Source: an uncultured Latescibacterota bacterium
Lineage (GTDB): Bacteria; Latescibacterota; UBA2968
Assembly: GCA_951812755.1 (NCBI GenBank)
Contig: OX638329.1
Location: forward strand, 3,170,522-3,234,521
DNA length: 64,000 bases
Direction of reading: 5' to 3'
In this document: positions 1-64,000 of the stretch, piece by piece
Layout of the letters: the number at the start of each line of letters is the position of its first letter
Numbering within the stretch: the first letter of the stretch is position 1
Position numbers and translations under genes: made by a program
Notes under the pieces: model-generated
Seen by the model: the letters and a program-made list of their open reading frames with translations, nothing else
What the model was told of the DNA's origin: nothing
The model's database searches: none

Positions 1-1
1 T

Positions 2-592
2 AGAGAAGGCATGAAATTGTTTCTCAAAGGGGCGCGGTGTCACATGGACAAATGTTCATTTGACCGACGCAGTTATGCGCCCGGCATGCATGGACAAAAC
101 ATGCGTCGAAAGCCATCGGAATACGCACTTCAGCTCCGCGAAAAACAAAAAACAAAGCGTATCTACGGCGTGCTGGAAAATCAGTTTCGCACGTATTATT
201 CAAAAGCCGCTCGCAGAAAAGGAGTGACGGGTGAATTGCTTTTGCAGATGCTCGAATGTCGTCTGGACAACATGATATATCGTTTGGGTTTTGCGCCATC
301 TCGAAAATCAGCGCGGCAACTCGTGAGGCATCGCCATATTGCTGTCAATGGGCGGACCGTGGATATTCCTTCATTCCAGGTTTCGCCGGGAGATACTGTG
401 CAGGTGCGAGAAAAAAGTCGCCAATTGCAACTCATTCACGATGCACTCAAGCGCACAGGTGATGCAGGTCAATCGTCCTGGCTTTCGGTAGATAAAGTGA
501 ATTTGAGTGGTACGCTTGTAGAATATCCCAAGCGAGATGATATACCGACGCCTGTTGAAGAGCAACTCATTGTTGAGCTTTACTCTAAGTAA
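2..592 (+). CDS. rpsD: 30S ribosomal protein S4, 5'-truncated by window edge
   Basis: Ribosomal protein S4 binds 16S rRNA early in small-subunit assembly and in many bacteria also controls its own operon. The reading frame is open through the window edge: codons at 2-10 give R-E-G ahead of the Met at 11, matching the usual CRREG-MKLFLKG stretch of S4, so the true start lies about 13 residues upstream and Met11 is internal. RGxRCxxxxKC-type cysteines (GARCHMDKC) show the zinc-binding C+ form. The S4 RNA-binding domain is clear in the second half (RLDNMIYRLGFAPSRKSARQLVRH, written here only as a region around residues 85-110). It is followed by rpoA after 26 bases, the usual S4-alpha-L17 order. 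Confidence 0.97.
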   Translation, partial: REGMKLFLKGARCHMDKCSFDRRSYAPGMHGQNMRRKPSEYALQLREKQKTKRIYGVLENQFRTYYSKAARRKGVTGELLLQMLECRLDNMIYRLGFAPSRKSARQLVRHRHIAVNGRTVDIPSFQVSPGDTVQVREKSRQLQLIHDALKRTGDAGQSSWLSVDKVNLSGTLVEYPKRDDIPTPVEEQLIVELYSK

Positions 593-618
593 TAGACGCG
601 CATCAGGAGCTTTTGTTT

Positions 619-1635
619 ATGGACGCAAAAAATTTTCAAATGCCTCGATTTGTACAGATCGATGAAGAAAGCCTGAGTGATAATTACGGCCTGTTTAGTG
701 TTCAGCCTCTCGAGCGTGGGTTTGGTGCTACGATTGGAAATGCTTTGCGCCGTGTATTGCTTTCCTCCATTGAGGGGGCGGCTGTTAAGGCCGTGAAAAT
801 TGAAGGAATTCAGCACGAGTTTACCGTGGTCGAGGGCGTTGAGGAAGATGTGACGGAAATCGTTCTAAATCTCAAGGAAATTTGTCTGCGCGTGCATGCA
901 GATGCAGACAAAATGCTATATGTAAAAAAAGAAGGGCCGGGAGAACTCAAGGCCAGCGATTTGCAAGTCGATGCTGATGTCGAAGTGATGAATCCCGATT
1001 TGCATATTGCAACACTCGACAAAGACGGTGTGCTCGACATGGAAATCACCGTTGGAAAAGGCCGGGGTTATGTGCTGGCAGAAGCAAACAAGCAGGTAGA
1101 GCAGCCCATGGGGACCATTGTGATGGATGCTGCTTTTTCGCCAATCCGCAAAGTGCATTACGAAATCGATAATGCGCGAGTGGGACAGCAGACCGACTAT
1201 GATAAACTTTCATTAGCTGTTTGGACAAACAGCGTTGTGCGCCCCGATGATGCGGTGGCTCATGCTGCGAGAATATTGAAAGATCATCTCGAATTGTTTA
1301 TCAACTTTGAAGAAGAGCCAGAAGAAGAATTAGAGGAAGTTGTCGATGAAGAAACGCGCCGCATTGCAGGACTGCTCAAGATGCCTGTAGATGAGTTGGA
1401 ATTGTCGGTGCGGTCGGCCAATTGCCTAAAAGCAGCCAATATTATAACACTTGAAGATCTCGTCCAAAAAACGGAAAATGAAATGCTCAAATTCCGAAAT
1501 TTTGGTCGCAAATCACTCAATGAATTGACAGCTATTCTCGAAAATTTGGGCATCGCATTTGGCATTGATGTGAGAAAATATCAAGAAGTCGCTTCCAAAT
1601 CTGAGCACATCTCGATTTTGGACGACGATTTTTAA
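619..1635 (+). CDS. rpoA: DNA-directed RNA polymerase subunit alpha
   Basis: Alpha subunit of RNA polymerase; its dimer nucleates assembly of the core enzyme and its C-terminal domain contacts UP elements and activators. The N-terminal domain carries the family motif around ERGFGATIGNALRRVLLSS, and the C-terminal domain carries the helix-hairpin-helix region around ELSVRSANCLKAANI. About 338 residues, normal for the family, with an acidic linker (EEPEEELEEVVDEE). I chose the ATG at 619 because AGGAG at 605-609 sits at good spacing; a TTG two codons upstream is also in frame but less likely. Lies between rpsD and rplQ in one operon. Confidence 0.97.
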   Translation: MDAKNFQMPRFVQIDEESLSDNYGLFSVQPLERGFGATIGNALRRVLLSSIEGAAVKAVKIEGIQHEFTVVEGVEEDVTEIVLNLKEICLRVHADADKMLYVKKEGPGELKASDLQVDADVEVMNPDLHIATLDKDGVLDMEITVGKGRGYVLAEANKQVEQPMGTIVMDAAFSPIRKVHYEIDNARVGQQTDYDKLSLAVWTNSVVRPDDAVAHAARILKDHLELFINFEEEPEEELEEVVDEETRRIAGLLKMPVDELELSVRSANCLKAANIITLEDLVQKTENEMLKFRNFGRKSLNELTAILENLGIAFGIDVRKYQEVASKSEHISILDDDF

Positions 1636-1646
1636 CGAGGAAACCA

Positions 1647-2090
1647 ATGAGGCACGGGAAAAGGGGCAGAAAGCTGGGTCGCACGGCGAGCCACAAAAAA
1701 GCCATGCTCAACAATATGGCCACATCTCTGTTTGACAACGGCAAGGTGCGTACTACACTGCCAAAGGCGAAAGAATTGCGCGGCGTCGCCGAACGATTGA
1801 TCTCTTTTGCCAAGCGTGGCGACTTGCATGCGCGGCGTCAAGTCTTGCGGCGCATTCAGAATAAGGTGGTGCTCACAAAGTTATTTGAGGAAATTGGTCC
1901 TTCATTTGCCAACCGAAGTGGCGGATATACGCGCATTTTCAAGCTCGGTCCCAGACGAGGTGACAGCAGTGAATTGTGTTTGATTGAGCTGGTGGTCGAT
2001 GGCGCAATATCCGAAACCGATGATGTGGAAACTGAGCCTGATACTTCTGGTGAAGAAGATGAAGTTGTAGAGGAAAAGAAAGACGCTTGA
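1647..2090 (+). CDS. rplQ: 50S ribosomal protein L17
   Basis: Large-subunit protein L17, near the polypeptide exit region. The N-terminus MRHGKRGRKLGRTASHKKAM and the later GGYTRIFKLGPRRGD motif are diagnostic. At 147 residues it is about 25 longer than the common 115-125; the extra part is a strongly acidic C-terminal tail (EPDTSGEEDEVVEEKKDA), as in several FCB-group L17 proteins. GAGGAAA precedes the start, 11 bases after the rpoA stop. Last gene of the operon, followed by a terminator. Confidence 0.97.
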   Translation: MRHGKRGRKLGRTASHKKAMLNNMATSLFDNGKVRTTLPKAKELRGVAERLISFAKRGDLHARRQVLRRIQNKVVLTKLFEEIGPSFANRSGGYTRIFKLGPRRGDSSELCLIELVVDGAISETDDVETEPDTSGEEDEVVEEKKDA

Positions 2091-2107
2091 CTTTTTCTGT
2101 ATTTTTT

Positions 2108-2143
2108 AAGGGCAAATCGACATCTGTCGATTTGCCCTTTTTT
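2108..2143 (+). terminator. Intrinsic terminator of the rpsD-rpoA-rplQ operon
   Basis: A 15-base stem (2108-2122 pairing exactly with 2125-2139, AAGGGCAAATCGACA and its complement) runs into a T-tract ending at 2143. It lies 18 bases after the rplQ stop. Confidence 0.93.
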
Positions 2144-2156
2144 AGGTTTCACGAAA

Positions 2157-2189
2157 GAAAAAAGGCGACAATATCATTTGTCGCCTTTT
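2157..2189 (-). terminator. Intrinsic terminator of greA
   Basis: Stem 2160-2171 (AAAAGGCGACAA) pairs exactly with 2178-2189 over a 6-base loop. On the minus strand it is followed by a run of T, and it lies 18 bases beyond the greA stop. It converges with the rplQ terminator. Confidence 0.88.
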
Positions 2190-2207
2190 GGATTTTATAT
2201 AAAATAC

Positions 2208-2681
2208 TCAGTCTCTTGATATATCGAGAATCTCATAAGTGAGTATGCCGACGGGCACTTGTACATCGACGACCTCGCCAACGCCTTTGCCCAACAGAGC
2301 TTTGCCAATGGGAGATGCTGTCGATATTTTCTTTTGGTCAAAATCGGCTTCATCTACAGTGACCAGCGTGTACTGCATTTCTCTGCCATTTTTTTTATCT
2401 TGTAATTTAACCGTCGCGCCCAGATAGGCTTTGTCTTTGGGGATTTGGCTTTCGTCGATAATTTCCGAGTTCGTGAGTTTTTCCTGCAATTCGGCAATTT
2501 TCTTTTCGAGAAATGCCTGTCGCTCTTTGGCTGCGTGGTATTCGGCGTTTTCGCTCAGGTCGCCAAACTCTCGCGCCTTTTTGATCGCCTCAATGACATG
2601 TGGTCGCTCTTTGGTTTGCAGACGGATTAACTCAGTCCGAATTTTCTCATACCCGTTTTTGGTCAGATAAACGCGGTTCAT
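2208..2681 (-). CDS. greA: Transcription elongation factor GreA
   Basis: GreA enters the secondary channel of RNA polymerase and stimulates cleavage of backtracked transcripts. The 157 residues match the family length. The N-terminal coiled coil carries the tip motif with acidic residues (REFGDLSENAEYHAAK, around residues 38-53), and the C-terminal FKBP-like domain ends with TYEILDI. Transcribed alone, from a promoter at 2797-2825 and through a leader with a terminator-like hairpin. Confidence 0.97.
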   Translation of the reverse strand: MNRVYLTKNGYEKIRTELIRLQTKERPHVIEAIKKAREFGDLSENAEYHAAKERQAFLEKKIAELQEKLTNSEIIDESQIPKDKAYLGATVKLQDKKNGREMQYTLVTVDEADFDQKKISTASPIGKALLGKGVGEVVDVQVPVGILTYEILDISRD

Positions 2682-2700
2682 AATAATATCCCATGAAATG

Positions 2701-2741
2701 AAAAATCTATCTCGGAAGCCGATATTGGGTTTCGAGATAGA
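2701..2741 (-). promoter_or_regulatory. Terminator-like hairpin in the greA leader
   Basis: On the minus strand TCTATCTCG (2741-2733) pairs with CGAGATAGA (2714-2706), extended by an imperfect inner stem, and five T follow directly (2705-2701), 20 bases before the greA ATG. It lies inside the predicted 109-base leader. It can act as an attenuator; the plus-strand side also has a T-run (2743-2749), so it may instead be a bidirectional terminator. Confidence 0.6.
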
Positions 2742-2796
2742 CTTTTTTTACACACAGCATAACATGTAAAGAGTTGTATGTTGTCTATATATACAA

Positions 2797-2825
2797 AAAA
2801 TAAGACCTTTATGGCGAGATGTCAA
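2797..2825 (-). promoter_or_regulatory. Promoter of greA, sigma-70 type
   Basis: Minus-strand TTGACA (2825-2820), a 17-base spacer and TATTTT (2802-2797). The predicted start is near 2790, leaving a leader of about 109 bases before greA. Confidence 0.7.
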
Positions 2826-2878
2826 GCTGAAAACAAATGCGAGGCATAATCGCGTTCTAAAAATAGTTCAGTCTCTGC

Positions 2879-2907
2879 TTGTGCAATGTGTATATTTAAT
2901 TGTGCAA
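2879..2907. promoter_or_regulatory. Direct repeat upstream of the galactose genes
   Basis: TTGTGCAA occurs at 2879-2886 and again at 2900-2907, 21 bases apart (two helical turns), about 40-70 bases ahead of the galE-galT start and next to a GATAAT that could be a -10 box. This spacing suits an activator or repressor dimer, but no regulator is encoded nearby. Low confidence. Confidence 0.3.
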
Positions 2908-2945
2908 AGTGATAATTCTTCTTTCAGTTTTTTAGAGGAGCAGGT

Positions 2946-5126
2946 ATGATGGACGCTGTTTTGGTGACGGGTGGGGCGGGTTATGTTGGCAGTCACACGG
3001 TTCGGCGTCTGTTGGAAGACCATCGCCGGGTTGTGGTACTGGATGACCTGTCAACGGGACACCGGGAAGTTGTCACCTTGTTTGAACGGGTGTATGGGCC
3101 AGAGCAATTCTGTTTCGAGCACGTCAATTTGCTCGATCGCAGTGCTCTGGCTTCTGTTTTTGAAGGGCACGATTTTTGCGGTATTATCGATTTTGCCGCC
3201 CGGACGCTGGTGGGAGAGTCCCAGGATGAGCCATACAGGTATTTTGAGAATAATGTGATTGCTTTTCAGAATTTATTGGATGTGGGCAAGGGATTGCCCA
3301 TTGTGAAATCATCTACGGCGGCGACGTATGGCGAACCTCGCGCAGAACATATTCCGCTAAAGGAAAGTTATCTGCGGGAATGGATCGCAGATGGCGGCTT
3401 TGAGAACAGCCAATTGATGCCTGCTGCGGTGGATTTTGAGATGCTTTTGGGGTGGTATAAAAAACACATCGTTTTCAAATTATGCGAAGAAGATATTGCC
3501 CTGCTAAAAATTCCCACAAATGTTTATGGTATTACGAAAATGATGGATGAATGCATGTTGCGATATGCCGAGCAAGTGACTGGTGGGCGATATGTTTGTC
3601 TCCGCTATTTTAATGCCGCAGGTGCCGATTCCTCGCGGTTGATCGGTGAAGATCACGATCCCGAGACGCATTTGATTCCCATTGTTTTGCAAGTGGCTTT
3701 GGGGCAGCGCGAGAGGATGACCGTTTTTGGCGATGATTATGCGACCAGCGATGGCACGGCTGTGCGAGATTATATTTCTGTGGTGGAATTGGCCGATGCA
3801 CATATTAAGAGTTTGGATATGTTGTTGGCAGGGGGGCGGTCTGCGACGTACAATCTCGGCAGGGGACAGGGCGTGAGTGTGCGGGAGATTTTGGAAGCCG
3901 CGCGCGAAGTGACCGGTCATGCGATTCCCGAAACGATTGGGCCTCGGCGAAGTGGCGATCCCGCAACGCTTATCGCCGATGCGAGTCGCATTCAGCGCGA
4001 TATGGGATGGGCTACGAGGGAAACGCTACACGAGACGCTGGAATCCGCCTGGCACTGGCATCGGCTTCATCCGCACGGATATCGGGTTGTACAGGAGGAA
4101 CGATTCAATCCTTTTTGGAATCGGTGGGTCAATATCGCCGCCCATCGCGCAGACAGGCCCTGGCGCGGAGAAACGCAGCTTATGGAGGGGTCAGATGATA
4201 TGGCTTATGATCCCGAATGCTATCTTTGTCCCGGGAATACGCGCGCGACGGGCGATGTGAATCCCAATTACAAGGGCGTGTGGACATTTGAGAATGATTT
4301 TCCCACGCTGGTATGGGATGCCTATCAAACACAGGCGCAATTGGGACCATATCTTTCGCGCACATCTCGGGGTGTGTGCGAGGTTGTGGTCTATGCGCCG
4401 AATCACGCACAGCGTTTGTCAACGCTGTCTTTGGGCGCGTTCGTTCAGGTGGTTGACGCATGGGCGGAGATTTATGGGCGCTTGGGGGATGTGCCTGAGA
4501 TTGTGTATCCGCTAATTTTTGAGAACCGGGGCACGGTGATGGGCAATTCACAACCGCATCCACACGGACAGGTGTATGCGTATTGCGAGATTCCCGATTT
4601 GATGGTGAAACCACAGTTGGCTATGTTTGAATCCCATCGCGAGAAAACGGGGCGCTGTTTTGTGTGCGATGCCAATCGCGTGGAAGCCGGGGATAGGCGG
4701 CGAGTGATCGTTGACCGCTCTCATGTAATGGCCTATGTTCCGTTTGCCGCGCAATTTCCGTACGATGTGATCATTGTGCCGAAGGTACACGCTGCGAGTT
4801 TGCTGGATTTGGATGGGGAAGAACGGTGCGATCTGGCCGCGGGATTGCGCGATGTTCTCTGCGGCTTAGATGGGTTGTTTGCCGCGCCGTATCACTACAC
4901 TCTGGCATTGATGCAAGCACCAACAGATGGCGTGGATCGCAGTTATCACATGCAAATTCACATTACGTCGCTTTTGCGGGGACCTGGCTTGCGAAAACAT
5001 GTGGTGGGAGCAGATATTTTTGGCAATCTCATCAATCCCTCAGATCCGGATATGACGGCGCAGGAGATCCGATGGGCAATGCGAAAGGAAAAGCAACCAC
5101 CGATGAACACAGATAAACACGGATAA
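2946..5126 (+). CDS. galE-galT: GalE-GalT fusion: UDP-glucose 4-epimerase / galactose-1-phosphate uridylyltransferase
   Basis: One 726-residue polypeptide covers two Leloir steps: uridylyl exchange between UDP-glucose and galactose-1-phosphate, and epimerisation of UDP-galactose. Residues 1-379 are GalE, a short-chain dehydrogenase fold with TGGAGYVG (8-15) for NAD, SSTAATYG (122-129) and the YGITK catalytic pair Tyr194/Lys198. From the catalytic Ser to the Tyr there are about 71 residues instead of about 25, so some 45 extra residues are inserted. Residues 380-726 are GalT, complete from its N-terminus (RFNPFWNRW, ADRPWRG), with zinc cysteines C425-x-x-C428 and catalytic HPHGQ (538-542, His540). 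There is no linker to speak of. GAGGAG at 2935-2940 fits ATG 2946 or 2949. The last residues PPMNTDKHG come from a dispersed repeat. galK follows. Confidence 0.95.
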   Translation: MMDAVLVTGGAGYVGSHTVRRLLEDHRRVVVLDDLSTGHREVVTLFERVYGPEQFCFEHVNLLDRSALASVFEGHDFCGIIDFAARTLVGESQDEPYRYFENNVIAFQNLLDVGKGLPIVKSSTAATYGEPRAEHIPLKESYLREWIADGGFENSQLMPAAVDFEMLLGWYKKHIVFKLCEEDIALLKIPTNVYGITKMMDECMLRYAEQVTGGRYVCLRYFNAAGADSSRLIGEDHDPETHLIPIVLQVALGQRERMTVFGDDYATSDGTAVRDYISVVELADAHIKSLDMLLAGGRSATYNLGRGQGVSVREILEAAREVTGHAIPETIGPRRSGDPATLIADASRIQRDMGWATRETLHETLESAWHWHRLHPHGYRVVQEERFNPFWNRWVNIAAHRADRPWRGETQLMEGSDDMAYDPECYLCPGNTRATGDVNPNYKGVWTFENDFPTLVWDAYQTQAQLGPYLSRTSRGVCEVVVYAPNHAQRLSTLSLGAFVQVVDAWAEIYGRLGDVPEIVYPLIFENRGTVMGNSQPHPHGQVYAYCEIPDLMVKPQLAMFESHREKTGRCFVCDANRVEAGDRRRVIVDRSHVMAYVPFAAQFPYDVIIVPKVHAASLLDLDGEERCDLAAGLRDVLCGLDGLFAAPYHYTLALMQAPTDGVDRSYHMQIHITSLLRGPGLRKHVVGADIFGNLINPSDPDMTAQEIRWAMRKEKQPPMNTDKHG
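5098..5126. repeat. Dispersed AACACAGAT-type repeat at the galT 3' end
   Basis: AACACAGATAAACACGGAT with flanks, including the stop codon of the GalE-GalT gene. Related copies lie at 39357-39387, 43611-43650 and, more divergent, 56082-56114. Here the repeat encodes the last residues (MNTDKHG). Confidence 0.7.
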
Positions 5127-5258
5127 AAGGCGAGAGGTAAAACGTGAGAAGGTGCTTACTGGTTGGTTTAGGAGTAAAAGGGGTGGAGGCTGACTGCTGA
5201 TCGCTGCACGCGGAGCACAACGTAGTAAAGCTATTTTTATGAAAATAGGAGTAGTTCA

Positions 5259-6440
5259 ATGTTGCATCCTATTATCACACAGGCGCGAGACGCTTTTGAG
5301 TCGGTTTTTGAGGGGCAGGCGGATGTCACCGTACAGGCGCCGGGGCGCGTCAATTTGATTGGGGAACACACGGATTACAATGAGGGCTTTGTGTTTCCCG
5401 CGGCGATTGACCGCTGGGCGGTTGTCGCTGCGCGGTCGAGAGCCGATTCGCGGGTGCGGATTTACTCGGCGATGCACGAAGAGGTGGCTGAGTTCCGGGT
5501 CGATGATGTGTTGGAGGCACAGGGCAATTGGGCAGATTATCCAAAGGGGGTGGTGCGCGAGTTTCAAAAACTCGGGTATTCACTGTGTGGTTTTGATGCG
5601 GCGATTGTGGGCAATGTGCCTATGGGGGCGGGGTTGAGCAGTTCGGCTGCTGTTGAGATGGCGGTGGGGAAGGGGTTGGTTGCGTTACATTGCATTGAGA
5701 TAAATGGATCTGATCTGGCGCTGTTGGGACAGCGCGCGGAGAATCATTTTGTGGGTGTTAATTGCGGGATTATGGATCAGTTTATCTCGGCAAATGGCAG
5801 GGCAGGTCACGCGCTATTTCTCGATTGCCGCGATCTTTCGTTTGAGCTTGTCCCTCTTTTTGGCGATGGTGTGCAGATTGTGATTTGCAACTCGGGTGTG
5901 ACGCGCGGGCTAACGGATTCGGCATATAATGATCGGCGGTCTGCCTGCGAAAGTGGGGTTTCACTTCTCGCGGGGGCGATGGGGACAGATGTACGGGCAC
6001 TGCGCGATGTGTCGATGGAGATGCTGGATGTTTACGGTGGCGCGCTATCGGATACTGTTCTGAAGCGATGCCGCCATGTGATAACGGAAAATGAACGCAC
6101 GCAGCGGGCGGTCGCATTGCTCAAGGATGGAGATTTGTCGGGATTTGGACAGTTGATGGTCGCGTCCCACGAGAGCTTGCGAGATGATTACGAGGTGAGT
6201 GGAAAAGAACTCGATCTGCTGGTAGAAGTTGCTCTAAATGTGCCAGGGGTGCTCGGTGCGCGGATGACTGGTGCTGGGTTTGGGGGATGTACTGTAAATA
6301 TCGTTGAACGAGATGCGGTACCAGATCTGACAGATGTGATAAATGAAAGGTATCCAAAGGTGACCGGGTTGACGCCTGAGATTTACATTTGTTCAGCAGT
6401 CAATGGGGCAGAGCGGGTGGGTAATGGCGGGATTTCTTGA
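5259..6440 (+). CDS. galK: Galactokinase
   Basis: Phosphorylates galactose at C1 with ATP, feeding the GalT reaction. GHMP-kinase family, 393 residues (family about 380-400). The galactokinase signature GRVNLIGEHTDYN is at 29-41, the ATP loop PMGAGLSSSA at 121-130, and the catalytic Asp lies in NCGIMDQF (Asp173). AGGAG at 5247-5251 sits 7 bases before the ATG. It follows the GalE-GalT fusion after 132 bases that contain a stray remnant of dispersed repeats and no terminator, so both are probably one transcript. No mutarotase or galactose transporter is adjacent. Confidence 0.96.
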   Translation: MLHPIITQARDAFESVFEGQADVTVQAPGRVNLIGEHTDYNEGFVFPAAIDRWAVVAARSRADSRVRIYSAMHEEVAEFRVDDVLEAQGNWADYPKGVVREFQKLGYSLCGFDAAIVGNVPMGAGLSSSAAVEMAVGKGLVALHCIEINGSDLALLGQRAENHFVGVNCGIMDQFISANGRAGHALFLDCRDLSFELVPLFGDGVQIVICNSGVTRGLTDSAYNDRRSACESGVSLLAGAMGTDVRALRDVSMEMLDVYGGALSDTVLKRCRHVITENERTQRAVALLKDGDLSGFGQLMVASHESLRDDYEVSGKELDLLVEVALNVPGVLGARMTGAGFGGCTVNIVERDAVPDLTDVINERYPKVTGLTPEIYICSAVNGAERVGNGGIS

Positions 6441-6537
6441 CCTATTTCTCAAAGCTGAGTAAATTTCTCACAAGGGAAGCGTAAATTGGATAGCGGTGAG
6501 GGTTTGTTTTCACAAAAAAATAAGAGGAGCGTTTATT

Positions 6538-6762
6538 ATGCGATCAATTCCTGTAAAATATGAAAACGGTGTCTTCGTACCGCTTGAAACACTGAGGGAA
6601 ATTGATGAAGGAGTCACAGGAGAGGTCTATATTCAAGAAGCGGACAAAGTGGAAGCAATGAAGTCATTTTCATTTTTTGGTCTCTGGAAAGATCGAGAAG
6701 ACATTTCTGATGGTATCTCTTATGTTCGTAACCTCCGTGATCAGCACAGGTATGAGAAATGA
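6538..6762 (+). CDS. Antitoxin of a PIN toxin pair, AF2212/DUF104-like
   Basis: A 74-residue protein beginning MRSIPVKYENGVFVPLETL, the pattern of the AF2212-like (DUF104) antitoxins that sit before PIN toxins: a short beta-rich N-terminus (YENGVFxPLExL) and a charged C-terminus that wraps the toxin. GAGGAG at 6524-6529 is 8 bases before the ATG, which rules out a GTG further upstream at 6496. Its stop overlaps the toxin start (ATGA at 6759-6762), so the two are translationally coupled. By analogy it neutralises the toxin and represses its own operon. Confidence 0.8.
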   Translation: MRSIPVKYENGVFVPLETLREIDEGVTGEVYIQEADKVEAMKSFSFFGLWKDREDISDGISYVRNLRDQHRYEK

Positions 6763-7142
6763 GTGGATTTCTGATTGATACAGACGTTTTGATTGATGTT
6801 TCCAAAGGTAATACCAATGCCGTTAATTTTCTCGCTGGTCTCACAGAGACAATTTCTATCAGTCGAATTTCTGCGACAGAACTTATCGTTGGAGCAAGAG
6901 ATAAACGAGATCAACTTGCGATTGAAGACTTTATTGCTCACTACACAATCAGAGAGCTACATAGAAGCACTGGTATCAGGGGATACAATCTCTTAATAGA
7001 CTATACTTTATCGCAGGGATTGACAATTATGGATGCACTAATCGCAGCTACTGCCATTGAGCATGATCTGACGCTTGTTAGCAAAAATGAAAGGCATTTT
7101 CGGCATATTCAAAGTTTAGAATTTTTCAGAGCAAGATATTGA
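6759..7142 (+). CDS. vapC: PIN-domain ribonuclease toxin, VapC family
   Basis: A 127-residue PIN domain, the full length of VapC toxins. The family acts as a Mg-dependent ribonuclease on RNA such as tRNA or rRNA when the antitoxin is lost; the actual target cannot be read here. Acidic active-site residues are visible: Asp7 (FLIDTDVLID), Glu41 (SATELIVG) and Asp92 (LTIMDALIAATA). Coupled to the upstream antitoxin by a 4-base overlap. No sign of damage. Confidence 0.9.
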   Translation: MSGFLIDTDVLIDVSKGNTNAVNFLAGLTETISISRISATELIVGARDKRDQLAIEDFIAHYTIRELHRSTGIRGYNLLIDYTLSQGLTIMDALIAATAIEHDLTLVSKNERHFRHIQSLEFFRARY

Positions 7143-7199
7143 TTGGGTAGTACGAGAGTGGAATTGTCCATTTTTGTCGCACAGAGAAGTGTTATTCAT

Positions 7200-9602
7200 T
7201 TACTCTACAATGCGAAAATAGACGTATTTCCTATCCGTCTGATTAGTCTGTTTGTCCTTTGCCAATACGGTTAGTTGATAAATCCCTTCAGGTACCTGGT
7301 TCACATCGATCTGCAAATACGTGAAATCATCTTCTCGATTGCCTTCGTAATCGGCTGTTACGGTTCGCGCCAAATCGCCATCTTTTGATCGCTTGATCTT
7401 CAAGCCTTCGGCGGCAATGTGATGGACTTGGCCTCCACTCGTATAAACCTTCGTCTCGCCCCATATATCGCTATCGGGAAATATGCTACTGATCCCATCG
7501 CTATCCTGAGATTGACCGGTCTGCAAACCCTCGGAAGCGATGTAATATCCTTGTCCACTCCGCAGATCAATCTCCGTTTTACCCATCGTATCAATCAGTT
7601 TTTGAGAGGCAAACAATGTGGGCGAGAGGGTATCTACCTCTGGTTTGCCGATGGTATAGGAGATCTCATACTGGGTATTGCCAAAGTCATCGCGTTGGAG
7701 ATCATACAGTTCCAGATAGATAAAGACTGATTCAGACGGTGAAAATGTGCGGATAGGGTTGGGGGTGATGACCAGGTCGTCACGACTTTCTGGCAATGCT
7801 TTTCGCGCTTGAATATTGCTGCCGACGAGCAGATCACTCAGACGAAAGGTCTCATCATCATAGACATACTGCTCCTGGTCGCGTGCGATACCAATCGCGC
7901 CAGATGTCTGGTCCATTAATTCCACTGAAAAACGGTAATTGCCTTGAGGGATGAATAACATACGCGAGACCAACAGGTGATCTTTTCGGTGCCTCGCGGC
8001 TGCGCTTTGTGTCGGTTTCTGTGACAGTAGTGTTGAACTCTCGGATTTGCGTTTGAAGCTCACAGATTTGCGATAGTTATATACATCATTCCAGTGCTCA
8101 TCAAACAAGAACATGCCATCCCAAAAACTCACTTCGCCAGTTTCGAGGTTGGTTGTTAGTCGGTCTTTTGGAATCATATAGCTGAGTTCGATTCGTACGC
8201 TGTCTCGTTCTTCAAAAGTTGCAACCTGATAGGGCAGGGTGTATTTTCGATTGAGATACGGATCGACAAAGCGTTGGGCCATTTTTTTGAAGGTATGATG
8301 TGATGCTTCTTCATAGGCCCAAAAATATTTGGGCGGAGAAGATTGTCTCATTGCAGAATCTATGCCTTCTCGGTAGTCATCAAAGGCACTGTTTTGTACA
8401 TAGATCATCATTGTAGCTATGTCAGGGATGTCAGAGATCAGACTGACACCGTCAAAGGCAAAACCACCACCAAAACTCCAACGATCAGCACCATCGCCAC
8501 AATATACGATCTTGAAGGTCTCATAAAACCAGGTCTCTATCAGATTGGCAGTCTTTCCGCAATTGCCATAACCGGATATCCGCCGTCTATATCTTCCAAA
8601 TTTGATATAAGTCTTCCCCATATCCGTCTGCCAGCCTTCGACATTGGCAGAAAATCGTTTGAACCGCAAATTGCTGTATGCCAGGCGGCCAAAGTGTTCC
8701 ATTTTTCTTTCGTTGAAATCAGATAAATAGAGGGGGTCCTGGCTCTTCCAAAACATCTCGCGTTTCAATAGTATATCAATCGTCTGCGTCGTATCGCGGG
8801 GAGCAGGACCTTCTTGTGGCACAAGCAGATCAATAGATTCGAGCAACTCACGTTCTTCGATACTCATCAAGTCAAGGGCGCGCTGATAGTAGTCATTCGA
8901 GTCATTGAACTCGCCAATCTGATAGGCAGCAAGGCCACAGAATAGCAACGCATTTTTGTCATCTGGGTTTTGCGCGTGCAGGTCTTGCATCAAGGCTTGG
9001 AAGGTGCTCCAATCCTCATCTTCAAAGTAGAGTATGCCTAAAAAATAATACGGTTTCTGATTGGTCGCATCCAATTGGATACTTTTTCGCAAGACATGCT
9101 CCGCCTCTTGTTTGGCCTCTTGAGCATATTTCCTAAAATCTCGACGTTCATCTTTTATTGCCAGAAACTCGTACACCTGATACATACCCGCACCATCCAG
9201 GGCTACCGTATTGTCCGGTTCCTTTTCGCTCACGTCCTCGTATTGATTCAATGCCCGTGACCGAAAGCCCTGTGCCCACCAGATTTTTCCGCGTGTCAGC
9301 CGATATTCAGCGTTATTAGGGTCAATAGCGATAGCATGCTGTATCATCCGCATTGCGCGCTGGCGGTCATTCACAGTATTGGCTTGTAAATACAGGTTAG
9401 CCAATGCGTTGTAGGCTGGGGCATACTCGTCGTCGCGTGAAAGGATGACGCGGAATGCCTCGACACTTTCCTTCCGAGTCACCTTGCCGACTTGCTCTAC
9501 TGCTGCCTGAAACAGCGCATCTATTGTGGTTTTTCCTCTGGACAAGCCAGAACCAGAGAGACTGGTCAGCGTAATCAGTACAATATGAATTGTGAATCGC
9601 AT
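7200..9602 (-). CDS. TPR and GWxTD-domain secreted protein, copy 1
   Basis: An 800-residue protein of unknown biochemical role. A hydrophobic N-terminal segment follows MRFTIHI (export signal). Residues about 45-260 hold TPR-like helices (for example AYNALANLYLQA, YYFLGILYFED, NALLFCGLAAYQIGEF). The GWxTD motif is GWQTD at 323-327, followed by TYIKFGRYRRR, and beta-rich C-terminal repeats carry a GYYIASEGLQTG/HHIAAEGLKIKRSKDGD pattern. The start at 9602 has GGAAG just upstream; an earlier in-frame ATG at 9674 would overlap the preceding sensor gene and puts a charged stretch before the signal. It follows sensor gene copy 1 by 46 bases. Paralogues at 14144-16441 and 21351-23819. Confidence 0.85.
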   Translation of the reverse strand: MRFTIHIVLITLTSLSGSGLSRGKTTIDALFQAAVEQVGKVTRKESVEAFRVILSRDDEYAPAYNALANLYLQANTVNDRQRAMRMIQHAIAIDPNNAEYRLTRGKIWWAQGFRSRALNQYEDVSEKEPDNTVALDGAGMYQVYEFLAIKDERRDFRKYAQEAKQEAEHVLRKSIQLDATNQKPYYFLGILYFEDEDWSTFQALMQDLHAQNPDDKNALLFCGLAAYQIGEFNDSNDYYQRALDLMSIEERELLESIDLLVPQEGPAPRDTTQTIDILLKREMFWKSQDPLYLSDFNERKMEHFGRLAYSNLRFKRFSANVEGWQTDMGKTYIKFGRYRRRISGYGNCGKTANLIETWFYETFKIVYCGDGADRWSFGGGFAFDGVSLISDIPDIATMMIYVQNSAFDDYREGIDSAMRQSSPPKYFWAYEEASHHTFKKMAQRFVDPYLNRKYTLPYQVATFEERDSVRIELSYMIPKDRLTTNLETGEVSFWDGMFLFDEHWNDVYNYRKSVSFKRKSESSTLLSQKPTQSAAARHRKDHLLVSRMLFIPQGNYRFSVELMDQTSGAIGIARDQEQYVYDDETFRLSDLLVGSNIQARKALPESRDDLVITPNPIRTFSPSESVFIYLELYDLQRDDFGNTQYEISYTIGKPEVDTLSPTLFASQKLIDTMGKTEIDLRSGQGYYIASEGLQTGQSQDSDGISSIFPDSDIWGETKVYTSGGQVHHIAAEGLKIKRSKDGDLARTVTADYEGNREDDFTYLQIDVNQVPEGIYQLTVLAKDKQTNQTDRKYVYFRIVE

Positions 9603-9648
9603 TCTCTTCCTTTTTCTTTTGCTAATACTGTGAATAGTTTTCGCCCTT

Positions 9649-12600
9649 TCAGTTTTTAGCTGGAATAGGCCCATTGGTCAATAACGCCTTCACAGCGGTT
9701 TCAACGCGATCTCCGCGCAGATTCGGCGCGTTGATGACGCCATTTTGGTTTACCAGAAATGCCGATGGAATACCCCATACGCCGTAGGATTTTGAAATTG
9801 TTCGCGCCTTTTCTTTGTCAAATACCTGCACATAGCTCAGCTTTTCTTTTTTGACAAAATCTCGCAGTGCTTGCTCATCGTGATCCAAACTCACACCCAC
9901 GACTTCCAGACCCTGATCTCGATATGTTTCAGCAATTCTTTTGATCGTCGGAATCTCATCGACGCACGGGGGACACCACGTTGCCCAAAAGTCGATCAAC
10001 ACGGCTTTTTTGTTCCGGTAATCTGATAGCCGGAATGTTGATCCATCCAACCGTTTGGCCTCAAATTCCGGTGCCATATCTCCCAAGCTCAAAGTCGAGC
10101 GTTCCTCCATTTCCAATTCCGCTATATAACGCAATTCTTTTTTATTCGTTAGATCAATCGTATCGACTTTGCTCCAGTGTTTTCTACCAGAACCGAGGTG
10201 GTCAGTTTTGCGAAACCTAATGGCAATCCGCGCAGAAGGCAGACCGCGCAATCCAAACCGTCCCTCTTCGTCTGTTTCAGTACCGCCTAATGAGACAAGA
10301 TTTTCAGGATCATCTGCTAAAATATTGGGGCTTACATAAACATCTGAAACAGGCTGTCCGTTATAAGTTGCAATACCTGTAAGTTGCGCGTCTCCCAGGG
10401 GTTCAAAGTTTAGCGTCATATCGCGGTCTTCGATTACCACTGTCCGAGATTGACCAGAGTGATGTATTGTTATCGTGTGACCATCTATTTCCATTTCTTC
10501 GGGCTTGGGGCCGCTCATGAAAATGCCATATTTCCCCGGCTCCAGATAGTCCAAACGATATGCACCATTGGCATCTGTACGGTCTGTTTTCGGAAAAATA
10601 CGACCACTTGATCTTTTAATTGGAAAGGCCGTGATTCTTAACCCTTCTACAGAACCGTCATTCAGGGATACCACACCTGAAACAGAATACACATCGCTCG
10701 GGGGTTCAAAGTTCAACGTCACATCGCGGTCTTTGATTACCAGCGTCTGAGATTGAACAGGGTAATATATTGTCTCCGGGTGCCCATCTATTTCCTTTTC
10801 TTTGAGTAAACTCATGGAAATGCGATATTCTCCTGGCTCCAGATCGTCTAAACGATATGTACCATTGGCATCTGTCTGATCTGTTTTTGGATACACAGGT
10901 TCATTTGATCTTTCAACTGGAAAAGCTCTGATTTCCAGCCCTTCTACAGAGTCTTTTTTTAGGGATACCACGCCTGAAACAGAATACACCCGGAAACGCT
11001 TTACCGGGATATCTATATCCATCACTGCTTGACCTTCGTCGTCAATTTTGAGCTTTATTGTACTATCGGCAGAGACAATTTGCTGATTTATAATTCCGAT
11101 ATCGGAATGGGTTACCCAGATATGACCTTTATGTACATCTATATTCTCTAAAATAAATAAACCCGACGTATCGGTATAGGTATTGCGGTGAAAGGGGAGG
11201 GGAGGTGGTGCTGTATATTTAGCACGAGGCATCGGGGGGCGGCCAAAGGCAACACGCGCCCTTGCAACGGGTTGATCGGACTCATCGACAACGCGACCGC
11301 GCAGGGTTATTCCCTTTTTCAAAGCTATATTTATCTGGCCTTCGACTGCATTTTCAACTGTTAGTGCGGTTTGTGCATATCCTTTTGCAGCGACTTCAAA
11401 AGTAGCCTGTGGCCCCGCGACCTGCCAGCCTTCAAATTTTCCATTGGCATCTGTAGTTAAAACCTGGGGAGATAACCGTTTATCTCTTGAAGTGTCATCT
11501 GAAATCACCACGACAGCATTAGTAATTGGATTATTGGATGTATCGAGCACGCGCCCGGATATGCGGCGCGAGTTGAGCAAGAGCAGATCGACATTGTCGA
11601 TTTCGCGTTCAGATTCTGCATTGACAGTCACAGGATCCGTCGCATTTTTGGATGCAATCCGCATGCGATATATGCCCGGGGTGACCTCAACGCGATAGCG
11701 GCCATCTTCATCTGTCTTGGTTCCTGCGTGTACCTCGCCATCGTCGTATTCAGCCCATATTCCCATATTTGCTACGGGTTGACCATCGCGCTGACCGATC
11801 ACTTTGCCTGAAATTGTTGTCAGGTGATCAGTAGGGGGCTTATAAGATGCAGTGCCAGAGATATCAAAAGAAAAAGAGCCATCTCCTTTTTCTATTAAAC
11901 TTTCGATAAAAATGCTGGGAATGCCATGCCTGCCCGTCGAACGCAACCACATTCCATCTTTATAGCGCATCAAGCCTCTGGCTTCTACCACTTTATGGTC
12001 ATCTTGATGCGTGCCAAACCACAAATCGCCGTTTTCGGTTTGCCAGATATTTCGAGAAGCGCGAATGGGCAATCCCGCATGCGCATCGTGGTATGTCCAG
12101 GTTGTGCCGTCAAAGCTGGAAATCCCGCCTCTGCTCCGCGTTATAGTGCGTCCCCGATGTGATCCATGTACGGCCCAAAGCGTGCCTGCTTGATCGTAAA
12201 ATAGCTCATAGATCTTGCGACCCTCGTACACATGGGCACTGCGTATCTTTTCAACGGGGATATTATCGACAAGGTGAGATGTCCATTTCCCATCTTTGTA
12301 ATAGCTCAATCCGCGAAGGGTGGCGATCCACACGCCGCCTTTGGGGTCGGCGACTACATCGTAAACTCGATTGTGAATCAGTCCATCTTCCACAGTATAG
12401 TTATGCCATGTTTTGCCATCAAAGTGCAAAATTCCATTTCCGCCCTGGATTTGATCCAGGCCACCGCGTGCTGTAATATTTTTACTGCTCTTGCGGATCC
12501 ATATACCGCCATCTGTATCTTCGGCAAATTTTGATCCGACACCGTGTTCTCCCAAACCCGTTTTGTTATCCCATATCCGCCATACCTTTCCATTGAAGTT

Positions 12601-14028
12601 CGTGATAACCAGACGACCTTTATATACCCCGGCAAACCACAGGGAGCCATTGTGTGCCTGCATAAAGGCACTGATGCTCACCAATGAACCACCCTCTGGC
12701 AATGTGAACTTTTGCCACGCATCTCCATCTTGCAAATAAAGTCCATCACTGCCGTGCCACCACCTGCGTCCATCGTGCATTTTTAGTGGAAGCGTATGGT
12801 GTGACACTTTACTGGTATCAGTTATAGCAACACCACCTTCAAATATAATTTTATTATTATGATCTACCTTTGAAGTACTCAGGCTGCCGATGATTATCGC
12901 CCCACCGATAAATACCACTGCCATCGCGAGTGCCGACAAGCGACCAACTCGCGGAGACACATGGCCGTCCAGGGTGATAATGCGATTGACCCGCGCCATG
13001 ACCTGAGTTCTTCGCGCCATGTCCATGCTCAGAGCCATCGCAGGACGAGGATGTAGTTGGGTCGCCACATTCAGGAGTGTATCCGCATAGCTTTCAGAAT
13101 TGCCAGTTGTCGTCACTGTCCAATCATCGCAGGCTTGTTCTTGAACTTCAAAGAGCAGATGCTTGACGCGGTGGAATAGGGGATTGAACCAGTAAAACGC
13201 CATGCCTACCATTGCCAGCAAACGATACAGGCAATCCCATCGCTTGACGTGAATGAGTTCGTGAATCAAAATTGATTCCAACTGATAGCGCGATTCGACC
13301 ATAGGCGCTGGCAATACGACGACTGGCTTCAGGAATCCTACCTGAGTTGGACTGCTGATTTTGTCACTGACGGATAGTGCGACGGATCGCCGAATATCCA
13401 ATTGATTCTTTAAGACCTGTAAATCATTTTGAAGCTGTTCGTCTTCACAGGGCAATAGAGATCGACGAAACTTGCAAACTATTATTAGACAATAGATTAC
13501 CCGAATCAATAAAATCAATACGCCAACAGCATAGACCACTATCACACCATACAAAGCCTGTGCTGAAGTGATTTTATCCAGTATATGGGCTGTCCAATTG
13601 ACCGATTTTGTCTCGGCATTTTTTTCGAAAACAATCTGTGCAGATGAGGGAGATACGAAGTCTTGAGATAATTCAACATCCTGGGATGGAGTCTTATCAG
13701 ACACCGTTTGTTGCTTCAATGCAGATGTGGATTTTGCCAGAGGTGTATCAGGGACAACAACAGGTTGAGGAGAAGGAATAGCCTGTTCTGAAGATGGCGA
13801 TAGCGCATCAAATTGAAATCGCAGGGAAGGTAGGCACAAAGACGCGATGGGAATGACCAGCACGCCGATAAGACACCAGCTTAAAAGCAAACTGCGCTTT
13901 GCTGCCTGTCGCGTGCCCAGAAGCCACACAGCAAGCAGAACAAAACCCATAAAGAGGGTCGTCTTGATAGTCGCATTGAGGAGAAAGATAGCAATCGGGT
14001 CCAGGACATTGACCAATGTATCGATCAT
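9649..14028 (-). CDS. Giant BlaR1/M56 sensor-protease fused to propeller, beta-sandwich and TlpA domains, copy 1
   Basis: 1459 residues. The N-terminal part is a BlaR1-type M56 metalloprotease: membrane segments near 12-38, 47-65, 157-185 and 364-385, and HELIH at 256-260 with the third ligand in EQACDD (297-302). After the last membrane segment come propeller-like repeats (about 405-730; GDLWFGTH, GGVWIATLRGLS), then several carboxypeptidase-regulatory-like beta-sandwiches (from about 735; ISGKV...DEDGRYRVEVTPG), and finally a TlpA/ResA-like thioredoxin domain (about 1310-1459) with C1352-P-P-C1355. By BlaR1 topology the protease faces the cytoplasm and everything after residue 385 the periplasm. 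The penicillin-binding sensor of BlaR1 is absent. Preceded by a 38-codon blaI tail with a 4-base overlap; followed by the GWxTD gene. Confidence 0.88.
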   Translation of the reverse strand: MIDTLVNVLDPIAIFLLNATIKTTLFMGFVLLAVWLLGTRQAAKRSLLLSWCLIGVLVIPIASLCLPSLRFQFDALSPSSEQAIPSPQPVVVPDTPLAKSTSALKQQTVSDKTPSQDVELSQDFVSPSSAQIVFEKNAETKSVNWTAHILDKITSAQALYGVIVVYAVGVLILLIRVIYCLIIVCKFRRSLLPCEDEQLQNDLQVLKNQLDIRRSVALSVSDKISSPTQVGFLKPVVVLPAPMVESRYQLESILIHELIHVKRWDCLYRLLAMVGMAFYWFNPLFHRVKHLLFEVQEQACDDWTVTTTGNSESYADTLLNVATQLHPRPAMALSMDMARRTQVMARVNRIITLDGHVSPRVGRLSALAMAVVFIGGAIIIGSLSTSKVDHNNKIIFEGGVAITDTSKVSHHTLPLKMHDGRRWWHGSDGLYLQDGDAWQKFTLPEGGSLVSISAFMQAHNGSLWFAGVYKGRLVITNFNGKVWRIWDNKTGLGEHGVGSKFAEDTDGGIWIRKSSKNITARGGLDQIQGGNGILHFDGKTWHNYTVEDGLIHNRVYDVVADPKGGVWIATLRGLSYYKDGKWTSHLVDNIPVEKIRSAHVYEGRKIYELFYDQAGTLWAVHGSHRGRTITRSRGGISSFDGTTWTYHDAHAGLPIRASRNIWQTENGDLWFGTHQDDHKVVEARGLMRYKDGMWLRSTGRHGIPSIFIESLIEKGDGSFSFDISGTASYKPPTDHLTTISGKVIGQRDGQPVANMGIWAEYDDGEVHAGTKTDEDGRYRVEVTPGIYRMRIASKNATDPVTVNAESEREIDNVDLLLLNSRRISGRVLDTSNNPITNAVVVISDDTSRDKRLSPQVLTTDANGKFEGWQVAGPQATFEVAAKGYAQTALTVENAVEGQINIALKKGITLRGRVVDESDQPVARARVAFGRPPMPRAKYTAPPPLPFHRNTYTDTSGLFILENIDVHKGHIWVTHSDIGIINQQIVSADSTIKLKIDDEGQAVMDIDIPVKRFRVYSVSGVVSLKKDSVEGLEIRAFPVERSNEPVYPKTDQTDANGTYRLDDLEPGEYRISMSLLKEKEIDGHPETIYYPVQSQTLVIKDRDVTLNFEPPSDVYSVSGVVSLNDGSVEGLRITAFPIKRSSGRIFPKTDRTDANGAYRLDYLEPGKYGIFMSGPKPEEMEIDGHTITIHHSGQSRTVVIEDRDMTLNFEPLGDAQLTGIATYNGQPVSDVYVSPNILADDPENLVSLGGTETDEEGRFGLRGLPSARIAIRFRKTDHLGSGRKHWSKVDTIDLTNKKELRYIAELEMEERSTLSLGDMAPEFEAKRLDGSTFRLSDYRNKKAVLIDFWATWCPPCVDEIPTIKRIAETYRDQGLEVVGVSLDHDEQALRDFVKKEKLSYVQVFDKEKARTISKSYGVWGIPSAFLVNQNGVINAPNLRGDRVETAVKALLTNGPIPAKN
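10390..10989 (-). repeat. Tandem duplication of a beta-sandwich module inside sensor copy 1
   Basis: Two adjacent modules of 99 and 101 residues, both starting VYSVSGVVSL and ending around TLNFEP; the first lies at 10693-10989 and the second at 10390-10692. Sensor copy 2 has one such module. The DNA is still alike in both, for example GAAACAGAATACAC at 10976 and 10679. Confidence 0.85.
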
Positions 14029-14141
14029 GATGTGCCTCCTTTGCGTTGCTTGAGTTTTTCACGCAATCGCGCTACGTCGTCCAAATCTATCTCTTCGTCT
14101 TCAACCAGTCGCGCCAGCAATAGTTTGGTCGAATCGCTCAT
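14025..14141 (-). pseudogene. blaI 3' remnant, 38 codons, still open
   Basis: Reads MSDSTKLLLARLVEDEE and ends KLKQRKGGTS, nearly the same as the last 36 residues of the BlaI at 20507-20890 (STELLLARLVEDEE, KLKQRTGGTS). The DNA-binding part is gone: the remnant begins with an ATG two bases after the stop of the GWxTD gene copy 2 (14144). Its TGA overlaps the ATG of sensor copy 1 by 4 bases, as in the intact blaI-sensor pair, so it may survive as a leader peptide that couples translation of the sensor to the gene before it. Confidence 0.85.
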
Positions 14142-14143
14142 AT

Positions 14144-16441
14144 TTATTTTATGATACGGAAATAAACGTATTTTCTATCCGTCTGCTCTGTCCGCTTATC
14201 CTGTGCCGATACGGTCAATTGATAAATCCCCTCAGGCACCTTATTCACATCGATTTGCAAATACGTGAAATCATCTTCTCGATTGCCTTCATAATTGGCT
14301 GTCACAGTTCGAGACAAATCGCCATCTTTTGATCGCTTAATCTTCAAGCCTTCGGCGGTGATGTGATGGACTTGCCCCCCACTCGTATAAACCCTCGTCT
14401 CGCCCCATATATCGCTATCGGGAAATACGCTACTGCCCTCCTCGCCATCCTCAGGCCGTCCGGTCTGCAACCCCTGAGCAGCTATATAATCTGTTTGTCC
14501 ACTCCGTAGATCAATCTCAGTTTTACCCATCGTAGAAATCAGACTTTGAGATGCGAACAAGGTCGGAGACAGGGTATCTACTTCGGGCTTGCCAATGGTG
14601 TAGGAGATCTCATACTGTGTGCTGCCAAAATCGTCGCGTTTGAGATCATACAGTTCCAGATAGATAAAGACCGGTTCAGATGGTGAAAATGTGCGGACGG
14701 GGTTGGGTGTGATGAGCAGGTCGTCACGGCTTTCTGGCAATGCTTTCTTCGTTTGAATATCGTTGCCGACGAGCAGATCACTCAGACGAAAGGTCTCCTG
14801 ACCATATACAAAGGGTTTCTCATCGCGTGCCACACCAATTAAACCGGATGTTTGATCCATAAATTCTATTGAAAAATGATAGCTGCTCTGGCGTACAGGT
14901 ACCGTGCGTGAGATCAGCAGGTGATCATTGCGATGTTTTGCTGCGGTGTTTTGTGCTGGCTGCGGCTTCGGAAAAGTGAGGGTCTTGAACTTGCGATAGT
15001 TATACATATCGCTCCACTGCTGATCAAAGAAGAACACACCATCCCAAAAACTTACTTTGCCCGTTTTCGGGTTTTTTGTTAATTGGTTTTTGGGAATCAT
15101 ATAGCTGAGTTCGACGCGCATCCTGTTTTGTTCTTCAAAGGTGGCGATTTGATAGGGGAGGGTATATTTGCGCTCTAAGTAGGGATCGATAAAGCGTTGG
15201 GGTGTTTTCCGAAAGGTATGATGCGAAGCCTCGTCGAAGTACCCCAGGTGATTACGGGCACCAACTTGTCCTACCTCAAAACCACCACAGAAGCTCCAGC
15301 GATCGGCACCATTCCCGCAATATTCGATCTTAAATGTTTCGTAATACCAGGTTTCCATCATTCTATAAAATGCCCTGTACTGGTCCTGTCCTACAGAAAA
15401 GAAAAAGGTTCTTCTTCTTCTATATCTTCCAAATTTGATATAGGTCTTTCCCATATCCGTCTGCCACCCTTCGATATCATCAGAAAATCGCCTGAATCGC
15501 AAATTTGCATAAGCCATACGACCAAAGTGCGCCATCTTTCTTTCGTTAAAATCAGACAAATAGAGTGGGTCCTGACGCTTCCAAAACATCTCGCGTTTCA
15601 ATAACGCATCAATCGTCCGCGTCGCATCGCGAGATGCATGATTTTCTTTTGGTGCAAGCAGGTCGATAGATTCGAGCAACTCGCGCTCTTCTACACTCAT
15701 CAAGTCAAGGGCACGTTGATAGTATTCATGCGATTCATCGAATTCGCCAATCTGATAGGCGGCAAGCCCACAGAACAACAGCGCATTTTTGTCATCTGGA
15801 TATTGCGCGCGCAGAGCTTGCATCAGGGCGTGGAAGGCATCCCAGTATTTATCTTCAAAGTAGAGTATGCCCAACAAATAATAAGGTGTCTGATTGGTTC
15901 CATCCAATTCGATGCTTTTTCTCAGGACCTGAATAGCTTCTTGTTTGGCTTCCTGAGCAAATCCCCTGAAATCTCGGGTTTGGGAATTATCTTTTATTCT
16001 TAGAAATTCATACACCCAGAACATACCCAGGCCATTGAGGACATCCGTATTGTTGGGATGCTTTTCGGTTACGTCCTTGAATTGGTTGAATGCGCGTGAC
16101 CGAAAGCCCTGCGTCCACCAGATTTTTCCGCGTGTTATCCGATACTCTATATTGTCGGGGTCACTTGCGATTGCCTGCTGGATCATCCGCATTGCGCGCT
16201 GTCGGCCATTTACGCTGTGATCCAACAGATGCAGTTTGGCCAATTCATTATATGCAGGTGCGTAATCTTTCTCTTTGGAAATAATCTCCTCGAACGCCAC
16301 AATGCTTTCCCTTTGGCTTACCTTCCCAACTTGCTGCTCTGCCACATGAAATAGCGAGTCTATTGTTGTTTCGCCTTTGGACGATCCATGACCCAAAATG
16401 CAGGTCAATGTGATCAATCCGATGCGAATTGTGAATCGCAT
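14144..16441 (-). CDS. TPR and GWxTD-domain secreted protein, copy 2
   Basis: 765 residues, paralogue of the proteins at 7200-9602 and 21351-23819, with the same order: export signal after MRFTIRI, TPR-like helices, GWQTD at 325-329 followed by the TYIKFGRYRRR stretch, and beta-rich C-terminal region. It is shorter than copy 1 in the stretch between the GWxTD motif and DEASHHTFRK. The start lies 46 bases after the end of sensor copy 2, exactly as in unit 1; an upstream ATG at 16513 overlaps the sensor gene and is less likely. AAGGATGAG precedes the ATG. Function unknown; the fixed gene order suggests it works with the sensor in the cell envelope. Confidence 0.85.
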   Translation of the reverse strand: MRFTIRIGLITLTCILGHGSSKGETTIDSLFHVAEQQVGKVSQRESIVAFEEIISKEKDYAPAYNELAKLHLLDHSVNGRQRAMRMIQQAIASDPDNIEYRITRGKIWWTQGFRSRAFNQFKDVTEKHPNNTDVLNGLGMFWVYEFLRIKDNSQTRDFRGFAQEAKQEAIQVLRKSIELDGTNQTPYYLLGILYFEDKYWDAFHALMQALRAQYPDDKNALLFCGLAAYQIGEFDESHEYYQRALDLMSVEERELLESIDLLAPKENHASRDATRTIDALLKREMFWKRQDPLYLSDFNERKMAHFGRMAYANLRFRRFSDDIEGWQTDMGKTYIKFGRYRRRRTFFFSVGQDQYRAFYRMMETWYYETFKIEYCGNGADRWSFCGGFEVGQVGARNHLGYFDEASHHTFRKTPQRFIDPYLERKYTLPYQIATFEEQNRMRVELSYMIPKNQLTKNPKTGKVSFWDGVFFFDQQWSDMYNYRKFKTLTFPKPQPAQNTAAKHRNDHLLISRTVPVRQSSYHFSIEFMDQTSGLIGVARDEKPFVYGQETFRLSDLLVGNDIQTKKALPESRDDLLITPNPVRTFSPSEPVFIYLELYDLKRDDFGSTQYEISYTIGKPEVDTLSPTLFASQSLISTMGKTEIDLRSGQTDYIAAQGLQTGRPEDGEEGSSVFPDSDIWGETRVYTSGGQVHHITAEGLKIKRSKDGDLSRTVTANYEGNREDDFTYLQIDVNKVPEGIYQLTVSAQDKRTEQTDRKYVYFRIIK

Positions 16442-16487
16442 TCTCATCCTTTTTCCTTGTGCCAATACTATGAATAGTTTCATCAGT

Positions 16488-19400
16488 TCAGTTTTTAGCT
16501 GAAATAGGCCCATTGGCCAATAACGCCTTCACTGCCGCTTCCGTGCGAGTTCCACGCAGCTTCAGCGCGTTGATGACGCCATTTTTATCTATCAGAAATA
16601 CCGATGGGATGCCCCAGACACCGTAGGATTTTGAAATTGTCCGCGTCTTTTCTTTCTCAAATACCTGCACATAGCTCAGTTTTTCTTCTTTCACAAAATC
16701 TCGCAGTGCCTTCTCTTCGCGATCCAAACTCACGCCCACGACTTCCAATCCCTGATTGCGATAGGTTTCGGCAATGCTTTTGATTGTCGGAATTTCATCA
16801 ATGCACGGTGGACACCACGTTGCCCAAAAATCGATCAACACGGCTTTTTTGTCTCGGTAATCTGCGAGCCGAAATGTTGAACCATCCAGCCTCTTGGCCT
16901 CAAATTCGGGTGCGATATCTCCCAGGCTCAAGGTTGGACGTTCCTCCATTTCCAATTCTGCTATATAACTCAATTCTTTTTTATTCGTCAGATCAATCCT
17001 ATCGACTTTGCTCCAGCGTTTTCCACCAGGACCGAGGTTGTCTCTTTTGTAAAATCTGATGGTAATCCGTGCAGAAGGCAGACCACGTAATTCAAACCGG
17101 CCCTCTTTGTTTGTTTTTTTCCCTTCTATTGAGACAAAATTCTCAGGATCCTCGCCTATAATATGGACGCTTATGGCAACATCTGAAACGGGCTGTCCCT
17201 TGTAAGTTGCCACACCTGTAATTCGCGCATCGCCCAGAGGCTCAAAGTTCAATATTACATCGCGGTCTTTGATTACCAGCACCTGAGATTGAACACTGCG
17301 ATGTATTGCGATTGTGCGTCCATCCCTTTCCTCTTTTTCGGGTGCGGTTACGGAAATATGATATTTCCCTGGCTCCAGACCCTCCTGAAGATATGCACCA
17401 TTAGCGTCAGGGTGGCCTACTTGGGGTCTGGATTCTGCGCCATTAAGGGCAATCGTTCTGACCGTTAGCCTTTCTACGGGTACACCAGTTAGCGATACCC
17501 TGCCTGAAATAGAGTACAGACGCAAACGCTCTACGCGGATATCTATTACATCATCGGCAGGTGTAACTTTTTGATTCACCATTCCGGTCTCGGGATGATT
17601 CACCCAGATGTGACCACCCGCTACGTCATTTAGAGTGAACAAACCCGACGCATCCGTATAAGTATTGCGCTGGAAGGGCAATGCGGGCAATGTATATACT
17701 TTCTTTTCAGGATTCGGCGGAGGTCCAGGACCAACGCGCGCCCAGGCAATGGGTTTGCCCAACTCATCCACAACGCGACCGCGAAACATCATTCCTTTTT
17801 TGAGACTAATCACTACTTGCTCTTCAATGGCATTTTCAACTTCCCGCACGATTTGTGCGTATCCTTCTGCTGCGACGTCAAAAGTAGCTTGTGGTCCCGC
17901 AACCTGCCAGCCTTCAAATTTTCCATTGGCATCTGTGGTCACGATCTGGGGAGATAATCGTCGATCGTCTAAAGAATCATCGGAAATCACCACAACAGCA
18001 TTGGCAATTGGATTATCGAATTTGTCACGTACGAGACCGGATATGCGGCGCGAGTTGAGCAAGAGCAGATCGACATCTTCAATTTTACTCTCGGATTTTG
18101 CCTCAACGGTCACGGGTTCAGCCGCATTCTTGGACGCGACCCGCACGCGATATACGCCCGGGGTGACTTCGACGCGATAGCGGCCATCTTCATCTGTCAT
18201 GGTTCCTGCATGCACCTCGCCATCGTCGTATTCAGCCCATATCCCCATATTTGCTATGGGTTGGCCATCGCGCTGATCGATTACTTTACCAGATATTGTT
18301 GTCAGGTGATCGATAGGTGGCTTATAGGATACAATACCAGAAACACCAAGGTAAAAAGCCCCATCGCCTTTTTCAACCAGACCCCATACAGAATCGCGGG
18401 GAATGCCGTGTTTGCGCGTCAATCGCAACCACATCCCATCTTTATACCGCATCAGACCTTTTGTCTCTACATCCCGTTGGTCACCTTGATGCGTGCCAAA
18501 CCACAGATCGCCATTTTCCGTTTGCCAGATATTTCGAGACGCATTTATAGGCAGTCCATCATGTGCATCGTAGTGTGTCCATGCTGTGCCGTCAAAGCTG
18601 GAAATCCCTCCTCTGCGCCGCGTTATGGTGCGCCCAATAACCGATCCATGCACGGCCCAAAGCGTGCCTTTTTCGTCGTAAAATAGCTTATAGATCTTGC
18701 GGCCATCATATATATTCCCATTACGCACGCCCTCTATGGGCACGCTATCGACAATATGAGAGGTCCATTTTCCATCTTTGTAGTGGCTCAATCCGCGAAG
18801 GGTTGCGATCCACACGCCGCCTTCGGAATCGGTTTCCACATTGTAAACTCGATTGTGGATCAATCCATCTTCCACAGTATATTTGCGCCATACTTTGCCA
18901 TCAAAATGCAAGACGCCGTTTCCGCCTTTGAAGCGATCGGGGCCTCCGTGTGCTCTGATATTTGAAAAGCTCTGGATAACCCAGATACCGCCACCATCAT
19001 CTTCGGCAAAATCATATCCAGGGGTGATTTCTCCCAGACCCGTTGTTTTTGAATCCCATACCTGCCATGTCTTTCCGCTAAAGTTCGCGACAATTGGCCT
19101 ATTTTTATATATACCGGCAAACCACATTGAGCCATTGCGCGCTTGCATAAAGGCACGCATCTGGTCGAATGAACCATCTTCCGGCAATGTGAACTTTTGC
19201 CACGTATCTCCATCCTGCAAATAGAGACCATTCGCGCCGCGCCACCACAGGCGACCATCGCGCATTTTCATCGGAAGTGCTCGCTGCGATACGTCGCTGG
19301 TATCGGTTATGGCAATTCCGCCCTCAAATACAATTTTTTTATCATTGTGATCGACCTTTGAAGTGGTCAGGCTGCCAATGACGGTCGCTCCACCGATAAA

Positions 19401-20510
19401 TACCACTGCCATTACAAGTGCTGACAAGCGACCAACGCGCGGAGACACATGGCCTCCCAGGGTGATAATGCGATTGACCCGCTCCAGGACCTGAGTTGGT
19501 CGCGCCATGTCCATGCCCAAAGCCATCGCAGGACGAGGTTGCAGTTGGGTTGCCACATTCAGGAGCGTGTCCGCGTAGCTTTCAGAATTGCCAGTTGTCG
19601 TTACTGTCCAATCATCGCAGGCTTGTTCTTGAACTTCAAAGAGCAGATGCTTGACGCGGTGGAATAGGGGATTGAACCAGTAAAACGCCATGCCTACCAT
19701 TGCCAGCAAACGATACAGGCAATCCCATCGCTTGACGTGAATGAGTTCGTGTATCAAAATTGATTCCAACTGATAGCGCGATTCGACCATAGGTGCTGGC
19801 AATACGACTACTGGCTTCAGGAGTCCTACCTGAGTTGGACTGCCGATTTGGTCACTGATAGATAGTGCGACGGATCGCCGAATACCCAATTGATTCTTTA
19901 AGACCTGTAAATCATTTTGAAGCTGTTCGTCTTCACAGGGGAATAGAGATCGATGAAACTTGCAAACCATTATAAGACAATAAATTATCCGAATCAGTAA
20001 AACCAATACGCCAATAGCATAGAGTACGATCACACCATATAAAGCATGTGCTGAAGTGATTTCATTCAGTATATGGGCTGTCCAATTGACTGATTTTGTC
20101 CCGGCATTTTTGGCGAAAACAATTTGTGCGGGGGAGGGGGGTACGAAGTCTTGAGATAGTTCTGGGTTTTCTGAAAACGCCCTATCAGATACTCTTTGTT
20201 GATTCAATGCAGGTGTGGATTTTGTCAGAGATGTCTCAGGGACAACTACAGGTTGGGGAGATGGAATAGCCGATTCCGAAGGTGGCGATGGCGCATCAAA
20301 TTGAAATCGCAGGGAAGGTAGGCACAAAGACGCGATGGGAATGACCAGCACGCCGACAAGACACCAGTTCAAAAGCAAACTGCGCTTTGCTGCCTGGCGT
20401 GTGCTCAGAAGCCACACGGCAAGTAGAACAAGACCCATAAATAGGGTGGTCTTGATAGTCGCATCGAGGAGAAAGATGGCAATGGGTTCCAGTACAGGTG
20501 TATCGATCAT
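16488..20510 (-). CDS. Giant BlaR1/M56 sensor-protease fused to propeller, beta-sandwich and TlpA domains, copy 2
   Basis: 1340 residues with the architecture of copy 1: M56 protease membrane domain with HELIH at 254-258 and a conserved EQACDD, last membrane segment near 366-385, propeller-like repeats, carboxypeptidase-regulatory-like modules (one fewer than copy 1) and a C-terminal TlpA-like domain with C1233-P-P-C1236. The N-terminal 350 residues are almost identical to copy 1, whereas the periplasmic part has drifted more, as expected if the sensing part is diversifying. Its ATG overlaps the blaI stop (ATGA), so repressor and sensor are made together. In the known BlaR1/MecR1 systems the M56 domain leads to cleavage of BlaI; the same wiring is inferred here. 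Confidence 0.88.
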   Translation of the reverse strand: MIDTPVLEPIAIFLLDATIKTTLFMGLVLLAVWLLSTRQAAKRSLLLNWCLVGVLVIPIASLCLPSLRFQFDAPSPPSESAIPSPQPVVVPETSLTKSTPALNQQRVSDRAFSENPELSQDFVPPSPAQIVFAKNAGTKSVNWTAHILNEITSAHALYGVIVLYAIGVLVLLIRIIYCLIMVCKFHRSLFPCEDEQLQNDLQVLKNQLGIRRSVALSISDQIGSPTQVGLLKPVVVLPAPMVESRYQLESILIHELIHVKRWDCLYRLLAMVGMAFYWFNPLFHRVKHLLFEVQEQACDDWTVTTTGNSESYADTLLNVATQLQPRPAMALGMDMARPTQVLERVNRIITLGGHVSPRVGRLSALVMAVVFIGGATVIGSLTTSKVDHNDKKIVFEGGIAITDTSDVSQRALPMKMRDGRLWWRGANGLYLQDGDTWQKFTLPEDGSFDQMRAFMQARNGSMWFAGIYKNRPIVANFSGKTWQVWDSKTTGLGEITPGYDFAEDDGGGIWVIQSFSNIRAHGGPDRFKGGNGVLHFDGKVWRKYTVEDGLIHNRVYNVETDSEGGVWIATLRGLSHYKDGKWTSHIVDSVPIEGVRNGNIYDGRKIYKLFYDEKGTLWAVHGSVIGRTITRRRGGISSFDGTAWTHYDAHDGLPINASRNIWQTENGDLWFGTHQGDQRDVETKGLMRYKDGMWLRLTRKHGIPRDSVWGLVEKGDGAFYLGVSGIVSYKPPIDHLTTISGKVIDQRDGQPIANMGIWAEYDDGEVHAGTMTDEDGRYRVEVTPGVYRVRVASKNAAEPVTVEAKSESKIEDVDLLLLNSRRISGLVRDKFDNPIANAVVVISDDSLDDRRLSPQIVTTDANGKFEGWQVAGPQATFDVAAEGYAQIVREVENAIEEQVVISLKKGMMFRGRVVDELGKPIAWARVGPGPPPNPEKKVYTLPALPFQRNTYTDASGLFTLNDVAGGHIWVNHPETGMVNQKVTPADDVIDIRVERLRLYSISGRVSLTGVPVERLTVRTIALNGAESRPQVGHPDANGAYLQEGLEPGKYHISVTAPEKEERDGRTIAIHRSVQSQVLVIKDRDVILNFEPLGDARITGVATYKGQPVSDVAISVHIIGEDPENFVSIEGKKTNKEGRFELRGLPSARITIRFYKRDNLGPGGKRWSKVDRIDLTNKKELSYIAELEMEERPTLSLGDIAPEFEAKRLDGSTFRLADYRDKKAVLIDFWATWCPPCIDEIPTIKSIAETYRNQGLEVVGVSLDREEKALRDFVKEEKLSYVQVFEKEKTRTISKSYGVWGIPSVFLIDKNGVINALKLRGTRTEAAVKALLANGPISAKN

Positions 20511-20890
20511 GATGTGCCTCCTGTGCGTTGCTTGAGTTTTTCACGCAATCGCGCTACATCGTCCATGTCTATCTCTTCGTCTTCAACCAGTCGCGCCAGC
20601 AAGAGTTCGGTTGATCCGCCAAATAGTTTTTGTATAATGTGCTTCATCGCCGATGATTGAACGCTTTGCTGTTCGATCACAGGTCGGTACACATTGGCGC
20701 GTCCTTGCTTTTCGTGCGCCACATAGCCTTTGTCTTCCATGATCTGTAAGAGTGTGCGAATGGTTGATCCTTCTAACCTGTTGGGTAATTTTGCCTGTAT
20801 CACCTCGACAGTCGCTTCTTTCTGTTGCCAGAGTACCTGTATGAGTTCTATTTCACGAGTGGTCAATCCCTCTTGTCGCAGTCTTGCCAT
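20507..20890 (-). CDS. blaI: BlaI/MecI-family transcriptional repressor
   Basis: 127 residues, the family length. A winged helix-turn-helix occupies the first 75 residues (LTTREIELIQVLWQQ, GSTIRTLLQIMEDKGYV), followed by a helical dimerisation tail (KLFGGSTELLLARLVEDEE). Family members bind dyad operators as dimers and are removed by cleavage when the partner membrane protease is triggered. AAGGAG lies just before the ATG. The gene overlaps sensor copy 2 by 4 bases. It is the only intact blaI for two sensor genes in the window. Its promoter is at 21186-21214, separated from the gene by a mobile palindrome at 20909-21135. Confidence 0.93.
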   Translation of the reverse strand: MARLRQEGLTTREIELIQVLWQQKEATVEVIQAKLPNRLEGSTIRTLLQIMEDKGYVAHEKQGRANVYRPVIEQQSVQSSAMKHIIQKLFGGSTELLLARLVEDEEIDMDDVARLREKLKQRTGGTS

Positions 20891-20908
20891 TTTTAGCTCC
20901 TTTTATTT

Positions 20909-21135
20909 ACTGATGTTACGCATGTCAGACGTTTTGTCATGCTGAGCGGAGTGGAACGGAGCCGAAGCATCTGTTCCACCTGCGCTATGAGTAGATGAAC
21001 TGCTACGCAGTCATGCTCGATTTACTCGCCTTCATACCCCGCTCCTTCGACTCCACTGCGCGGAGTTTATCTTGAGCGAAGCCGAAAGGCTCAGAATGAC
21101 AGGCGCATTATATTGTGCCTATGCGTAACATCAGT
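20909..21135. mobile_element. MITE-like palindromic repeat, copy A
   Basis: Ends are a perfect 15-base inverted repeat: ACTGATGTTACGCAT at 20909-20923 and ATGCGTAACATCAGT at 21121-21135. Inside, GTCATGCTGAGC near the left faces GCTCAGAATGAC near the right. TATTTA flanks it on both sides (20904-20909 and 21136-21141). No coding capacity. It lies between the blaI promoter and the blaI ribosome-binding site. Related copies at 37624-37805 and about 49551-49677. Confidence 0.82.
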
Positions 21136-21155
21136 TATTTACTTGAATGATACCA

Positions 21156-21171
21156 TGCGAAATAATTAGCA
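21156..21171. promoter_or_regulatory. Candidate BlaI operator, blaI promoter, downstream site
   Basis: TGCGAAATAATTAGCA, a dyad with the pattern TGC-n-AA-n-TA-n-TT-n-GCA. It lies about 8-23 bases after the predicted transcription start. An identical 16-mer is at 23871-23886 in the same position relative to its own promoter. Confidence 0.6.
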
Positions 21172-21185
21172 TATCAGTTTTCAGA

Positions 21186-21214
21186 AAAATATCCTATTAA
21201 AAATTCGTTGTCAA
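21186..21214 (-). promoter_or_regulatory. Promoter of blaI and sensor copy 2
   Basis: Minus-strand TTGACA (21214-21209), 17-base spacer, TATTTT (21191-21186). The surrounding 140 bases are homologous to those at 23869-24009. Confidence 0.75.
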
Positions 21215-21222
21215 GCCCAAAT

Positions 21223-21238
21223 AGCGAAAAAATTAGCA
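21223..21238. promoter_or_regulatory. Candidate BlaI operator, blaI promoter, upstream site
   Basis: AGCGAAAAAATTAGCA, 14 of 16 bases as in the downstream site, 67 bases from it, just upstream of the -35 box. Confidence 0.5.
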
Positions 21239-21277
21239 GTGTTTTTAAATGCACAGAAGGTTGTAGTTGACTCAAAA

Positions 21278-21308
21278 ATAAAAAACCGCCCGTTGTTGCT
21301 GGGCGGTT
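21278..21308 (-). terminator. Intrinsic terminator after GWxTD copy 3
   Basis: AACCGCCC (21284-21291) pairs with GGGCGGTT (21301-21308); on the minus strand a T-run follows. It separates the GWxTD copy 3 transcript from the blaI promoter. Confidence 0.85.
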
Positions 21309-21350
21309 GGGACGAATATCAAGACACAACCGGCGAATTGGTATCGTTCT

Positions 21351-23819
21351 TCACTTTACAACCCGAAAATAAACGTATTTCCTATCCGTCTGCTCTGTTT
21401 GCTTGTCCTGTGCCAATACCGTTAATTGATAGATCCCTTCAGGCACCTGGTTCACGTCGATCTGCAAATACGTGAAATCATCTTCTCGATTGCCTTCGTA
21501 ATTGGCTGTGACTGTGCGGGTCAAATCGCCATCTTTTGATCGCTTGATCTTCAAGCCTTCGGCGGCGATGTGATGCACTTGACCACCACTCGTATAAACC
21601 CTCGTCTCGCCCCATATATCGCTATCGGGAAATACGCTATCGAGCACATCGTCATCCTGTGATTGCCCGGTCTGCAAATCCTCGGCAGCAATTTGATCTG
21701 TTTGTTCACTATGCAGAGCAATCTCTGTTTTTTCCATCGTCTCAATCAGATCTTGAGAGGCGAATAATGTGGGCGATAGCGTATCCACCTCTGGCTTGCC
21801 GATAGTGTAGGAGATCTCATATTGCGTGCTGCCAAAATCGTCGCGTTGAAGATCATACAGTTCCAGATAGATAAAGACGGGTTCAGATGGTGAAAATGTA
21901 CGGACGGGATTGGGAGTAATGAGCAGGTCGTCACGGCTTTCTGGCAATGCTTTCTTCGCTTGAATATCGCTGCCGACGAGCAGATCACTCAGATGGAAGG
22001 GCTCCTGGTCATACAAAAATTGTTCCTCATTGCGTGCAATACCAATTGCGCCGGATGTCTGATCCAATAATTCCACAGAAACATGATAGCTGCCTTGAGG
22101 TACAGACAATGTGCGCGAGATCAACAGGTGATCGTTGCGATGTCGTGCAGCAGCATTGGAGGCTGGCTTCTGCGGCGGCAATGCAAAACTCACGAATTTG
22201 CGATAGTTATACACATCATTCCACTGTTCATCAAACAAGAACACCCCATCCCAAAAACGCACCTTGTCCGTTTCGGGATTTTCTGTTAATCGGTCTTTGG
22301 GAATCATATAGCTGAGTTCGACCCGCATGCTGTCTCGTTCTTCAAAGGCGGCGATCTGATGGGGAAGAGTGTATTTGCGATTGAGGTAAGGATCGACAAA
22401 GCGTTGGGCTGTTTTCCGGAAGATATGATGCGGGGCTTCTGTCAATATAGATGTAGGTGGAATCATGGAACCCGGTGATATTCTCATCATAAAATACGGT
22501 CGTATCCTCTTAGCATCATTCTCTGCTCTCTTCGTGATCGTAAAACCACTGGTTTCTACTGCAGGCACCGTGCTTGGGAGGTAGCCTACAGCACCGCCGC
22601 AAAAATGCCAGCTATCATCCGTAGTGCCACAAAATTTGAACTGAAAGTTTTCGTAATACCAGAACTCCATCATTGCGGCATCCAGGATCTTTTCAGAATC
22701 CCATGTCCCTTTATAGGTTGTCACGCGCCGTCTATATCTTCCAAATTTGATATAGGTCTTTCCCATATCTGTCTGCCACCCCTCAACATCATCCAAAAAT
22801 TGCCTGAACCGCAAATTTGCATAAGCCATGCGACCAAAATGTGCCATCTTTCTTTCATTAAATTCTGACAAATAGAGAGGATCCTGACGCTTCCAAAACA
22901 TCTCGCGTTTCAATAATTCATCAATTGCCTGCGTCGTATCGCGGGATGCATGCTCTTCTTCAGGCACAAGCAAATCAATTGATTCGAGCAACTCACGTTC
23001 TTCAACACGCATCAAGTCAATGGCGCGTTGATAGTATTCATGTGAGTCATTGAATTCGCCAATTTGATAGGCGGCAAGCCCACAGAACAAGAGCGCATTT
23101 TTGTCATCTGGGTTGTGCGCGTACAAGTCTTGCATCAAGGCATGAAACGCATTCCAGTTCTCATCTTCAAAGTAGAGGATGCCCAGCAAATAATAGGATT
23201 GCTGATTAGTGGCATCCAATTGGATGCTTTTTCGCAGGACTTGCACGGCTTCTTGTTTGGATTCCTGGGCAAAGGTCTTGAAATCTTTTATCCTGGGCTT
23301 CATTGCCATTTCCTTGTAATGTGGTACCCTGGACCCCATGTCCATCTCTTTCAATGGCGCTCTTCTATCTTTCTGTGATAGAAAATCATACACCAAGAAC
23401 ATACCTATACTATTGAGGACATCCGTATTTTTCGGATGCTTTTTCATCACGTTCTTGAATTGGTTCAATGCGCGTGACCGAAAGCTCTGTGCCCACCAGA
23501 TTTTTCCGCGCGTTAGCTGATACTCAATATTGTCGGGGTTAATTGCGATTGCCTGCTGTATCATCCGCATTGCGTTCTGCCTACCATTTATGCTGTAGTC
23601 CAACAAATACAGTTTGACCAATTCATTATATGCAGGCGCATAATTTTTGTCCTTGGAAATAATCTCCTCGAACGCCTTGATGCTTTCCTTTTGGCTTACC
23701 TTCCCGACTTGCTCCATTGCATTCTGAAACAGCGAGTCTATTGTGGTTTCCCCTTTGGACAAGCCAGAACCCAAAAGGCAGGCCAACGCGATCAATCCGA
23801 TATGGGTTGTATATCGCAT
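21351..23819 (-). CDS. TPR and GWxTD-domain secreted protein, copy 3
   Basis: 822 residues, the third paralogue. Export signal after MRYTTHIGLIAL, TPR-like helices, GWQTD at 347-351 followed by the TYIKFGRYRRR stretch, and the same beta-rich C-terminal region ending RKYVYFRVVK. It carries an extra 20-odd residue insertion (around residues 150-180, KEMDMGSRVPHYKEMAMK) that the other two lack. AAGGA 7 bases upstream picks the ATG at 23819 over an in-frame one at 23834. Unlike copies 1 and 2 it has its own promoter (23901-23929) with two candidate operators, and its own terminator, so it can be expressed apart from a sensor gene. Confidence 0.85.
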   Translation of the reverse strand: MRYTTHIGLIALACLLGSGLSKGETTIDSLFQNAMEQVGKVSQKESIKAFEEIISKDKNYAPAYNELVKLYLLDYSINGRQNAMRMIQQAIAINPDNIEYQLTRGKIWWAQSFRSRALNQFKNVMKKHPKNTDVLNSIGMFLVYDFLSQKDRRAPLKEMDMGSRVPHYKEMAMKPRIKDFKTFAQESKQEAVQVLRKSIQLDATNQQSYYLLGILYFEDENWNAFHALMQDLYAHNPDDKNALLFCGLAAYQIGEFNDSHEYYQRAIDLMRVEERELLESIDLLVPEEEHASRDTTQAIDELLKREMFWKRQDPLYLSEFNERKMAHFGRMAYANLRFRQFLDDVEGWQTDMGKTYIKFGRYRRRVTTYKGTWDSEKILDAAMMEFWYYENFQFKFCGTTDDSWHFCGGAVGYLPSTVPAVETSGFTITKRAENDAKRIRPYFMMRISPGSMIPPTSILTEAPHHIFRKTAQRFVDPYLNRKYTLPHQIAAFEERDSMRVELSYMIPKDRLTENPETDKVRFWDGVFLFDEQWNDVYNYRKFVSFALPPQKPASNAAARHRNDHLLISRTLSVPQGSYHVSVELLDQTSGAIGIARNEEQFLYDQEPFHLSDLLVGSDIQAKKALPESRDDLLITPNPVRTFSPSEPVFIYLELYDLQRDDFGSTQYEISYTIGKPEVDTLSPTLFASQDLIETMEKTEIALHSEQTDQIAAEDLQTGQSQDDDVLDSVFPDSDIWGETRVYTSGGQVHHIAAEGLKIKRSKDGDLTRTVTANYEGNREDDFTYLQIDVNQVPEGIYQLTVLAQDKQTEQTDRKYVYFRVVK

Positions 23820-23870
23820 TGTTATTCCTTTCAAAAGAGAGTGGTCTTTTTATCAATCTGAGTGATTTTG

Positions 23871-23886
23871 TGCGAAATAATTAGCA
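23871..23886. promoter_or_regulatory. Candidate BlaI operator, GWxTD copy 3 promoter, downstream site
   Basis: TGCGAAATAATTAGCA, identical to 21156-21171, about 8-23 bases after the predicted start of transcription. Confidence 0.6.
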
Positions 23887-23900
23887 TATAAATTTCCAGA

Positions 23901-23929
23901 AAAATAGCCAATTAAAAACTCGTTGTCAA
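23901..23929 (-). promoter_or_regulatory. Promoter of GWxTD copy 3
   Basis: Minus-strand TTGACA (23929-23924), 17-base spacer, TATTTT (23906-23901). Start predicted near 23894, giving a leader of about 75 bases. Confidence 0.75.
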
Positions 23930-23936
23930 GTTCAAG

Positions 23937-23952
23937 TACGAAATAATTAGCA
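23937..23952. promoter_or_regulatory. Candidate BlaI operator, GWxTD copy 3 promoter, upstream site
   Basis: TACGAAATAATTAGCA, 15 of 16 bases as in the downstream site, 66 bases from it and just upstream of the -35 box. Confidence 0.55.
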
Positions 23953-23978
23953 ATAAATTTTAAATACACTGGAGGTAT

Positions 23979-24009
23979 AAAAAAAACCGCCCGTTGTTGC
24001 CGGGCGGTT
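23979..24009 (-). terminator. Intrinsic terminator after the lone tlpA gene
   Basis: AACCGCCCG (23985-23993) pairs with CGGGCGGTT (24001-24009), with a long T-run on the minus strand. Sequence and loop (TTGTTG) closely match the terminator at 21278-21308. Confidence 0.85.
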
Positions 24010-24069
24010 GAATGCATATCAGAAGCTCAGTATAGTAGAAAGCCATACACCATAATTTTATTTATCCGA

Positions 24070-24618
24070 TCAATTAGCTGAAATAGGCGCATTGGTCAAT
24101 AACGCCTTCACAGCCGCTTCTGTGCGATTGCCGCGTAGCTTCATCGCGTTAATGACGCCATTTTTATCTATTAGAAATACCGATGGGATGCCCCATACAC
24201 CGTAGGATTTTGCAATTGCGTCTGATTTTTCTTTGTCAAATACTTGCCCATAGCTCAACTTTTCTTGTTTCACAAAATCTCGCAGTGCCTGCTCATCCCG
24301 GTCCAAACTCACGCCTACGACTTCCAATCCCTGATTGCGATAAGTTTCAGCAATGCTTTTGATTGTCGGAATTTCATCAATGCACGGTGGACACCACGTT
24401 GCCCAAAAATCGATCAACACGGCTTTTTTGCCCCGATAATCTGCGAGCCGGAAGGTTGAACCATCTAACTGTTTGGCCTCAAATTCTGGGGCTGTATCTC
24501 CCACGCTCAAGGTCGGACGTTCCTCCTTACAGCCAATTGCCACTGTTCCGGCAATAAACATTACCGCGATCACCAGTGCGGACACGCGACCATTTTGATT
24601 GAACCGTGTGTTATTCAT
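24070..24618 (-). CDS. TlpA/ResA-like thiol-disulfide protein, probable lipoprotein
   Basis: 182 residues. A hydrophobic N-terminal segment (VSALVIAVMFIAGTVAIGC) ends in a possible lipobox Cys30; the rest is a TlpA-like thioredoxin domain with C76-P-P-C79 and the GIPS cis-proline region. The domain is nearly the same as the C-termini of the two giant sensors, and the N-terminal segment (GRVSALVIAVMFIAG) resembles their last membrane helix (VGRLSALVMAVVFIGG). It therefore looks like a sensor gene from which protease, propeller and beta-sandwiches were deleted, although the reverse (a source for the fusion) cannot be excluded. Expected to act in the periplasm on protein or small-molecule thiols. 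AGGAGA precedes the ATG; promoter at 24674-24702. Confidence 0.88.
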   Translation of the reverse strand: MNNTRFNQNGRVSALVIAVMFIAGTVAIGCKEERPTLSVGDTAPEFEAKQLDGSTFRLADYRGKKAVLIDFWATWCPPCIDEIPTIKSIAETYRNQGLEVVGVSLDRDEQALRDFVKQEKLSYGQVFDKEKSDAIAKSYGVWGIPSVFLIDKNGVINAMKLRGNRTEAAVKALLTNAPISAN

Positions 24619-24644
24619 GATAAATCTCCTCTCCTGGGCTTTTT

Positions 24645-24658
24645 ACGCAATCGCGCTA
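24645..24658 (-). repeat. Possible blaI 3' vestige ahead of the lone tlpA
   Basis: ACGCAATCGCGCTA matches exactly the 3' part of blaI (near 20543) and of the blaI remnant (near 14063), in the same strand and the same place relative to the next gene. Only 14 bases, so it could be chance. Confidence 0.4.
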
Positions 24659-24673
24659 TCTTAAGTTCCATAT

Positions 24674-24702
24674 AACATAGCCCGCGCAGATTTATACGTC
24701 AA
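24674..24702 (-). promoter_or_regulatory. Promoter of the lone tlpA gene
   Basis: Minus-strand TTGACG (24702-24697), 17-base spacer, TATGTT (24679-24674). No copy of the 16-base dyad is seen here. Confidence 0.6.
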
Positions 24703-24751
24703 CCAAAAGGCCTGACAGGATGTGCGATTGCGTGGTATAGAACGCCCCACA

Positions 24752-24780
24752 TTGCAGAGCGAGTAAAAATTGGCTATATT
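24752..24780 (+). promoter_or_regulatory. Promoter of the family B polymerase gene
   Basis: TTGCAG (24752-24757), 17-base spacer, TATATT (24775-24780). Start predicted near 24787, 40 bases before the ATG at 24827; this argues against the earlier in-frame start at 24770. Confidence 0.6.
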
Positions 24781-24826
24781 TAAACAGTTGCTTTCCCCTT
24801 CTCCCGCAACAAATTGGAGCAACACA

Positions 24827-26953
24827 ATGGCATATCTCCCCGGTGTTCTCGCTGCCGAACTTGTCGGTGGAAATCAGATGGCGCTCTACACGCGCGATAA
24901 TTGTCACCTGCAACCCTTTGCCCCGTGGTTGCTCGTTGAGACACCCGAAGAGTCCGCCCGGTCTGGCCTAGTCGGGGTTTCGGATTGCGTGCGTCTCAAA
25001 GGCGGCGGCGAATTTCGTGCGCGGATACACTTTCACAACTGGTCTCATTTTCTCGCAGCACGCGACCGCCTCGCTCAGGATGGCATACCGCATTTTAACT
25101 TCAATAATCCCGTGCGGCAGCATCTGACACTTTCGGGCCAAACTCTCTTTCGAGATATGCGCTACGGTGACCTCCACCGCTTGCAACTCGATATCGAGAC
25201 CCTCACGCTTGATCCCCAGGCACCTGATGCACAAATCATTCTCATCTCGATTTCCGATTCACGTGGCTTTGAAACCGTGCTGAGTGCTACCGATATGAGT
25301 GAGGCCGATCTGCTTCGCAACCTCAACAAGGTAATTGACGCGCGCAACCCCGATACGATTGAAGGTCATAATATTTTTGAATTTGACTTGCCCTATCTCG
25401 TCGCTCGCGCCCAACACTATGGCATTTCCCTCAGGTGGGGGAGAGACGGGTCGGCATTGCGTGCGGGAAACGGACAGCGCGTCTTCAAAGTTGGGGCACA
25501 AATCCCGGGATTTCGCCCGGCTTATATCTACGGGCGACACATTATCGACACGCTGCAACAAGTACAGCGTTATGATACTGGAGGCAAGCTGGAACGCTAT
25601 GGCCTCAAGCAAGTCATCCACGCACTTGGTCTCGAGCGGGCGGTGCGCACGTTTGTCGATGGGGAAGATATTGCCCGCACCTGGCGCACCAATCCGCAAC
25701 GTCTCATTGACTACGCACTCGACGATGTGCGCGATGTCAAAGCACTCAGCGAGGTGGTCGTTCCCACCGAATTTTATCAGACACAGATTTTGCCTTATGG
25801 CTTTCAAGACGCCGCAATCAGCGGGCCAGGAGAGAAAATCAACGCCCTGATGGTTGGGCTTTATATGCGGCGCAATCTCGCCATTCCCAAACCGCGTCCC
25901 TCAAAGAGATTTAGCGGTGGCTATACGCGACTCGTAGCTTCGGGCATTTTTAAGCGCGTGGTCAAAGCCGATGTCGAAAGTCTTTATCCATCGATTATGT
26001 TGACCCAACAGATCCGTCCGGTGACCGATACTGAAAATGTTTTTTTGCCCATGCTCGAACATCTCACACAACGACGTCTTGAGGCCAAAACCAATTTTCA
26101 AAGCGCCGGTGACGAAACCGATCGCGCATACTGGGATGGGTTGCAGAGTAGCTACAAAATTCTCATCAACTCTTTTTACGGATATCTGGGGTACGGACGC
26201 GCTTGTTTTAATGACTACCACGCTGCGGAAAAAGTTACTGTAATTGGGCAGCAAATCGCCCGCCAACTCGTCGCCTGTTTGCGCGATGCCGGTGGGGAAA
26301 TTATAGAAGTGGATACGGACGGGGCTTATTTTGTCGCACCACCGCATGTCAAAACAGAGGCCGATGAAAAACAACTCATCGAGGAAATTTCGGCTACCCT
26401 GCCCCGCGGTATTCATCTCTCGCACGATGGTCGTTTCAAAGGAATGGTCAGTCTTAAGGCAAAAAATTATATTCTCGTCGATTACGATGGCAGTGTATCG
26501 CTCGTGGGCAGCAGCCTGCGAAGCCGACGGGATGAACGCATCTTTCGCCAATTTATTGCAGAGATTGCGCCCTTGCTCGTCGATGGCGATACTGATGCCG
26601 CTTCTCGCGTATATCTGTCTCTTGGACGCAAGTTGCAAGACGGCGAAATTGATCCCGAAGATTTTTGCCGGTTTGAGCGCATTACAAAAAAAACCTTTTC
26701 CAACCCGAATCTGAGGCGGCTTGCCAGGGCTGCCGAAGGCTGTCGCATTGGGGAGCGCATCGCGGTTTACCAGTGTCAGGACGGCTCCCTTGCTCGCGCG
26801 GAATTTTTTACGCACGACGAAGACCGGGGCTATTTGCTGCGCCGATTGCACGATATGGCCGAGCGTTTTCGCGTCCTATTTCCCGATGGCGAATTTCGCC
26901 GTCTGTTTCCCGTGATTCAACCCGTCGCACGCGATCAACTCTGTCTATTCTAA
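24827..26953 (+). CDS. Family B DNA polymerase (Pol II/PolB type)
   Basis: 708 residues. A DnaQ-like 3'-5' exonuclease comes first: Exo I DIETL (Asp122, Glu124), Exo II NIFEFD (Asn182, Asp187), Exo III YALDD (Tyr296, Asp300). The polymerase follows with motif A DVESLYPSIM (382-391), motif B around K444-N448-Y451-G452 (KILINSFYG) and motif C EVDTDG (Asp496, Asp498). Motif C usually reads DTDS; here the Ser is Gly499. All catalytic acids are present, so it should be an active proofreading polymerase, used in repair or translesion synthesis in related bacteria. TTGGAG sits 7 bases before the chosen ATG. It is 75 residues shorter than E. coli Pol II. It stands alone, divergent from the sensor array. 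Confidence 0.92.
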   Translation: MAYLPGVLAAELVGGNQMALYTRDNCHLQPFAPWLLVETPEESARSGLVGVSDCVRLKGGGEFRARIHFHNWSHFLAARDRLAQDGIPHFNFNNPVRQHLTLSGQTLFRDMRYGDLHRLQLDIETLTLDPQAPDAQIILISISDSRGFETVLSATDMSEADLLRNLNKVIDARNPDTIEGHNIFEFDLPYLVARAQHYGISLRWGRDGSALRAGNGQRVFKVGAQIPGFRPAYIYGRHIIDTLQQVQRYDTGGKLERYGLKQVIHALGLERAVRTFVDGEDIARTWRTNPQRLIDYALDDVRDVKALSEVVVPTEFYQTQILPYGFQDAAISGPGEKINALMVGLYMRRNLAIPKPRPSKRFSGGYTRLVASGIFKRVVKADVESLYPSIMLTQQIRPVTDTENVFLPMLEHLTQRRLEAKTNFQSAGDETDRAYWDGLQSSYKILINSFYGYLGYGRACFNDYHAAEKVTVIGQQIARQLVACLRDAGGEIIEVDTDGAYFVAPPHVKTEADEKQLIEEISATLPRGIHLSHDGRFKGMVSLKAKNYILVDYDGSVSLVGSSLRSRRDERIFRQFIAEIAPLLVDGDTDAASRVYLSLGRKLQDGEIDPEDFCRFERITKKTFSNPNLRRLARAAEGCRIGERIAVYQCQDGSLARAEFFTHDEDRGYLLRRLHDMAERFRVLFPDGEFRRLFPVIQPVARDQLCLF

Positions 26954-26983
26954 AAAAAAAGAGCAGGTAATTACCTGCTCTTT
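26952..26983. terminator. Bidirectional terminator between polymerase and lipoprotein genes
   Basis: Perfect 26-base palindrome at 26958-26983 (AAAGAGCAGGTAA and its complement). Nine A precede it, so on the minus strand it ends in a strong T-run for the lipoprotein gene; the plus-strand T-run is only three. Confidence 0.85.
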
Positions 26984-27024
26984 AATCCCAAAACCATGTG
27001 AATAGATGTTCGAGTTTCTGTTTA

Positions 27025-27756
27025 CTACTTGCGGTCCAATAGCCGAGCCAGGCCGGACTCGGTCACACGCCCAGTGCGGTCTGTTACGCGAATCCGCGTA
27101 ACTGCCACATTGCTCGTATCGCCCACCCCTTGTATCAAGTCTGTCACGCGCAGTTCAAAAATGTAATCTGCCGGTGCGGGTACCGGAAACTCGGGTGATG
27201 GGCCACTGCTATTTTGCAATCCCACGCGCGGTCCTGCAGTCTGTTTCCAAAAATACATCAGCGCATCTTGATCTGGATCCGAACTACCAGTGCCATCTAA
27301 AACCACGCGCAACTCATCGCGAAAATCCAATTCCCGATCTGGACCGACAACAGCAATGGGAGGGGCTTGTGTGACGGCAATACGCATCCCCGAGGTCACC
27401 AGTATCTCAGATTGGCCGTCACCCAATTCTAAGAACAACTCATAAACGCCGGGCTCAATGGGTGCTTTCCACACGACCGTCACCGAATCTTGAAACAGAT
27501 CAATCAGCGTATCAGCACGGCTGGCCTCAAATTCGCCTCCGGTCGCAATCCAGCGAAAATCCAACTCGTCATTGTCTGGATCATCCGTCACGATGGTAAT
27601 TTGCACTTCCTGCCCGCGCCCCACCGATGGGTCAGGCCCGCGATCTGTACGCAAATCCAGTAATTCGGGACCTTGTTGACGGTCGAGCAAGCTACAGCCA
27701 CCAAGGCAGGACATACAGACACAGGTAAAAAATAATAGGTGCGTTAGTTTCTGCAT
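27025..27756 (-). CDS. PKD-domain surface lipoprotein
   Basis: 243 residues. A lipoprotein signal (MQKLTHLLFFTCVCMSCLGGC) puts the lipidated Cys at 21 and marks the start at 27756; an upstream in-frame ATG at 27828 gives a poor signal. Two beta-sandwich regions follow: one with DDPDNDELDFRW (about 60-75) and a PKD-type domain with GTGSSDPDQDALMYFW and a closing YIFELRVTDL. Such proteins bind ligands or partners at the cell surface; no catalytic site is seen. It may be the first gene after the ABC exporter genes in the same direction, but 155 bases separate them. Confidence 0.75.
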   Translation of the reverse strand: MQKLTHLLFFTCVCMSCLGGCSLLDRQQGPELLDLRTDRGPDPSVGRGQEVQITIVTDDPDNDELDFRWIATGGEFEASRADTLIDLFQDSVTVVWKAPIEPGVYELFLELGDGQSEILVTSGMRIAVTQAPPIAVVGPDRELDFRDELRVVLDGTGSSDPDQDALMYFWKQTAGPRVGLQNSSGPSPEFPVPAPADYIFELRVTDLIQGVGDTSNVAVTRIRVTDRTGRVTESGLARLLDRK

Positions 27757-27911
27757 GACAAGACCATACGCCAGGGATTCATTCTGCCAATATAATATCC
27801 AACAACTAAATAAGACATCTGTTCCCAAAAAAACTAAGATGTGAAACGTAAGACGTAAGAGAGCTTTCCCACACTACTCCCACCTGCCTACAGAGTGCGC
27901 GAGCAGCCCGT

Positions 27912-28700
27912 TCAGTTCCCAGCTCCCAACTTATTTTTTTTTCGGCATACTTGCCATACGGCTGCGCTGAGGGTCAGAGCCGCGAATGCTACACTTATTA
28001 TAACACAAAACCACAAATGGGTATTTGCGTCGGATGTCGTGAGATAAAGAGATTGGCGCAAACCATCCATACCATAAGTCAGTGGATTTATTGCCATCAA
28101 GTATGCCAGCCAGCGCGACGCGCCTTCCGCGGGAAAAAACGCACCGGAGAGCACCCATAGGGGGAACAAAAACAAACTCATCACCGCGTGAAATCCCGCA
28201 GTAGATGAAGCCTGCCAGGCTATCGCAAAGCCCAAAGCTGTGAGCCCAATGCCCAGTATAGCTAAAAAAATAAGGGTCATACCCAGAGATGCGATGCTGA
28301 TTGGAATATCTAAAAATACCAAAAATACCAAAAATACCAGGCTTTCCAAAAAGGCCAGGGTTCCCCCGCCGAGAACTTTTCCCAGCACCAATCCGGTCCG
28401 CGATACGGGTGCGACCAGCACGGATTGCATAAATCCTTCCCGCCGATCTTCAATTACCGAAATAGTCGAAAAGATCGCTGTAAATAACAAAATCAGCAAT
28501 AATATTCCCGGATAGATATATTCCAGATATCCACTGGAAATTCCCAGGGGTGCGAAAGACTTTTCAAAACCGGCCCCCAATAGCAACCAGAACACCAGAG
28601 GCTGGCCTATTGCACCGAATAATCGATTGCGGTCTCGGGCAAAGCGCACCAACTCGCGCCGCCATAGCGACACTACGGGCAACCAGAAAGCCATTCGCAC
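27912..28700 (-). CDS. ABC-2 type transporter permease
   Basis: 262 residues with six membrane segments and the ABC-2 family pattern (PLVFWLLLGAGF, YIYPGILLL, EDRREGFMQSVLVAPVSR, FPLWVLSGAFFP, NPLTYGMDGLRQ). It forms the membrane half of an exporter with the ATPase encoded just before it; the GTG start overlaps the ATPase stop by one base (TAGTG). Another start, ATG at 28694, is two codons inside. A run of VFL-VFL-VFL in the fourth segment is encoded by a 9-base tandem repeat. Substrate unknown; the link to ctaB suggests a role in cytochrome maturation or envelope, but this is only context. Confidence 0.9.
   Translation of the reverse strand: MRMAFWLPVVSLWRRELVRFARDRNRLFGAIGQPLVFWLLLGAGFEKSFAPLGISSGYLEYIYPGILLLILLFTAIFSTISVIEDRREGFMQSVLVAPVSRTGLVLGKVLGGGTLAFLESLVFLVFLVFLDIPISIASLGMTLIFLAILGIGLTALGFAIAWQASSTAGFHAVMSLFLFPLWVLSGAFFPAEGASRWLAYLMAINPLTYGMDGLRQSLYLTTSDANTHLWFCVIISVAFAALTLSAAVWQVCRKKNKLGAGN
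28312..28338. repeat. 9-base tandem repeat, three perfect units
   Basis: AAAAATACC three times in a row, encoding VFL-VFL-VFL on the minus strand inside a membrane helix of the ABC permease. Slippage would add or remove exactly three residues without a frameshift. Confidence 0.9.
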
Positions 28701-29623
28701 TACTGGTCCTCCACGTGAAATCCGTGTCCTGTGCGCTGCACAAAAACATCCTCGAGTGTGGGCACGCTCAAGGTCATGGCTTGAACATTCTCTCGCAGAA
28801 GCGGATACAATTGTGCCAATAGCTGCTGCCCTTCATCGCAGGCAATACGCACCTGTCCGTCAATTATCTGGACATCGCGTCCCACAACTTTTTCGATTTG
28901 CAATTGCAAGCCTTTGGGATCTCGTGTCTCAAGGGTAATTACTTCGCATCCCACTGTACGCTTCAATGCCGCGGGCGTGCCTTCGGCAATTAGCCGTCCG
29001 CGATCTAAAATACCAATGCGATCACAGCGCTCGGCCTCTTCTATAAAATGGGTTGTCAGCACGAGTGTCGTGCCATAGGTCCGCCGCAAAATATCCAGGT
29101 CATCCCAAAATCCTCGCCGCGCACCGGGGTCAAGCCCAGTGCAGGGTTCATCAAAAATCAATATTTTGGGGCGGTGCAATAAACTCTTGCACAGTTCAAC
29201 GCGCCGCTGTAATCCGCCAGATAGTATTTCTATCCGATCTTTTGCGCGATCTGTGAGGGCCATCATGTCCAGTACTTCTTCGATGCGCTGGGAGAGTGGG
29301 CGACCTTTTAGGCCGTATAGATGGCCTTGATGACGCAAATTTTCCAATACGGTCAAACGCGCATCTAAGCTGGGATGCTGAAAAACCACCCCGATATGTG
29401 CGCGTACAGCATTGGCAGCGGCGTTTTTGCCCAGCAGACGGATCGTACCGTGGTCGGGGGGCAGCATTGTACACAACATGCGAAATAGGGTGGTCTTTCC
29501 CCCGCCATTGGGGCCTAAAAGACCGTACATTTCCCCGGGCATTACCTGTAATGTGATGCCGTCTAAGGCCACGCGCTCGTCAAATTTGTGACTTACATTT
29601 TCGACAGCTATTGCTGCTTGCAC
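28700..29623 (-). CDS. ABC transporter ATP-binding protein
   Basis: 307 residues. Walker A GPNGGGKT (37-44), signature LSGGLQ (134-139), Walker B ILIFDEP (154-160) and the switch His in LTTHFIEEAERCD. The Walker A serine before GKT is a glycine, a tolerated change. The C-terminal 90 residues are the extension seen in drug/NodI-type exporters. I place the start at a GTG (29623), because AGGAG lies 7 bases upstream; a longer frame begins at 29641 or earlier but would run through the upstream terminator hairpin. Pairs with the permease downstream. Confidence 0.9.
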   Translation of the reverse strand: MQAAIAVENVSHKFDERVALDGITLQVMPGEMYGLLGPNGGGKTTLFRMLCTMLPPDHGTIRLLGKNAAANAVRAHIGVVFQHPSLDARLTVLENLRHQGHLYGLKGRPLSQRIEEVLDMMALTDRAKDRIEILSGGLQRRVELCKSLLHRPKILIFDEPCTGLDPGARRGFWDDLDILRRTYGTTLVLTTHFIEEAERCDRIGILDRGRLIAEGTPAALKRTVGCEVITLETRDPKGLQLQIEKVVGRDVQIIDGQVRIACDEGQQLLAQLYPLLRENVQAMTLSVPTLEDVFVQRTGHGFHVEDQ

Positions 29624-29649
29624 TTGACTTCTCCTGTACATACAAAGAA

Positions 29650-29673
29650 AGGTGATAGGCTGACCTATCACCT
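29650..29673 (-). terminator. Hairpin between ctaB and the ABC genes
   Basis: AGGTGATAGG (29650-29659) pairs exactly with CCTATCACCT (29664-29673) over a CTGA loop. On the minus strand TTTCTTTG follows, so it is a weak terminator or attenuator after ctaB. Confidence 0.6.
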
Positions 29674-29705
29674 CCTGTATCTTCCAAATCGGATGCACAC
29701 TTGTC

Positions 29706-30587
29706 TCACGCAATTTTGTCCAACATCATTACTGTCCACAACACGGGCAGATATATGAGCGTTGCCCGCATCAGACGGCGTGCTAACATATCGGTGCGCG
29801 ATCGTGCGAAGGTCAAACTGGCGTACAACAGACCCAGACCGAGCAATATGGCAACGCCAAAATACGCCATACCAGCCATACCCAATAGTGCCGGCATCAG
29901 GCTGCACGACAATAAAACCAGGGTATAAAGTACCACTTGATGGGCGGTTCTATGGCCTTGCGGGTCTTCTATGGGGAGCATGCGAAACCCGCCCCGTGCG
30001 TAATCTTCTCGATAAAGCCAGGCAATGGATAAAAAATGGGGGAATTGCCACAAGAATAAAATGCCAAACAGGGCAAGCGCTTCGCCACTCAAAACGCCAG
30101 TTGCTGCGGTCCAGCCACCCACTGGCGGCAGTGCGCCTGCGATGGCCCCAATCGCTGTATTGTGCGGTGTTTTGGGCTTTAGGGGCGTATAGAAAAGCAA
30201 ATATACCACTACAGTTAATGCGCCCACGAGCGCGGTCAAACCGTTGACCAGCACCCATAGATAGACAATGCCCATACCACTTAAAATTAGCCCGAACCAA
30301 CAGGCCAATTCTGGCGCAATGCGTCCTGCAGGCAGTGGTCGGTCAGCCGTGCGTCCCATTCTCGCATCGCGCTCGCGCTCCATAAACTGGTTCAAAACAC
30401 CCGTGCCAGATGTGGTTAAAAAAGTGGCGAATAGCACATGGAAGATGTGAATTGGATCGGAAATATATCCCATGCCCAGCACATATCCCACAGAAGTGCT
30501 AAACACGACCATCAGCCCAATTCGAAATTTAATTAAAACAAATAAGTCATTGACAAATGTTTTTGCATGTACCAGTTCGGCGTTCAT
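29706..30587 (-). CDS. ctaB: Protoheme IX farnesyltransferase (heme O synthase)
   Basis: Adds a farnesyl group to protoheme, the first step towards heme O/A for terminal oxidases. UbiA-superfamily membrane protein, 293 residues, with about nine membrane segments. The first metal-diphosphate motif is NQFMERERDARMGRT (66-80), where the family usually has N-x-x-x-D; an E replaces the first acid here. The R-x-L region after it (ADRPLPAGR) and the second motif (REDYARGGFRMLP) fit CtaB well. No cytochrome oxidase subunit gene is in the window; it stands at the head of the ABC exporter cluster with its own promoter. Confidence 0.93.
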   Translation of the reverse strand: MNAELVHAKTFVNDLFVLIKFRIGLMVVFSTSVGYVLGMGYISDPIHIFHVLFATFLTTSGTGVLNQFMERERDARMGRTADRPLPAGRIAPELACWFGLILSGMGIVYLWVLVNGLTALVGALTVVVYLLFYTPLKPKTPHNTAIGAIAGALPPVGGWTAATGVLSGEALALFGILFLWQFPHFLSIAWLYREDYARGGFRMLPIEDPQGHRTAHQVVLYTLVLLSCSLMPALLGMAGMAYFGVAILLGLGLLYASLTFARSRTDMLARRLMRATLIYLPVLWTVMMLDKIA

Positions 30588-30646
30588 AAAAGTATATTCT
30601 GAAAAAAGAGGTTGATCAAAAGCACTACTTATTTTTAGAAGTCATA

Positions 30647-30675
30647 ACAATACCAGCTTTTGCGCTGTGAGTCAA
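30647..30675 (-). promoter_or_regulatory. Promoter of ctaB
   Basis: Minus-strand TTGACT (30675-30670), 17-base spacer, TATTGT (30652-30647); start predicted near 30640, about 53 bases before ctaB. Confidence 0.6.
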
Positions 30676-30793
30676 GTACAAGAAAGATTTGTATTTGTAC
30701 ATTGCCAATTTGCCCAAATGCAGTGCGTAAAATGGTGGCTTTTTTTGAGAAGCTGTTTTAAAATACCCGGTGTATTCACGACCGGAGGAAGAT

Positions 30794-33325
30794 ATGCAAC
30801 GTCTAATATTGACTGTCCAGGAAGAGAGCGGGATCGAACGCCGTGCGTGGCCTGTGACCCGGGGCGTGCCCCTGCCACAAGGGGCTGTGTCCGAATGCGC
30901 CGATCTGTGGTTGGAGGATGCTCAGGGAAGGGCTGTACCCCTGCAAAGCCGTCCACTGAGCCATTGGCCCGACGGCAGTATCAAGTGGGTCCTGGTCGAT
31001 TTTCAAGCCGACGTGGTCGGATCGGCGGTTTACCACTTGTGTTATGCCGGCGAAGCCCCTCGCGTTGCTCCGGGGAATCGACTGCAAATAAGCGAGAGCG
31101 ACAAGCGCATTGTCGTGTGTACCGGTCCCCTGCGCTTTGCCGTGAGTCGGCGGCGCTATGGCCTGATACACGCGGTATCATTGGGGCGGCAGGAGGCCGA
31201 TGGTTTTGTCGAAGAAGTCGCTGTGAGTTCGCAAGGCGGCGATAGTTGGGCTGATATTTGCGAGGCTTTTGAAATCGGGGAGACCCAGCGGCGAATCTAC
31301 GGCATGGGCGGGGTGTGCCGGGCATCGATGGGGGAAAGCGCGTACCGAGTCCAGGTGGAAGAATCCGGGCCTCTGCGGGCGGTGATCCGCTGCGAAGGCG
31401 CCCTGGAATCCGAGGCGCCCATGCACCACTATGTCGGCTACCAACCCTTCCGTTTCGTGACGCGGATATACGCTTTTGCCGGCCACGCCTTTTTGCGAGT
31501 CCTGCACACCGTAGTCGTGGCCTGCGATCCAAACCAGACTGAATTGCGGGAACTGGCCGTGCGGATCCCCGTGGCGTGGGGGGGGAAACGGCGCTACCGA
31601 CTGGGTGGGAATCGATGGATGGAAGGCGTTTTGGGGCAGGACGAAAGCCTGCTTTTGGCCCAATGTCAGGATTGTCACTTCCGCCTGGAGCGGCGGCGCG
31701 GCGGACGCTCAGAGAGGATGGCAGAAGGCGAACGGGCCGGTGGTTGGGCCGTGTTGGAGGGCGAGGAAGCCGGGGTCGGGGTGGCGTTGCGCTATATGGC
31801 CGAGGAATACCCCAAAGCTCTGGGTGTAGATCGAGGGGGAATCGATGTGTTTTTGTGGAAAGATCCGGACGGTGGGCGACTGCATTTCAGGCGCTACGCC
31901 GAGGAAGTGGCCTGGCACGAGGGAGAAGGCGTGTACAGCGATGGCCTGGGCACGGCCAAAACCTCGGAATTTTTCATCGATTACTTCCAACGCAATACCA
32001 GCGAAGAAGCCCCCCAACGGCTGACGGCGTTGCTCAATTGGCCACACGTCGCGGTTGATCCCGGCTGGCTGGCCTACTGCCAGGTCGCTGGCGGCTTTGC
32101 GGTCCGTGCGGCAGATGCCTTCCCGCACTCCGAGCGCATGCTCGACGGCTTCCTCGAGTGGATGGCGCGCAGCATTGAAGTCAACCGCTGGCGCAGTTTT
32201 TTTGACTGGGGCGATGTGCTCGTAGCCTGGGAGGAATCGACCGGCGACTGGCGCTTCCGGGGCCGGTGGGGCTGGTGCAACAGCGAGTGGGACCCGCGCC
32301 ACGGGGTGTGGATCCAGTATTTGCGCAGCGGGGCAGGGCGTTGGTTCCGTCTCGGTGAGGCCATGACCCGGCACTCGATGGATGTCGATACCTGCCATTA
32401 TCACCCGCTCAGACCGTATCGGGTCGGCGGCTGTTTCCGACACAGTATTGACCACTTTGGCGACGAGCCTTGCGCTTCGCACACCTTTATCGACAACTGG
32501 ATCGACTATTACTACTTGACGGGCGACCACCGGACATTGGAGGTGCTCGGGGAAGCTGGCGAATTTTTCCTGCGCTATCGCTGGAGCGAAGACCCCCGTT
32601 TCTCCTTTAGTTTGCGCAGCATTGCCAACACCTTGCGCGGCCTGTTGTATTTGTGGGAACTAACGGGCGAAGCGCGTTTCAAACAGCGCGCCGAAGAAAT
32701 TTTTCAGGTCATCGCCCGAGGCCAGAACGACGACGGCAGTTGGCATAAGCGCTTTCAGGTTTCCACTCCCGATCGGCTGCCCGACCAGGCGCCCTACGGC
32801 ATGGCCACCGAAGGTACGACCCTGGCCGTGGAAATGGGCACCGCAACACCTTTTACCCCGGCTGAACACAAGGCTCTGAGCGGGACTTCTGCCGCGGGCA
32901 AACACGTGTTGTCCTACGCCGACCAAAAGGGCTACCAGACCCACTATTTAATGATCGGCCTCGAATTGCTGCACCGACTGACCGGTCGGGCCGACGTGGC
33001 CAAATGCTATCTGCGGGCTGTGGATTGGTTTTGCGGTGGGCCTGGCGTTTTCGATCCCGAAATGGCATGGAAGCAGCACTATGGCGGGGTGCTGTGTCGC
33101 CACCTGAGCTATGCGTACAGGCTGACAGGCGAGCGGGGCTATTTGGAGGTGGGGCGGCAACTGCTGCGCCGCCTGGCCGAATCGCAGGATTGGAGCGACG
33201 ATCCCAAAAGGCGCGGTGCTGTGGGAATGAGTCCCATGTACTTGAGCCTGCTGTTTTACGGCGTGCCCCATTTGTTGGGTGCCCTGCAAGATGCGGGGAT
33301 GGATGAATTAAGAATTAAGAATTAA
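30794..33325 (+). CDS. YetA/exo-rhamnogalacturonan-lyase-like protein
   Basis: 843 residues resembling the PcRGLX/YetA family: an N-terminal beta-barrel (about 1-85, GVPLPQGAV, PLSHWPDGSIKWVLVDF), a central beta-sandwich (about 90-400) and a C-terminal alpha/alpha toroid (from about 430, with repeated helices such as TLRGLLYLWELTGEARF and HLSYAYRLTGERGYL). Members with known activity are exo-acting rhamnogalacturonan lyases; the substrate here is not known. No signal peptide is visible, so it would act inside the cell on imported oligosaccharides. GGAGG at 30784-30788 supports the ATG at 30794. Monocistronic, convergent with the DUF6785 gene. Its last residues (DELRIKN) come from an AATTAAG-type repeat. 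Confidence 0.7.
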   Translation: MQRLILTVQEESGIERRAWPVTRGVPLPQGAVSECADLWLEDAQGRAVPLQSRPLSHWPDGSIKWVLVDFQADVVGSAVYHLCYAGEAPRVAPGNRLQISESDKRIVVCTGPLRFAVSRRRYGLIHAVSLGRQEADGFVEEVAVSSQGGDSWADICEAFEIGETQRRIYGMGGVCRASMGESAYRVQVEESGPLRAVIRCEGALESEAPMHHYVGYQPFRFVTRIYAFAGHAFLRVLHTVVVACDPNQTELRELAVRIPVAWGGKRRYRLGGNRWMEGVLGQDESLLLAQCQDCHFRLERRRGGRSERMAEGERAGGWAVLEGEEAGVGVALRYMAEEYPKALGVDRGGIDVFLWKDPDGGRLHFRRYAEEVAWHEGEGVYSDGLGTAKTSEFFIDYFQRNTSEEAPQRLTALLNWPHVAVDPGWLAYCQVAGGFAVRAADAFPHSERMLDGFLEWMARSIEVNRWRSFFDWGDVLVAWEESTGDWRFRGRWGWCNSEWDPRHGVWIQYLRSGAGRWFRLGEAMTRHSMDVDTCHYHPLRPYRVGGCFRHSIDHFGDEPCASHTFIDNWIDYYYLTGDHRTLEVLGEAGEFFLRYRWSEDPRFSFSLRSIANTLRGLLYLWELTGEARFKQRAEEIFQVIARGQNDDGSWHKRFQVSTPDRLPDQAPYGMATEGTTLAVEMGTATPFTPAEHKALSGTSAAGKHVLSYADQKGYQTHYLMIGLELLHRLTGRADVAKCYLRAVDWFCGGPGVFDPEMAWKQHYGGVLCRHLSYAYRLTGERGYLEVGRQLLRRLAESQDWSDDPKRRGAVGMSPMYLSLLFYGVPHLLGALQDAGMDELRIKN

Positions 33326-33332
33326 AAATTGG
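33304..33332. repeat. AATTAAG simple repeat at the lyase 3' end
   Basis: GAATTAAGAATTAAGAATTA plus AAAATT, about four 8-base units with decay, covering the last codons and stop of the lyase gene. Confidence 0.6.
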
Positions 33333-33373
33333 GACTGGGGTTTGTCGTGACCCTTTATCTGTACGGGCATTCT

Positions 33374-35338
33374 CTAAAAATTGTGCACATTATGTCCTTG
33401 CAGGGGGAACCAGAACCAATCTATGATAAATACCAGGCCCGTGCTCACTGCTTGTGCTGTCAGCAGGCCGATGAAAAACGGCTTTCCTCTTTCGTACAAT
33501 TGCACACCGCCCATTCTCATTACAACCGCCTTGATTGACCAGACAATAAAAATCGAGAATACCGTCTTGCTCACGCCGTAATTCCCCTGCATGGCCAGGC
33601 CAATCGGGTGCAGGGGCCACCAGGGTACCCAGTAGCGAACGGTCGTCAAAATCCCCATCAGCCCCATCCCGATGAATGCCCACATGACCCTGCCACTGCC
33701 GCCGGGCGACAGGGGATTCCGAATTTCTGTAATTACAAAATCAAATGCCACAGGTCCCGTCTTCTTCATCCCCATATTGCCCAAATTATAGGCTCCGTAT
33801 TCATAACTCAAATACAGGGTATCCACTATTGAGATGGTGAAGCCCAGTGCCAGTGCCAGCCACAGTACCGCTGTAATTCGCCGCGGACTGACGACCTTAT
33901 CCACTGCTTTTACCGCTTGCGTAAATGGCGGCATTAAAAATCCCTTCCCAATATCGGGCCATTGGTTAAACACATGCATAAACCCGAGCACTACCACGCC
34001 GGAAAGCCCGACCATACCCGAACCAAATGCCTGCACCACGGCATCGTGGGGCTGAATGCGATAATACACATAGACCAGGCCCAATTCTGCGATGGCGCGC
34101 GCAAGGCCCAAAAACAACAACATCGCCAGAATGAGAAAGGATAATACCACCCACAAGGGCATGCCCGCCGTATATAGCCACGCCGAGACAAACGCGAATG
34201 CTCCCAATAATCCAAATACCGCCATGCGATAGGACAGCAACTCGCCGCTATCATCCACCTCGCAGTTGGGATAAAGGGCTTTTCGCACCACAGCTTTCAA
34301 ATGTGCGCGGGCCATCCACAATCCCCAGGCAGACAAAAAGATCAGTGCGCCCATGCTTTGCCAGCCCAGGGCATCGCTTGTCCAGTGTCGGGTTGCAGCG
34401 CCGATTTGATACCCAAAGATATTGAATACATATACCTGAAACGCCGTCAAAATAATGAAGAACCACACGCTGAACAGCACATCCATGCGCGCAAAATACC
34501 CGAATCCAATGGCGTAAAAACTCAGGCGGTTTACCATCCAGGGAAAATCCGGAATCGGTTGCCACAGTGTTCCTTCAATGTCAATATGCGGAAATGCCGG
34601 GGTAAAATAAGACGCGATATTCCACAATTTCAAGAGCATTACGAGGGAGAATGCGATCCAGAATAGGGGAGAGCGAAAAGTTTTTTCCAGTCCGCCGCCC
34701 TTTTCTGTCTCTGCCAGTGATTGTGCGACTTCGACAAGTGGATATGCCAAACGCTCGTAATCTACCCATTGCTTTCGCAAAATTACGACCAGGCAAAATA
34801 CCCCAAATCCCATTGCGCCAAAAAAGCACATCCACCAGAAAATGGGTACTGCCCACACGCGCCACGGGGGGGACCCGCCTCCGCCTTCAAAAAATCGCGT
34901 CATTTCACCGGTGGCATTCGACGGTGCGAGCCATGCGGGTATGGTGTCGTGTATAAAACCCCATCCATTTTCCACGGAGGAAAAATAATAAGGGGCTGCC
35001 AGAACTCCGAAGAAATGGCCGGTCAACCCGTCGTAAGCCAGCGCGATCCCCACAAAGCCCGATCCCAGAACGACCAGTAATTCCGACCGCGAAAGCCCCC
35101 ATCCTGCTCGCAAGTGATTCAATGCCAAATTGAGTGTACACGCTATCAAAAACGGAAAGAAAAACGCCATGGGAAAATGGCTGCGGCTGATATTTGATCC
35201 CGACGTATAGTACGGCATCCACTCATTCCACAGTACGCTCACAGTAATCACCACTACCGATGCAATTACCGAGCGCGTTGTCACCGCTCGCACGGGTGTT
35301 GTTTCCGAGATAGCTATTTGTTTGAATCGCTCTGCCAT
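33374..35338 (-). CDS. DUF6785/DUF6784-type polytopic membrane protein, copy 1
   Basis: About 654 residues with 14 or so membrane segments and no function I can name. It resembles the DUF6785/DUF6784 proteins that occur near sulfatases and sugar genes in uncultured bacteria, and may be a transporter. Conserved stretches shared with the paralogue at 40408-42378 include SVLWNEWMPYYTSGSNISRSHFP (residues about 35-57), SRSELLVVL, WVDYERLAYPLVEV and the C-terminal PLQGHNVHNF. ATG 35338 is preferred to a GTG at 35347 that overlaps the upstream stop. It lies directly after the GPH symporter gene (no gap), so both are in one operon. Confidence 0.8.
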   Translation of the reverse strand: MAERFKQIAISETTPVRAVTTRSVIASVVVITVSVLWNEWMPYYTSGSNISRSHFPMAFFFPFLIACTLNLALNHLRAGWGLSRSELLVVLGSGFVGIALAYDGLTGHFFGVLAAPYYFSSVENGWGFIHDTIPAWLAPSNATGEMTRFFEGGGGSPPWRVWAVPIFWWMCFFGAMGFGVFCLVVILRKQWVDYERLAYPLVEVAQSLAETEKGGGLEKTFRSPLFWIAFSLVMLLKLWNIASYFTPAFPHIDIEGTLWQPIPDFPWMVNRLSFYAIGFGYFARMDVLFSVWFFIILTAFQVYVFNIFGYQIGAATRHWTSDALGWQSMGALIFLSAWGLWMARAHLKAVVRKALYPNCEVDDSGELLSYRMAVFGLLGAFAFVSAWLYTAGMPLWVVLSFLILAMLLFLGLARAIAELGLVYVYYRIQPHDAVVQAFGSGMVGLSGVVVLGFMHVFNQWPDIGKGFLMPPFTQAVKAVDKVVSPRRITAVLWLALALGFTISIVDTLYLSYEYGAYNLGNMGMKKTGPVAFDFVITEIRNPLSPGGSGRVMWAFIGMGLMGILTTVRYWVPWWPLHPIGLAMQGNYGVSKTVFSIFIVWSIKAVVMRMGGVQLYERGKPFFIGLLTAQAVSTGLVFIIDWFWFPLQGHNVHNF

Positions 35339-35347
35339 GATTTTCAC

Positions 35348-36784
35348 TTAATTATTTCGTTTATCCAACTCCGCCTTAATCTCTTTGGCTTTTTCGTCGT
35401 CGATTTCATAAAATTTCAACAAGATCAATCCCGCCACGGCCAGGATCGCAGGCAACACGGCAAAGAGAAAGCGCATCCAGAACATTACGCCTGGATCTTG
35501 TGCTACACCTTTTGTAGCGTCAAATCCGATGATTGCCAGAATATATCCCTGTCCGAGCGCGAATGTTATCGCCTGCGTCACTTTTTGAAACCAGCCCGTT
35601 GCCGCGCCGTACATGCCTTCGCGCCGAAAGCCGGTTTTCCACTCATCCCAATCACAAATATCGGCTTTCATCGACGTAATAATGAGCCAAAAGCCCATCT
35701 CGCCGATGCGGATAAAAGGCTGTACGATGAGTTGCAAATAGGGCATCGCTGGCGTATAGCAAAACCACTTCAAAATAGAACCCAGCAGAAGGGAGGAGAT
35801 CGCAAGACCGAGGGTTTTGACCTTTCCGATTCGAGAGGACAAATAGGCCAATACGGGAATGGCGGCGAAGGATATGATGGTTCCGATTAAAATCGCGTGC
35901 CCCTGTATCTCGGCGCCAAATTTTACATCGCCCTGAGCAACGTGATAGATGTTGACATAAGGTCCCAATGCCAGGGTAAAATTGCCACCAAAAATGGTCA
36001 CGACGGTCAAGCCACTAAGAACCAGAAATGGTTTGGTCTTCAGCGTTGTTTTAATCGCCCATCCGACGGGTATTTTTTCCTGTTTGGCAGCTTGCTCTGA
36101 GTGGCCTTCGCGCACGAGAAAAACAGTGGGCAACAAGAATAAAAAAATGACCAGGCCAACGCCAATGCCGACATATTTGGCTCCTGCCATGGTATCTCCA
36201 AAAACATCGAGTGTACAAAAATAAAAGAGATAGCCCACGAGAATGGTGCTGATCTGCTGGAAAAACGAACGGTACGCAAAGATATTTGTCCGCTCGTGAT
36301 AGTTGTGGCTCAGTTCAAAGCCGAGACTGTTGTAGGATACCTGTAAAATGGTGACACAGGTATAGAGTGCCAGACTGCCGATCAAAAAATACGCAAACAG
36401 TGCGTCTTGACTCAGTCCTTGGGGCACATTCAAAATGATTGAGTAGCCAATGGCTGTCAAAATCGCGCCCAACAAGAGATAGGGTCTGCGCCGGCCCCAA
36501 CGAGATTTTGTGTTGTCCGAGATCCATCCCATCACTGGATCGGTAATCGCATCCCAGATTCGAGCCGCCAACAACACATTACCCACGCGAAATGGATGCA
36601 TGCCCAGCGTAATATTAAAAATGGGACCTGAGAGCTTTTTGATCGAATTGACACTTGTATTCATCGGCAAGACGCCGACGCCATAAGCGATCTTTTCGAG
36701 CAATGGTATCGACGGATACTCACGTCCAATGGGTTCGCCCTCGCCCCAGGGTGCTATTTTTTGATCTTTTTTATTCGTGGACAC
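35348..36784 (-). CDS. GPH-family sugar:cation symporter (MelB-like MFS)
   Basis: 478 residues, twelve membrane segments. The family signature D-x-x-x-D-P-x-x-G-x-x-SD-x-x-x-S-R-W-G-R-R-R-P is present around 75-100 (WDAITDPVMGWISD, KSRWGRRRPYLL). Family members import glycosides such as melibiose, glucuronides or xylosides with Na+ or H+; the substrate cannot be read. Starts at GTG with GGGAG upstream. It follows the broken mazF gene by 18 bases and precedes DUF6785 copy 1 by one base. Confidence 0.88.
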   Translation of the reverse strand: MSTNKKDQKIAPWGEGEPIGREYPSIPLLEKIAYGVGVLPMNTSVNSIKKLSGPIFNITLGMHPFRVGNVLLAARIWDAITDPVMGWISDNTKSRWGRRRPYLLLGAILTAIGYSIILNVPQGLSQDALFAYFLIGSLALYTCVTILQVSYNSLGFELSHNYHERTNIFAYRSFFQQISTILVGYLFYFCTLDVFGDTMAGAKYVGIGVGLVIFLFLLPTVFLVREGHSEQAAKQEKIPVGWAIKTTLKTKPFLVLSGLTVVTIFGGNFTLALGPYVNIYHVAQGDVKFGAEIQGHAILIGTIISFAAIPVLAYLSSRIGKVKTLGLAISSLLLGSILKWFCYTPAMPYLQLIVQPFIRIGEMGFWLIITSMKADICDWDEWKTGFRREGMYGAATGWFQKVTQAITFALGQGYILAIIGFDATKGVAQDPGVMFWMRFLFAVLPAILAVAGLILLKFYEIDDEKAKEIKAELDKRNN

Positions 36785-36802
36785 AAAATTCTCCCAGATT
36801 GC

Positions 36803-37294
36803 TTATGGAATACCCAATACGGCCTTCAGACAAGCATCTATCCGATGCATGGCAGAAGTGGATAGACTGCCTATCACGCGAAGAATCAGCGATTGATCAT
36901 AGGTAATTAGATTTTCACACTGAACGACGGAATCGAGGCGAAGTCCCGTCTGTTGACCTTCATCCGTCGAAATATCGACAAAATACTGCGTGGTAGCTCC
37001 AACTTTCCGATGACGACTACTGGTGATGAGCGCGAGAATCGTGTCATCAAGCCGCTGGTTCCATACGTTTGATTGCACAACAAGTGCCGGACGCACCTTG
37101 CGACTAGTGCCTCTCGGCAAAAGAAACTGGTCATATCAATTTGACTTGCGGTTGTCATTGCGGCATGGTTTAAGCCGCAATCCAGAAGGTTTTGATGTTC
37201 ACTTCTATATGTCGCAAGACTTACGCCACGATGCACTAGTTTGATCACTGTAAGGAAAATCCACAATGACAACTTCACCTCGTCGGACCTTCAT
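36803..37294 (-). pseudogene. mazF/pemK-like toxin gene, interrupted by a 132-bp insertion
   Basis: The toxin begins at 37294 with MKVRRGEVVIVDFPYSDQTS, the standard MazF N-terminus, and resumes after the insertion with RKVRPALVVQSNVW and ends at 36803. Removing 37109-37240 restores one frame of 119 codons, reading DQTS-RKVRPALVV. The insertion does not shift the frame (132 is a multiple of 3) but brings a TAG after S-W-R-K-S-C-D-I. The C-terminal piece could start only at a TTG, so the endoribonuclease is almost surely inactive. It overlaps the end of the antitoxin gene. Confidence 0.85.
37109..37240. mobile_element. Palindromic (REP-like) insertion in mazF with ACTAGT duplication
   Basis: ACTAGT flanks it at 37103-37108 and 37235-37240, as a 6-base target duplication would. 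The core is a hairpin, ATTGCGGC (37157-37164) with GCCGCAAT (37174-37181), followed by CCAGAAGGTTTT. The same core and CCAGAAGGTTTT recur at 56693-56741. Confidence 0.8.
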
Positions 37295-37547
37295 GATCTC
37301 TCCGTGGATCGAGTTCATTGTAGATATCCATTTCCCCTTCGTCCCATCCTGCACGCAGTCCCGCTCTGATGAGCAGGTTTTGCATTTCATCCTCTCTTAG
37401 TGGCGTATCATCGTAGAGTTGCATCCGCTCGAATATCTCTGCTGGCAACACAATATATTCTACGTGCGTCTTTGGATCGGTCAGACGCACTGGCTGACCC
37501 TTAGAAGCGCGAACTATCTGTTGAATTTCTTTAGGGATTGCAGTCAT
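37275..37547 (-). CDS. Antitoxin of the broken MazF-like toxin
   Basis: 90 residues with no clear DNA-binding motif by eye. The N-terminal half (QIVRASKGQPVRLTDPKTHVEY, residues about 9-30, then IVLPAEIFERM) resembles small antitoxins that precede MazF/PemK or PIN toxins. The C-terminus is charged and would be the toxin-binding part. GGAGG just before ATG 37547 sets the start. Its end overlaps the toxin start by 20 bases. With the toxin interrupted the antitoxin may be an orphan, although it could still act on other MazF proteins. Confidence 0.7.
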   Translation of the reverse strand: MTAIPKEIQQIVRASKGQPVRLTDPKTHVEYIVLPAEIFERMQLYDDTPLREDEMQNLLIRAGLRAGWDEGEMDIYNELDPRRDHEGPTR

Positions 37548-37623
37548 GTCTTCCTCCAAAATATGTGGGTTACAGTAGATAAGATCAAAATTCCAAATAA
37601 TCCCCCTTTTTTTTAATTATTTA

Positions 37624-37805
37624 ACTGATGTTACGCATGTCAGGCGTTTTTGTCATGCTGAGCGGAGTGGAACGGAGCCGAAGCATCTGTTCCACCAGTG
37701 TTGGTAGAAGATGAACTGGCCTGAGAAGCGGCCAGTTGTACCCCGCTCCTTCGACTTCGCTCAGAATGACAGGCGCATTATATTGTGCCTATGCGTAACG
37801 TCACT
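37624..37805. mobile_element. MITE-like palindromic repeat, copy B
   Basis: Begins ACTGATGTTACGCATGTCAG and ends ATGCGTAACGTCACT (37791-37805); the ends are inverted repeats with one to two mismatches. Flanked on both sides by TATTTA (37618-37623, 37806-37811), as in copy A. Its last base is the first base of the sulfatase stop codon region, so it marks the 3' end of that gene. Confidence 0.8.
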
Positions 37806-39256
37806 TATTTAATCTCCTTATCTTGAGATTCACGATATTGCTTGTACTTTGCCGATGCTGGGTTTACATGGGCATACGCTTCCAATTCGGTCTCCATTCC
37901 GCGGTCATTTTGCTGCGCCATCCACGCATCGAGTTCTGTCCGCATCTCTTTCATTACATCTGTGTATTGTGCGTCTTCAGAGAGATTTCGCAACTCGTAG
38001 GGATCGTTTTCCAAGTCGTAAAATTCCACTGCCGGGCGATGTCTCAAGGCGCGTACCCGGGGCGCGAGTGCTGGGTTTTTTTTAGCTGCTTCTGCCCATC
38101 CCATTTCGTCCATAAATCGCGTCACATTGCACTGAAAAACACCTTCGTGGTTGAGATTTGCGATATATTTGTATCTGTTGGAGCGCACCGAGCGAATTGG
38201 GTAATCTGTGCCGTCCCGAACACCGCGATTTGTATAAGCGCCATATACGTAATCCCGGTGGCGAGTGCCATTTTCCGCGACGAGATGCCAGAAGCTTCTC
38301 CCGTCAAATCCAGAACCCCCATCTGGCGCGCCTGCTCTGCCTGTATCGACTTGTGTGGGGTCGCCGCCTGCAACTTCTAAGAGTGTTGGCAAAATATCCA
38401 CATATTGCACGAGGGCAGCGCAGGAAGAACCCGCCTCAATTTTGCCCGGCCAGCGCATGATCAGCCCGGTGTGCAACCCGTTTTCATAACACGTCCACTT
38501 GCCGCCATAGGGGAATGCCGATCCCTGTTCTGTGGAGAAAACTACGAGTGTATTATCCGAGACCATCTGCATACATCGCCCCAACTCAGCATCCAGTGCG
38601 GTAATTTCGGCATAATACGCCGCCAATCGTTTTCGCGTTTCCGGAGTATCGATTAAATACGGTGGAATCGTCACTTTGTCCGGATCGTACAGGTCCTGCG
38701 GTCCTTTTGTATATGGCAGGTGGGGATTGCGGGATGCGACCACCAGACAATAGGGCTGCCCCGGTTCCCGATCAATAAAGGCTTGAATAGCGCGGATTGA
38801 AGCGTCGGAATTCAGCAATTCATTGCTGCTGGTTGTCTTCAATACCTCAAAGGGAAATGATTCAGGCGGTCCGTAGTGTTGCTTACCTACGATCCCAACG
38901 CGATAGCCCAATGCTTTGAAGTGATGCGCCATGCTCTTAACACCCGGATACACAAATCCCCCCTGGGGATATGCGCCATTGCGTATCGGAAACATCCCCG
39001 TGTATAGCTGCTGTCGCGTGGGCGCGCAAATTGACGTGGAGGTAAAACAGCCATCAAAACGCAGGCCTTCACGCGATAACTGATCCAGATTTGGCGTTTG
39101 TACTTCAGCATTGCCATATACGCCGCAGTCTCGCCACGTCATATCGTCGGCTAAAAACAACACAATATTGGGGCGATCATCTGCCTGCGCCCGAAGTAGC
39201 GATGGCATTGCAACGGTCGCGACGGCAGTTTGTTTGATAAATTCGCGTCGGTTCAT
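37805..39256 (-). CDS. Tat-exported sulfatase
   Basis: 483 residues of the alkaline-phosphatase/sulfatase superfamily. A twin-arginine signal (MNRREFIKQTA) sends it to the periplasm. The formylglycine motif is C77-A-P-T-R81 (the usual form is C-x-P-S-R; Thr is an uncommon variant), and metal ligands are in FLADDMTWRD (Asp37, Asp38). Family members remove sulfate from polysaccharides or small sulfate esters. It needs a formylglycine-generating enzyme, not seen in the window. Last gene of a probable cluster with the phosphotriesterase-like and DUF6785 copy 2 genes. Its stop lies at the edge of MITE copy B. Confidence 0.92.
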   Translation of the reverse strand: MNRREFIKQTAVATVAMPSLLRAQADDRPNIVLFLADDMTWRDCGVYGNAEVQTPNLDQLSREGLRFDGCFTSTSICAPTRQQLYTGMFPIRNGAYPQGGFVYPGVKSMAHHFKALGYRVGIVGKQHYGPPESFPFEVLKTTSSNELLNSDASIRAIQAFIDREPGQPYCLVVASRNPHLPYTKGPQDLYDPDKVTIPPYLIDTPETRKRLAAYYAEITALDAELGRCMQMVSDNTLVVFSTEQGSAFPYGGKWTCYENGLHTGLIMRWPGKIEAGSSCAALVQYVDILPTLLEVAGGDPTQVDTGRAGAPDGGSGFDGRSFWHLVAENGTRHRDYVYGAYTNRGVRDGTDYPIRSVRSNRYKYIANLNHEGVFQCNVTRFMDEMGWAEAAKKNPALAPRVRALRHRPAVEFYDLENDPYELRNLSEDAQYTDVMKEMRTELDAWMAQQNDRGMETELEAYAHVNPASAKYKQYRESQDKEIK

Positions 39257-39293
39257 AATTATCTCCGGTTGTTAGGCCGCCCAACTCCCAGCA

Positions 39294-39387
39294 GCCCAGG
39301 CTATCAGCAGTCAGCTATTAGACCCAGCCCCCCAACCTCCCGCTCTTTTGCTTTTTATCTGTGTTCATCTGTGTTCATCTGTGGTTG
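39294..39387. repeat. Intergenic dispersed repeats between sulfatase and phosphotriesterase-like genes
   Basis: ATCAGCAGTCAGCTATTA (39303-39320) is a repeat related to TCAGTTATCAATTATTAG at 49407; ATCTGTGTTCATCTGTG units at 39357-39387 are the reverse of the repeat at 5098-5126 and supply the C-terminus of the enzyme encoded here. Confidence 0.6.
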
Positions 39388-40401
39388 CACTTGACTTTTC
39401 CGAACGCGAATGGCATAAGCTTCTTGCGGATTTTTTACTGTGATCTGGTGAATGTCTTCATCGGTAAAGTTCGCTTTTCGCATCAGCGGGATAAATTGGT
39501 CAAAAATGGCATTATAAGGCTTAAAGGGACGGTCGCCATATCCAAATGAATTGCCGTCGTGAGAAAGCAAAACCCGGGGCAAGACGCCAAATCTTCTCAT
39601 GTGGCGCAGCACATCGAGATGCTGATTGAGCGTTTTGTCGCCGATGCCATCCAGTCCGATCCAAGCTCCTGCCTGCGCAACGGGGGTCAGGTCAGCGAGG
39701 TCTTTGACGCGTTGTGCGTGTGCCCAGATCCATGCTTCTGGGTGTACGCCCATTTTTTCGAGCATTGCAACCTGTTCAACAGCGGCATCCGTGCTGCCAC
39801 TTGTGTGCGAGACAATTATCAGGCCCGTTTTGAGATGGGTTTTGCCCGCCGCCAAAATGAGTTTTTTGTCTATGTCAGATGGCATGCCGGGGTCAACGCC
39901 AATTTTGATAAATCCCGGACGAATATCTGTTCCATCGATCCCGTTTTCCCATTCGTCAATCCAGCGTTGGGCAATTTGATCAGCCGTTTCTTCAAAGGCG
40001 TGCGCTGGCACATAGCGATCGTGCGCTGCGCCAAAATACCCGGTATTGGTCAGGATTTGCATCCCGGTTTCTTGTGAGATACGCCGGAGCAAATCCACGC
40101 GCCGTCCAAAATAAGCCCCCGTGCATTCGCAAAGCGTTTGCACGCCAAATACTTTTAACATCTTGAGATAGGGGATAACCCTGGCGAATAATTTTTCTTC
40201 GTCGTATTGCGCCACTTTGACCGGCCGCCCGCCAAAAATGGACATGATGTGTTCGTGGGGGAGGGCGAACCCCATCTGTTCGAGAGCTATCGGTCCGGTT
40301 ACAGTCATCACCTGGGCTTCTGATGCAAAAGCCGATGGTGCAATTGCCAATGCGCCAGCAGTAGCGAGACTTTGTTGTATAAATGTTCTTCGGGTAATCA
40401 T
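39355..40401 (-). CDS. Tat-exported phosphotriesterase-family metal hydrolase
   Basis: 348 residues, amidohydrolase superfamily. All expected metal ligands can be placed: H49-x-H51 (LPHEHI), the bridging Lys166 (GFIKIGVD), His199 (IVSHTSG), His228 (IWAHAQ) and Asp282 (LLSHDGN). Homologues are phosphotriesterases and lactonases; the natural substrate here is unknown. A twin-arginine signal (MITRRTFIQQSLATAGA) indicates periplasmic export. Seven bases after DUF6785 copy 2. The final QPQMNTDEHR is encoded by a dispersed repeat and is not part of the fold. Confidence 0.88.
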   Translation of the reverse strand: MITRRTFIQQSLATAGALAIAPSAFASEAQVMTVTGPIALEQMGFALPHEHIMSIFGGRPVKVAQYDEEKLFARVIPYLKMLKVFGVQTLCECTGAYFGRRVDLLRRISQETGMQILTNTGYFGAAHDRYVPAHAFEETADQIAQRWIDEWENGIDGTDIRPGFIKIGVDPGMPSDIDKKLILAAGKTHLKTGLIIVSHTSGSTDAAVEQVAMLEKMGVHPEAWIWAHAQRVKDLADLTPVAQAGAWIGLDGIGDKTLNQHLDVLRHMRRFGVLPRVLLSHDGNSFGYGDRPFKPYNAIFDQFIPLMRKANFTDEDIHQITVKNPQEAYAIRVRKSQVQPQMNTDEHR

Positions 40402-40407
40402 TGCGCT

Positions 40408-42378
40408 TTAGAAATTGTGTACATTATGCCCCTGCAGGGGGAACCAGATGCAATCTATGACAAATACCAATCCCGTGCTGAACGCTTGCGCTGCCAGCAG
40501 GCCGATGAAAAACGGTTTTCCTTTTTCGTACAACTGGACACCGCCCATCTTCATCACAACAACTTTGATTGACCACACAATAAACACCGAGAATACGGTT
40601 TTACTCACGCCGTAGTTCCCTTGCATGGCCAGTCCAATTGGATGTAGCGGCCAGGAGGGGATCCAGTAGCGAATCACGGTCAAAATCGCCATCGCACCGG
40701 CGCCAACGCCCGCCCACATCACACGGCCATCCCCTCCGAGCCCCAGGGGATTGCGGATCGCGTTCATCGCAAAATCAAATGCTCGTGGGCCAACGTGCTT
40801 GAGGCCCATGTTTCCCAGATTATAAGCCCCGTATTCATAGCTCAAGTAGAGCGTGTTGACAATGGAAATCACAAAGCCCACGGCGAGCGAGGCCCAGATC
40901 ACCCCTGTAATTCGCCGGGGTGTTACGGTCTTATCCACTGCCTTCACCGCTTGCGAAAACGACGGCATCAAAAAGCCTTTGCCGATGTCGGGAAAAAAAT
41001 TGAATACCCGCATAAACGCCAGCGCGGTGATGCTCGAAACGCCCATAATGGATGCCGAACCAAACGCCTGCACGACCGCGTCATTTGGCTCCAGCCGATA
41101 ATAGGCATAGACCAGACCCAGCTCGGAAACAGCGCGTGCCAGGCCCAAGAACAACAACATCGCCAGCCATAGAAACACCACTGCAACCCACAATGCCATG
41201 CCAGTTGCGACCAGCCAGCACGTTGCAAATATTAGCGAAAGGACAAGGCCAAATACCGCTGTGCGATATGATAACAACTCTCCGCGATCATCTATTTCAC
41301 AACTCGGATCCAGGGCTTTGCGCCACACCGCCTTCAGATGTGCGCGCGCCATCCACAAGCCCCACACCGCGAGAAAAATGAGCGCGCCCATGCTCTGCCA
41401 GTTTAGCAGTTCATTTTCCCAGTGCAAACTGGATGATCCCAGGGGATATCCAAAAATATTCGAGGCATAGATCTGAAATGCCGTCAAGACAATAAAAAAC
41501 CACACGCTGAACAATACATCCAGTCGCGCAAAATAGCCAAAGCCTATGGCGTAAAAGCTGAGGCGAAAGGGCAATGCGGGAAAATCGGGAAACGCCCGCC
41601 AGTTCATTCCCTCGATAGAGATATGCGGAAAAGCTGGCGAAAAATAAGATCCGATATTCCACAGCTTTAACGCCATCACAAGGCCAAACGCGATCCAGAA
41701 CAATGGGGATCGAAGCGTTTTTTCCAGCGTGCCACCCGGCTCAGTCTCGGTCAGCAGGCTTCCCACTTCTACAAGTGGATATGCCAACCGCTCGTAATCC
41801 ACCCATTGCTTTCGCAAAATTACCACTACGCTGAATACCGCAAATCCCATCGCGCCCAAGAAGCATGTCCACCAGAATATTGGTGAGACCCATACGCGCC
41901 AGGGGAATGTTCCCTTTCCGCCCTCGTAAAACCGCGCCATCTCTCCGCCCGCATTGGTCGGCACCAGCCAGTGCGGGATGTGTTCGAGTAAGTACGTCGT
42001 CCAGCCGTTTTCCGTTGAGGCGAAATAATAAGGCGCGGCTACCACGCCGATTAGATGCCCGCTGATTCCGTCGTAAGACACCGAGATGCCGACCAGTCCA
42101 GAGGCCAGGACCACCAGCAATTCCGACCGGGTCAATGCCCAGGCAGACCGCCGATGATTTGCCAGTAAGTTGCATATACACAAAACCAAAAAGGGATAGT
42201 AGAGTGCTACGGGAAAATGGCTGCGGCTGATATTGGATCCCGATGTGTAATAGGGCATCCATTCATTCCACAACACACTGACCAGGATCATGGCGACCGA
42301 CGCAACAGCGGTTCGATACGTGCGCAAATCCCTGCTGACCGGCTCTTGTGTCTGTATGTCTTGTGTGGATTCTGCCAT
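40408..42378 (-). CDS. DUF6785/DUF6784-type polytopic membrane protein, copy 2
   Basis: 656 residues, paralogue of the protein at 33374-35338 with the same set of membrane segments and motifs (VLWNEWMPYYTSGSNISRS, SRSELLVVLASG replaced by TRSELLVVLASG, FSVWFFIVLTAFQ, WFPLQGHNVHNF). Even the DNA at the two 3' ends is alike. It heads an operon with a periplasmic phosphotriesterase-like hydrolase and a periplasmic sulfatase, so a role in uptake of a product of those enzymes is a reasonable guess, but nothing in the sequence proves transport. Confidence 0.82.
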   Translation of the reverse strand: MAESTQDIQTQEPVSRDLRTYRTAVASVAMILVSVLWNEWMPYYTSGSNISRSHFPVALYYPFLVLCICNLLANHRRSAWALTRSELLVVLASGLVGISVSYDGISGHLIGVVAAPYYFASTENGWTTYLLEHIPHWLVPTNAGGEMARFYEGGKGTFPWRVWVSPIFWWTCFLGAMGFAVFSVVVILRKQWVDYERLAYPLVEVGSLLTETEPGGTLEKTLRSPLFWIAFGLVMALKLWNIGSYFSPAFPHISIEGMNWRAFPDFPALPFRLSFYAIGFGYFARLDVLFSVWFFIVLTAFQIYASNIFGYPLGSSSLHWENELLNWQSMGALIFLAVWGLWMARAHLKAVWRKALDPSCEIDDRGELLSYRTAVFGLVLSLIFATCWLVATGMALWVAVVFLWLAMLLFLGLARAVSELGLVYAYYRLEPNDAVVQAFGSASIMGVSSITALAFMRVFNFFPDIGKGFLMPSFSQAVKAVDKTVTPRRITGVIWASLAVGFVISIVNTLYLSYEYGAYNLGNMGLKHVGPRAFDFAMNAIRNPLGLGGDGRVMWAGVGAGAMAILTVIRYWIPSWPLHPIGLAMQGNYGVSKTVFSVFIVWSIKVVVMKMGGVQLYEKGKPFFIGLLAAQAFSTGLVFVIDCIWFPLQGHNVHNF

Positions 42379-42414
42379 GGTAGGGACCAGCGATTAGCCT
42401 GCGTTCACTCTTCA

Positions 42415-42452
42415 CATAAAAAAGGGAGCCGGTCAAAAACGGGCTCCCTTTT
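42415..42452 (-). terminator. Intrinsic terminator after the PorV-like gene
   Basis: AAAAGGGAGCC (42420-42430) pairs with GGCTCCCTTTT (42442-42452); six A before it give a T-run on the minus strand. It ends the TonB receptor operon. Confidence 0.88.
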
Positions 42453-42477
42453 CAAAATAACGGGGATACACGGTAGG

Positions 42478-43533
42478 CTAAAAGCCCGCCTGAATCGTCA
42501 AGCGGTTGACATTGTCAAATACGCCAAAATCGGTGTATGCATAATCCACGCGCAAATCCACGCTGCCCAGGTCGCGGCCAAAGCCAACGCCGAGAGAGAT
42601 ACCCTGTTCATCGGTTGGCGTTATATATCCGGCGCGCAAAGACAGGGTTTTCATAATCGTATAATCTACCCCGATCTTGACTTGTTCGGAAAAGTCGCGC
42701 GGTCGCTCGGTATCTATCGATAGAATGATGGAATGGGCATCCTTATCCATATCTGTGAGATCGATCAAATCCATCGCCAATCCCATGCGGAATGTCAGCG
42801 GCAATTCAAAACTCTCCTCGCTATACTTATTTTCCTGAGAGAAGTTTCGCGTGTTCAGCGCCAATGTCAGGCTCTTATATCCCGTCCAGTAGAGCACGCC
42901 AAAATCGACAATGGTCGAGCGCTCGTCAAAAGTTTTGTTTACAGGCTCTGCGCCTTCAAGCCCCACGGGAACATCACCGAGCGATTGCTTGGCGATGCGT
43001 ATATTGCCGCCCACTGAAAAGCGGTCGGTAATTGCGCGGGCATAACCGAGTCCGATTGCCCAGGCAGATGGGCTATACGTGCCCACGTCGAGGAATCCCT
43101 TGTCGTTGTCTGCGCGAATGGTGCGTTCAAAATCGCCGTAATCGACGGAAATCATTGACAACCCGAAAACGCCCCAATCCGTATTCAATGCGACACTGCC
43201 CATATTGTAGGTCACATCTGCAATCCACTGGATCTGCCCGGCAGAGAGTTGAACCTTGCGAGTGGGATACGCCATTGATGCGGAGTTGTAAAACATCGCC
43301 GATGAACCCACCTTCAATGCGGAATACGCATCGCCCATGGCGGCGGCGCGCGCATCGGGCGATACGCTCAAAAACTTAAAGCCCGTTTGTGCGCGGCGTT
43401 CGCGCGGAATATCCTGTCCAGGCTCGGGTAGGGGAAGATCGTCTGGATCTGTCGTATCTGCAGGATCCTGTGCATAGATGGGCGTCAGACACATCAGACT
43501 CAGTGCTACATAAGTAAGAATTTTTCTGGTCAT
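42478..43533 (-). CDS. PorV/PorQ-like outer-membrane beta-barrel protein
   Basis: 351 residues with a signal peptide (MTRKILTYVALSLMCLTPIYAQ) and a barrel of the PorV/PorQ kind: GFKFLSVSPDARAAAMGDAY near the N-terminus, alternating strands, and a terminal Phe (LTIQAGF). PorV works in the type IX secretion system of Bacteroidota, where it carries cargo to the attachment complex; in other FCB lineages related proteins occur without a full T9SS. Start at 43533 is set by GGAG upstream and by the signal peptide. Last gene of a three-gene operon with a TonB receptor and a secreted protein. Confidence 0.82.
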   Translation of the reverse strand: MTRKILTYVALSLMCLTPIYAQDPADTTDPDDLPLPEPGQDIPRERRAQTGFKFLSVSPDARAAAMGDAYSALKVGSSAMFYNSASMAYPTRKVQLSAGQIQWIADVTYNMGSVALNTDWGVFGLSMISVDYGDFERTIRADNDKGFLDVGTYSPSAWAIGLGYARAITDRFSVGGNIRIAKQSLGDVPVGLEGAEPVNKTFDERSTIVDFGVLYWTGYKSLTLALNTRNFSQENKYSEESFELPLTFRMGLAMDLIDLTDMDKDAHSIILSIDTERPRDFSEQVKIGVDYTIMKTLSLRAGYITPTDEQGISLGVGFGRDLGSVDLRVDYAYTDFGVFDNVNRLTIQAGF

Positions 43534-43610
43534 TGAAATACTCCATAAACTGAAACCATAGATGAACACTGTAGCAAGAAAGAAAAGCTCAAATCCAGCC
43601 TATTGTTTAC

Positions 43611-43650
43611 CTGTATCCATCTGTGTTTATCTGTGTTCATCTGTGGTTGC
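43611..43650. repeat. ATCTGTGTT-type dispersed repeat, about three units
   Basis: Four imperfect units (ATCCATCTGTG, TTTATCTGTG, TTCATCTGTGG) in the gap between the PorV-like and secreted-protein genes. Same family as 5098-5126 and 39357-39387. Confidence 0.7.
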
Positions 43651-43659
43651 TTTTGATTT

Positions 43660-45834
43660 TTAACGAATAATGGCGAATTTTTTGATTATCTTATCGCCGG
43701 TCTGAATGTCTGTGATCACGGCAAAGTAAATGCCGCTTGTAATCACCTGGTTCGACTCTGTGGTCAGGTTCCAAAATTCATCCCCTGTGCCGTCTGTGTG
43801 CTCGATGGTGAAAATCGCTTCTCCCAGTTCGCTGAAAATCTGGATGGTGCATTCCCCTGGTATTTCGAAAAATGCCAGCTTGTCCTGCTGATCTGGGAAT
43901 CGAATATTTTGATCGGCTTCCAGAACATAAGGATTGGGCACAACGCGCACATCACCCAGCGTACTGCCGGGCGGGCGCTTCAGAAACGCGGGATCATAGG
44001 TCTGCGTATAATACCGGCTGCTTTTCATCACCATGCCGGTGGGCGTGAGTCCGGTTCCATCGCTGTTCACTGCACCAACGGATTGGATGTAATAGAAATA
44101 ACTGATGCCGCGCACCACATCCGTGTCAGCGTATTCGCGTGCCTCTGCTCCCAGCGTGGCGATCAACTTGTATTCCCAGAGGTCATCCACAGTGCCTTCA
44201 TAAAAATTGCGCGTGCGCCAAATTTCAAAACCCGAGTGGTTGGCATTGGAGAAGGTCTCCCACGAAAGCACAATTTGATCGGATCCGGACTGCACATTGA
44301 AAACTTTGGGCGGCAGTGGGGGATGCGGAATATTATAACCCGATTCCCAGTTTGCCGTGGCTCTTCGGATCATGTGATAGATCGAATCTCGAGTACCCAG
44401 TGCCCAGCGGTTCTTTGTCTGGGTCTGGCCTTCATAGGTAATGGGCAGTGTATCGTCATAGCCCGATTCTTTGTACGCCTTGCCCACCGCAACAGCCACA
44501 TCCCGGTCCAGCCCGTACATGCCTTCAAGCCAGACCATATTGACACTTTCGCCAGGGGCCAGGGTGTAGGGACCAATAGCAAACGCTGGCACCATACCTC
44601 CACTTCTCATGCGATCAACATCAATTTGAGCACCCATGCGTTCGTACCACGATTCCGAATCGAACGGACCGGCAGGCTCCGGCGGTGCTGAACGGTCGGC
44701 TTCGTGCGGAAAAAAGTGACCGTCTTCACCCGGGTTGCCATACTCGGCATAGCTCAGGTCGGGGTGCATAAAGTGGTACGTGTTTTTCATCTGCTCGGCA
44801 TCGCCAAAAGACGGATTGGTATTTGACTCGCCTCCGCGGGTGAAGCCCGTAGTTCTGGGCTGGCCCTGATCATTACTCCGATCTGTTGGGCTTGTATCTG
44901 CGTGCAAGATCGCCCGGGTCAGCATATAAGCACCGCCGAGCCGACCGATGGAATCGCCTTCTGTAATCCGATAATTAGCATTTCCGCGTCCACCTCTCCA
45001 GATAGGCCCTCCGATGCGGTTCAGGAAGGACACACTCGTACCATTGCCTATCCAGCCGAGCGTGGCGCGTATGCCTTCCCATTTGCCCACATCCTCCTTG
45101 CCGTCGCCCACATAATCCCACATCGTACCCGAGACACCAGCACCTGTAACCCCGCGGGGTCCCCAGAGGTGTTCTTTGGCTGCAAAGGACAACATCATCT
45201 CGTTTGCGGTTTGATCGGGCAATTCGATCTCTTCATCGTCATCGACATTGCCCGTATTGGTCCAGGTCATTTCCCGGATGTGGTAATCGTCGTGATACGG
45301 GGTTGAAAATGCGTATATCTTCTCTTCCCATGTGATGCCCACATTGGAATTGGCTCCGCGAACAATCATTCGGTCTGAAGGAATTGAAGGATCGACGCGC
45401 GTGAGCACTGTGGGTCTTACGAATGACTGAAATCCATCGACAAATACATCTGGTTTTTCAAACTTGCCAATCAGTTCCATGGGCAATGCAAAATGTTCGC
45501 CCAGGTCAAATACGCGAGGTCCCGCACGGGCGACCTTAAATGACCAGAACTCGCCATTTTCATCTGTAAAATCTTTTACTCCGATATAATGACGGCTGCG
45601 CACATGCGTGCCACCTTCTCGAGCATAAATACCGGGCCAGTATTTCACACGCGCCCGAAATGGGGGTTGTGTGATTGAAGGCTCTGTGCCTGTCGATGCG
45701 TATCGATAGTGATAATCGCCTACATCCAGCCACATCAGCTCTGCCTGCGCCTGCACTTCGGTCGGCTGACCAAAGAACACCAATGCCACAAGTGCAAAAG
45801 CTGTTCCTGCCAGCGGTTTCAACAATCTATTCAT
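43660..45834 (-). CDS. Large secreted protein with FN3-like and FlgD/T9SS-like C-terminal domains
   Basis: 724 residues, signal peptide ending near VQAQA. The first 490 residues are unlike any family I know; residues about 500-610 look like a fibronectin-III fold (PPKVFNVQSGSDQIVLSWETFS), and the C-terminal 90 residues (VVPNPYV ... SGIYFAVI ... KKFAIIR) match the FlgD-Ig/type IX sorting-domain pattern. It is encoded between a TonB-dependent receptor and a PorV-like protein, which suggests a cell-surface partner of the receptor. Confidence 0.75.
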   Translation of the reverse strand: MNRLLKPLAGTAFALVALVFFGQPTEVQAQAELMWLDVGDYHYRYASTGTEPSITQPPFRARVKYWPGIYAREGGTHVRSRHYIGVKDFTDENGEFWSFKVARAGPRVFDLGEHFALPMELIGKFEKPDVFVDGFQSFVRPTVLTRVDPSIPSDRMIVRGANSNVGITWEEKIYAFSTPYHDDYHIREMTWTNTGNVDDDEEIELPDQTANEMMLSFAAKEHLWGPRGVTGAGVSGTMWDYVGDGKEDVGKWEGIRATLGWIGNGTSVSFLNRIGGPIWRGGRGNANYRITEGDSIGRLGGAYMLTRAILHADTSPTDRSNDQGQPRTTGFTRGGESNTNPSFGDAEQMKNTYHFMHPDLSYAEYGNPGEDGHFFPHEADRSAPPEPAGPFDSESWYERMGAQIDVDRMRSGGMVPAFAIGPYTLAPGESVNMVWLEGMYGLDRDVAVAVGKAYKESGYDDTLPITYEGQTQTKNRWALGTRDSIYHMIRRATANWESGYNIPHPPLPPKVFNVQSGSDQIVLSWETFSNANHSGFEIWRTRNFYEGTVDDLWEYKLIATLGAEAREYADTDVVRGISYFYYIQSVGAVNSDGTGLTPTGMVMKSSRYYTQTYDPAFLKRPPGSTLGDVRVVPNPYVLEADQNIRFPDQQDKLAFFEIPGECTIQIFSELGEAIFTIEHTDGTGDEFWNLTTESNQVITSGIYFAVITDIQTGDKIIKKFAIIR

Positions 45835-45872
45835 TACAATTCTCCTGATAAGTTGCGATTCAAAAATCTTCG

Positions 45873-48800
45873 TTAGAATGAGAACCGCAAGCCCAGGTTC
45901 ACACGGCGCGGGTTCAAGAACCAGATGAAGTCGTTATTGGGCATGTCGATATACAGTTTGTTGTCCAGGACTTCATTCACAAAGTCCTGACTGGCCTGCG
46001 CCCAGTTTCCGTTTTGATATTCGTGATACTGACCGGTTTCCTGCACATACCACAACACGCGGCGGTCGGATTCCAGGCCCGTGGGCAGTCCAGCCGTGAT
46101 TTCCGCGTCGCCGGGCAATCCACTGGCGGGCAGTTCGCCAACTGCACTGACAATTTCTATGGGCACAAACTCCGTGCCGTAATCTCTGAAAGCGCCGGGC
46201 GAGTCATTGCCGGGAATAAATGCATAAGTTGGGTCGAACTCGCCAAATGTGTCTTCTGGCAAATGCAAGGACGACATGTAGAATTCCCAGTCTCGATCGC
46301 TGCCGGAAGGTCCGTCAGCGTTGTTATTCAGACGCTTGAGGTTCAACAAATTGCTCACGTCTAAAAAGAACATCGTCCTGACGCCCATCATCGCAAATTG
46401 CCTGGTCAAACGAAAATCCAGGTTTTTAATACTCGTGAATTGGACATTATTTGTCAGACCGGGGATATCGCTACTTTCTGGACCGTACCAATTAAAGTGC
46501 TGACCGGATCGCCAGTTGCCCACCAGAGACACATCCCACTTGCTCAGGGGATAAAACTTAGAGACCTGGGGACCAAAGTCTCGCGGCGTGTAAAATTCCA
46601 GTGCCAATCTGCCAAAGGGCCGGCTGACGGGCCGGCTTTGATAATGCCGCGTTGAGGTCGCATCAAAATTGGCTTGCGACAAGCGATTTTCAAACAACTC
46701 GCGCCGGCCAAAGTTGCCGCCCTTAGTTTGCATATACGTATAGTTGACGAATCCGCCAAACCACTTGCCCCTGCGTTTTCGCACCGTCATTTCAAAGCCC
46801 CGGATATCGTCGTAGTTGAGAGGCTCAAAAAGCGAGTAAGCCACGGTTTGATCCAGATTGGTATAGCGCACGCCAATTGCTTGGTCGTCGTTGGCTCTGT
46901 AATAGCCGCTCAAGCGCAGCAAATATCGGTCGAACAAATTTTGCTCAAAGCCGAGTTCGTAATTGATCGTGCGCGGCATGGGGTGATTGGGGTTGCCGAT
47001 TTGCGACACCGCACCGGTGTTGACTTCGTTCACGAGGAAGAGATTGTGCGGGTTGAGCATCTGGCGGAAATGCCCGTAGTTGAAAAACAATTTGCTGTCT
47101 GCTGTCACCGGGAACGAAATGCCCAGGCGAGGGCTTAAATACGTCAACTTCTTGACCGGTGCCTGTTCGAGTGCTCCCTCGAGATTGTCTTTGCCGATTT
47201 TGGCTCCAAATGCCGATGTGAAATCTTCGTACACCCACCACTCGCCATTCGCATTCCAGTGATCCAGGCGCACGCCGAGATTGGCGATCATGGCATTGAA
47301 TTCGAGCTTGGTCTGCACATATCCGGCAAATTGCTGGGGGGTGCGTTGCCATACGTATTTGGGAGCCGCGTTGTTCTTGAAAAACAGCTCATATCTTCCG
47401 TGGTTGACATTGTAATCGCTGGCAATCCATTCAAAACCTGCCTTATACTGCGCGACCTGACTGCGCTGGCTCGTGATGTCAAACCGCGTTGTATAGGCTA
47501 CCACTTCAGAGTCGTCGCGTCCTTCGGCCCAGTGGCCACCAAATTCCAGGCCATCGACAAAAATTTCGTTCTTCAAAAACCAGCCGCCCAAAGGCGCGCC
47601 TGTTAGACCAATGTGATTTTGCGTGACTTCTGAAACCTGTAAAGCCGGATTGGGAGGCGCGAAGTCCGAATTGCGGGGAATGGTTTTTTCAACAGCCGCC
47701 AGATCGCGGTCGGGATACTTTTCGGTCAAATAGTCCGATTGCATCCTCTGAACGCGGAACTCGTAAAATGTTCTGGGACTCAACACATGTGAAAAGCTGA
47801 GGCCAATATTGTTGCGCTGAATCTGAAGGGTGTTATCTATGTGGTCTCCCCAAATTCGGTCGTCGTTATTAAGCCCCATTTCCTGGTTGCCGCGCCACAT
47901 GTTGGGGAAGCCGTTTCTGCTTGGCGTCAGTCCATATTCTTTGCCATACATAGCCTCTACGCTTAATTTCATGCTGCTGCGAATATCCGACGTGACCTTC
48001 ACGCGGCCCCAGTCGTTCTCATATTCATCAATCACGCGAGGTATCATATAGGCTCTGCGCTCGCGCTTGCCCGAAGCAAAGAACCGCAGACCGCCAAAGC
48101 TATTGCCCATTCCGGGAATCAGGGGACCGCCAAAGCCCAGGTCGATATCGAAATCCGCATTGCGGACTTCCAGATCTTTGCGGCGATACCATTCGAACAA
48201 CTCTGTGATGACCGCATCGTCAACCTGCAATTCACTCGTACTTAAAGTCGATTCATCCACACCCGTGTCTCTCACGCCCACGCCGTGATATGGATCGGAA
48301 GGGGCTTCAGCCCAGCGTCTCACAATGGTGTTCCACCCTGCCCATTGCGGATACTGCCGCCGCGTGTACACATCCCATTTGCTTTCAGCCGAATGGGTGC
48401 CCGCGTTTTTTACATCGGGATCGGTGAACGGGCGCCAGAAATAGCTGTTTGGACTATTGGGTAGTGGACCAAAATAATCGCGCTGTGCGCCGCTGTATCG
48501 CAATAACACGTCGCCGTTGTAGCGTTGCTTGTCGCCTTCTTTGGTTACGATATTGACCAGGCCCGAGCGCACATTGCCGTATTCGGCGTTGAATCCACCC
48601 GATTGCACGCTCATTTCTTTTATTGAGGTATAACTCACCGTTGAATACGGTTCGTTTTCGCGACCATCTCGCATGGACAAGCCATCGACCGAAAAGGCGA
48701 TCTCATTCAAATCGCCGCCTCGAATCGACAAGTCGCCATTAGCAGTGGACAGCACACCCGCCTCCAGGCGCACGACTTCGTTCACGCTGACCAATGGCAG

Positions 48801-49238
48801 GTTTTCGACGTCTTGTGCGGAGATATTGGCGACATTGGCGGAAATATCGGGTTGCACCACCGGGAGTTCGGCAACTACTGTGATCTCTGCCAGTTGAATG
48901 GTCTCTTCGACAAGGCCGTAGTCACCGGAGAAGTTCACCGTTGTGGTCAAGTCGATAAAGACCCGCACATTGGTCTGTATCGCTTTGTGATACCCGACCA
49001 TACTCGCATTGACGGTATAAGAACCCGGCGGCACATTGATGATGAAATAATTGCCATCGGGATCAGTTACTGCGCCCAATGTGGTGCCTTCAATGACGAC
49101 ATTGGCACCGGGCAGGGTCTCGCCCGTGGATTTCTCCACGACCTTTCCCGAAATTTTACCGGTTGATCCGGCAAAAACAGCACTGGCTGAGAATACCAGA
49201 GCTATAAACATGAAGAAAAACAGACTCGTCCGTCTCAT
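45873..49238 (-). CDS. TonB-dependent receptor with N-terminal carboxypeptidase-like domain
   Basis: 1121 residues. Signal peptide ending near VFAGST, then a CarboxypepD_reg-like domain (about 25-110, GKISGKVVEKSTGETLPGAN), a plug domain (about 125-240, VNEVVRLEAGV, LSIRGGDLNEIAFSVDG, GFNAEYGNVRSGLVNIVTK) and a 22-strand barrel ending in Phe (LGLRFSF). It imports a large substrate using the proton-motive force through TonB; the substrate is unknown. It differs from classic SusC in lacking an adjacent SusD. AGGAGG lies before the ATG. First gene of the three-gene outer-membrane operon. Confidence 0.9.
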   Translation of the reverse strand: MRRTSLFFFMFIALVFSASAVFAGSTGKISGKVVEKSTGETLPGANVVIEGTTLGAVTDPDGNYFIINVPPGSYTVNASMVGYHKAIQTNVRVFIDLTTTVNFSGDYGLVEETIQLAEITVVAELPVVQPDISANVANISAQDVENLPLVSVNEVVRLEAGVLSTANGDLSIRGGDLNEIAFSVDGLSMRDGRENEPYSTVSYTSIKEMSVQSGGFNAEYGNVRSGLVNIVTKEGDKQRYNGDVLLRYSGAQRDYFGPLPNSPNSYFWRPFTDPDVKNAGTHSAESKWDVYTRRQYPQWAGWNTIVRRWAEAPSDPYHGVGVRDTGVDESTLSTSELQVDDAVITELFEWYRRKDLEVRNADFDIDLGFGGPLIPGMGNSFGGLRFFASGKRERRAYMIPRVIDEYENDWGRVKVTSDIRSSMKLSVEAMYGKEYGLTPSRNGFPNMWRGNQEMGLNNDDRIWGDHIDNTLQIQRNNIGLSFSHVLSPRTFYEFRVQRMQSDYLTEKYPDRDLAAVEKTIPRNSDFAPPNPALQVSEVTQNHIGLTGAPLGGWFLKNEIFVDGLEFGGHWAEGRDDSEVVAYTTRFDITSQRSQVAQYKAGFEWIASDYNVNHGRYELFFKNNAAPKYVWQRTPQQFAGYVQTKLEFNAMIANLGVRLDHWNANGEWWVYEDFTSAFGAKIGKDNLEGALEQAPVKKLTYLSPRLGISFPVTADSKLFFNYGHFRQMLNPHNLFLVNEVNTGAVSQIGNPNHPMPRTINYELGFEQNLFDRYLLRLSGYYRANDDQAIGVRYTNLDQTVAYSLFEPLNYDDIRGFEMTVRKRRGKWFGGFVNYTYMQTKGGNFGRRELFENRLSQANFDATSTRHYQSRPVSRPFGRLALEFYTPRDFGPQVSKFYPLSKWDVSLVGNWRSGQHFNWYGPESSDIPGLTNNVQFTSIKNLDFRLTRQFAMMGVRTMFFLDVSNLLNLKRLNNNADGPSGSDRDWEFYMSSLHLPEDTFGEFDPTYAFIPGNDSPGAFRDYGTEFVPIEIVSAVGELPASGLPGDAEITAGLPTGLESDRRVLWYVQETGQYHEYQNGNWAQASQDFVNEVLDNKLYIDMPNNDFIWFLNPRRVNLGLRFSF

Positions 49239-49742
49239 AGACTTCCTCCTGTGTTGAAAGGGACAGTTGCGCTGTTTGAAGATGGTGATTAGAACTGAAT
49301 CAGATTTGCCTGAAATGGAAGGGAGACAATCTGTTACGGTACAAGAATCAGACTAAATAAGCTACCTTTTTTTTTAAAAAAAATCAATATAATTATGACA
49401 GTTATCAGTTATCAATTATTAGTTATTAGTCAGCCCCATTTGCGACTACAATATTTTAGACAAGCGATAGCCTACTTCGATCCCATGAAACTATAATAAA
49501 TTGTTAAAATTGTTAGAGACTGTTTTAAAACTCATTTTGCCCCTTCTCGGCGATGCGCTATTGCCCTGTCATTCTGAGCGGAGCGCAGCGGAGTCGAAGA
49601 ATCTCTTACCAACTCAGGTGGAAAAGATGCTTCGGCTACGCTCAGCATGACAAAACGCCTGACATGCGTAACATCAGGTATTAATTTTAAAACAGCTTCT
49701 TACAGTTTGCACACTTACAAAGACTGGTATTCCTCTTGCTCT
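49239..49742. other. Non-coding region with stacked repeats
   Basis: No gene is seen. From the left it holds the leader of the TonB receptor gene, a T9A8 tract (49377-49393), a TCAGTTATCAATTATTAG-like simple repeat (about 49402-49435), and a palindromic element at 49517-49700. I find no convincing promoter in it. Confidence 0.7.
49517..49700. mobile_element. Palindromic element, MITE copy C with outer CTGTTTTAAAA repeats
   Basis: Inside, 49551-49677 is an inverted, decayed copy of the MITE at 20909-21135: CATGCGTAACATCAGG at the right, GTCATTCTGAGCGGAG at the left. Outside, CTGTTTTAAAA (49520-49530) faces TTTTAAAACAG (49685-49695). AAGCTGTTTTAAAAT also occurs at 30752-30766. Confidence 0.6.
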
Positions 49743-51515
49743 CTACACGCGATAAAATACGTCTCCATCTGGTCTGGGGCGATGGAGTGGACACTCGGCG
49801 GGACACGATCTGGTACATGGATACTGATCTTCCAGTGCTCCCCAAACATGGGCCACTGCGCGGTCAAGAGTAGAGTGAAATCGGTCAGGACCAATTTCTT
49901 CGAGTACGTCTGCGCGGTTGAGTGCGTCTATGATCTGTTTTTTTGTACGTGTGAAGATTACCTCAATACCGGCCTCGTGGAGCCGCTGCACCACGCCGAC
50001 CAGCATTTCTTTTCCAGTCGCATCAATCTCATTTACGCCTTCGGCATCGACAATTACATAGCGCAATTTTGGATCGCGAATCCGTTCCAATACGGCGTCT
50101 TCAAAAGCACCTGCGCTACCAAAATACAATGAGCCATCAAATCGGATGGTGGCAATTGCATCGCACAATTCCAGATCGTGTTCTACTGCGTCTCGAAATG
50201 CGCCATCTGGATGGCGGGCGAGGAAAGCCACGCGCGGTTTCATCGTGCGATAGAGATAGAGGGCGATTGATAAGGTCGCGCCGATCAGGATGCCCTGGTC
50301 GAGGTGTGGCGCGAAGATGAGGGTGAGTGCAAATGACGATATGGCGACAATGCCGTCGTGTTTGTGTACTTTCCACGCGCTTGCGATGGGTTTGAAGTGA
50401 ATCAGGGCGGTGACAGAGACTATGACGATTGCCGCGAGGGTGGATAGGGGCATGTGGTATAAGAGCTGGGTGAAGAAAAGCAAGAGTAGAATCACGACCA
50501 GCCCAGCGATGACAGATGCAAAGCCGGTTTGTCCGCCAGCGCGCAAGGTGACGGTTGAACGGACAAAAGAGCCGGAGACGGGAAAGCTTTGAAAAAAGCT
50601 GCCGGCTATATTGCTCAAGCCCTGTGCGAGCAATTCCTGGTTGGCGTCAATGCGTTGACGTGTTTGCGTGGCAATGGCTTTGGCTATTGAAATGGTTTCC
50701 AGATATCCAATGAGTGCGATGGTTATGGTGGCGCTGATAATGTGTGGTACGATACCCCAATCAATTATTGGCAGTGCAAATGCGGGGATGCCTTCGGGGA
50801 TGTTGCCCACGACCTGTCCGCCGTAATTTTGTTCAAATCCGATGAGCCAGGAAACGCCTGTTGTTGTGATGGCGACAATCAGCACGCCTGGAATTTGCGG
50901 GTTGATGCGGCGCAAAATAAATAATAATGCGATGGCAGAGAGGCCCATGATCAGGGTGGGGGTGTGAGAGCCAGCTGAGATTACGTCCCACATGCGTATC
51001 ATTCGCTCGTAATGTGCCCCGCCGCGTTCTACGGTGACGCCGAATAATTTGTCGATTTGCGATGTGCCGATGATGATGGCTGCGGCATTGGTAAAGCCGA
51101 GTACCACGGGATGGGAGAGAAAGTTCACCAGTACGCCCAGGCGCAATACGCCCAGTCCGAATTGCAACAGGCCGACCATGAGAGCCAGCAGGATCGCATA
51201 GGCGATATATGCCTGTTCGCCAACCGCCAGTTGTCCCAATTCAGAGGCGACCATCAAGGCGACGAGTGCGACCGGGCCTGTGGAGAGTTGGCGAGAGGAC
51301 CCGAAGAGGGCGCTGACGATGATGGGGACAAATGACGCATAGAAGCCGTAGTAGGGGGGCATCTCGGCCAGTTGGGCATTGGCCATGGCCTGGGGGATCA
51401 ATACCAGCGATAGGGTGATGCCCGCAATGATATCGGCGCGCAGGATGCGCCGATCCTTGAGTTCTCCAATCCAGTTGAGAAAGGGCAGATAGCGATGAAG
51501 TAGTGAATTTGGCAT
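49743..51515 (-). CDS. SulP-family anion transporter with STAS domain
   Basis: 590 residues: about 12-14 membrane segments with the SulP signature (GITLSLVLIPQAMANAQLA, PPYYGFYASFVP, SSRQLSTGPVA), followed by a STAS domain from about residue 435 (RFDGSLYFGSAGAFEDAV, VIVDAEGVNEIDATG). SulP proteins move sulfate, bicarbonate or dicarboxylates. With sulfatases in the same region a sulfate role is possible, but bicarbonate is equally so. The C-terminus adds a Cys-rich tail (CTRSCPAECPLHRP). Start at 51515 leaves out a less likely 30-residue extension. Confidence 0.9.
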   Translation of the reverse strand: MPNSLLHRYLPFLNWIGELKDRRILRADIIAGITLSLVLIPQAMANAQLAEMPPYYGFYASFVPIIVSALFGSSRQLSTGPVALVALMVASELGQLAVGEQAYIAYAILLALMVGLLQFGLGVLRLGVLVNFLSHPVVLGFTNAAAIIIGTSQIDKLFGVTVERGGAHYERMIRMWDVISAGSHTPTLIMGLSAIALLFILRRINPQIPGVLIVAITTTGVSWLIGFEQNYGGQVVGNIPEGIPAFALPIIDWGIVPHIISATITIALIGYLETISIAKAIATQTRQRIDANQELLAQGLSNIAGSFFQSFPVSGSFVRSTVTLRAGGQTGFASVIAGLVVILLLLFFTQLLYHMPLSTLAAIVIVSVTALIHFKPIASAWKVHKHDGIVAISSFALTLIFAPHLDQGILIGATLSIALYLYRTMKPRVAFLARHPDGAFRDAVEHDLELCDAIATIRFDGSLYFGSAGAFEDAVLERIRDPKLRYVIVDAEGVNEIDATGKEMLVGVVQRLHEAGIEVIFTRTKKQIIDALNRADVLEEIGPDRFHSTLDRAVAHVWGALEDQYPCTRSCPAECPLHRPRPDGDVFYRV

Positions 51516-51611
51516 GCGTATTCCATCTGTATGGTTGTTTGTCTGGATATTTAATCTGCTCAACGCGAGGGGAAAGTGCAAGTGGAAACTCTCCACCGCG
51601 TTCAAAAGTGC

Positions 51612-51640
51612 TATACATCACCCCAATTTGTTTGTATTAT
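51612..51640 (+). promoter_or_regulatory. Candidate promoter of the AGCS genes
   Basis: TATACA (51612-51617), 17-base spacer, TATTAT (51635-51640). The -35 match is weak. Confidence 0.35.
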
Positions 51641-51704
51641 GTTTTCCGTTAGTCGCGTACCGTGTTTCACAAGAGAGTACAAAATAGAAATAAAGGGAGG
51701 GCCT

Positions 51705-53243
51705 ATGTCTTTCAGACTTTGTCTATTTGCCTTGCTGATGGGGCCATTTGTATCCAGTGCTGCGTTTGCACAGGATACATCTTATGGAGAGTCGTCTGGG
51801 GTGATCCAGATGTTTATCGGAATATTGAATGACTATGTGGGCGGGGCAGCCAATCTTTTGTTTTCGGTTTTTTTCTTTGATTTTGGCATGGGCTTGCCAC
51901 TGATCATTATTGTGTTGGTCGGGGGTGGTGTCTATTATTCTTTTTATTTTGGCTGGATTACGTTTCGCGGATTCAAGCATTCGCTCAATGTGATTCGCGG
52001 GCGGTATGATCACCCCGATCATCCGGGTGAGATTTCACATTTTAAAGCATTGACCAGTGCGCTGTCTGCAACTGTGGGATTGGGGAATATTGCGGGTGTA
52101 GCTATTGCTGTGAGTGCAGGTGGTCCCGGTGCTGTTTTCTGGATGATTGTTACGGCATTTTTTGGCATGGCTTCAAAGCTGGCGTCCTGTACGCTGGCGG
52201 TGATGCACAGGAAAATCCATCCCGATGGTCGCGTGTCGGGTGGCCCGATGTATTATCTGGAGCACGGTCTCGGAGGAAAAGGTCTCAGGCTGTTGGGGCG
52301 TCCATTTGCCATCATTTTTGCCCTGTTGACGATTGGCGGGTCTCTGGGCGGCGGCAATATGTTTCAGGCAAATCAGACGGTTGAAATTCTCGGCACTGTG
52401 TCCGAAGGATTTAAGACATATAATTGGGTTATCGGGCTTTTAATGGCGTCGATGGTTGCTGTTGTCATTATTGGTGGTATTAAGCGCATTGGCAATGTAA
52501 CGTCTCGCGTTGTGCCCTTTATGTGTGGGCTATATGTTCTGACCGCAGTTTTGATTATTCTGACGAATATTACAGAAGTCCCTGGGCTTATTGCGAATAT
52601 TATTTCTCAGGCGTTTACGCCAGAAGCTATGTATGGTGGTTTCCTGGGAGTTCTGGTTCAGGGGGTGCGCAGGGCGGCTTTTTCAAATGAGGCTGGTCTG
52701 GGTTCTGCGGCATTTGCCCACGCGGCAGCGCAGACCGATGAACCCGCGCGTGAAGGTATGGTGGCGATGATCGGCCCTTTTATCGACACCGTTATTATAT
52801 GTTCGATGACGGCATTGGTTTGTATGATTACGGGTGCGTATCAGTTGGCTGAGTTTCAGGGACAGAGTGGGTCTATTGTGGGAGCCAAAATGACGGCTGC
52901 GGCATTTGATTCGTTTATTCCCGGGGCGCGTTATGTGCTCGCGGTTGCCGTGATGCTTTTTGCGTATTCGACGATGATCTCCTGGTCCTATTACGGCGAG
53001 CGTGCGTGGGAATATCTTTTTGGTATAAAATCCATTCTGGCTTATCGCATTATTTTTGTGTGTTTTGTGTTTATCGGGGCTGTTACGGCATTACAGAGTG
53101 TGCTCGATTTTTCCGATGCGATGATCCTCGGCATGGCATTCCCGAATATTATTGGCGGTATTATCTTGAGTCCACAGATCAAGGTTGTGCTCAAAGAATA
53201 CTGGGGACGTTACAAGGCGGGTGAGCTGACGGTGTACAAATGA
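51705..53243 (+). CDS. AGCS-family alanine/glycine:cation symporter, copy 1
   Basis: 512 residues. Sodium:amino-acid symporter of the AGCS family, with the family stretch around HFKALTSALSATVGLGNIAG and GGPGAVFWMIVTAFFGMASK, and later SNEAGLGSAAFAHAAA. The N-terminus (FALLMGPFVSSAAFAQ) looks like a cleavable signal peptide placed before the first transport helix, as in some AGCS members. AGGGAGG before ATG 51705 sets the start; longer frames reach back to 51576. A second, very similar gene follows. Confidence 0.9.
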   Translation: MSFRLCLFALLMGPFVSSAAFAQDTSYGESSGVIQMFIGILNDYVGGAANLLFSVFFFDFGMGLPLIIIVLVGGGVYYSFYFGWITFRGFKHSLNVIRGRYDHPDHPGEISHFKALTSALSATVGLGNIAGVAIAVSAGGPGAVFWMIVTAFFGMASKLASCTLAVMHRKIHPDGRVSGGPMYYLEHGLGGKGLRLLGRPFAIIFALLTIGGSLGGGNMFQANQTVEILGTVSEGFKTYNWVIGLLMASMVAVVIIGGIKRIGNVTSRVVPFMCGLYVLTAVLIILTNITEVPGLIANIISQAFTPEAMYGGFLGVLVQGVRRAAFSNEAGLGSAAFAHAAAQTDEPAREGMVAMIGPFIDTVIICSMTALVCMITGAYQLAEFQGQSGSIVGAKMTAAAFDSFIPGARYVLAVAVMLFAYSTMISWSYYGERAWEYLFGIKSILAYRIIFVCFVFIGAVTALQSVLDFSDAMILGMAFPNIIGGIILSPQIKVVLKEYWGRYKAGELTVYK

Positions 53244-53320
53244 CCCATGTCGCCAGTAGCCCTTGATGACGGGTATTTTTCGCATAGAGGCGTATAAATC
53301 AAAAGCTGAGGAATTTCCCA

Positions 53321-54871
53321 ATGTTTTTCAGGTGTTCTCGTTTCGCTTTTCTGATGGGACTATTTCTGTCCCGTGATGCATTTGCACAGGAAGCTTTGGC
53401 TGGCGAGTCGTCTGGCGCGATACAGATGGTTATTGACGTATTGAATGCAGGCTTAGGTGCGATAACCAATTTTCTATCTTCGATTATATTTTTTGATTTT
53501 GGCCTGGGTATTCCACTCGTCATTATTGTGCTCGTAGGTGGTGGCATTTATTACTCTTTTTATTTTCGCTGGATCTCTCTGCGCGGAATGAAACATTCGA
53601 TTGATGTGATTCGCGGAGGGTATGACAATCCGGATCATCCCGGTGAGATTTCGCATTTTAAGGCCCTGACCAGTGCGTTGTCTGCCACTGTGGGGCAGGG
53701 GAATATCGCGGGTGTAGCGATTGCTGTGAGTGCCGGTGGTCCCGGTGCTGTTTTCTGGATGATTGTCACAGCTTTTTTTGGTATGGCGTCCAAGTTTGTA
53801 TCCTGTACTCTGGCGGTGATGCACAGAAGAATCCATCCCGATGGGCGCGTGTCGGGTGGTCCGATGTACTATCTGGAACAGGGCTTAAAAGAAAAAGGAC
53901 TTGGGATTTTGGGGCGCGTGATGGCCGTGATTTTTGCCGTGTTGACAGTTGGCGGTTCTCTGGGCATCGGCAATATGTTTCAGGTGAATCAGACAGTTGA
54001 AATGCTCGGCACTGTATCCGAGGGATTTAAGACCTATAACTGGGTTATCGGGCTTTTAATGGCGGGGGTGGTGGGCGTTGTCATTAGTGGAGGCATCAAG
54101 CGCATTGGCTCTGTCGCCGCGGGCATTGTACCTTTCATGTGTGGATTGTACGTGCTCACATCTTTTCTCATTATTCTCGCGCGTATTACCGAATTGCCCC
54201 ATCTGATTGCGAATATCATTTCTCAGGCGTTTATACCTCAAGCTATCTATGGCGGCTTCATGGGGGGCCTGGTTCAAGGGGTACGCAGGGCGGCTTTTTC
54301 CAACGAAGCGGGGTTGGGGTCTGCGGCATTTGCCCATGCGGCAGCCAAAACCGATGAACCCGTGCGCCAGGGGATAGTGGCGATGATTGGACCGTTTATT
54401 GACACCGTTATTATATGTTTAATGACGGCACTTGTTTGTATGATTACGGGTGCGTATCAGTTGGCCGAATTTCAAGGACAAAGTGGGTATCTCGTGGGAA
54501 TCCAGATGACATCTGTGGCATTTGATTCGTTCGCGCCCGGGTCGCGTTATGTCATCGCAATTGTGGCAATGTTCTTTGCTTATACGACGGTGATCGCGTG
54601 GGCATATTACGGCGAGCGAGCGTGGGAATATCTTTTTGGATTGCGATCTACTCTGACGTATCGAATTGTTTTTGTATGCTTTGTATTTATCGGGTCTGTA
54701 ACTGCGCTAAAGAGTGTGGTCGATTTTTCCGACGCGATGATTTTTGCAATGGCGTTTCCGAATATTATCGGCTGTATTATTATGAGTCCGGAGATCAAAG
54801 ACAAGCTCAAAGAATACTGGGGGCGTTACAAGGCGGGTGAGATAGAGGCGTATCAGAGGGACACATATTGA
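53321..54871 (+). CDS. AGCS-family alanine/glycine:cation symporter, copy 2
   Basis: 516 residues, a tandem paralogue of copy 1, 77 bases downstream in the same direction, with the same signal-like N-terminus and family motifs. In the substrate-site stretch it reads SATVGQGNIAG where copy 1 has SATVGLGNIAG, and GGSLGIGNMFQVNQ where copy 1 has GGSLGGGNMFQANQ. Such changes could shift specificity after duplication. Likely cotranscribed with copy 1 and ended by the hairpin at 54886-54927. Confidence 0.9.
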   Translation: MFFRCSRFAFLMGLFLSRDAFAQEALAGESSGAIQMVIDVLNAGLGAITNFLSSIIFFDFGLGIPLVIIVLVGGGIYYSFYFRWISLRGMKHSIDVIRGGYDNPDHPGEISHFKALTSALSATVGQGNIAGVAIAVSAGGPGAVFWMIVTAFFGMASKFVSCTLAVMHRRIHPDGRVSGGPMYYLEQGLKEKGLGILGRVMAVIFAVLTVGGSLGIGNMFQVNQTVEMLGTVSEGFKTYNWVIGLLMAGVVGVVISGGIKRIGSVAAGIVPFMCGLYVLTSFLIILARITELPHLIANIISQAFIPQAIYGGFMGGLVQGVRRAAFSNEAGLGSAAFAHAAAKTDEPVRQGIVAMIGPFIDTVIICLMTALVCMITGAYQLAEFQGQSGYLVGIQMTSVAFDSFAPGSRYVIAIVAMFFAYTTVIAWAYYGERAWEYLFGLRSTLTYRIVFVCFVFIGSVTALKSVVDFSDAMIFAMAFPNIIGCIIMSPEIKDKLKEYWGRYKAGEIEAYQRDTY

Positions 54872-54885
54872 TAACTTATACCGGC

Positions 54886-54927
54886 ACACAAAACGGGTTG
54901 ACCATCACAGGTGAACCCGTTTTGTGT
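54886..54927 (+). terminator. Hairpin after the AGCS pair
   Basis: ACACAAAACGGGTT (54886-54899) pairs exactly with its complement at 54914-54927, with a further ACC/GGT inside. No T-run follows, so it is strong but not a classic terminator. Confidence 0.6.
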
Positions 54928-54949
54928 GTACTGAAAAGGCGAAAGACGA

Positions 54950-56104
54950 GTGGACAATTTTTCAAATATCGCTGTGATTGGTGCGGGTATCGTGGGGGCT
55001 TCAATCGCATTTCACCTGGCGAGACGCGGTGCAAAGGTCACGCTGATCGATGCAAGTGAACCCGGAAAGAGGTCAGAAGTTCAGCCAGCAACTGCTGTGT
55101 CCTTTGCATGGATGAATGCACGCGATAAAGATCCCAGACATTATCATCTTTTTAATCGGCGTTCGCTGGATATGTGGGCGCGATTTGTTCAACGACTGGG
55201 CATACAGAAAAGCGCGACATGGGGCGGCGAATTGCGATGGGCTTCTACGGATGATGGGGCGCGGGAGATTGTGGCGCGCGCGGGCGTTTTGCAGTCGTGG
55301 GGATATCCCATCCGCCTGCTGAATGGGGAGGAGGTTGAAGCATTAGAGCCGCGTTTGAAGCCGGGCGTTGTGACGGCTGCTTCTTATACGGATATAGAAG
55401 GACACGCAGATACGGGGGCTGTTGTTGAGGCTTGTGTTGAACGGTTGAAGGAATGGGGTGCGGATATTTTTTTTCAGACGCGCGTCATAGGGCTGGCGCG
55501 TTCGGGGTCGGATATAGCGGCTGTGGTGACAGATAGGGGAGAGATTGCGTGTGATGCTGTCGTGCTTGCTGGAGGGGCAGATACAGCGGCACTTGCGGCA
55601 ATGGCAGATATTGATGTGCCTATGTATTACACATTTGGATGTACGATTTTGACAGAGCCTGTGCCACCTGTTTTTGAAACCGTATCGGTGGTGCATTCGC
55701 CCCGCGATCGCCCTCCGCAGACCAATTTCAGGCAGTTGCCCAATGGTTCGGTGATGCTTCACGGCGGGGCGCATGGTCGCGTGTACGATGGCGGTTCGCT
55801 TGGGCAGTCCGATGAAGAAGTTCAGCAGGTGGTCGATGCCGGGGCGCTTTTTTTGCCGGCAATTGAAGGCGTGCCCATACGCGAGGTGCGGCGCGGGCGA
55901 CGGCCTATTCCGAAGGATGGACACCCGATTCTCGGATTTTCTCAGAGGGTTCCAAATCTCTATTTGTCTGTGACACACAGCGGAGTGACGCTCGCGCCTT
56001 TAATTGGTGAATGCGCGGCGATTGAGATTTTGGATGGTGCTCAGATAGATTTTTTGGCGCGATATCGTCTCGAGCGGTTTGGATCCGCAGATGGACGCAG
56101 ATAG
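54950..56104 (+). CDS. FAD-dependent oxidoreductase, DAO/glycine-oxidase-like
   Basis: 384 residues. The dinucleotide motif VIGAGIVGASIAFHLARRG lies at the N-terminus and the C-terminal DAO motif around SVTHSGVTLAPLIGECAA near 345-365. Members oxidise amines, D-amino acids or sarcosine-like compounds and reduce FAD; the substrate is not evident. It follows two AGCS amino-acid symporters in the same direction, so an amino-acid substrate is plausible. Start is GTG at 54950. The final GSADGRR overlaps a dispersed repeat. Confidence 0.85.
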   Translation: MDNFSNIAVIGAGIVGASIAFHLARRGAKVTLIDASEPGKRSEVQPATAVSFAWMNARDKDPRHYHLFNRRSLDMWARFVQRLGIQKSATWGGELRWASTDDGAREIVARAGVLQSWGYPIRLLNGEEVEALEPRLKPGVVTAASYTDIEGHADTGAVVEACVERLKEWGADIFFQTRVIGLARSGSDIAAVVTDRGEIACDAVVLAGGADTAALAAMADIDVPMYYTFGCTILTEPVPPVFETVSVVHSPRDRPPQTNFRQLPNGSVMLHGGAHGRVYDGGSLGQSDEEVQQVVDAGALFLPAIEGVPIREVRRGRRPIPKDGHPILGFSQRVPNLYLSVTHSGVTLAPLIGECAAIEILDGAQIDFLARYRLERFGSADGRR

Positions 56105-56114
56105 ACGCAGATGA
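56082..56114. repeat. CGCAGAT dispersed repeat at the oxidoreductase 3' end
   Basis: CGCAGATGGACGCAGATAGA plus CGCAGATGAG, three 10-base units that include the last codons and stop of the gene. A more divergent relative of the AACACAGAT repeat. Confidence 0.55.
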
Positions 56115-56143
56115 GAGGCGAGGGATAGACTTTCGGAATTGCT

Positions 56144-56638
56144 ATGACGAGCGATTTTCACATTGAACCCGTGTCCGTTGGAGCACGCGAGCAATTTCGC
56201 GCTATGGCCGAGGCTTATTGGCGCGATTTAATGCCCGATGCAGAGGTGTGTAAGTCGCGGGAATCGCGCGATTCTTTTTTTCAAGAGACGTTTACATGGA
56301 CGGGCGGCAATCGACATCCCCATTGGGCACTTATTGAGAAACAGCCGGTTGGGTTTGTCTCTTTTGAGATTGAAGGTACGACCGCTTATGTACACGATTT
56401 TTATATTGCTACGGAATACCGGTGCAAGGGATATGGATCAAAAATGGCGGGCTGGATGTTGGAATACTTCGATGAGATGGGCATTCGGCAATTGGATCTC
56501 AATGTGCGCCGAGACAATCCGAATGCCCTGTCTTTTTGGGAGGCTCAAGGATTTGGTATCGCGGGATACCGTCTGCGAATGTACCGCGACCCAGAAACTG
56601 GTATGCCTTATAAAGGCGTTCTGTCTTCTGATTTTTAA
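56144..56638 (+). CDS. GNAT-family N-acetyltransferase
   Basis: 164 residues of the GNAT fold. The acetyl-CoA loop is around residues 84-100 (YIATEYRCKGYGSKMAGWML, with R/Q-x-x-G-x-G as RCKGYG), and the closing strand is LDLNVRRDNPNALSFWEAQGF. It transfers an acetyl group to an amine; the substrate is unknown. It starts 40 bases after the oxidoreductase and is probably in the same transcript. Confidence 0.88.
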   Translation: MTSDFHIEPVSVGAREQFRAMAEAYWRDLMPDAEVCKSRESRDSFFQETFTWTGGNRHPHWALIEKQPVGFVSFEIEGTTAYVHDFYIATEYRCKGYGSKMAGWMLEYFDEMGIRQLDLNVRRDNPNALSFWEAQGFGIAGYRLRMYRDPETGMPYKGVLSSDF

Positions 56639-56692
56639 AAATAGCGTTCTTGTAAGGTGAGAGGTCTTTCAAAAAAGTTTTATTAACTTAAT

Positions 56693-56741
56693 CCAGAAGG
56701 TTTTAGTTGTCATTGCGGCAGGGTGTTAGCCGCAATCCAGT
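56693..56741. repeat. REP-like palindrome, second copy
   Basis: CCAGAAGGTTTT then a hairpin, ATTGCGGC (56712-56719) with GCCGCAAT (56729-56736), in the gap between two convergent genes. Same unit as in the mazF insertion at 37109-37240. Confidence 0.75.
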
Positions 56742-56748
56742 CCTAACA

Positions 56749-57228
56749 TCAGGCATTTGCGACTTCCATTATTGCAGAAAGAAATTCTTCCTTTTCAAGT
56801 TCAATATACTTGATGTCCGGAGGCCGCGTCGCAATCTTCCATGCACACTCTTCCAAAGTTGGCTCATCCTTTACTCTGACCAGGGATTCTTGCATGATGA
56901 CGCGGATGGGAGAAGAATCTGTTTTCGGAACGAGAACGAATCTGACCGTGCCGTGTGGTCCGTGCATATCTACACGACCTTTAGCACCAATCAGATTGGT
57001 ACCGATGGGATCGAAACCGATGTAGTCCTCATTGATGTGCTTTGTGGTCCATCTGATATGTATTTTCTCTTCTTCGATGTATTTCTGAAGAAATCCCAGA
57101 GCCAACTTGTAGAATCTATCAAGATGCTTTATCCAATCTTCGCGTCTTTGGGGCCAGTTCATTGACTGTGCTTGCTCTGCCTCGGCGATCTGTTGATCTA
57201 CAAAATCATCGAAAGATATGTCTGCCAT
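56749..57228 (-). CDS. Hypothetical protein
   Basis: 159 residues that I do not recognise. AAGGAGG five bases before the ATG, and a normal codon pattern, say it is real. The N-terminal half is helical and charged (MADISFDDFVDQQIAEAEQAQ, WPQRREDWIKHLDRFYKLAL), and the C-terminal half is predicted beta (GRVDMHGPHGTVRFVLVPK, followed by VIMQESLVRVKDEPTLEECAWKIATRPP as region only). No signal peptide or membrane segment. It is the same direction as, and 24 bases after, a Gfo/Idh/MocA gene. Confidence 0.7.
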   Translation of the reverse strand: MADISFDDFVDQQIAEAEQAQSMNWPQRREDWIKHLDRFYKLALGFLQKYIEEEKIHIRWTTKHINEDYIGFDPIGTNLIGAKGRVDMHGPHGTVRFVLVPKTDSSPIRVIMQESLVRVKDEPTLEECAWKIATRPPDIKYIELEKEEFLSAIMEVANA

Positions 57229-57252
57229 TGTGGCCTCCTTCCTATTCTCTCT

Positions 57253-58230
57253 TCACATATCCGATATCTGAACCACTTCGCCCGTTTCTATTGATCGGTT
57301 TACGGCCATGACGACTTCCTGTGTTTTAACGGCATCGGCGTACGTGGTTTTGAGTGATGAGTCGTCGCCTTTTCGCACGGCATCTATGAAATCATTGTCC
57401 ATATCTTGCCAGAAATCGTTTTGCACTTCGACCAGTTCTGAATTGCCATTTTGAATGATGGTGATGGATCTGCGCTCGCGATATTCGATGTTCATGTCTT
57501 TGGTGAAGATGTCAATGCCGCCTCTGCCGCGTCCTCCGGATAGAAAACACGCGGAGAAGATCGTGGTGGCCAGACCGTTTTCAAAAACGAGCGTGGCTGC
57601 ACTGCTGTCTTCGATGTTGTAGTCGGGCACATCGGTCATCAATCCCGTGCGCCCAGCCGCATAGACGGATTTTACGTCGCCAAAGAGATACCGCGCCGTA
57701 TCGGTGACGTGAATGGTTTGCTCAATGGCCTGTCCGCCCGACATTTCTTTGCGCCGCCACCAGGGCACCTGGGGCATCCCGCCCATCCAGTATCCCATTG
57801 CCAGGCCAACGGGGCGATCTTTGAGCAGGTCTTTTGTCTGCGCGATAATGTCTAAATAGCGCCCTTGAAATCCAACGCACGATACCACGTTGTTTTTACG
57901 AATGGCAGCATCGACTTCGCGGGCTTTTTCCATTGTGACAGACACGGGTTTTTCCACGAAGAGGGCAATGCCTTTTTCGGCTGCCATGATTTCCTGGTCT
58001 TCGTGCGCAAAGGGCGGAATGCACACGTATAGCGCGTCCATTTCTTCGTTTTCGAGCATTGTTTTATAATCTGTATAAACAACTGCATTCCATTCTTCGG
58101 CGGCTTCTGCGACGCGGTCTTTTTCGAGGTCGCACATTGCCACCACTTCTACGTCATCCATATTTTTGAGATGTTTCCGGTGGGGGCGTGAAATGCCGCC
58201 AGTTCCGATAAATCCGACTTTTACAGCCAT
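57253..58230 (-). CDS. Gfo/Idh/MocA-family oxidoreductase
   Basis: 325 residues. The NAD(P) motif is GFIGTGGISRPH (6-17), the EKP motif with the catalytic Lys is at 93-95 (VEKPVSV), and a His near 174 (EQTIHVTDTARYLF) fits the family. Members oxidise or reduce sugars, inositols or related polyols. AAAGGA precedes the ATG. It is followed, in the same direction, by the hypothetical gene, and it lies downstream of a terminator. Confidence 0.92.
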   Translation of the reverse strand: MAVKVGFIGTGGISRPHRKHLKNMDDVEVVAMCDLEKDRVAEAAEEWNAVVYTDYKTMLENEEMDALYVCIPPFAHEDQEIMAAEKGIALFVEKPVSVTMEKAREVDAAIRKNNVVSCVGFQGRYLDIIAQTKDLLKDRPVGLAMGYWMGGMPQVPWWRRKEMSGGQAIEQTIHVTDTARYLFGDVKSVYAAGRTGLMTDVPDYNIEDSSAATLVFENGLATTIFSACFLSGGRGRGGIDIFTKDMNIEYRERRSITIIQNGNSELVEVQNDFWQDMDNDFIDAVRKGDDSSLKTTYADAVKTQEVVMAVNRSIETGEVVQISDM

Positions 58231-58255
58231 TTTTTTCCTTTCTGTAGAGTCCTAA

Positions 58256-58294
58256 AAAACACGGATAGACAGAATTATTCCGTCTATCCATGTT
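58256..58294 (-). terminator. Intrinsic terminator of the UPF0182 gene
   Basis: GGATAGAC (58263-58270) pairs with GTCTATCC (58282-58289), extended by outer bases; on the minus strand GTGTTTTTTA follows. Confidence 0.85.
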
Positions 58295-58319
58295 TGAACT
58301 GAGAAAATGGGTGGAACGA

Positions 58320-61127
58320 TTATTGCTCCAGTGTCTTTTTCAATTCGAGAATCGATTGTTCCAACTGTTTCATTGCTTCGCCCGCAGTTGTCCAATCCCA
58401 CTTTTGAAGGGATTCCCGCACGCGCTGGAATTGCATATCTGCTTCTGAAGCCAACGTTGCTGCGGTGCGTTCAGCGGGTTGTTCTGATGTGGTCGCGGAT
58501 ATCTCTTCAGAACTTGAAGAGTCCAGGGTTTTTCCTGCGCCAGTGCCAAACAGGTCGTTGAGGGCATCTTCAAACGTATCGCGCATGATGACCTGTCCGC
58601 CAAAGGCGACGATTACTTGCTTGAGTTCGGGGATGGCCGTACTTTGCTGGAGTTGACGCGGTGGTTGTCCTTGCTGAGGCTGTCCACCGCCTTCGCCCTC
58701 AAAGCCCTGTTGTTGGAATTGCTCGGATTCCTGGCGGGCTTGCAGGTAGATGGGTTCAACGTATAGGAAGGATGATTCGATAGGCACGGCCAAAAGATTT
58801 CCGCGAATGACTTCGGAGCCGCCCTGTCCCCACAAGGTGAGTTGACTCGATATATCTGGCTGCTGATCGATGCGGGCTTCAAGTTGCATGGGACCAAAGA
58901 TGAGTTTTTCTTTGGGCAAGGAATAGACCAACAAGTCGCCGTAGTTTTCTCCATCACATCGCGCGGCCAACCAGCCGATCATGTTGTCCTTTTTGGCGGG
59001 TGTGAAGGGTACGAGCAGCAGAAACTCTTCGCGTTGTTCGCCGGGCAATTTGACGATGATATAATACGGTTCCATAGGCTGTGTGCGGTCGTTTTGACCG
59101 TAGATTTCATTTGGAATTTCCCACAGGTCTTCCTGGTTGTAAAACACCTGTGCTTCCTGCATATGATATTCGCGATACATCGTCGCTTGAATGCGGAAGA
59201 GGTCAACGGGATACCGCACATGGGCGCGCAAATCAGCAGGCATGGTATCAATTGATTTGAACAGGGTAGGAAATATCGCGGCATAAGCGGCAATTACGGG
59301 TTCATCCTCGGCCTGATAAAAGGTGACAGAACCGTGATAGGCATCCATAACGACCTTGACCGCATTGCGGATGTAGTTGATCTGGGACCGTCCCATGCGT
59401 TTGGAATAGGGATACATGTTGGTGGTTGTGTACGCATCTAAAATCCAGTACAAACGCCCTTCGGAGATAACGAGATAGGGGTCGGAGTCGAAGAAGAGGA
59501 AGGGCGCGATCTCGCGTGCGCGTTGGGCGATCTGCCGATGGTACATAATTTTGCTCTCAGATAGCATGTAGCTACTCAAGAGCAAATTGGGGTCCATCAT
59601 GCGAATGGTAAATGCCAGGCGTTTGATAAAACTGCCCATGGGCACCCCGCCTTTGCCCTCGTAGGTGGTAAACGCATTGCCATCGCGCCGGGGATAGTCA
59701 AATTCATCGGCGCTGGTTTTGACGACTACGTTGCCGTAGGTGCGTTCGCCATAGTAGATTTCCGGACGGGAAATTTGTAGCTCTGTCGCGTCGGCCACTG
59801 GGGGAATATCTTTGATCATAAAAGCGGGCAAGCCCTCGGGGGAGACGTGTGTAACCGGGCTCATCGCAACGCCGTATCCGTGTGTATATTGCAGGGTTTC
59901 ATTGACCCAGTTGCGCGCCTGAGGAGGCAATCGATTGGTGTCGAGTTCGCGCCCCGAGAGCATCACCTGTTGATATACACCGTCAATAGTGTAGCGGTCA
60001 ACATCAATGCCGGGAAAGACATAATAGGGACGAATTTCCTGAATTTGCTGATAGGTTTGCACCATTGGGCGTTCATCCCAGATGCGGACGTTGCGAATGG
60101 TCAAAGGATTGGCGGCAATGTCTGCTGCGGTGAGGTTCTCAGATGCTTCAAAGGGCTGTTCCACAATTCTGTCGAGCGCGTAAGCTTTTCGCGTGAAATC
60201 GATGTTATTTTTGATGTAGGGGGTTTCGCGCTGGAGTTCGGTGGGATCTACGATGAGTTTTTGCACAATTGCACCTGGAATACTGCCCAGCCCGATTGTT
60301 CCAACGAGAAAGACGCCAACACCGATGAGAAGCGGACGCGCTTCACGTGCTTTGATATTTCTCAAGAGCATGATGCCCGTTGCGACAAAGGCAATGATGA
60401 GGATCCAATATATCCAGCGTTGAACGTTGACATCGACAAATCCCGCACCGAAAGCGACATTGCCCTGAGAATAGAGCAGGCCGTAGATTTTGAGGTAATA
60501 ATTGACAGCGGAAAACAGCAAGAATAGCCCGGCCAGAGCCGACAGGTGTGCGACGGGTCGCGGCATGACCTGAATGCGTTCCTGCAGGCGAATACCGCCT
60601 GTGGCCATGTAAATAACCCCTGATGCCAGGGCTGATACGATTACTGTGCCGATGAAAAAACCGACTGTAAACTGATAAAAGGGCAATGCAAAGACATAAA
60701 ATCCAACGTCGCGTCCAAAAATGGGATCGGAAGTGCCAAATGATCCGCCGTACCAGTAACGCAACAGGGTGGGCCATTGTGAGGAGCCGACATTGCCCAT
60801 AATGAGGACGAGGACTGCGGCGATTAACAAATAGCCAGTATTTGAGCGCAACAGGCTTGCGCCGGGCATTTCGCCTTCATAAAGTGAGGCGTCTGCTTCG
60901 AGCGCGGAGCGGGTGAATCGACCGACATAATGGAGATTGATTCCAATGACTACAGCGGCAATCAGACCGTAAAATATGCCGGATAGGAAACGCGCTTTCA
61001 GGGTGGTCCAGAAGACAGCCTGAAAATCGAGACTCGAGAACCACAGCCAGTCGGTATAATAGGATGATAACCACGCGAACCCGATGACAATGACAAATAT
61101 GGTTGGGATTAAAAACTTGCGTTGCAT
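58320..61127 (-). CDS. UPF0182-family large membrane protein
   Basis: 935 residues. The first 300 hold seven or so membrane segments (for example FVIVIGFAWLSSYYTDWLWF, ALPFYQFTVGFF, RPLLIGVGVFLVG), and the rest is a large extracytoplasmic domain (YIKNNIDFTRKAY, DPFL-type stretches, PMGSFIKRLAFTIRM). Matches the UPF0182/COG1615 family by these patterns. Function is not established. A low-complexity acidic, Gln-rich tail follows (GQPQQGQPPRQLQQS, residues about 785-805) and a helical C-terminus. AAGGG precedes the ATG. Confidence 0.88.
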   Translation of the reverse strand: MQRKFLIPTIFVIVIGFAWLSSYYTDWLWFSSLDFQAVFWTTLKARFLSGIFYGLIAAVVIGINLHYVGRFTRSALEADASLYEGEMPGASLLRSNTGYLLIAAVLVLIMGNVGSSQWPTLLRYWYGGSFGTSDPIFGRDVGFYVFALPFYQFTVGFFIGTVIVSALASGVIYMATGGIRLQERIQVMPRPVAHLSALAGLFLLFSAVNYYLKIYGLLYSQGNVAFGAGFVDVNVQRWIYWILIIAFVATGIMLLRNIKAREARPLLIGVGVFLVGTIGLGSIPGAIVQKLIVDPTELQRETPYIKNNIDFTRKAYALDRIVEQPFEASENLTAADIAANPLTIRNVRIWDERPMVQTYQQIQEIRPYYVFPGIDVDRYTIDGVYQQVMLSGRELDTNRLPPQARNWVNETLQYTHGYGVAMSPVTHVSPEGLPAFMIKDIPPVADATELQISRPEIYYGERTYGNVVVKTSADEFDYPRRDGNAFTTYEGKGGVPMGSFIKRLAFTIRMMDPNLLLSSYMLSESKIMYHRQIAQRAREIAPFLFFDSDPYLVISEGRLYWILDAYTTTNMYPYSKRMGRSQINYIRNAVKVVMDAYHGSVTFYQAEDEPVIAAYAAIFPTLFKSIDTMPADLRAHVRYPVDLFRIQATMYREYHMQEAQVFYNQEDLWEIPNEIYGQNDRTQPMEPYYIIVKLPGEQREEFLLLVPFTPAKKDNMIGWLAARCDGENYGDLLVYSLPKEKLIFGPMQLEARIDQQPDISSQLTLWGQGGSEVIRGNLLAVPIESSFLYVEPIYLQARQESEQFQQQGFEGEGGGQPQQGQPPRQLQQSTAIPELKQVIVAFGGQVIMRDTFEDALNDLFGTGAGKTLDSSSSEEISATTSEQPAERTAATLASEADMQFQRVRESLQKWDWTTAGEAMKQLEQSILELKKTLEQ

Positions 61128-61281
61128 AAAATATGCCCTTTATAAAAATAGTGACCGAGACATCTCGCAGAACTGTTTCAGTCAAAAGGTGTATAATGCG
61201 ATAGCGAATAATTTCAGGATGTTAAGTAAAGTAAAAAAGAATCATTTGTCACTTAAAAACACAAGCGATTAGCGGTTAGCT

Positions 61282-62739
61282 TCATCGACATTCAATATCT
61301 TCGGCATTATCGGGCACAGGGACGCTATCGGGTAGGGTGGGTTGAATGGCTTGTCCCCAGCGGGTGAGCAGGCGTATATCGCGGTTAATATCCGCGCTTT
61401 CTCTGAGTACGTACTCGGGGTCCCAGTTTTCAAAAATGCGGGATACGAGATCGTTGCGGATGTGTTCATAATTGGGATCGTTGCCCAGATTGTGCATTTC
61501 ATCTGGGTCGTCTTCGAGGTTGTACAGAACGGGCGCGGTATCGTCGTAGTATGTGTAACATTTCCATGGACCGGTCCGAATCATACGCGAGGGTATGCCT
61601 TCTTGCCCCAGGTGTTCACTAAATGTTTCGTTGGGATGGTCGCCTGCATCTCGCCCCGCAAGTAGCGGCCAGAGCGAGTGTCCGTGAATGTCCGGCATGG
61701 GATTTCCACCTGCCATGTCGAGCAGGGTAGGGCCAATGTCCATCAGATTACATATCTGGTTGCTTTCCACATTTGGCGCGATCACGCCGGGGAGGCTTGC
61801 GATGAGGGGGACGCCGACAGATCCTTCGTAATAACTGCTTTTCCACCAGCAGCCGTGTTCCCCGGCCATTTCGCCGTGGTCCGAGCAATAAATAACCAGC
61901 GTGTTGCGATCGAGGCCCGTTTCTCGCAGGGTCTGGAGGATGCGCCCAATTTGCAGATCGAGATATTCGCACATCCCAAAATAAGCGGCGCGGGCAACGC
62001 GAATGCGTTCTTCGTCGAGGGGGGGATAAAGGCCGCGAAGCTGTTTGAATTTGCGAATGGCTTCGGGTTCATTGGGCGTGTGTAGGGGGATATCGACGCG
62101 GTCGTAGTAATAATCAAAAAGCTCTTTGTGCGCGATAAAGGGACAGTGAGGCAAAAGGAATCCCGCCACTGCAGCAAAGGGGCGGTTGCCTGGATTTTGC
62201 GATTTGTCGCGCAGATACGCGCTGGTTTTTTCCGCGACTATTTCGTCAAAAACGTGGTACGAGCCATATCCCCGTCCTGCTATTTCGACGGCTGTGCGAT
62301 TTTGTCCAGTGGTTGCCGTTGAAATACTTTTGAAGAGAGGCGCGCCCTGCCTGTTTGCGCCCGGGTGTGTGGCGCCGTATTCGCCGAGGGGCCGATTTTC
62401 AAAGCCGTGTCGCTGGTCGTGTCCGTTGAAGTGCATCCGTCCAATAAGCGATGTTTCATACCCGGCCAGTCCCATGGCATGTGCCCAGGTGGGAATGCCC
62501 GAGTGCAGCAAATGATTGTTGTTCCACACGCGATTGGACGAAGGTGTGCGACACGTCATAAATGACATGCGACTGGGCACGCAAACGGGTGAGGCGCAAT
62601 ACGCGCTGGTGAAGCGCATACCGCTTTCTGACAGGCCGTCGAGATGGGGCGTGCGCACGAGGGGATCTCCATAAGCACCAATGTGATATTTGCTGTGCTG
62701 ATCGGAGATCATCAGGAGAATATTGTATTTTTCAGACAT
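61282..62739 (-). CDS. Cytoplasmic-type sulfatase
   Basis: 485 residues. Formylglycine motif C53-V-P-S-R57 (canonical CxPSR) and metal-binding Asp13 (MISDQH), with further motifs YCSDHGEMAGEHG and LIGRMHFNG. It has no signal peptide, unlike the sulfatase at 37805, so it should act inside the cell; choline-sulfatase-like and other arylsulfatase-type substrates are possible. A formylglycine-generating enzyme is required and not in view. Transcribed alone with no visible strong ribosome site. Confidence 0.92.
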   Translation of the reverse strand: MSEKYNILLMISDQHSKYHIGAYGDPLVRTPHLDGLSESGMRFTSAYCASPVCVPSRMSFMTCRTPSSNRVWNNNHLLHSGIPTWAHAMGLAGYETSLIGRMHFNGHDQRHGFENRPLGEYGATHPGANRQGAPLFKSISTATTGQNRTAVEIAGRGYGSYHVFDEIVAEKTSAYLRDKSQNPGNRPFAAVAGFLLPHCPFIAHKELFDYYYDRVDIPLHTPNEPEAIRKFKQLRGLYPPLDEERIRVARAAYFGMCEYLDLQIGRILQTLRETGLDRNTLVIYCSDHGEMAGEHGCWWKSSYYEGSVGVPLIASLPGVIAPNVESNQICNLMDIGPTLLDMAGGNPMPDIHGHSLWPLLAGRDAGDHPNETFSEHLGQEGIPSRMIRTGPWKCYTYYDDTAPVLYNLEDDPDEMHNLGNDPNYEHIRNDLVSRIFENWDPEYVLRESADINRDIRLLTRWGQAIQPTLPDSVPVPDNAEDIECR

Positions 62740-62842
62740 GGATCAGGATTCCCAGGATTAAAGGATGTACAGGATTATCCCCAGCCCCCAAAAGCGGTGA
62801 TGGAACGTAGGAGCGGGTTTTAAACCCGCCCAAAATTGGCGA
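62740..62842. repeat. Repeats between sulfatase and lptG
   Basis: CAGGATTCCCAGGATTAAAG with ACAGGATT (about 62745-62779) and a palindrome GCGGGTTTTAAACCCGC (62813-62829). Both look like dispersed repeats; the palindrome could also terminate lptG, though it lacks a T-run. Confidence 0.55.
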
Positions 62843-63913
62843 TTATTTGCGCGTTGTGAGGAGCGTGATAATCCCAATCGTGCCAAAGATCGCATTTGCC
62901 CCCCACGCGCCCCAGGCAGGGGATAGTACATCGTTCCAACCCATGGCGCGCCCGAGTTGGATACATCCGTAAAAGGCAAAACAGATGAGCAAGCACATGC
63001 CAATTTGGATGGGGCGTCCCGTTCGCCGCATACGAGAGGCCAGAGGCAGGCCAAAGAGGGCGATAACGAAGTTCGCAAATGGAAAAGCCAACCGCATGTG
63101 GCGCGCCACAGATTCTCGAAGCGTCTGGCTGCCGTTGCGCGATTTGCGCTGGATAAAATCTGTCAGTTCCGAATACGTCATCTGACCTTCGGGCACGACA
63201 TCGCGTACGAGATCTTCGGGCGTGAGGGTCACATCTTTCGCCGCCCACACGCGAAATGCGCGATAAAATTCTTTTCCTTCTGAAAATACGCGCTGATCTC
63301 CGTTCATGAAATGCCATTCTGCGGTGGCCCAAACCGCTTCTTCGGCGCGAACGCGCTCTGTGAGCGCCCCGCCTTCATACTTGTCGAGCACCACCTGCCG
63401 CCCTTTCATGGTCGTGGCGTCGTATTCCCTCATTGACAAAACGCGCCTGCCCGTATCTCGTAACGCGATCTGCACGCGGATGGACTGAGGCCCTATTGCT
63501 GATTGACGCGGTTGTTCGATTTTCGATCGCGCCCGATTTGCTCGCGGCACGACCTGGTCGGCCATCGCAGCGGCCAAAATACTGATTCCAAGGGCCAGCA
63601 TTTGCAATGGAATTACGACTTGATAAAGACTGATGCCGGCACTTTTCATTGCCAGCAATTCCCCGCGTTGTATCAGCCCGCCCATGCAGAACAACCCCGC
63701 GAGCAAGACTGCCATTGGAAGCACGAGGACGACAATATAGGGCAAATAGCAAAAATAATAAGATATAATTGTTTCCAGGCCGACTTCCCGGTCTATGAAC
63801 GCGCTGAGGCGATCCACCAGATCAATTACGACAAAAACAACGGCAAAAGCCAGCAAACTGACGCCAAAGGGCATTGCAAATTGGATGACGACATAGCGGC
63901 TCAAAATACGCAC
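62843..63913 (-). CDS. lptG: LPS transport permease, LptG (YjgQ)-like
   Basis: 356 residues. LptF/LptG permeases use LptB to extract lipopolysaccharide from the inner membrane. Membrane segments near 7-32, 50-75 and 95-115, then a large periplasmic domain, and three closing segments (LRESVARHMRLAFPFANFVIALFGLPLA is the family region at about 290-318). I set the start at GTG 63913 because AAGGAG lies 6-8 bases upstream and the frame above it overlaps the previous gene. It begins two bases after the stop of an LptF-like gene. LptF versus LptG cannot be settled by eye; gene order suggests LptG. Confidence 0.85.
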   Translation of the reverse strand: MRILSRYVVIQFAMPFGVSLLAFAVVFVVIDLVDRLSAFIDREVGLETIISYYFCYLPYIVVLVLPMAVLLAGLFCMGGLIQRGELLAMKSAGISLYQVVIPLQMLALGISILAAAMADQVVPRANRARSKIEQPRQSAIGPQSIRVQIALRDTGRRVLSMREYDATTMKGRQVVLDKYEGGALTERVRAEEAVWATAEWHFMNGDQRVFSEGKEFYRAFRVWAAKDVTLTPEDLVRDVVPEGQMTYSELTDFIQRKSRNGSQTLRESVARHMRLAFPFANFVIALFGLPLASRMRRTGRPIQIGMCLLICFAFYGCIQLGRAMGWNDVLSPAWGAWGANAIFGTIGIITLLTTRK

Positions 63914-63915
63914 AG

Positions 63916-63999
63916 CTATCTCCTTTTTTCGCCCCACTCGCAGATAATCCGCGCAGATAGAACAGCGCCGACGAGAGCGGTCAATAGATTGGGCACCCA
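63916..63999 (-). CDS. lptF: C-terminal end of an LptF-like permease, partial
   Basis: Reads WVPNLLTALVGAVLSARII, then CEWGEKRR and a stop, on the minus strand; W-x-P-N-L and a final membrane helix are typical of the C-terminus of the LptF/LptG family. The gene runs out of the window at 64000. Two bases separate its stop from the lptG start, so they form an operon. Confidence 0.75.
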   Translation of the reverse strand, partial: WVPNLLTALVGAVLSARIICEWGEKRR

Positions 64000-64000
64000 C

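Follow-up and report, generated by a model that had tools for sequence, protein, structure and literature searches.

A candidate BlaI/M56 relay with a propeller and a thioredoxin domain in place of the penicillin sensor in a Latescibacterota bacterium

In the BlaI/BlaR1 and MecI/MecR1 systems of staphylococci and Bacillus licheniformis, a BlaI-family repressor is encoded beside an M56 gluzincin membrane protease, and several operators surround an autoregulated promoter. The targets are beta-lactamase or PBP2a, and the known BlaI/MecI operators are TACA/TGTA-type sites. To our knowledge, relays of the BlaR1 type have been described almost exclusively in beta-lactam resistance. In the open-access literature on BlaI/M56 with TlpA, TonB or propeller, only reviews and the BlaR1 structure were relevant, and no paper was found that dealt with GWxTD or with a fusion of M56 to TlpA. 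Here we describe a locus of Candidatus Latescibacterota in which a repressor-protease pair has the same catalytic set, a similar predicted topology and a comparable layout of predicted operators, whereas the penicillin sensor of BlaR1 and MecR1 is replaced by a propeller, CarboxypepD_reg modules and TlpA. The predicted operator links this pair to secreted repeat proteins.

The window (the whole stretch of 64,000 nucleotides that was analyzed) contains the locus at positions 7200-24618 on the minus strand. The genes are transcribed in the order P0007, P0006, blaI (P0005), P0002, P0004, P0001 and P0003, and these open reading frames lie where an earlier note on this DNA had placed them. The blaI gene (20507..20890) encodes a 127-residue repressor of the BlaI/MecI/CopY family with a winged helix (Penicillinase_R, Pfam PF03965, 2.3e-29; 3.5e-11 against MecI, 1sd6). 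As the earlier note had reported, it overlaps the gene for receptor copy B by 4 bases (20507-20510), and this overlap is kept in relatives with an intact junction. Receptor B (P0002, 16488..20510, 1340 aa) was characterized by Pfam, structure alignment, fold search and motifs, and is composed of an M56 part (residues 1-395, with HELIH at 254 and EQACD at 295), a propeller (396-735), CarboxypepD_reg modules (736-1185) and TlpA (1186-1340, with WCPPC at 1232). Receptor copy A (P0001, 9649..14028, 1459 aa; HELIH at 256, WCPPC at 1351) has the same architecture with more CarboxypepD_reg modules and shares 71% identity with B over the main alignment. The window also encodes TPR-GWxTD proteins C (P0006, 21351..23834), B (P0004, 14144..16513) and A (P0003, 7200..9674). 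All three scored above the cut-off of TIGR04514 (1.8e-13, 1.6e-13 and 2.9e-12, respectively) and contain the GW.TD motif, which is GWQTD at 349 in protein B. The 46 bases noted earlier between the M56 stop and the GWxTD gene are found, approximately, if translation starts at the MRF methionine (the likely start of protein B, about 16441); the longest open reading frame overlaps the stop.

Repeat analysis showed that a unit of ~7 kb forms three tandem repeats in the window. Together with tblastn, it also detected a remnant of a second blaI (14028..14132, minus strand; residues 93-127, 91% identical), whose last 35 codons sit in the 115 bases preceding receptor A. In addition, the N-terminus of the TlpA protein P0007 (24070..24618, 182 aa) resembles the last M56 transmembrane helix joined directly to TlpA, and this protein is the remnant of a third receptor copy. 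Judged by the blaI stub and this remnant, the repeats most likely derive from a blaI-receptor-GWxTD unit, with two of the three copies trimmed. The blaI stub at 14028-14132, the origin of the TlpA protein at 24070-24618 from a truncated M56 fusion and the operator pairs described below were absent from the earlier note.

Peptidase_M56 was detected by Pfam in both giant proteins (E 3.5e-35 and 5.1e-35), and the M56 part of the receptor could be aligned to the cryo-EM structure of BlaR1 (8exp, E 3.5e-10). The zinc-site and near-strictly conserved residues of BlaR1 are H201, H205, E242, D246, D210 and Y261 (PMC9834060). In our alignment, the catalytic H201, the E next to it, H205, D210, E242, D246 and Y261 correspond to H254, E255, H258, D263, E295, D299 and Y312, i.e., the gluzincin active site HExxH ... 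ExxxD is present in the receptors together with the counterparts of D210 and Y261. These positions were invariant in 11 aligned sequences, one of them at 34% identity. The hydropathy profile is BlaR1-like: a pair of helices, a loop and a third helix come before the protease segment, and one more helix leads to the outer domains. Its peaks are compatible with four transmembrane helices, a cytoplasmic protease and an outer C-terminal part, and AlphaFold confidence is low across the M56 part. On the repressor side, the known scissile bond N101-F102 aligns with R100-L101 in the window's BlaI. Cleavage at N101-F102 characterizes the members from staphylococci and Bacillus rather than the family as a whole.

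The pair had been described earlier as one without a penicillin sensor, and indeed no transpeptidase or beta-lactamase match was found in the receptors by Pfam, NCBIfam or fold searches. As this defining sensor was looked for and is absent, the protein is not a beta-lactam receptor. The fusion of M56, propeller, CarboxypepD_reg modules and a C-terminal thioredoxin domain, which the earlier note had read from the letters, was borne out by Pfam and, for the propeller and the thioredoxin domain, by fold searches. Pfam found 5 and 4 copies of CarboxypepD_reg in the two giant proteins and AhpC-TSA/Redoxin/Thioredoxin matches at the C-terminus of both; the Reg_prop signal was weaker than those of the other domains (2.3e-10 and 2.1e-07, whole protein). 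An AlphaFold model of M56 plus propeller was confident over much of the propeller, and the best fold match of the latter (model residues 402-725) was 3v9f (Z 20.9, rmsd 3.9, 268 aligned), followed by the heparin sensor 4a2l (Z 19.8). These top matches are extracellular domains of hybrid two-component systems of Bacteroides. Other propellers score nearly as high; therefore, the propeller fold is firm and any ligand named for it is guesswork. The thioredoxin domain was confirmed against 4grf (Z 17.4). The CarboxypepD_reg modules were assigned by Pfam alone, as the fold matches listed for the model of CarboxypepD_reg plus TlpA were all taken up by the thioredoxin domain.

The receptors thus resemble the Bacteroides hybrid two-component sensors BT4663, BT3049 and BT4673 in having a Reg_prop-type extracellular propeller on a transmembrane signaling module. 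However, they have one propeller, and a protease-repressor relay stands in place of the histidine kinase and response regulator; no histidine kinase or receiver domain was found in the receptors by the Pfam scan. With TlpA/ResA/DsbE oxidoreductases they share the thioredoxin fold, WCPPC and the GIP cis-Pro motif (both cysteines and the GIP proline being invariant in 13 sequences), but the thioredoxin domain is here fused to an M56 receptor and is neither free nor membrane-anchored alone.

In an alignment of the sequences upstream of blaI in eight genomes, we identified an inverted repeat, TGCKAA-N4-TTMGCA, which in 9 genomes occurs twice around a sigma-70-type promoter (TTGACA-N17-TATTTT) before blaI, with 60-67 bases from start to start. 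In the window, the predicted distal operator O1 (GCTAATTTTTTCGC, 21224..21237), the promoter (21186..21214) and the proximal operator O2 (GCTAATTATTTCGC, 21157..21170) precede blaI, and a second set precedes the gene for GWxTD protein C (O1, GCTAATTATTTCGT, 23938..23951; TTGACA-N17-TATTTT promoter, 23901..23929; O2, GCTAATTATTTCGC, 23872..23885), all on the minus strand. The dyads are unlike the TACA/TGTA-type sites; therefore, binding by BlaI is argued from their position and from autoregulation only. With up to 2 mismatches, the 16-mer was found 12 times in G000 (7 exact), compared with 2 and 2 for the reversed control, and simple base counting predicts about 0.003 exact matches in this genome. 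The double site occurred in 10 of 11 genomes of the genus and in none of 10 genomes from the rest of the order, and its control count was 0 everywhere except in G008 (1 and 1). The loose single site GCKAA-N4-TTMGC was rejected as a genome-wide marker (32 places versus 64 in the control), whereas the 16-mer and the double site proved specific.

Altogether, 27 distinct double sites were collected. Behind them are blaI (9), the GWxTD gene of the locus (4), TlpA-dockerin proteins (7), the 1040-aa TPR-GWxTD type (3), and one each of a WD40 protein, an LRR-dockerin protein, a MacB-type permease and a contig end. Much of the surveyed DNA was chosen for containing the site, so this tally is a list and not a frequency. 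In G008 the regulon search returned the autoregulatory pair only, and no operator pair was found in the inspected regions upstream of TlpA-only remnants. These data suggest that the BlaI/M56 relay controls a small set of secreted proteins, including leucine-rich-repeat and WD40 types.

The GWxTD protein had been proposed as a partner or output that always follows the receptor. The window agrees with this (3 of 3), and a GWxTD gene is present at the locus in 7 genomes. However, it is missing from the locus in 3 of 10 genus mates (G004, G002 and G008), in which both flanks are present and BlaI-M56 is kept. There are also 41 GWxTD matches dispersed over the window's genome in many contexts, and we rejected an obligate partnership on both grounds. 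What supports a role as output is the operator pair that these genes share, rather than an obligate gene order.

Direct observation covers how the genes are ordered, which domains they encode, that the M56 catalytic set is complete, and which genes lie behind the paired sites. On this basis, we consider it likely that the locus encodes an antirepressor relay of the BlaI/BlaR1 type with a changed sensor, which switches a secreted regulon. In the resting state, a BlaI dimer would occupy the two dyads around the promoter and repress its own operon (blaI, the M56 receptor, GWxTD, the second receptor and GWxTD). It would also repress the neighboring GWxTD gene and a few distant promoters of secreted proteins (TlpA-dockerin, LRR-dockerin, WD40 and TPR-GWxTD). 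Induction may begin with a ligand outside the inner membrane held by the propeller/CarboxypepD_reg array, or with a redox change at the terminal TlpA. The last transmembrane helix would pass this change to the cytoplasmic M56 site, whose proteolysis would remove BlaI, so that the regulon is expressed and more receptor is made. We infer BlaI as the binder of the dyads, its cleavage, the induction and the ligand. As to the signal, a host or matrix glycan is our tentative first guess, because the best matches of the propeller are hybrid two-component sensors, one of them a heparin sensor; the thiol state is a second guess that we hold to be less probable.

Counted as points against a relay are the differing residues at the BlaI scissile position, the differing operator and the broken M56 in G009 and G010. 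The M56-less copies, which show that the outer part can persist without the protease, were likewise counted against it, as was the low AlphaFold confidence over the protease.

At least one genus mate belongs to the jk18x7 MAG series, which was obtained from an Ircinia sponge. The symbionts of this host have many eukaryotic-like proteins, such as those with WD40 and LRR repeats, which are thought to aid host evasion (PMC9531527). It is conceivable, if rather doubtful, that in a sponge symbiont a host or surface ligand acts through the glycan-sensor-like propeller on the protease-repressor switch and turns on LRR and WD40 proteins, which would make this a first candidate regulator of such proteins in the lineage. 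If BlaI truly controls eukaryotic-like proteins, their expression would become open to tests that need just a single repressor, a single protease and a 16-base site.

In M56-less copies from G007 and G010, TlpA, the propeller and CarboxypepD_reg are retained behind a lipobox-like N-terminus; AIGC or TIGC is found in these copies, in P0007 (AIGC) and in the remnant in G002, and the same position in M56-bearing copies reads IGS. In G002, blaI-M56 is joined, immediately past its last transmembrane helix, to another outer part, which matches a secreted TlpA protein that adjoins another BlaI-M56 pair in G000. Thus, the outer part is a module that has been exchanged and is also used alone. It is possible that this module is mainly an enzyme, a thiol-disulfide oxidoreductase that sits at the surface on a scaffold for binding, and that M56-BlaI serves only to set its amount, i.e., that the system is a self-regulated effector and not a receptor for an outside ligand. 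Such a function would fit the retention of TlpA in M56-less copies, the TlpA proteins encoded by other operator-controlled genes, the invariant WCPPC and cis-Pro motif, and the fact that G002 exchanged its outer part yet kept a TlpA. We give it a lower chance than the relay, as it leaves unexplained the strictly kept M56 active site and the LRR, WD40 and GWxTD genes in the regulon.

A further possibility, which takes up the thiol state proposed in the earlier note, is that the TlpA domain is itself a periplasmic redox sensor that gates M56 proteolysis through its thiols. Every full copy ends in TlpA, and so do the exchanged receptor of G002 and the M56 proteins of family f6. However, TlpA is lacking in many of the phylum's BlaI-M56 receptors, which have CBM9, PD40 or TonB_C modules instead, and in the M56-less TlpA copies there is no protease that could be gated; we regard this role as unlikely.

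Another reading is that the double dyad is not a BlaI operator. The stretch from -35 to -10 between the dyads is similar even among unrelated genes, as copying would give, and dS is uneven among receptor domains (for G006 versus G005, for example, 0.04 for M56 but 0.49 for the CarboxypepD_reg part), which points to recombination between receptor copies. In addition, the double sites were largely gathered by searching for them. The block could accordingly be a promoter spread by gene duplication or conversion, or the site of another regulator. Yet both dyads before blaI read GCTAATTTTTTAGC in G008 and GCGAATTATTTCGC in G004, so arms and sites change together while staying paired and palindromic. 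The pair was also found only in the genus that carries this blaI, and a promoter flanked by two dyads immediately upstream of blaI is the layout expected of autoregulation. These observations make a non-operator origin improbable.

That the locus is a decaying tandem repeat without present signaling function, as the blaI stub, the truncated third copy, the interrupted M56 in G009 and G010 and the fragments in G003 and G007 might indicate, is very improbable given that the catalytic residues do not vary, that G004, G005, G006, G007 and G008 have intact receptors, and that pairwise dN/dS is 0.14-0.40 in each of the four domains. All four domains are under purifying selection. The interruption in G009 and G010 may be an assembly error or decay, and genes of the receptor locus run off contigs in G001 and G003. 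Uninterrupted full-length receptors occur in G000 (two) and in the five genomes with intact receptors, and the locus is flanked in G000, G002, G004 and G006 by a family-B DNA polymerase gene and galK/galE-galT.

The full M56-propeller-CarboxypepD_reg-TlpA chain was found in the window's genus only, and the four other genera of the family had no M56 match at E 1e-10 or better. In the phylum, M56 proteins (E <= 1e-10) were detected in 35 of 64 genomes. Most of the inspected M56 genes directly follow blaI, as in the window, often with the same 4-base overlap; over all loci examined, which cover several phyla, 64 of 90 M56 ORFs had a BlaI match close upstream. Large exchangeable outer modules are common to these pairs, and elsewhere in the phylum they include CarboxypepD_reg with CBM9, PD40 with FlgD/Por_Secre_tail, or TonB_C repeats. 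Therefore, the window's system is one variant of a modular receptor class, and calling it a candidate new system, as the earlier note did, was an overstatement, because pairs of BlaI and M56 with exchanged outer modules are widespread in Latescibacterota and form a general theme there. The search for co-occurrence, which the note had proposed, showed that the BlaI-M56 order is kept in the genus and that in another family of the phylum CarboxypepD_reg and TlpA are likewise joined to M56 next to BlaI; L281, L282, L283 and L292 carry this combination of outer modules.

Between the predicted operators and the start of blaI lies a 225-bp insertion (20910-21134), which has inverted ends (CTGATGTTACGCAT) and is accompanied by a 7-bp duplication, TTATTTA. 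When the DNA upstream of blaI was compared, this insertion was missing in all seven aligned relatives. Because a search of the window's genome returned 59 matches to related DNA, the insertion looks like a non-autonomous transposon (MITE).

Uneven divergence was also detected within the genus. Between G005 (locus L069) and G006 (locus L068), dS was ~0.04 in the M56 domain versus 0.26-0.49 in the other domains, a difference that suggests recent recombination or transfer.

Several neighboring genes were noted as well. A family-B DNA polymerase-like gene (24770-26953), named by eye from its sequence, adjoins the receptor locus and is conserved within the genus. The interval 6496-7142 holds a PIN-domain-like (VapC-type) gene, and the short ORF that overlaps it on its 5' side looks antitoxin-like; a short ORF resembling this one was found in the related genome G002 (locus L076, 12960-13232). 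GalE (UDP-glucose 4-epimerase) and GalT (uridylyltransferase) sequences, likewise recognized by eye, appear to be fused in a single 726-residue chain (2946-5126), and this apparent joined chain is conserved in relatives (loci L068, L070 and L076).

The window's genome has a second BlaI-M56 pair (locus L086, 8070-10829), in which the outer part of the M56 protein, as read by eye, carries a series of TonB_C-like repeats. An M56 protein resembling it, from another genome, G017 (locus L285), gave six TonB_C matches. Separately, secreted LRR proteins were seen to cluster with TlpA proteins in G000 and G004 (loci L137, L139 and L142); dockerin-like EF-hand segments are common to both kinds of protein, and cluster members occur in several tandem copies.

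Follow-up and report, generated by a model that had tools for sequence, protein, structure and literature searches.

The window analysed here, a 64-kb stretch of the genome of a Latescibacterota host, carries pairs of a 16-base dyad around two promoters, those of blaI and of a GWxTD/TPR gene, which raises the question of what regulator these pairs serve and how far its reach extends. An earlier note, made from the letters of this DNA, proposed that they are operators of BlaI. The positions, symmetry and spacing that it listed are all borne out by a scan of the window (Table 1): the dyad TGCGAAATAATTAGCA, symmetric at 12 of its 16 positions, occurs in two exact copies, one copy with a single mismatch and one with two, the last of which, at 21223, has lost the outer pair and the central TA. 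Start to start, the pairs measure 67 and 66 bp, and they enclose TTGACA-17-TATTTT on the minus strand, where the order within a unit is distal dyad, 7-8 bp, TTGACA, 17 bp, TATTTT, 14 bp, proximal dyad. One site of each pair does lie upstream of the -35 element as claimed; the placement of the other just after the start of transcription rests on the predicted -10 element, the start itself being unmapped.

Table 1. Features of the dyad-bracketed promoters and the associated genes (window coordinates)
Feature	Position	Strand	Basis
Third GWxTD/TPR-type gene, end of the proposed operon	7200..9674	-	similarity, by eye
Second copy of the M56-thioredoxin sensor	9649..14028	-	
Second GWxTD/TPR-type gene, overlaps the sensor stop, same proposed operon	14144..16513	-	similarity, by eye
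BlaR1-like sensor: M56 domain, propeller/CarboxypepD_reg, C-terminal ResA-like thioredoxin	16488..20510	-	profile search
blaI, PF03965 repressor, 127 aa, proposed dyad binder	20507..20890	-	profile search
Proximal (downstream) dyad of the blaI promoter, exact, minus-strand TGCTAATTATTTCGCA	21156..21171	-	sequence scan
Predicted -10 TATTTT, blaI promoter	21186..21191	-	promoter scoring
Predicted -35 TTGACA, blaI promoter	21209..21214	-	promoter scoring
Distal (upstream) dyad of the blaI promoter, two mismatches, TGCTAATTTTTTCGCT	21223..21238	-	sequence scan
GWxTD/TPR gene under the second operator pair	21351..23834	-	
Downstream dyad of the GWxTD/TPR gene promoter, exact	23871..23886	-	sequence scan
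Predicted -10 TATTTT, GWxTD/TPR gene promoter	23901..23906	-	promoter scoring
Predicted -35 TTGACA, GWxTD/TPR gene promoter	23924..23929	-	promoter scoring
Upstream dyad of the GWxTD/TPR gene promoter, one mismatch, TGCTAATTATTTCGTA	23937..23952	-	sequence scan
Hairpin resembling an intrinsic terminator, behind tlpA and directly upstream of the second cassette	23985..24009	-	

The window contains six sites with at most three mismatches to the dyad, compared with 0.92 expected, and none of 100 shuffles reached this number; the sites at 28933 and 39806, with three mismatches each, are at chance level. The two dyad-bracketed promoters, together with one at 23653, have the top sigma-70-like scores in the region (10/12), and the total of eight sigma-70-like sites there is not above that in shuffled sequences (6.8, sd 2.8). 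The tlpA promoter (24702-24674) lacks a dyad at up to three mismatches, in agreement with the earlier note.

That note had also called for a genome-wide search, with random scatter of the 16-mer as an outcome that would count against the proposal; the search was run and showed the opposite of scatter. The dyad formula TGCNAANTANTTNGCA has seven exact copies in the 6.53-Mb host genome compared with none for the reversed control, the letters at the free positions are identical in all seven, and all seven belong to promoter cassettes, five of them with two dyads and one a half cassette (1140420-1140456) that has a single dyad and lies upstream of an LRR gene. With up to two mismatches, 12 dyads are found against 4 in the control, 11 of them in the five full cassettes and the half; the remaining one, a partnerless dyad with two mismatches at 681821, was treated as chance. 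With the 116-bp cassette as query, these five full cassettes and the half were recovered, with no further match below E 0.3. By itself, the loose core GCKAANNNNTTMGC shows no genomic enrichment (32 matches vs 64 in the reversed control), so that the 16-mer in its fuller form and the pairing must supply the specificity; a scan with the loose half-site core as a regulon finder was dropped, having fewer matches than the control.

Most of the -35/-10 spacer is common to the five host cassettes, and this similarity, along with the half copy, could be explained if the cassette were a mobile or gene-converted repeat, with the dyads as by-products of copying and no regulator involved. This is very improbable. 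The cassette is present in all 11 genus genomes, with 32 matches, of which 31 were examined, an overlapping one in G002 being set aside; two dyads are present in 26 of the 31, and the other five do not have both. All 25 readable two-dyad cassettes point into a gene in the same direction, the 26th being cut by a contig end. The genes behind the 26 are blaI (8), dockerin-thioredoxin (7), GWxTD (4), a secreted TPR protein whose Pfam matches fall below the cut-off and give no confident family (3), and LRR, WD40/peptidase-like and MacB-type permease genes (one each). Moreover, the two dyads of a cassette change in concert, both being of the TGCGAA type in G004 and of the TTAGC type in G008, and in G056, a member of another family of Latescibacterota, the spacer bears no resemblance to that of the genus, yet the dyads and the -35 element remain. 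The spacer is well conserved within the genus, and recent copying of the cassette, in addition to selection, may therefore explain part of the dyad conservation there. A strict two-dyad pattern yields 12 pairs in 9 of the 11 genus genomes and none in the control; because it misses variants, the cassette matches were used for the counts. Among 60 relatives, the exact dyad formula is found in 14, namely, 10 of the 11 genus genomes and four others, one of which (G056) has the dyad before a BlaI.

The repressor encoded next to the first pair is a clear member of the PF03965 family (102.5 bits, cut-off 22.6, residues 9-121) and matches MecI/BlaI structures (MecI 1sd6, E 3.5e-11). It is not of the beta-lactam BlaI/MecI subtype: its scores are below the cut-offs of the NCBIfam exception models for BlaI_of_BCL, the best of them (52.8 vs 180), and MecI (42.9 vs 250). 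Nor is it of the CopY type: it scores 63 bits against 121.95 for CopY_TcrY, and the 127-aa translation contains no cysteine and hence no CopY C-terminal Cys-X-Cys. In an alignment read by eye, the known BlaI cleavage bond, Asn-Phe (PMC9834060), corresponds to Arg-Leu here.

BlaI is encoded in every genus genome (two copies are cut by contig ends), and the operator pair is found at all nine genus blaI promoters with readable upstream DNA. Outside the genus, the BlaI of G056 is 35% identical, and TGCTAAATAATTCGCA and AGCTAATTAATTCGCA flank TTGACA at its promoter; in G059, from another lineage of the phylum, a window-type pair with a differing spacer precedes a distant BlaI. In the near clade, L099 and L100 have one perfect and one imperfect site each, L094 has two imperfect sites and L097 has one. 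The sites are poor at two short second blaI copies (G006:C32 and G007:C75), the operator score is below the cut-off in G012 (L095), whose BlaI is closely related but frame-broken, and the promoter in G011, with a BlaI about a third identical, lacks a window-type site. The BlaI copies L095 (G012), L115 (G007) and L116 (G006) have an in-frame stop or a short end, and the operators of L115 and L116 are degraded; the BlaI switch may have decayed in some lineages.

Across BlaI lineages, paired 6-4-6 dyads with a score of at least 22 occur in 19 of 97 upstream regions (0.28 expected) and, at score 22 with one representative per 60% cluster, in 4 of 32 (0.09 expected), a test that is not fully independent because several of the same promoters had been viewed by eye before the frame (6-4-6) and the distance range (50-75 bp) were chosen. 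The upstream regions derive from BlaI matches after removal of fragments and one other match (103 regions, 99 of them long enough in the first scan). The first scan found no pair at the window blaI, where a 225-bp insert displaces the operators to more than 180 bp away; for the later scans, the correct stretch was entered by hand and proteins under 60 aa were excluded, which left the 97 regions. The insert (20910-21134), located between the operators and blaI, is MITE-like, with 14-bp terminal inverted repeats and TTATTTA direct repeats; 57 matching pieces of its family are present in the host genome, and the other genus blaI leaders that were read lack it.

A perfect core of the window type stands before 13 of 17 near BlaI genes, compared with none of 80 others. 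With one miss allowed, the counts are 15 of 17 and 3 of 80 (0.52 and 2.16 expected from shuffles), or 13 of 15 and 5 of 82 when G056 and G059 (L108 cluster), whose operators were already known when they were assigned to the near group, are removed from it. In this comparison, L107, L175 and L178, for which the window BlaI is the best match at 32-33% identity and whose promoters lack a window-type site, were counted as others, and L095, with its broken frame and no site at the cut-off, was excluded.

The high-scoring pairs of other BlaI lineages are 52-62 bp apart, and pairs of the TGAGAA, TACGAC and TGATCA types are seen in other lineages. The host genome encodes three PF03965 proteins, namely, the window BlaI and the paralogues at 4513098 and 2813684, and one of the cassettes, at 2823699, lies about 10 kb from the latter. 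Binding of the dyads by one of these paralogues, or by an unrelated factor, might thus be considered, but is very unlikely given that the promoters of the two paralogues carry dyads of other kinds, a TATTAA-4-TTAATA pair 54 bp apart for 4513098 and a single TTACTAAAAAATTAGTAA, of the TACTAA-4-TTAGTA type, for 2813684, and that the window-type operator is absent from both paralogue clusters (0/15 and 0/14). It appears that several Latescibacterota BlaI lineages keep a common paired-dyad frame, each with its own half-site. The co-occurrence in the genus, the presence of the same operator before distant BlaI proteins, the tracking of operator type with repressor lineage and the recurrence of the plan with other letters at the paralogues support a link between the dyads and BlaI. 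The proposal of BlaI operators is thus supported, and BlaI is predicted to bind them.

We conclude that BlaI very probably occupies the paired dyads at several promoters of this host. The sites, their layout, the genome-wide restriction of the cassette, its conservation and the operator-lineage tracking are computed; from these, we infer BlaI binding, repression, proteolysis and the extracytoplasmic nature of the signal. The model as a whole, with the dyads as operators of the neighbouring BlaI, double occlusion by the pair, sensor-triggered release and a multi-promoter regulon, is highly likely. One BlaI dimer would bind each dyad, giving up to four protomers per promoter. The distal dimer, 7-8 bp upstream of the -35 element, would keep sigma off this element, the proximal one, just past the -10 element, would cover the start region, and the two would jointly silence the blaI-sensor-GWxTD operon, an autoregulatory effect, as well as four or more further promoters of the host.

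The earlier note had offered blocking and looping side by side. Two like sites bracket each promoter, as would be required if BlaI dimers on both dyads contacted each other to form a small loop of promoter DNA. However, the dyads in the 26 cassettes are 60, 61, 62, 64, 65, 66 or 67 bp apart, a range of roughly two thirds of one helical turn; in the high-scoring pairs of other BlaI lineages, the distance is 52-62 bp. The distal dyad is fixed at 7-8 bp from the -35 element in all 26, whereas the proximal one floats at 7-14 bp from the -10 element, so that the pair is not in helical phase. A 60-bp loop would also be stiff, and we know of no tetramer interface in MecI or BlaI. Looping is therefore unlikely, and the drift in spacing favours double occlusion over a rigid loop.

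Release would depend on the sensor, which is BlaR1-like in plan and has no detected beta-lactam domain. It matches PF05569 (M56) with 121.5 bits, scores 79.8 against a cut-off of 400 for NCBIfam blaR1_generic, and has four TM-like regions, with HELIH at residue 254 between the TM-like stretches 151-187 and 359-384. Beyond these regions follow about 950 residues that comprise a propeller, CarboxypepD_reg and a ResA-like thioredoxin with CPPC; no penicillin-binding domain was found among the families at E 0.001, its place at the C-terminus being taken by the thioredoxin. At E 1e-30, the sensor is found in all 11 genus genomes and in none of four further members of the family. The G002 protein retains residues 1-391, whereas the remainder differs, again with an end that is thioredoxin-like by eye. 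The M56-propeller-thioredoxin protein would read an extracytoplasmic signal, and its cytoplasmic metalloprotease would cleave or otherwise inactivate BlaI, opening the whole regulon, by analogy with BlaR1, which cleaves BlaI directly (PMC9834060). Redox or envelope state is only a conjecture for the signal, based on the sensor domains and the thioredoxin-type targets.

The proposed blaI operon extends to position 7200, with blaI followed by the sensor, a GWxTD-type gene, a second-blaI remnant, the second sensor and another GWxTD-type gene, all overlapping or closely spaced. The remnant (14028-14138) corresponds to residues 91-127 at 86% identity, and its location between tandem copies of the sensor and GWxTD-type genes suggests that the whole module was duplicated. 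The thioredoxin domain of the sensor (residues 1189-1339) is 88% identical to the tlpA product (24073-24525), which suggests recent domain capture or conversion.

The arrangement resembles BlaI/BlaR1 and MecI/MecR1 of Staphylococcus and Bacillus licheniformis in the combination of a PF03965 repressor and an M56 membrane sensor in one operon, in the 16-bp dyads in the promoter region and in the expected autoregulation; the B. licheniformis OP1 oligo (PMC3305447) fits the 6-4-6 frame as TCTTAC-ATAT-GTAATA, in a layout made here. Unlike in those systems, the half-site is TGC(T/G)AA rather than a TACA core, no beta-lactam sensor domain was found, beta-lactamase and PBP2a are absent among the targets seen, and the pair brackets a single promoter instead of lying between divergent genes. 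The CopR/CopY copper repressors are homologous proteins of the same Pfam family. They likewise have a 16-base operator, with two operators at 67 of 88 cop promoters, although mostly 24-39 bases apart (commonest, 26), and two-layer occlusion by paired operators is proposed for CopY and cited for BlaI in PMC7253601. CopY differs further in its C-terminal Cys-X-Cys motifs, compared with the cysteine-free window BlaI. For BlaI_0696 and BlaI_1845 of Clostridium thermocellum, with small regulons of three and one operons, respectively, PMC8457756 describes two inverted-repeat sites with four protomers per target, the paired repeats being reported as a strict requirement; there, the half-site is GTCTAT/GACTAT, the BlaI_0696 halves are five bases apart and the regulon is interpreted as a beta-lactam response. 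Paired operators being known in BlaI and CopY, the layout alone is not new; new here are the half-site, the regulon and the outer domains of the sensor.

Most of what is known of BlaI/BlaR1 comes from antibiotic resistance. In this host, the same kind of repressor and protease seem to control cell-surface and redox-type proteins through several promoters. The regulon is less usual in its TlpA/dockerin, LRR and GWxTD content, as is the sensor, in which an M56 protease is joined to propeller, carboxypeptidase-regulatory and thioredoxin domains. The operator is distinctive enough for the regulon to be read from sequence. A broader and more tentative reading, somewhat short of an even chance, is that a BlaR1-type proteolysis switch became an extracytoplasmic thiol/envelope sensor governing, through paired operators, secreted thioredoxin/dockerin, LRR and GWxTD proteins, with a lineage-specific half-site code. 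If so, several BlaI lineages with their own half-sites would constitute a readable repressor-operator code. The paralogues with matching but different dyads would allow prediction and direct testing of BlaI specificity. The Latescibacterota records examined are all metagenome assemblies, and the top-ranked matches in the openly licensed literature deal neither with BlaI in Latescibacterota nor with a fusion of M56 and thioredoxin.

Several minor features of the cassette surroundings were observed as well. At the listed start of the MacB-type gene that follows a cassette (L018, about 13957-13975), there is a TGGCAC-N5-TTGC motif, which we take to resemble the sigma-54 promoter consensus, and comparable motifs are present downstream of the cassettes of G010:C306 and G003:C11. 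By eye, blaI adjoins the start of a DNA polymerase gene in G001, G003, G004 and G008 (L088, L098, L090 and L093, respectively), without tlpA and the GWxTD gene in between, and the blaI operator of G004 directly adjoins a stretch that resembles the tlpA promoter.
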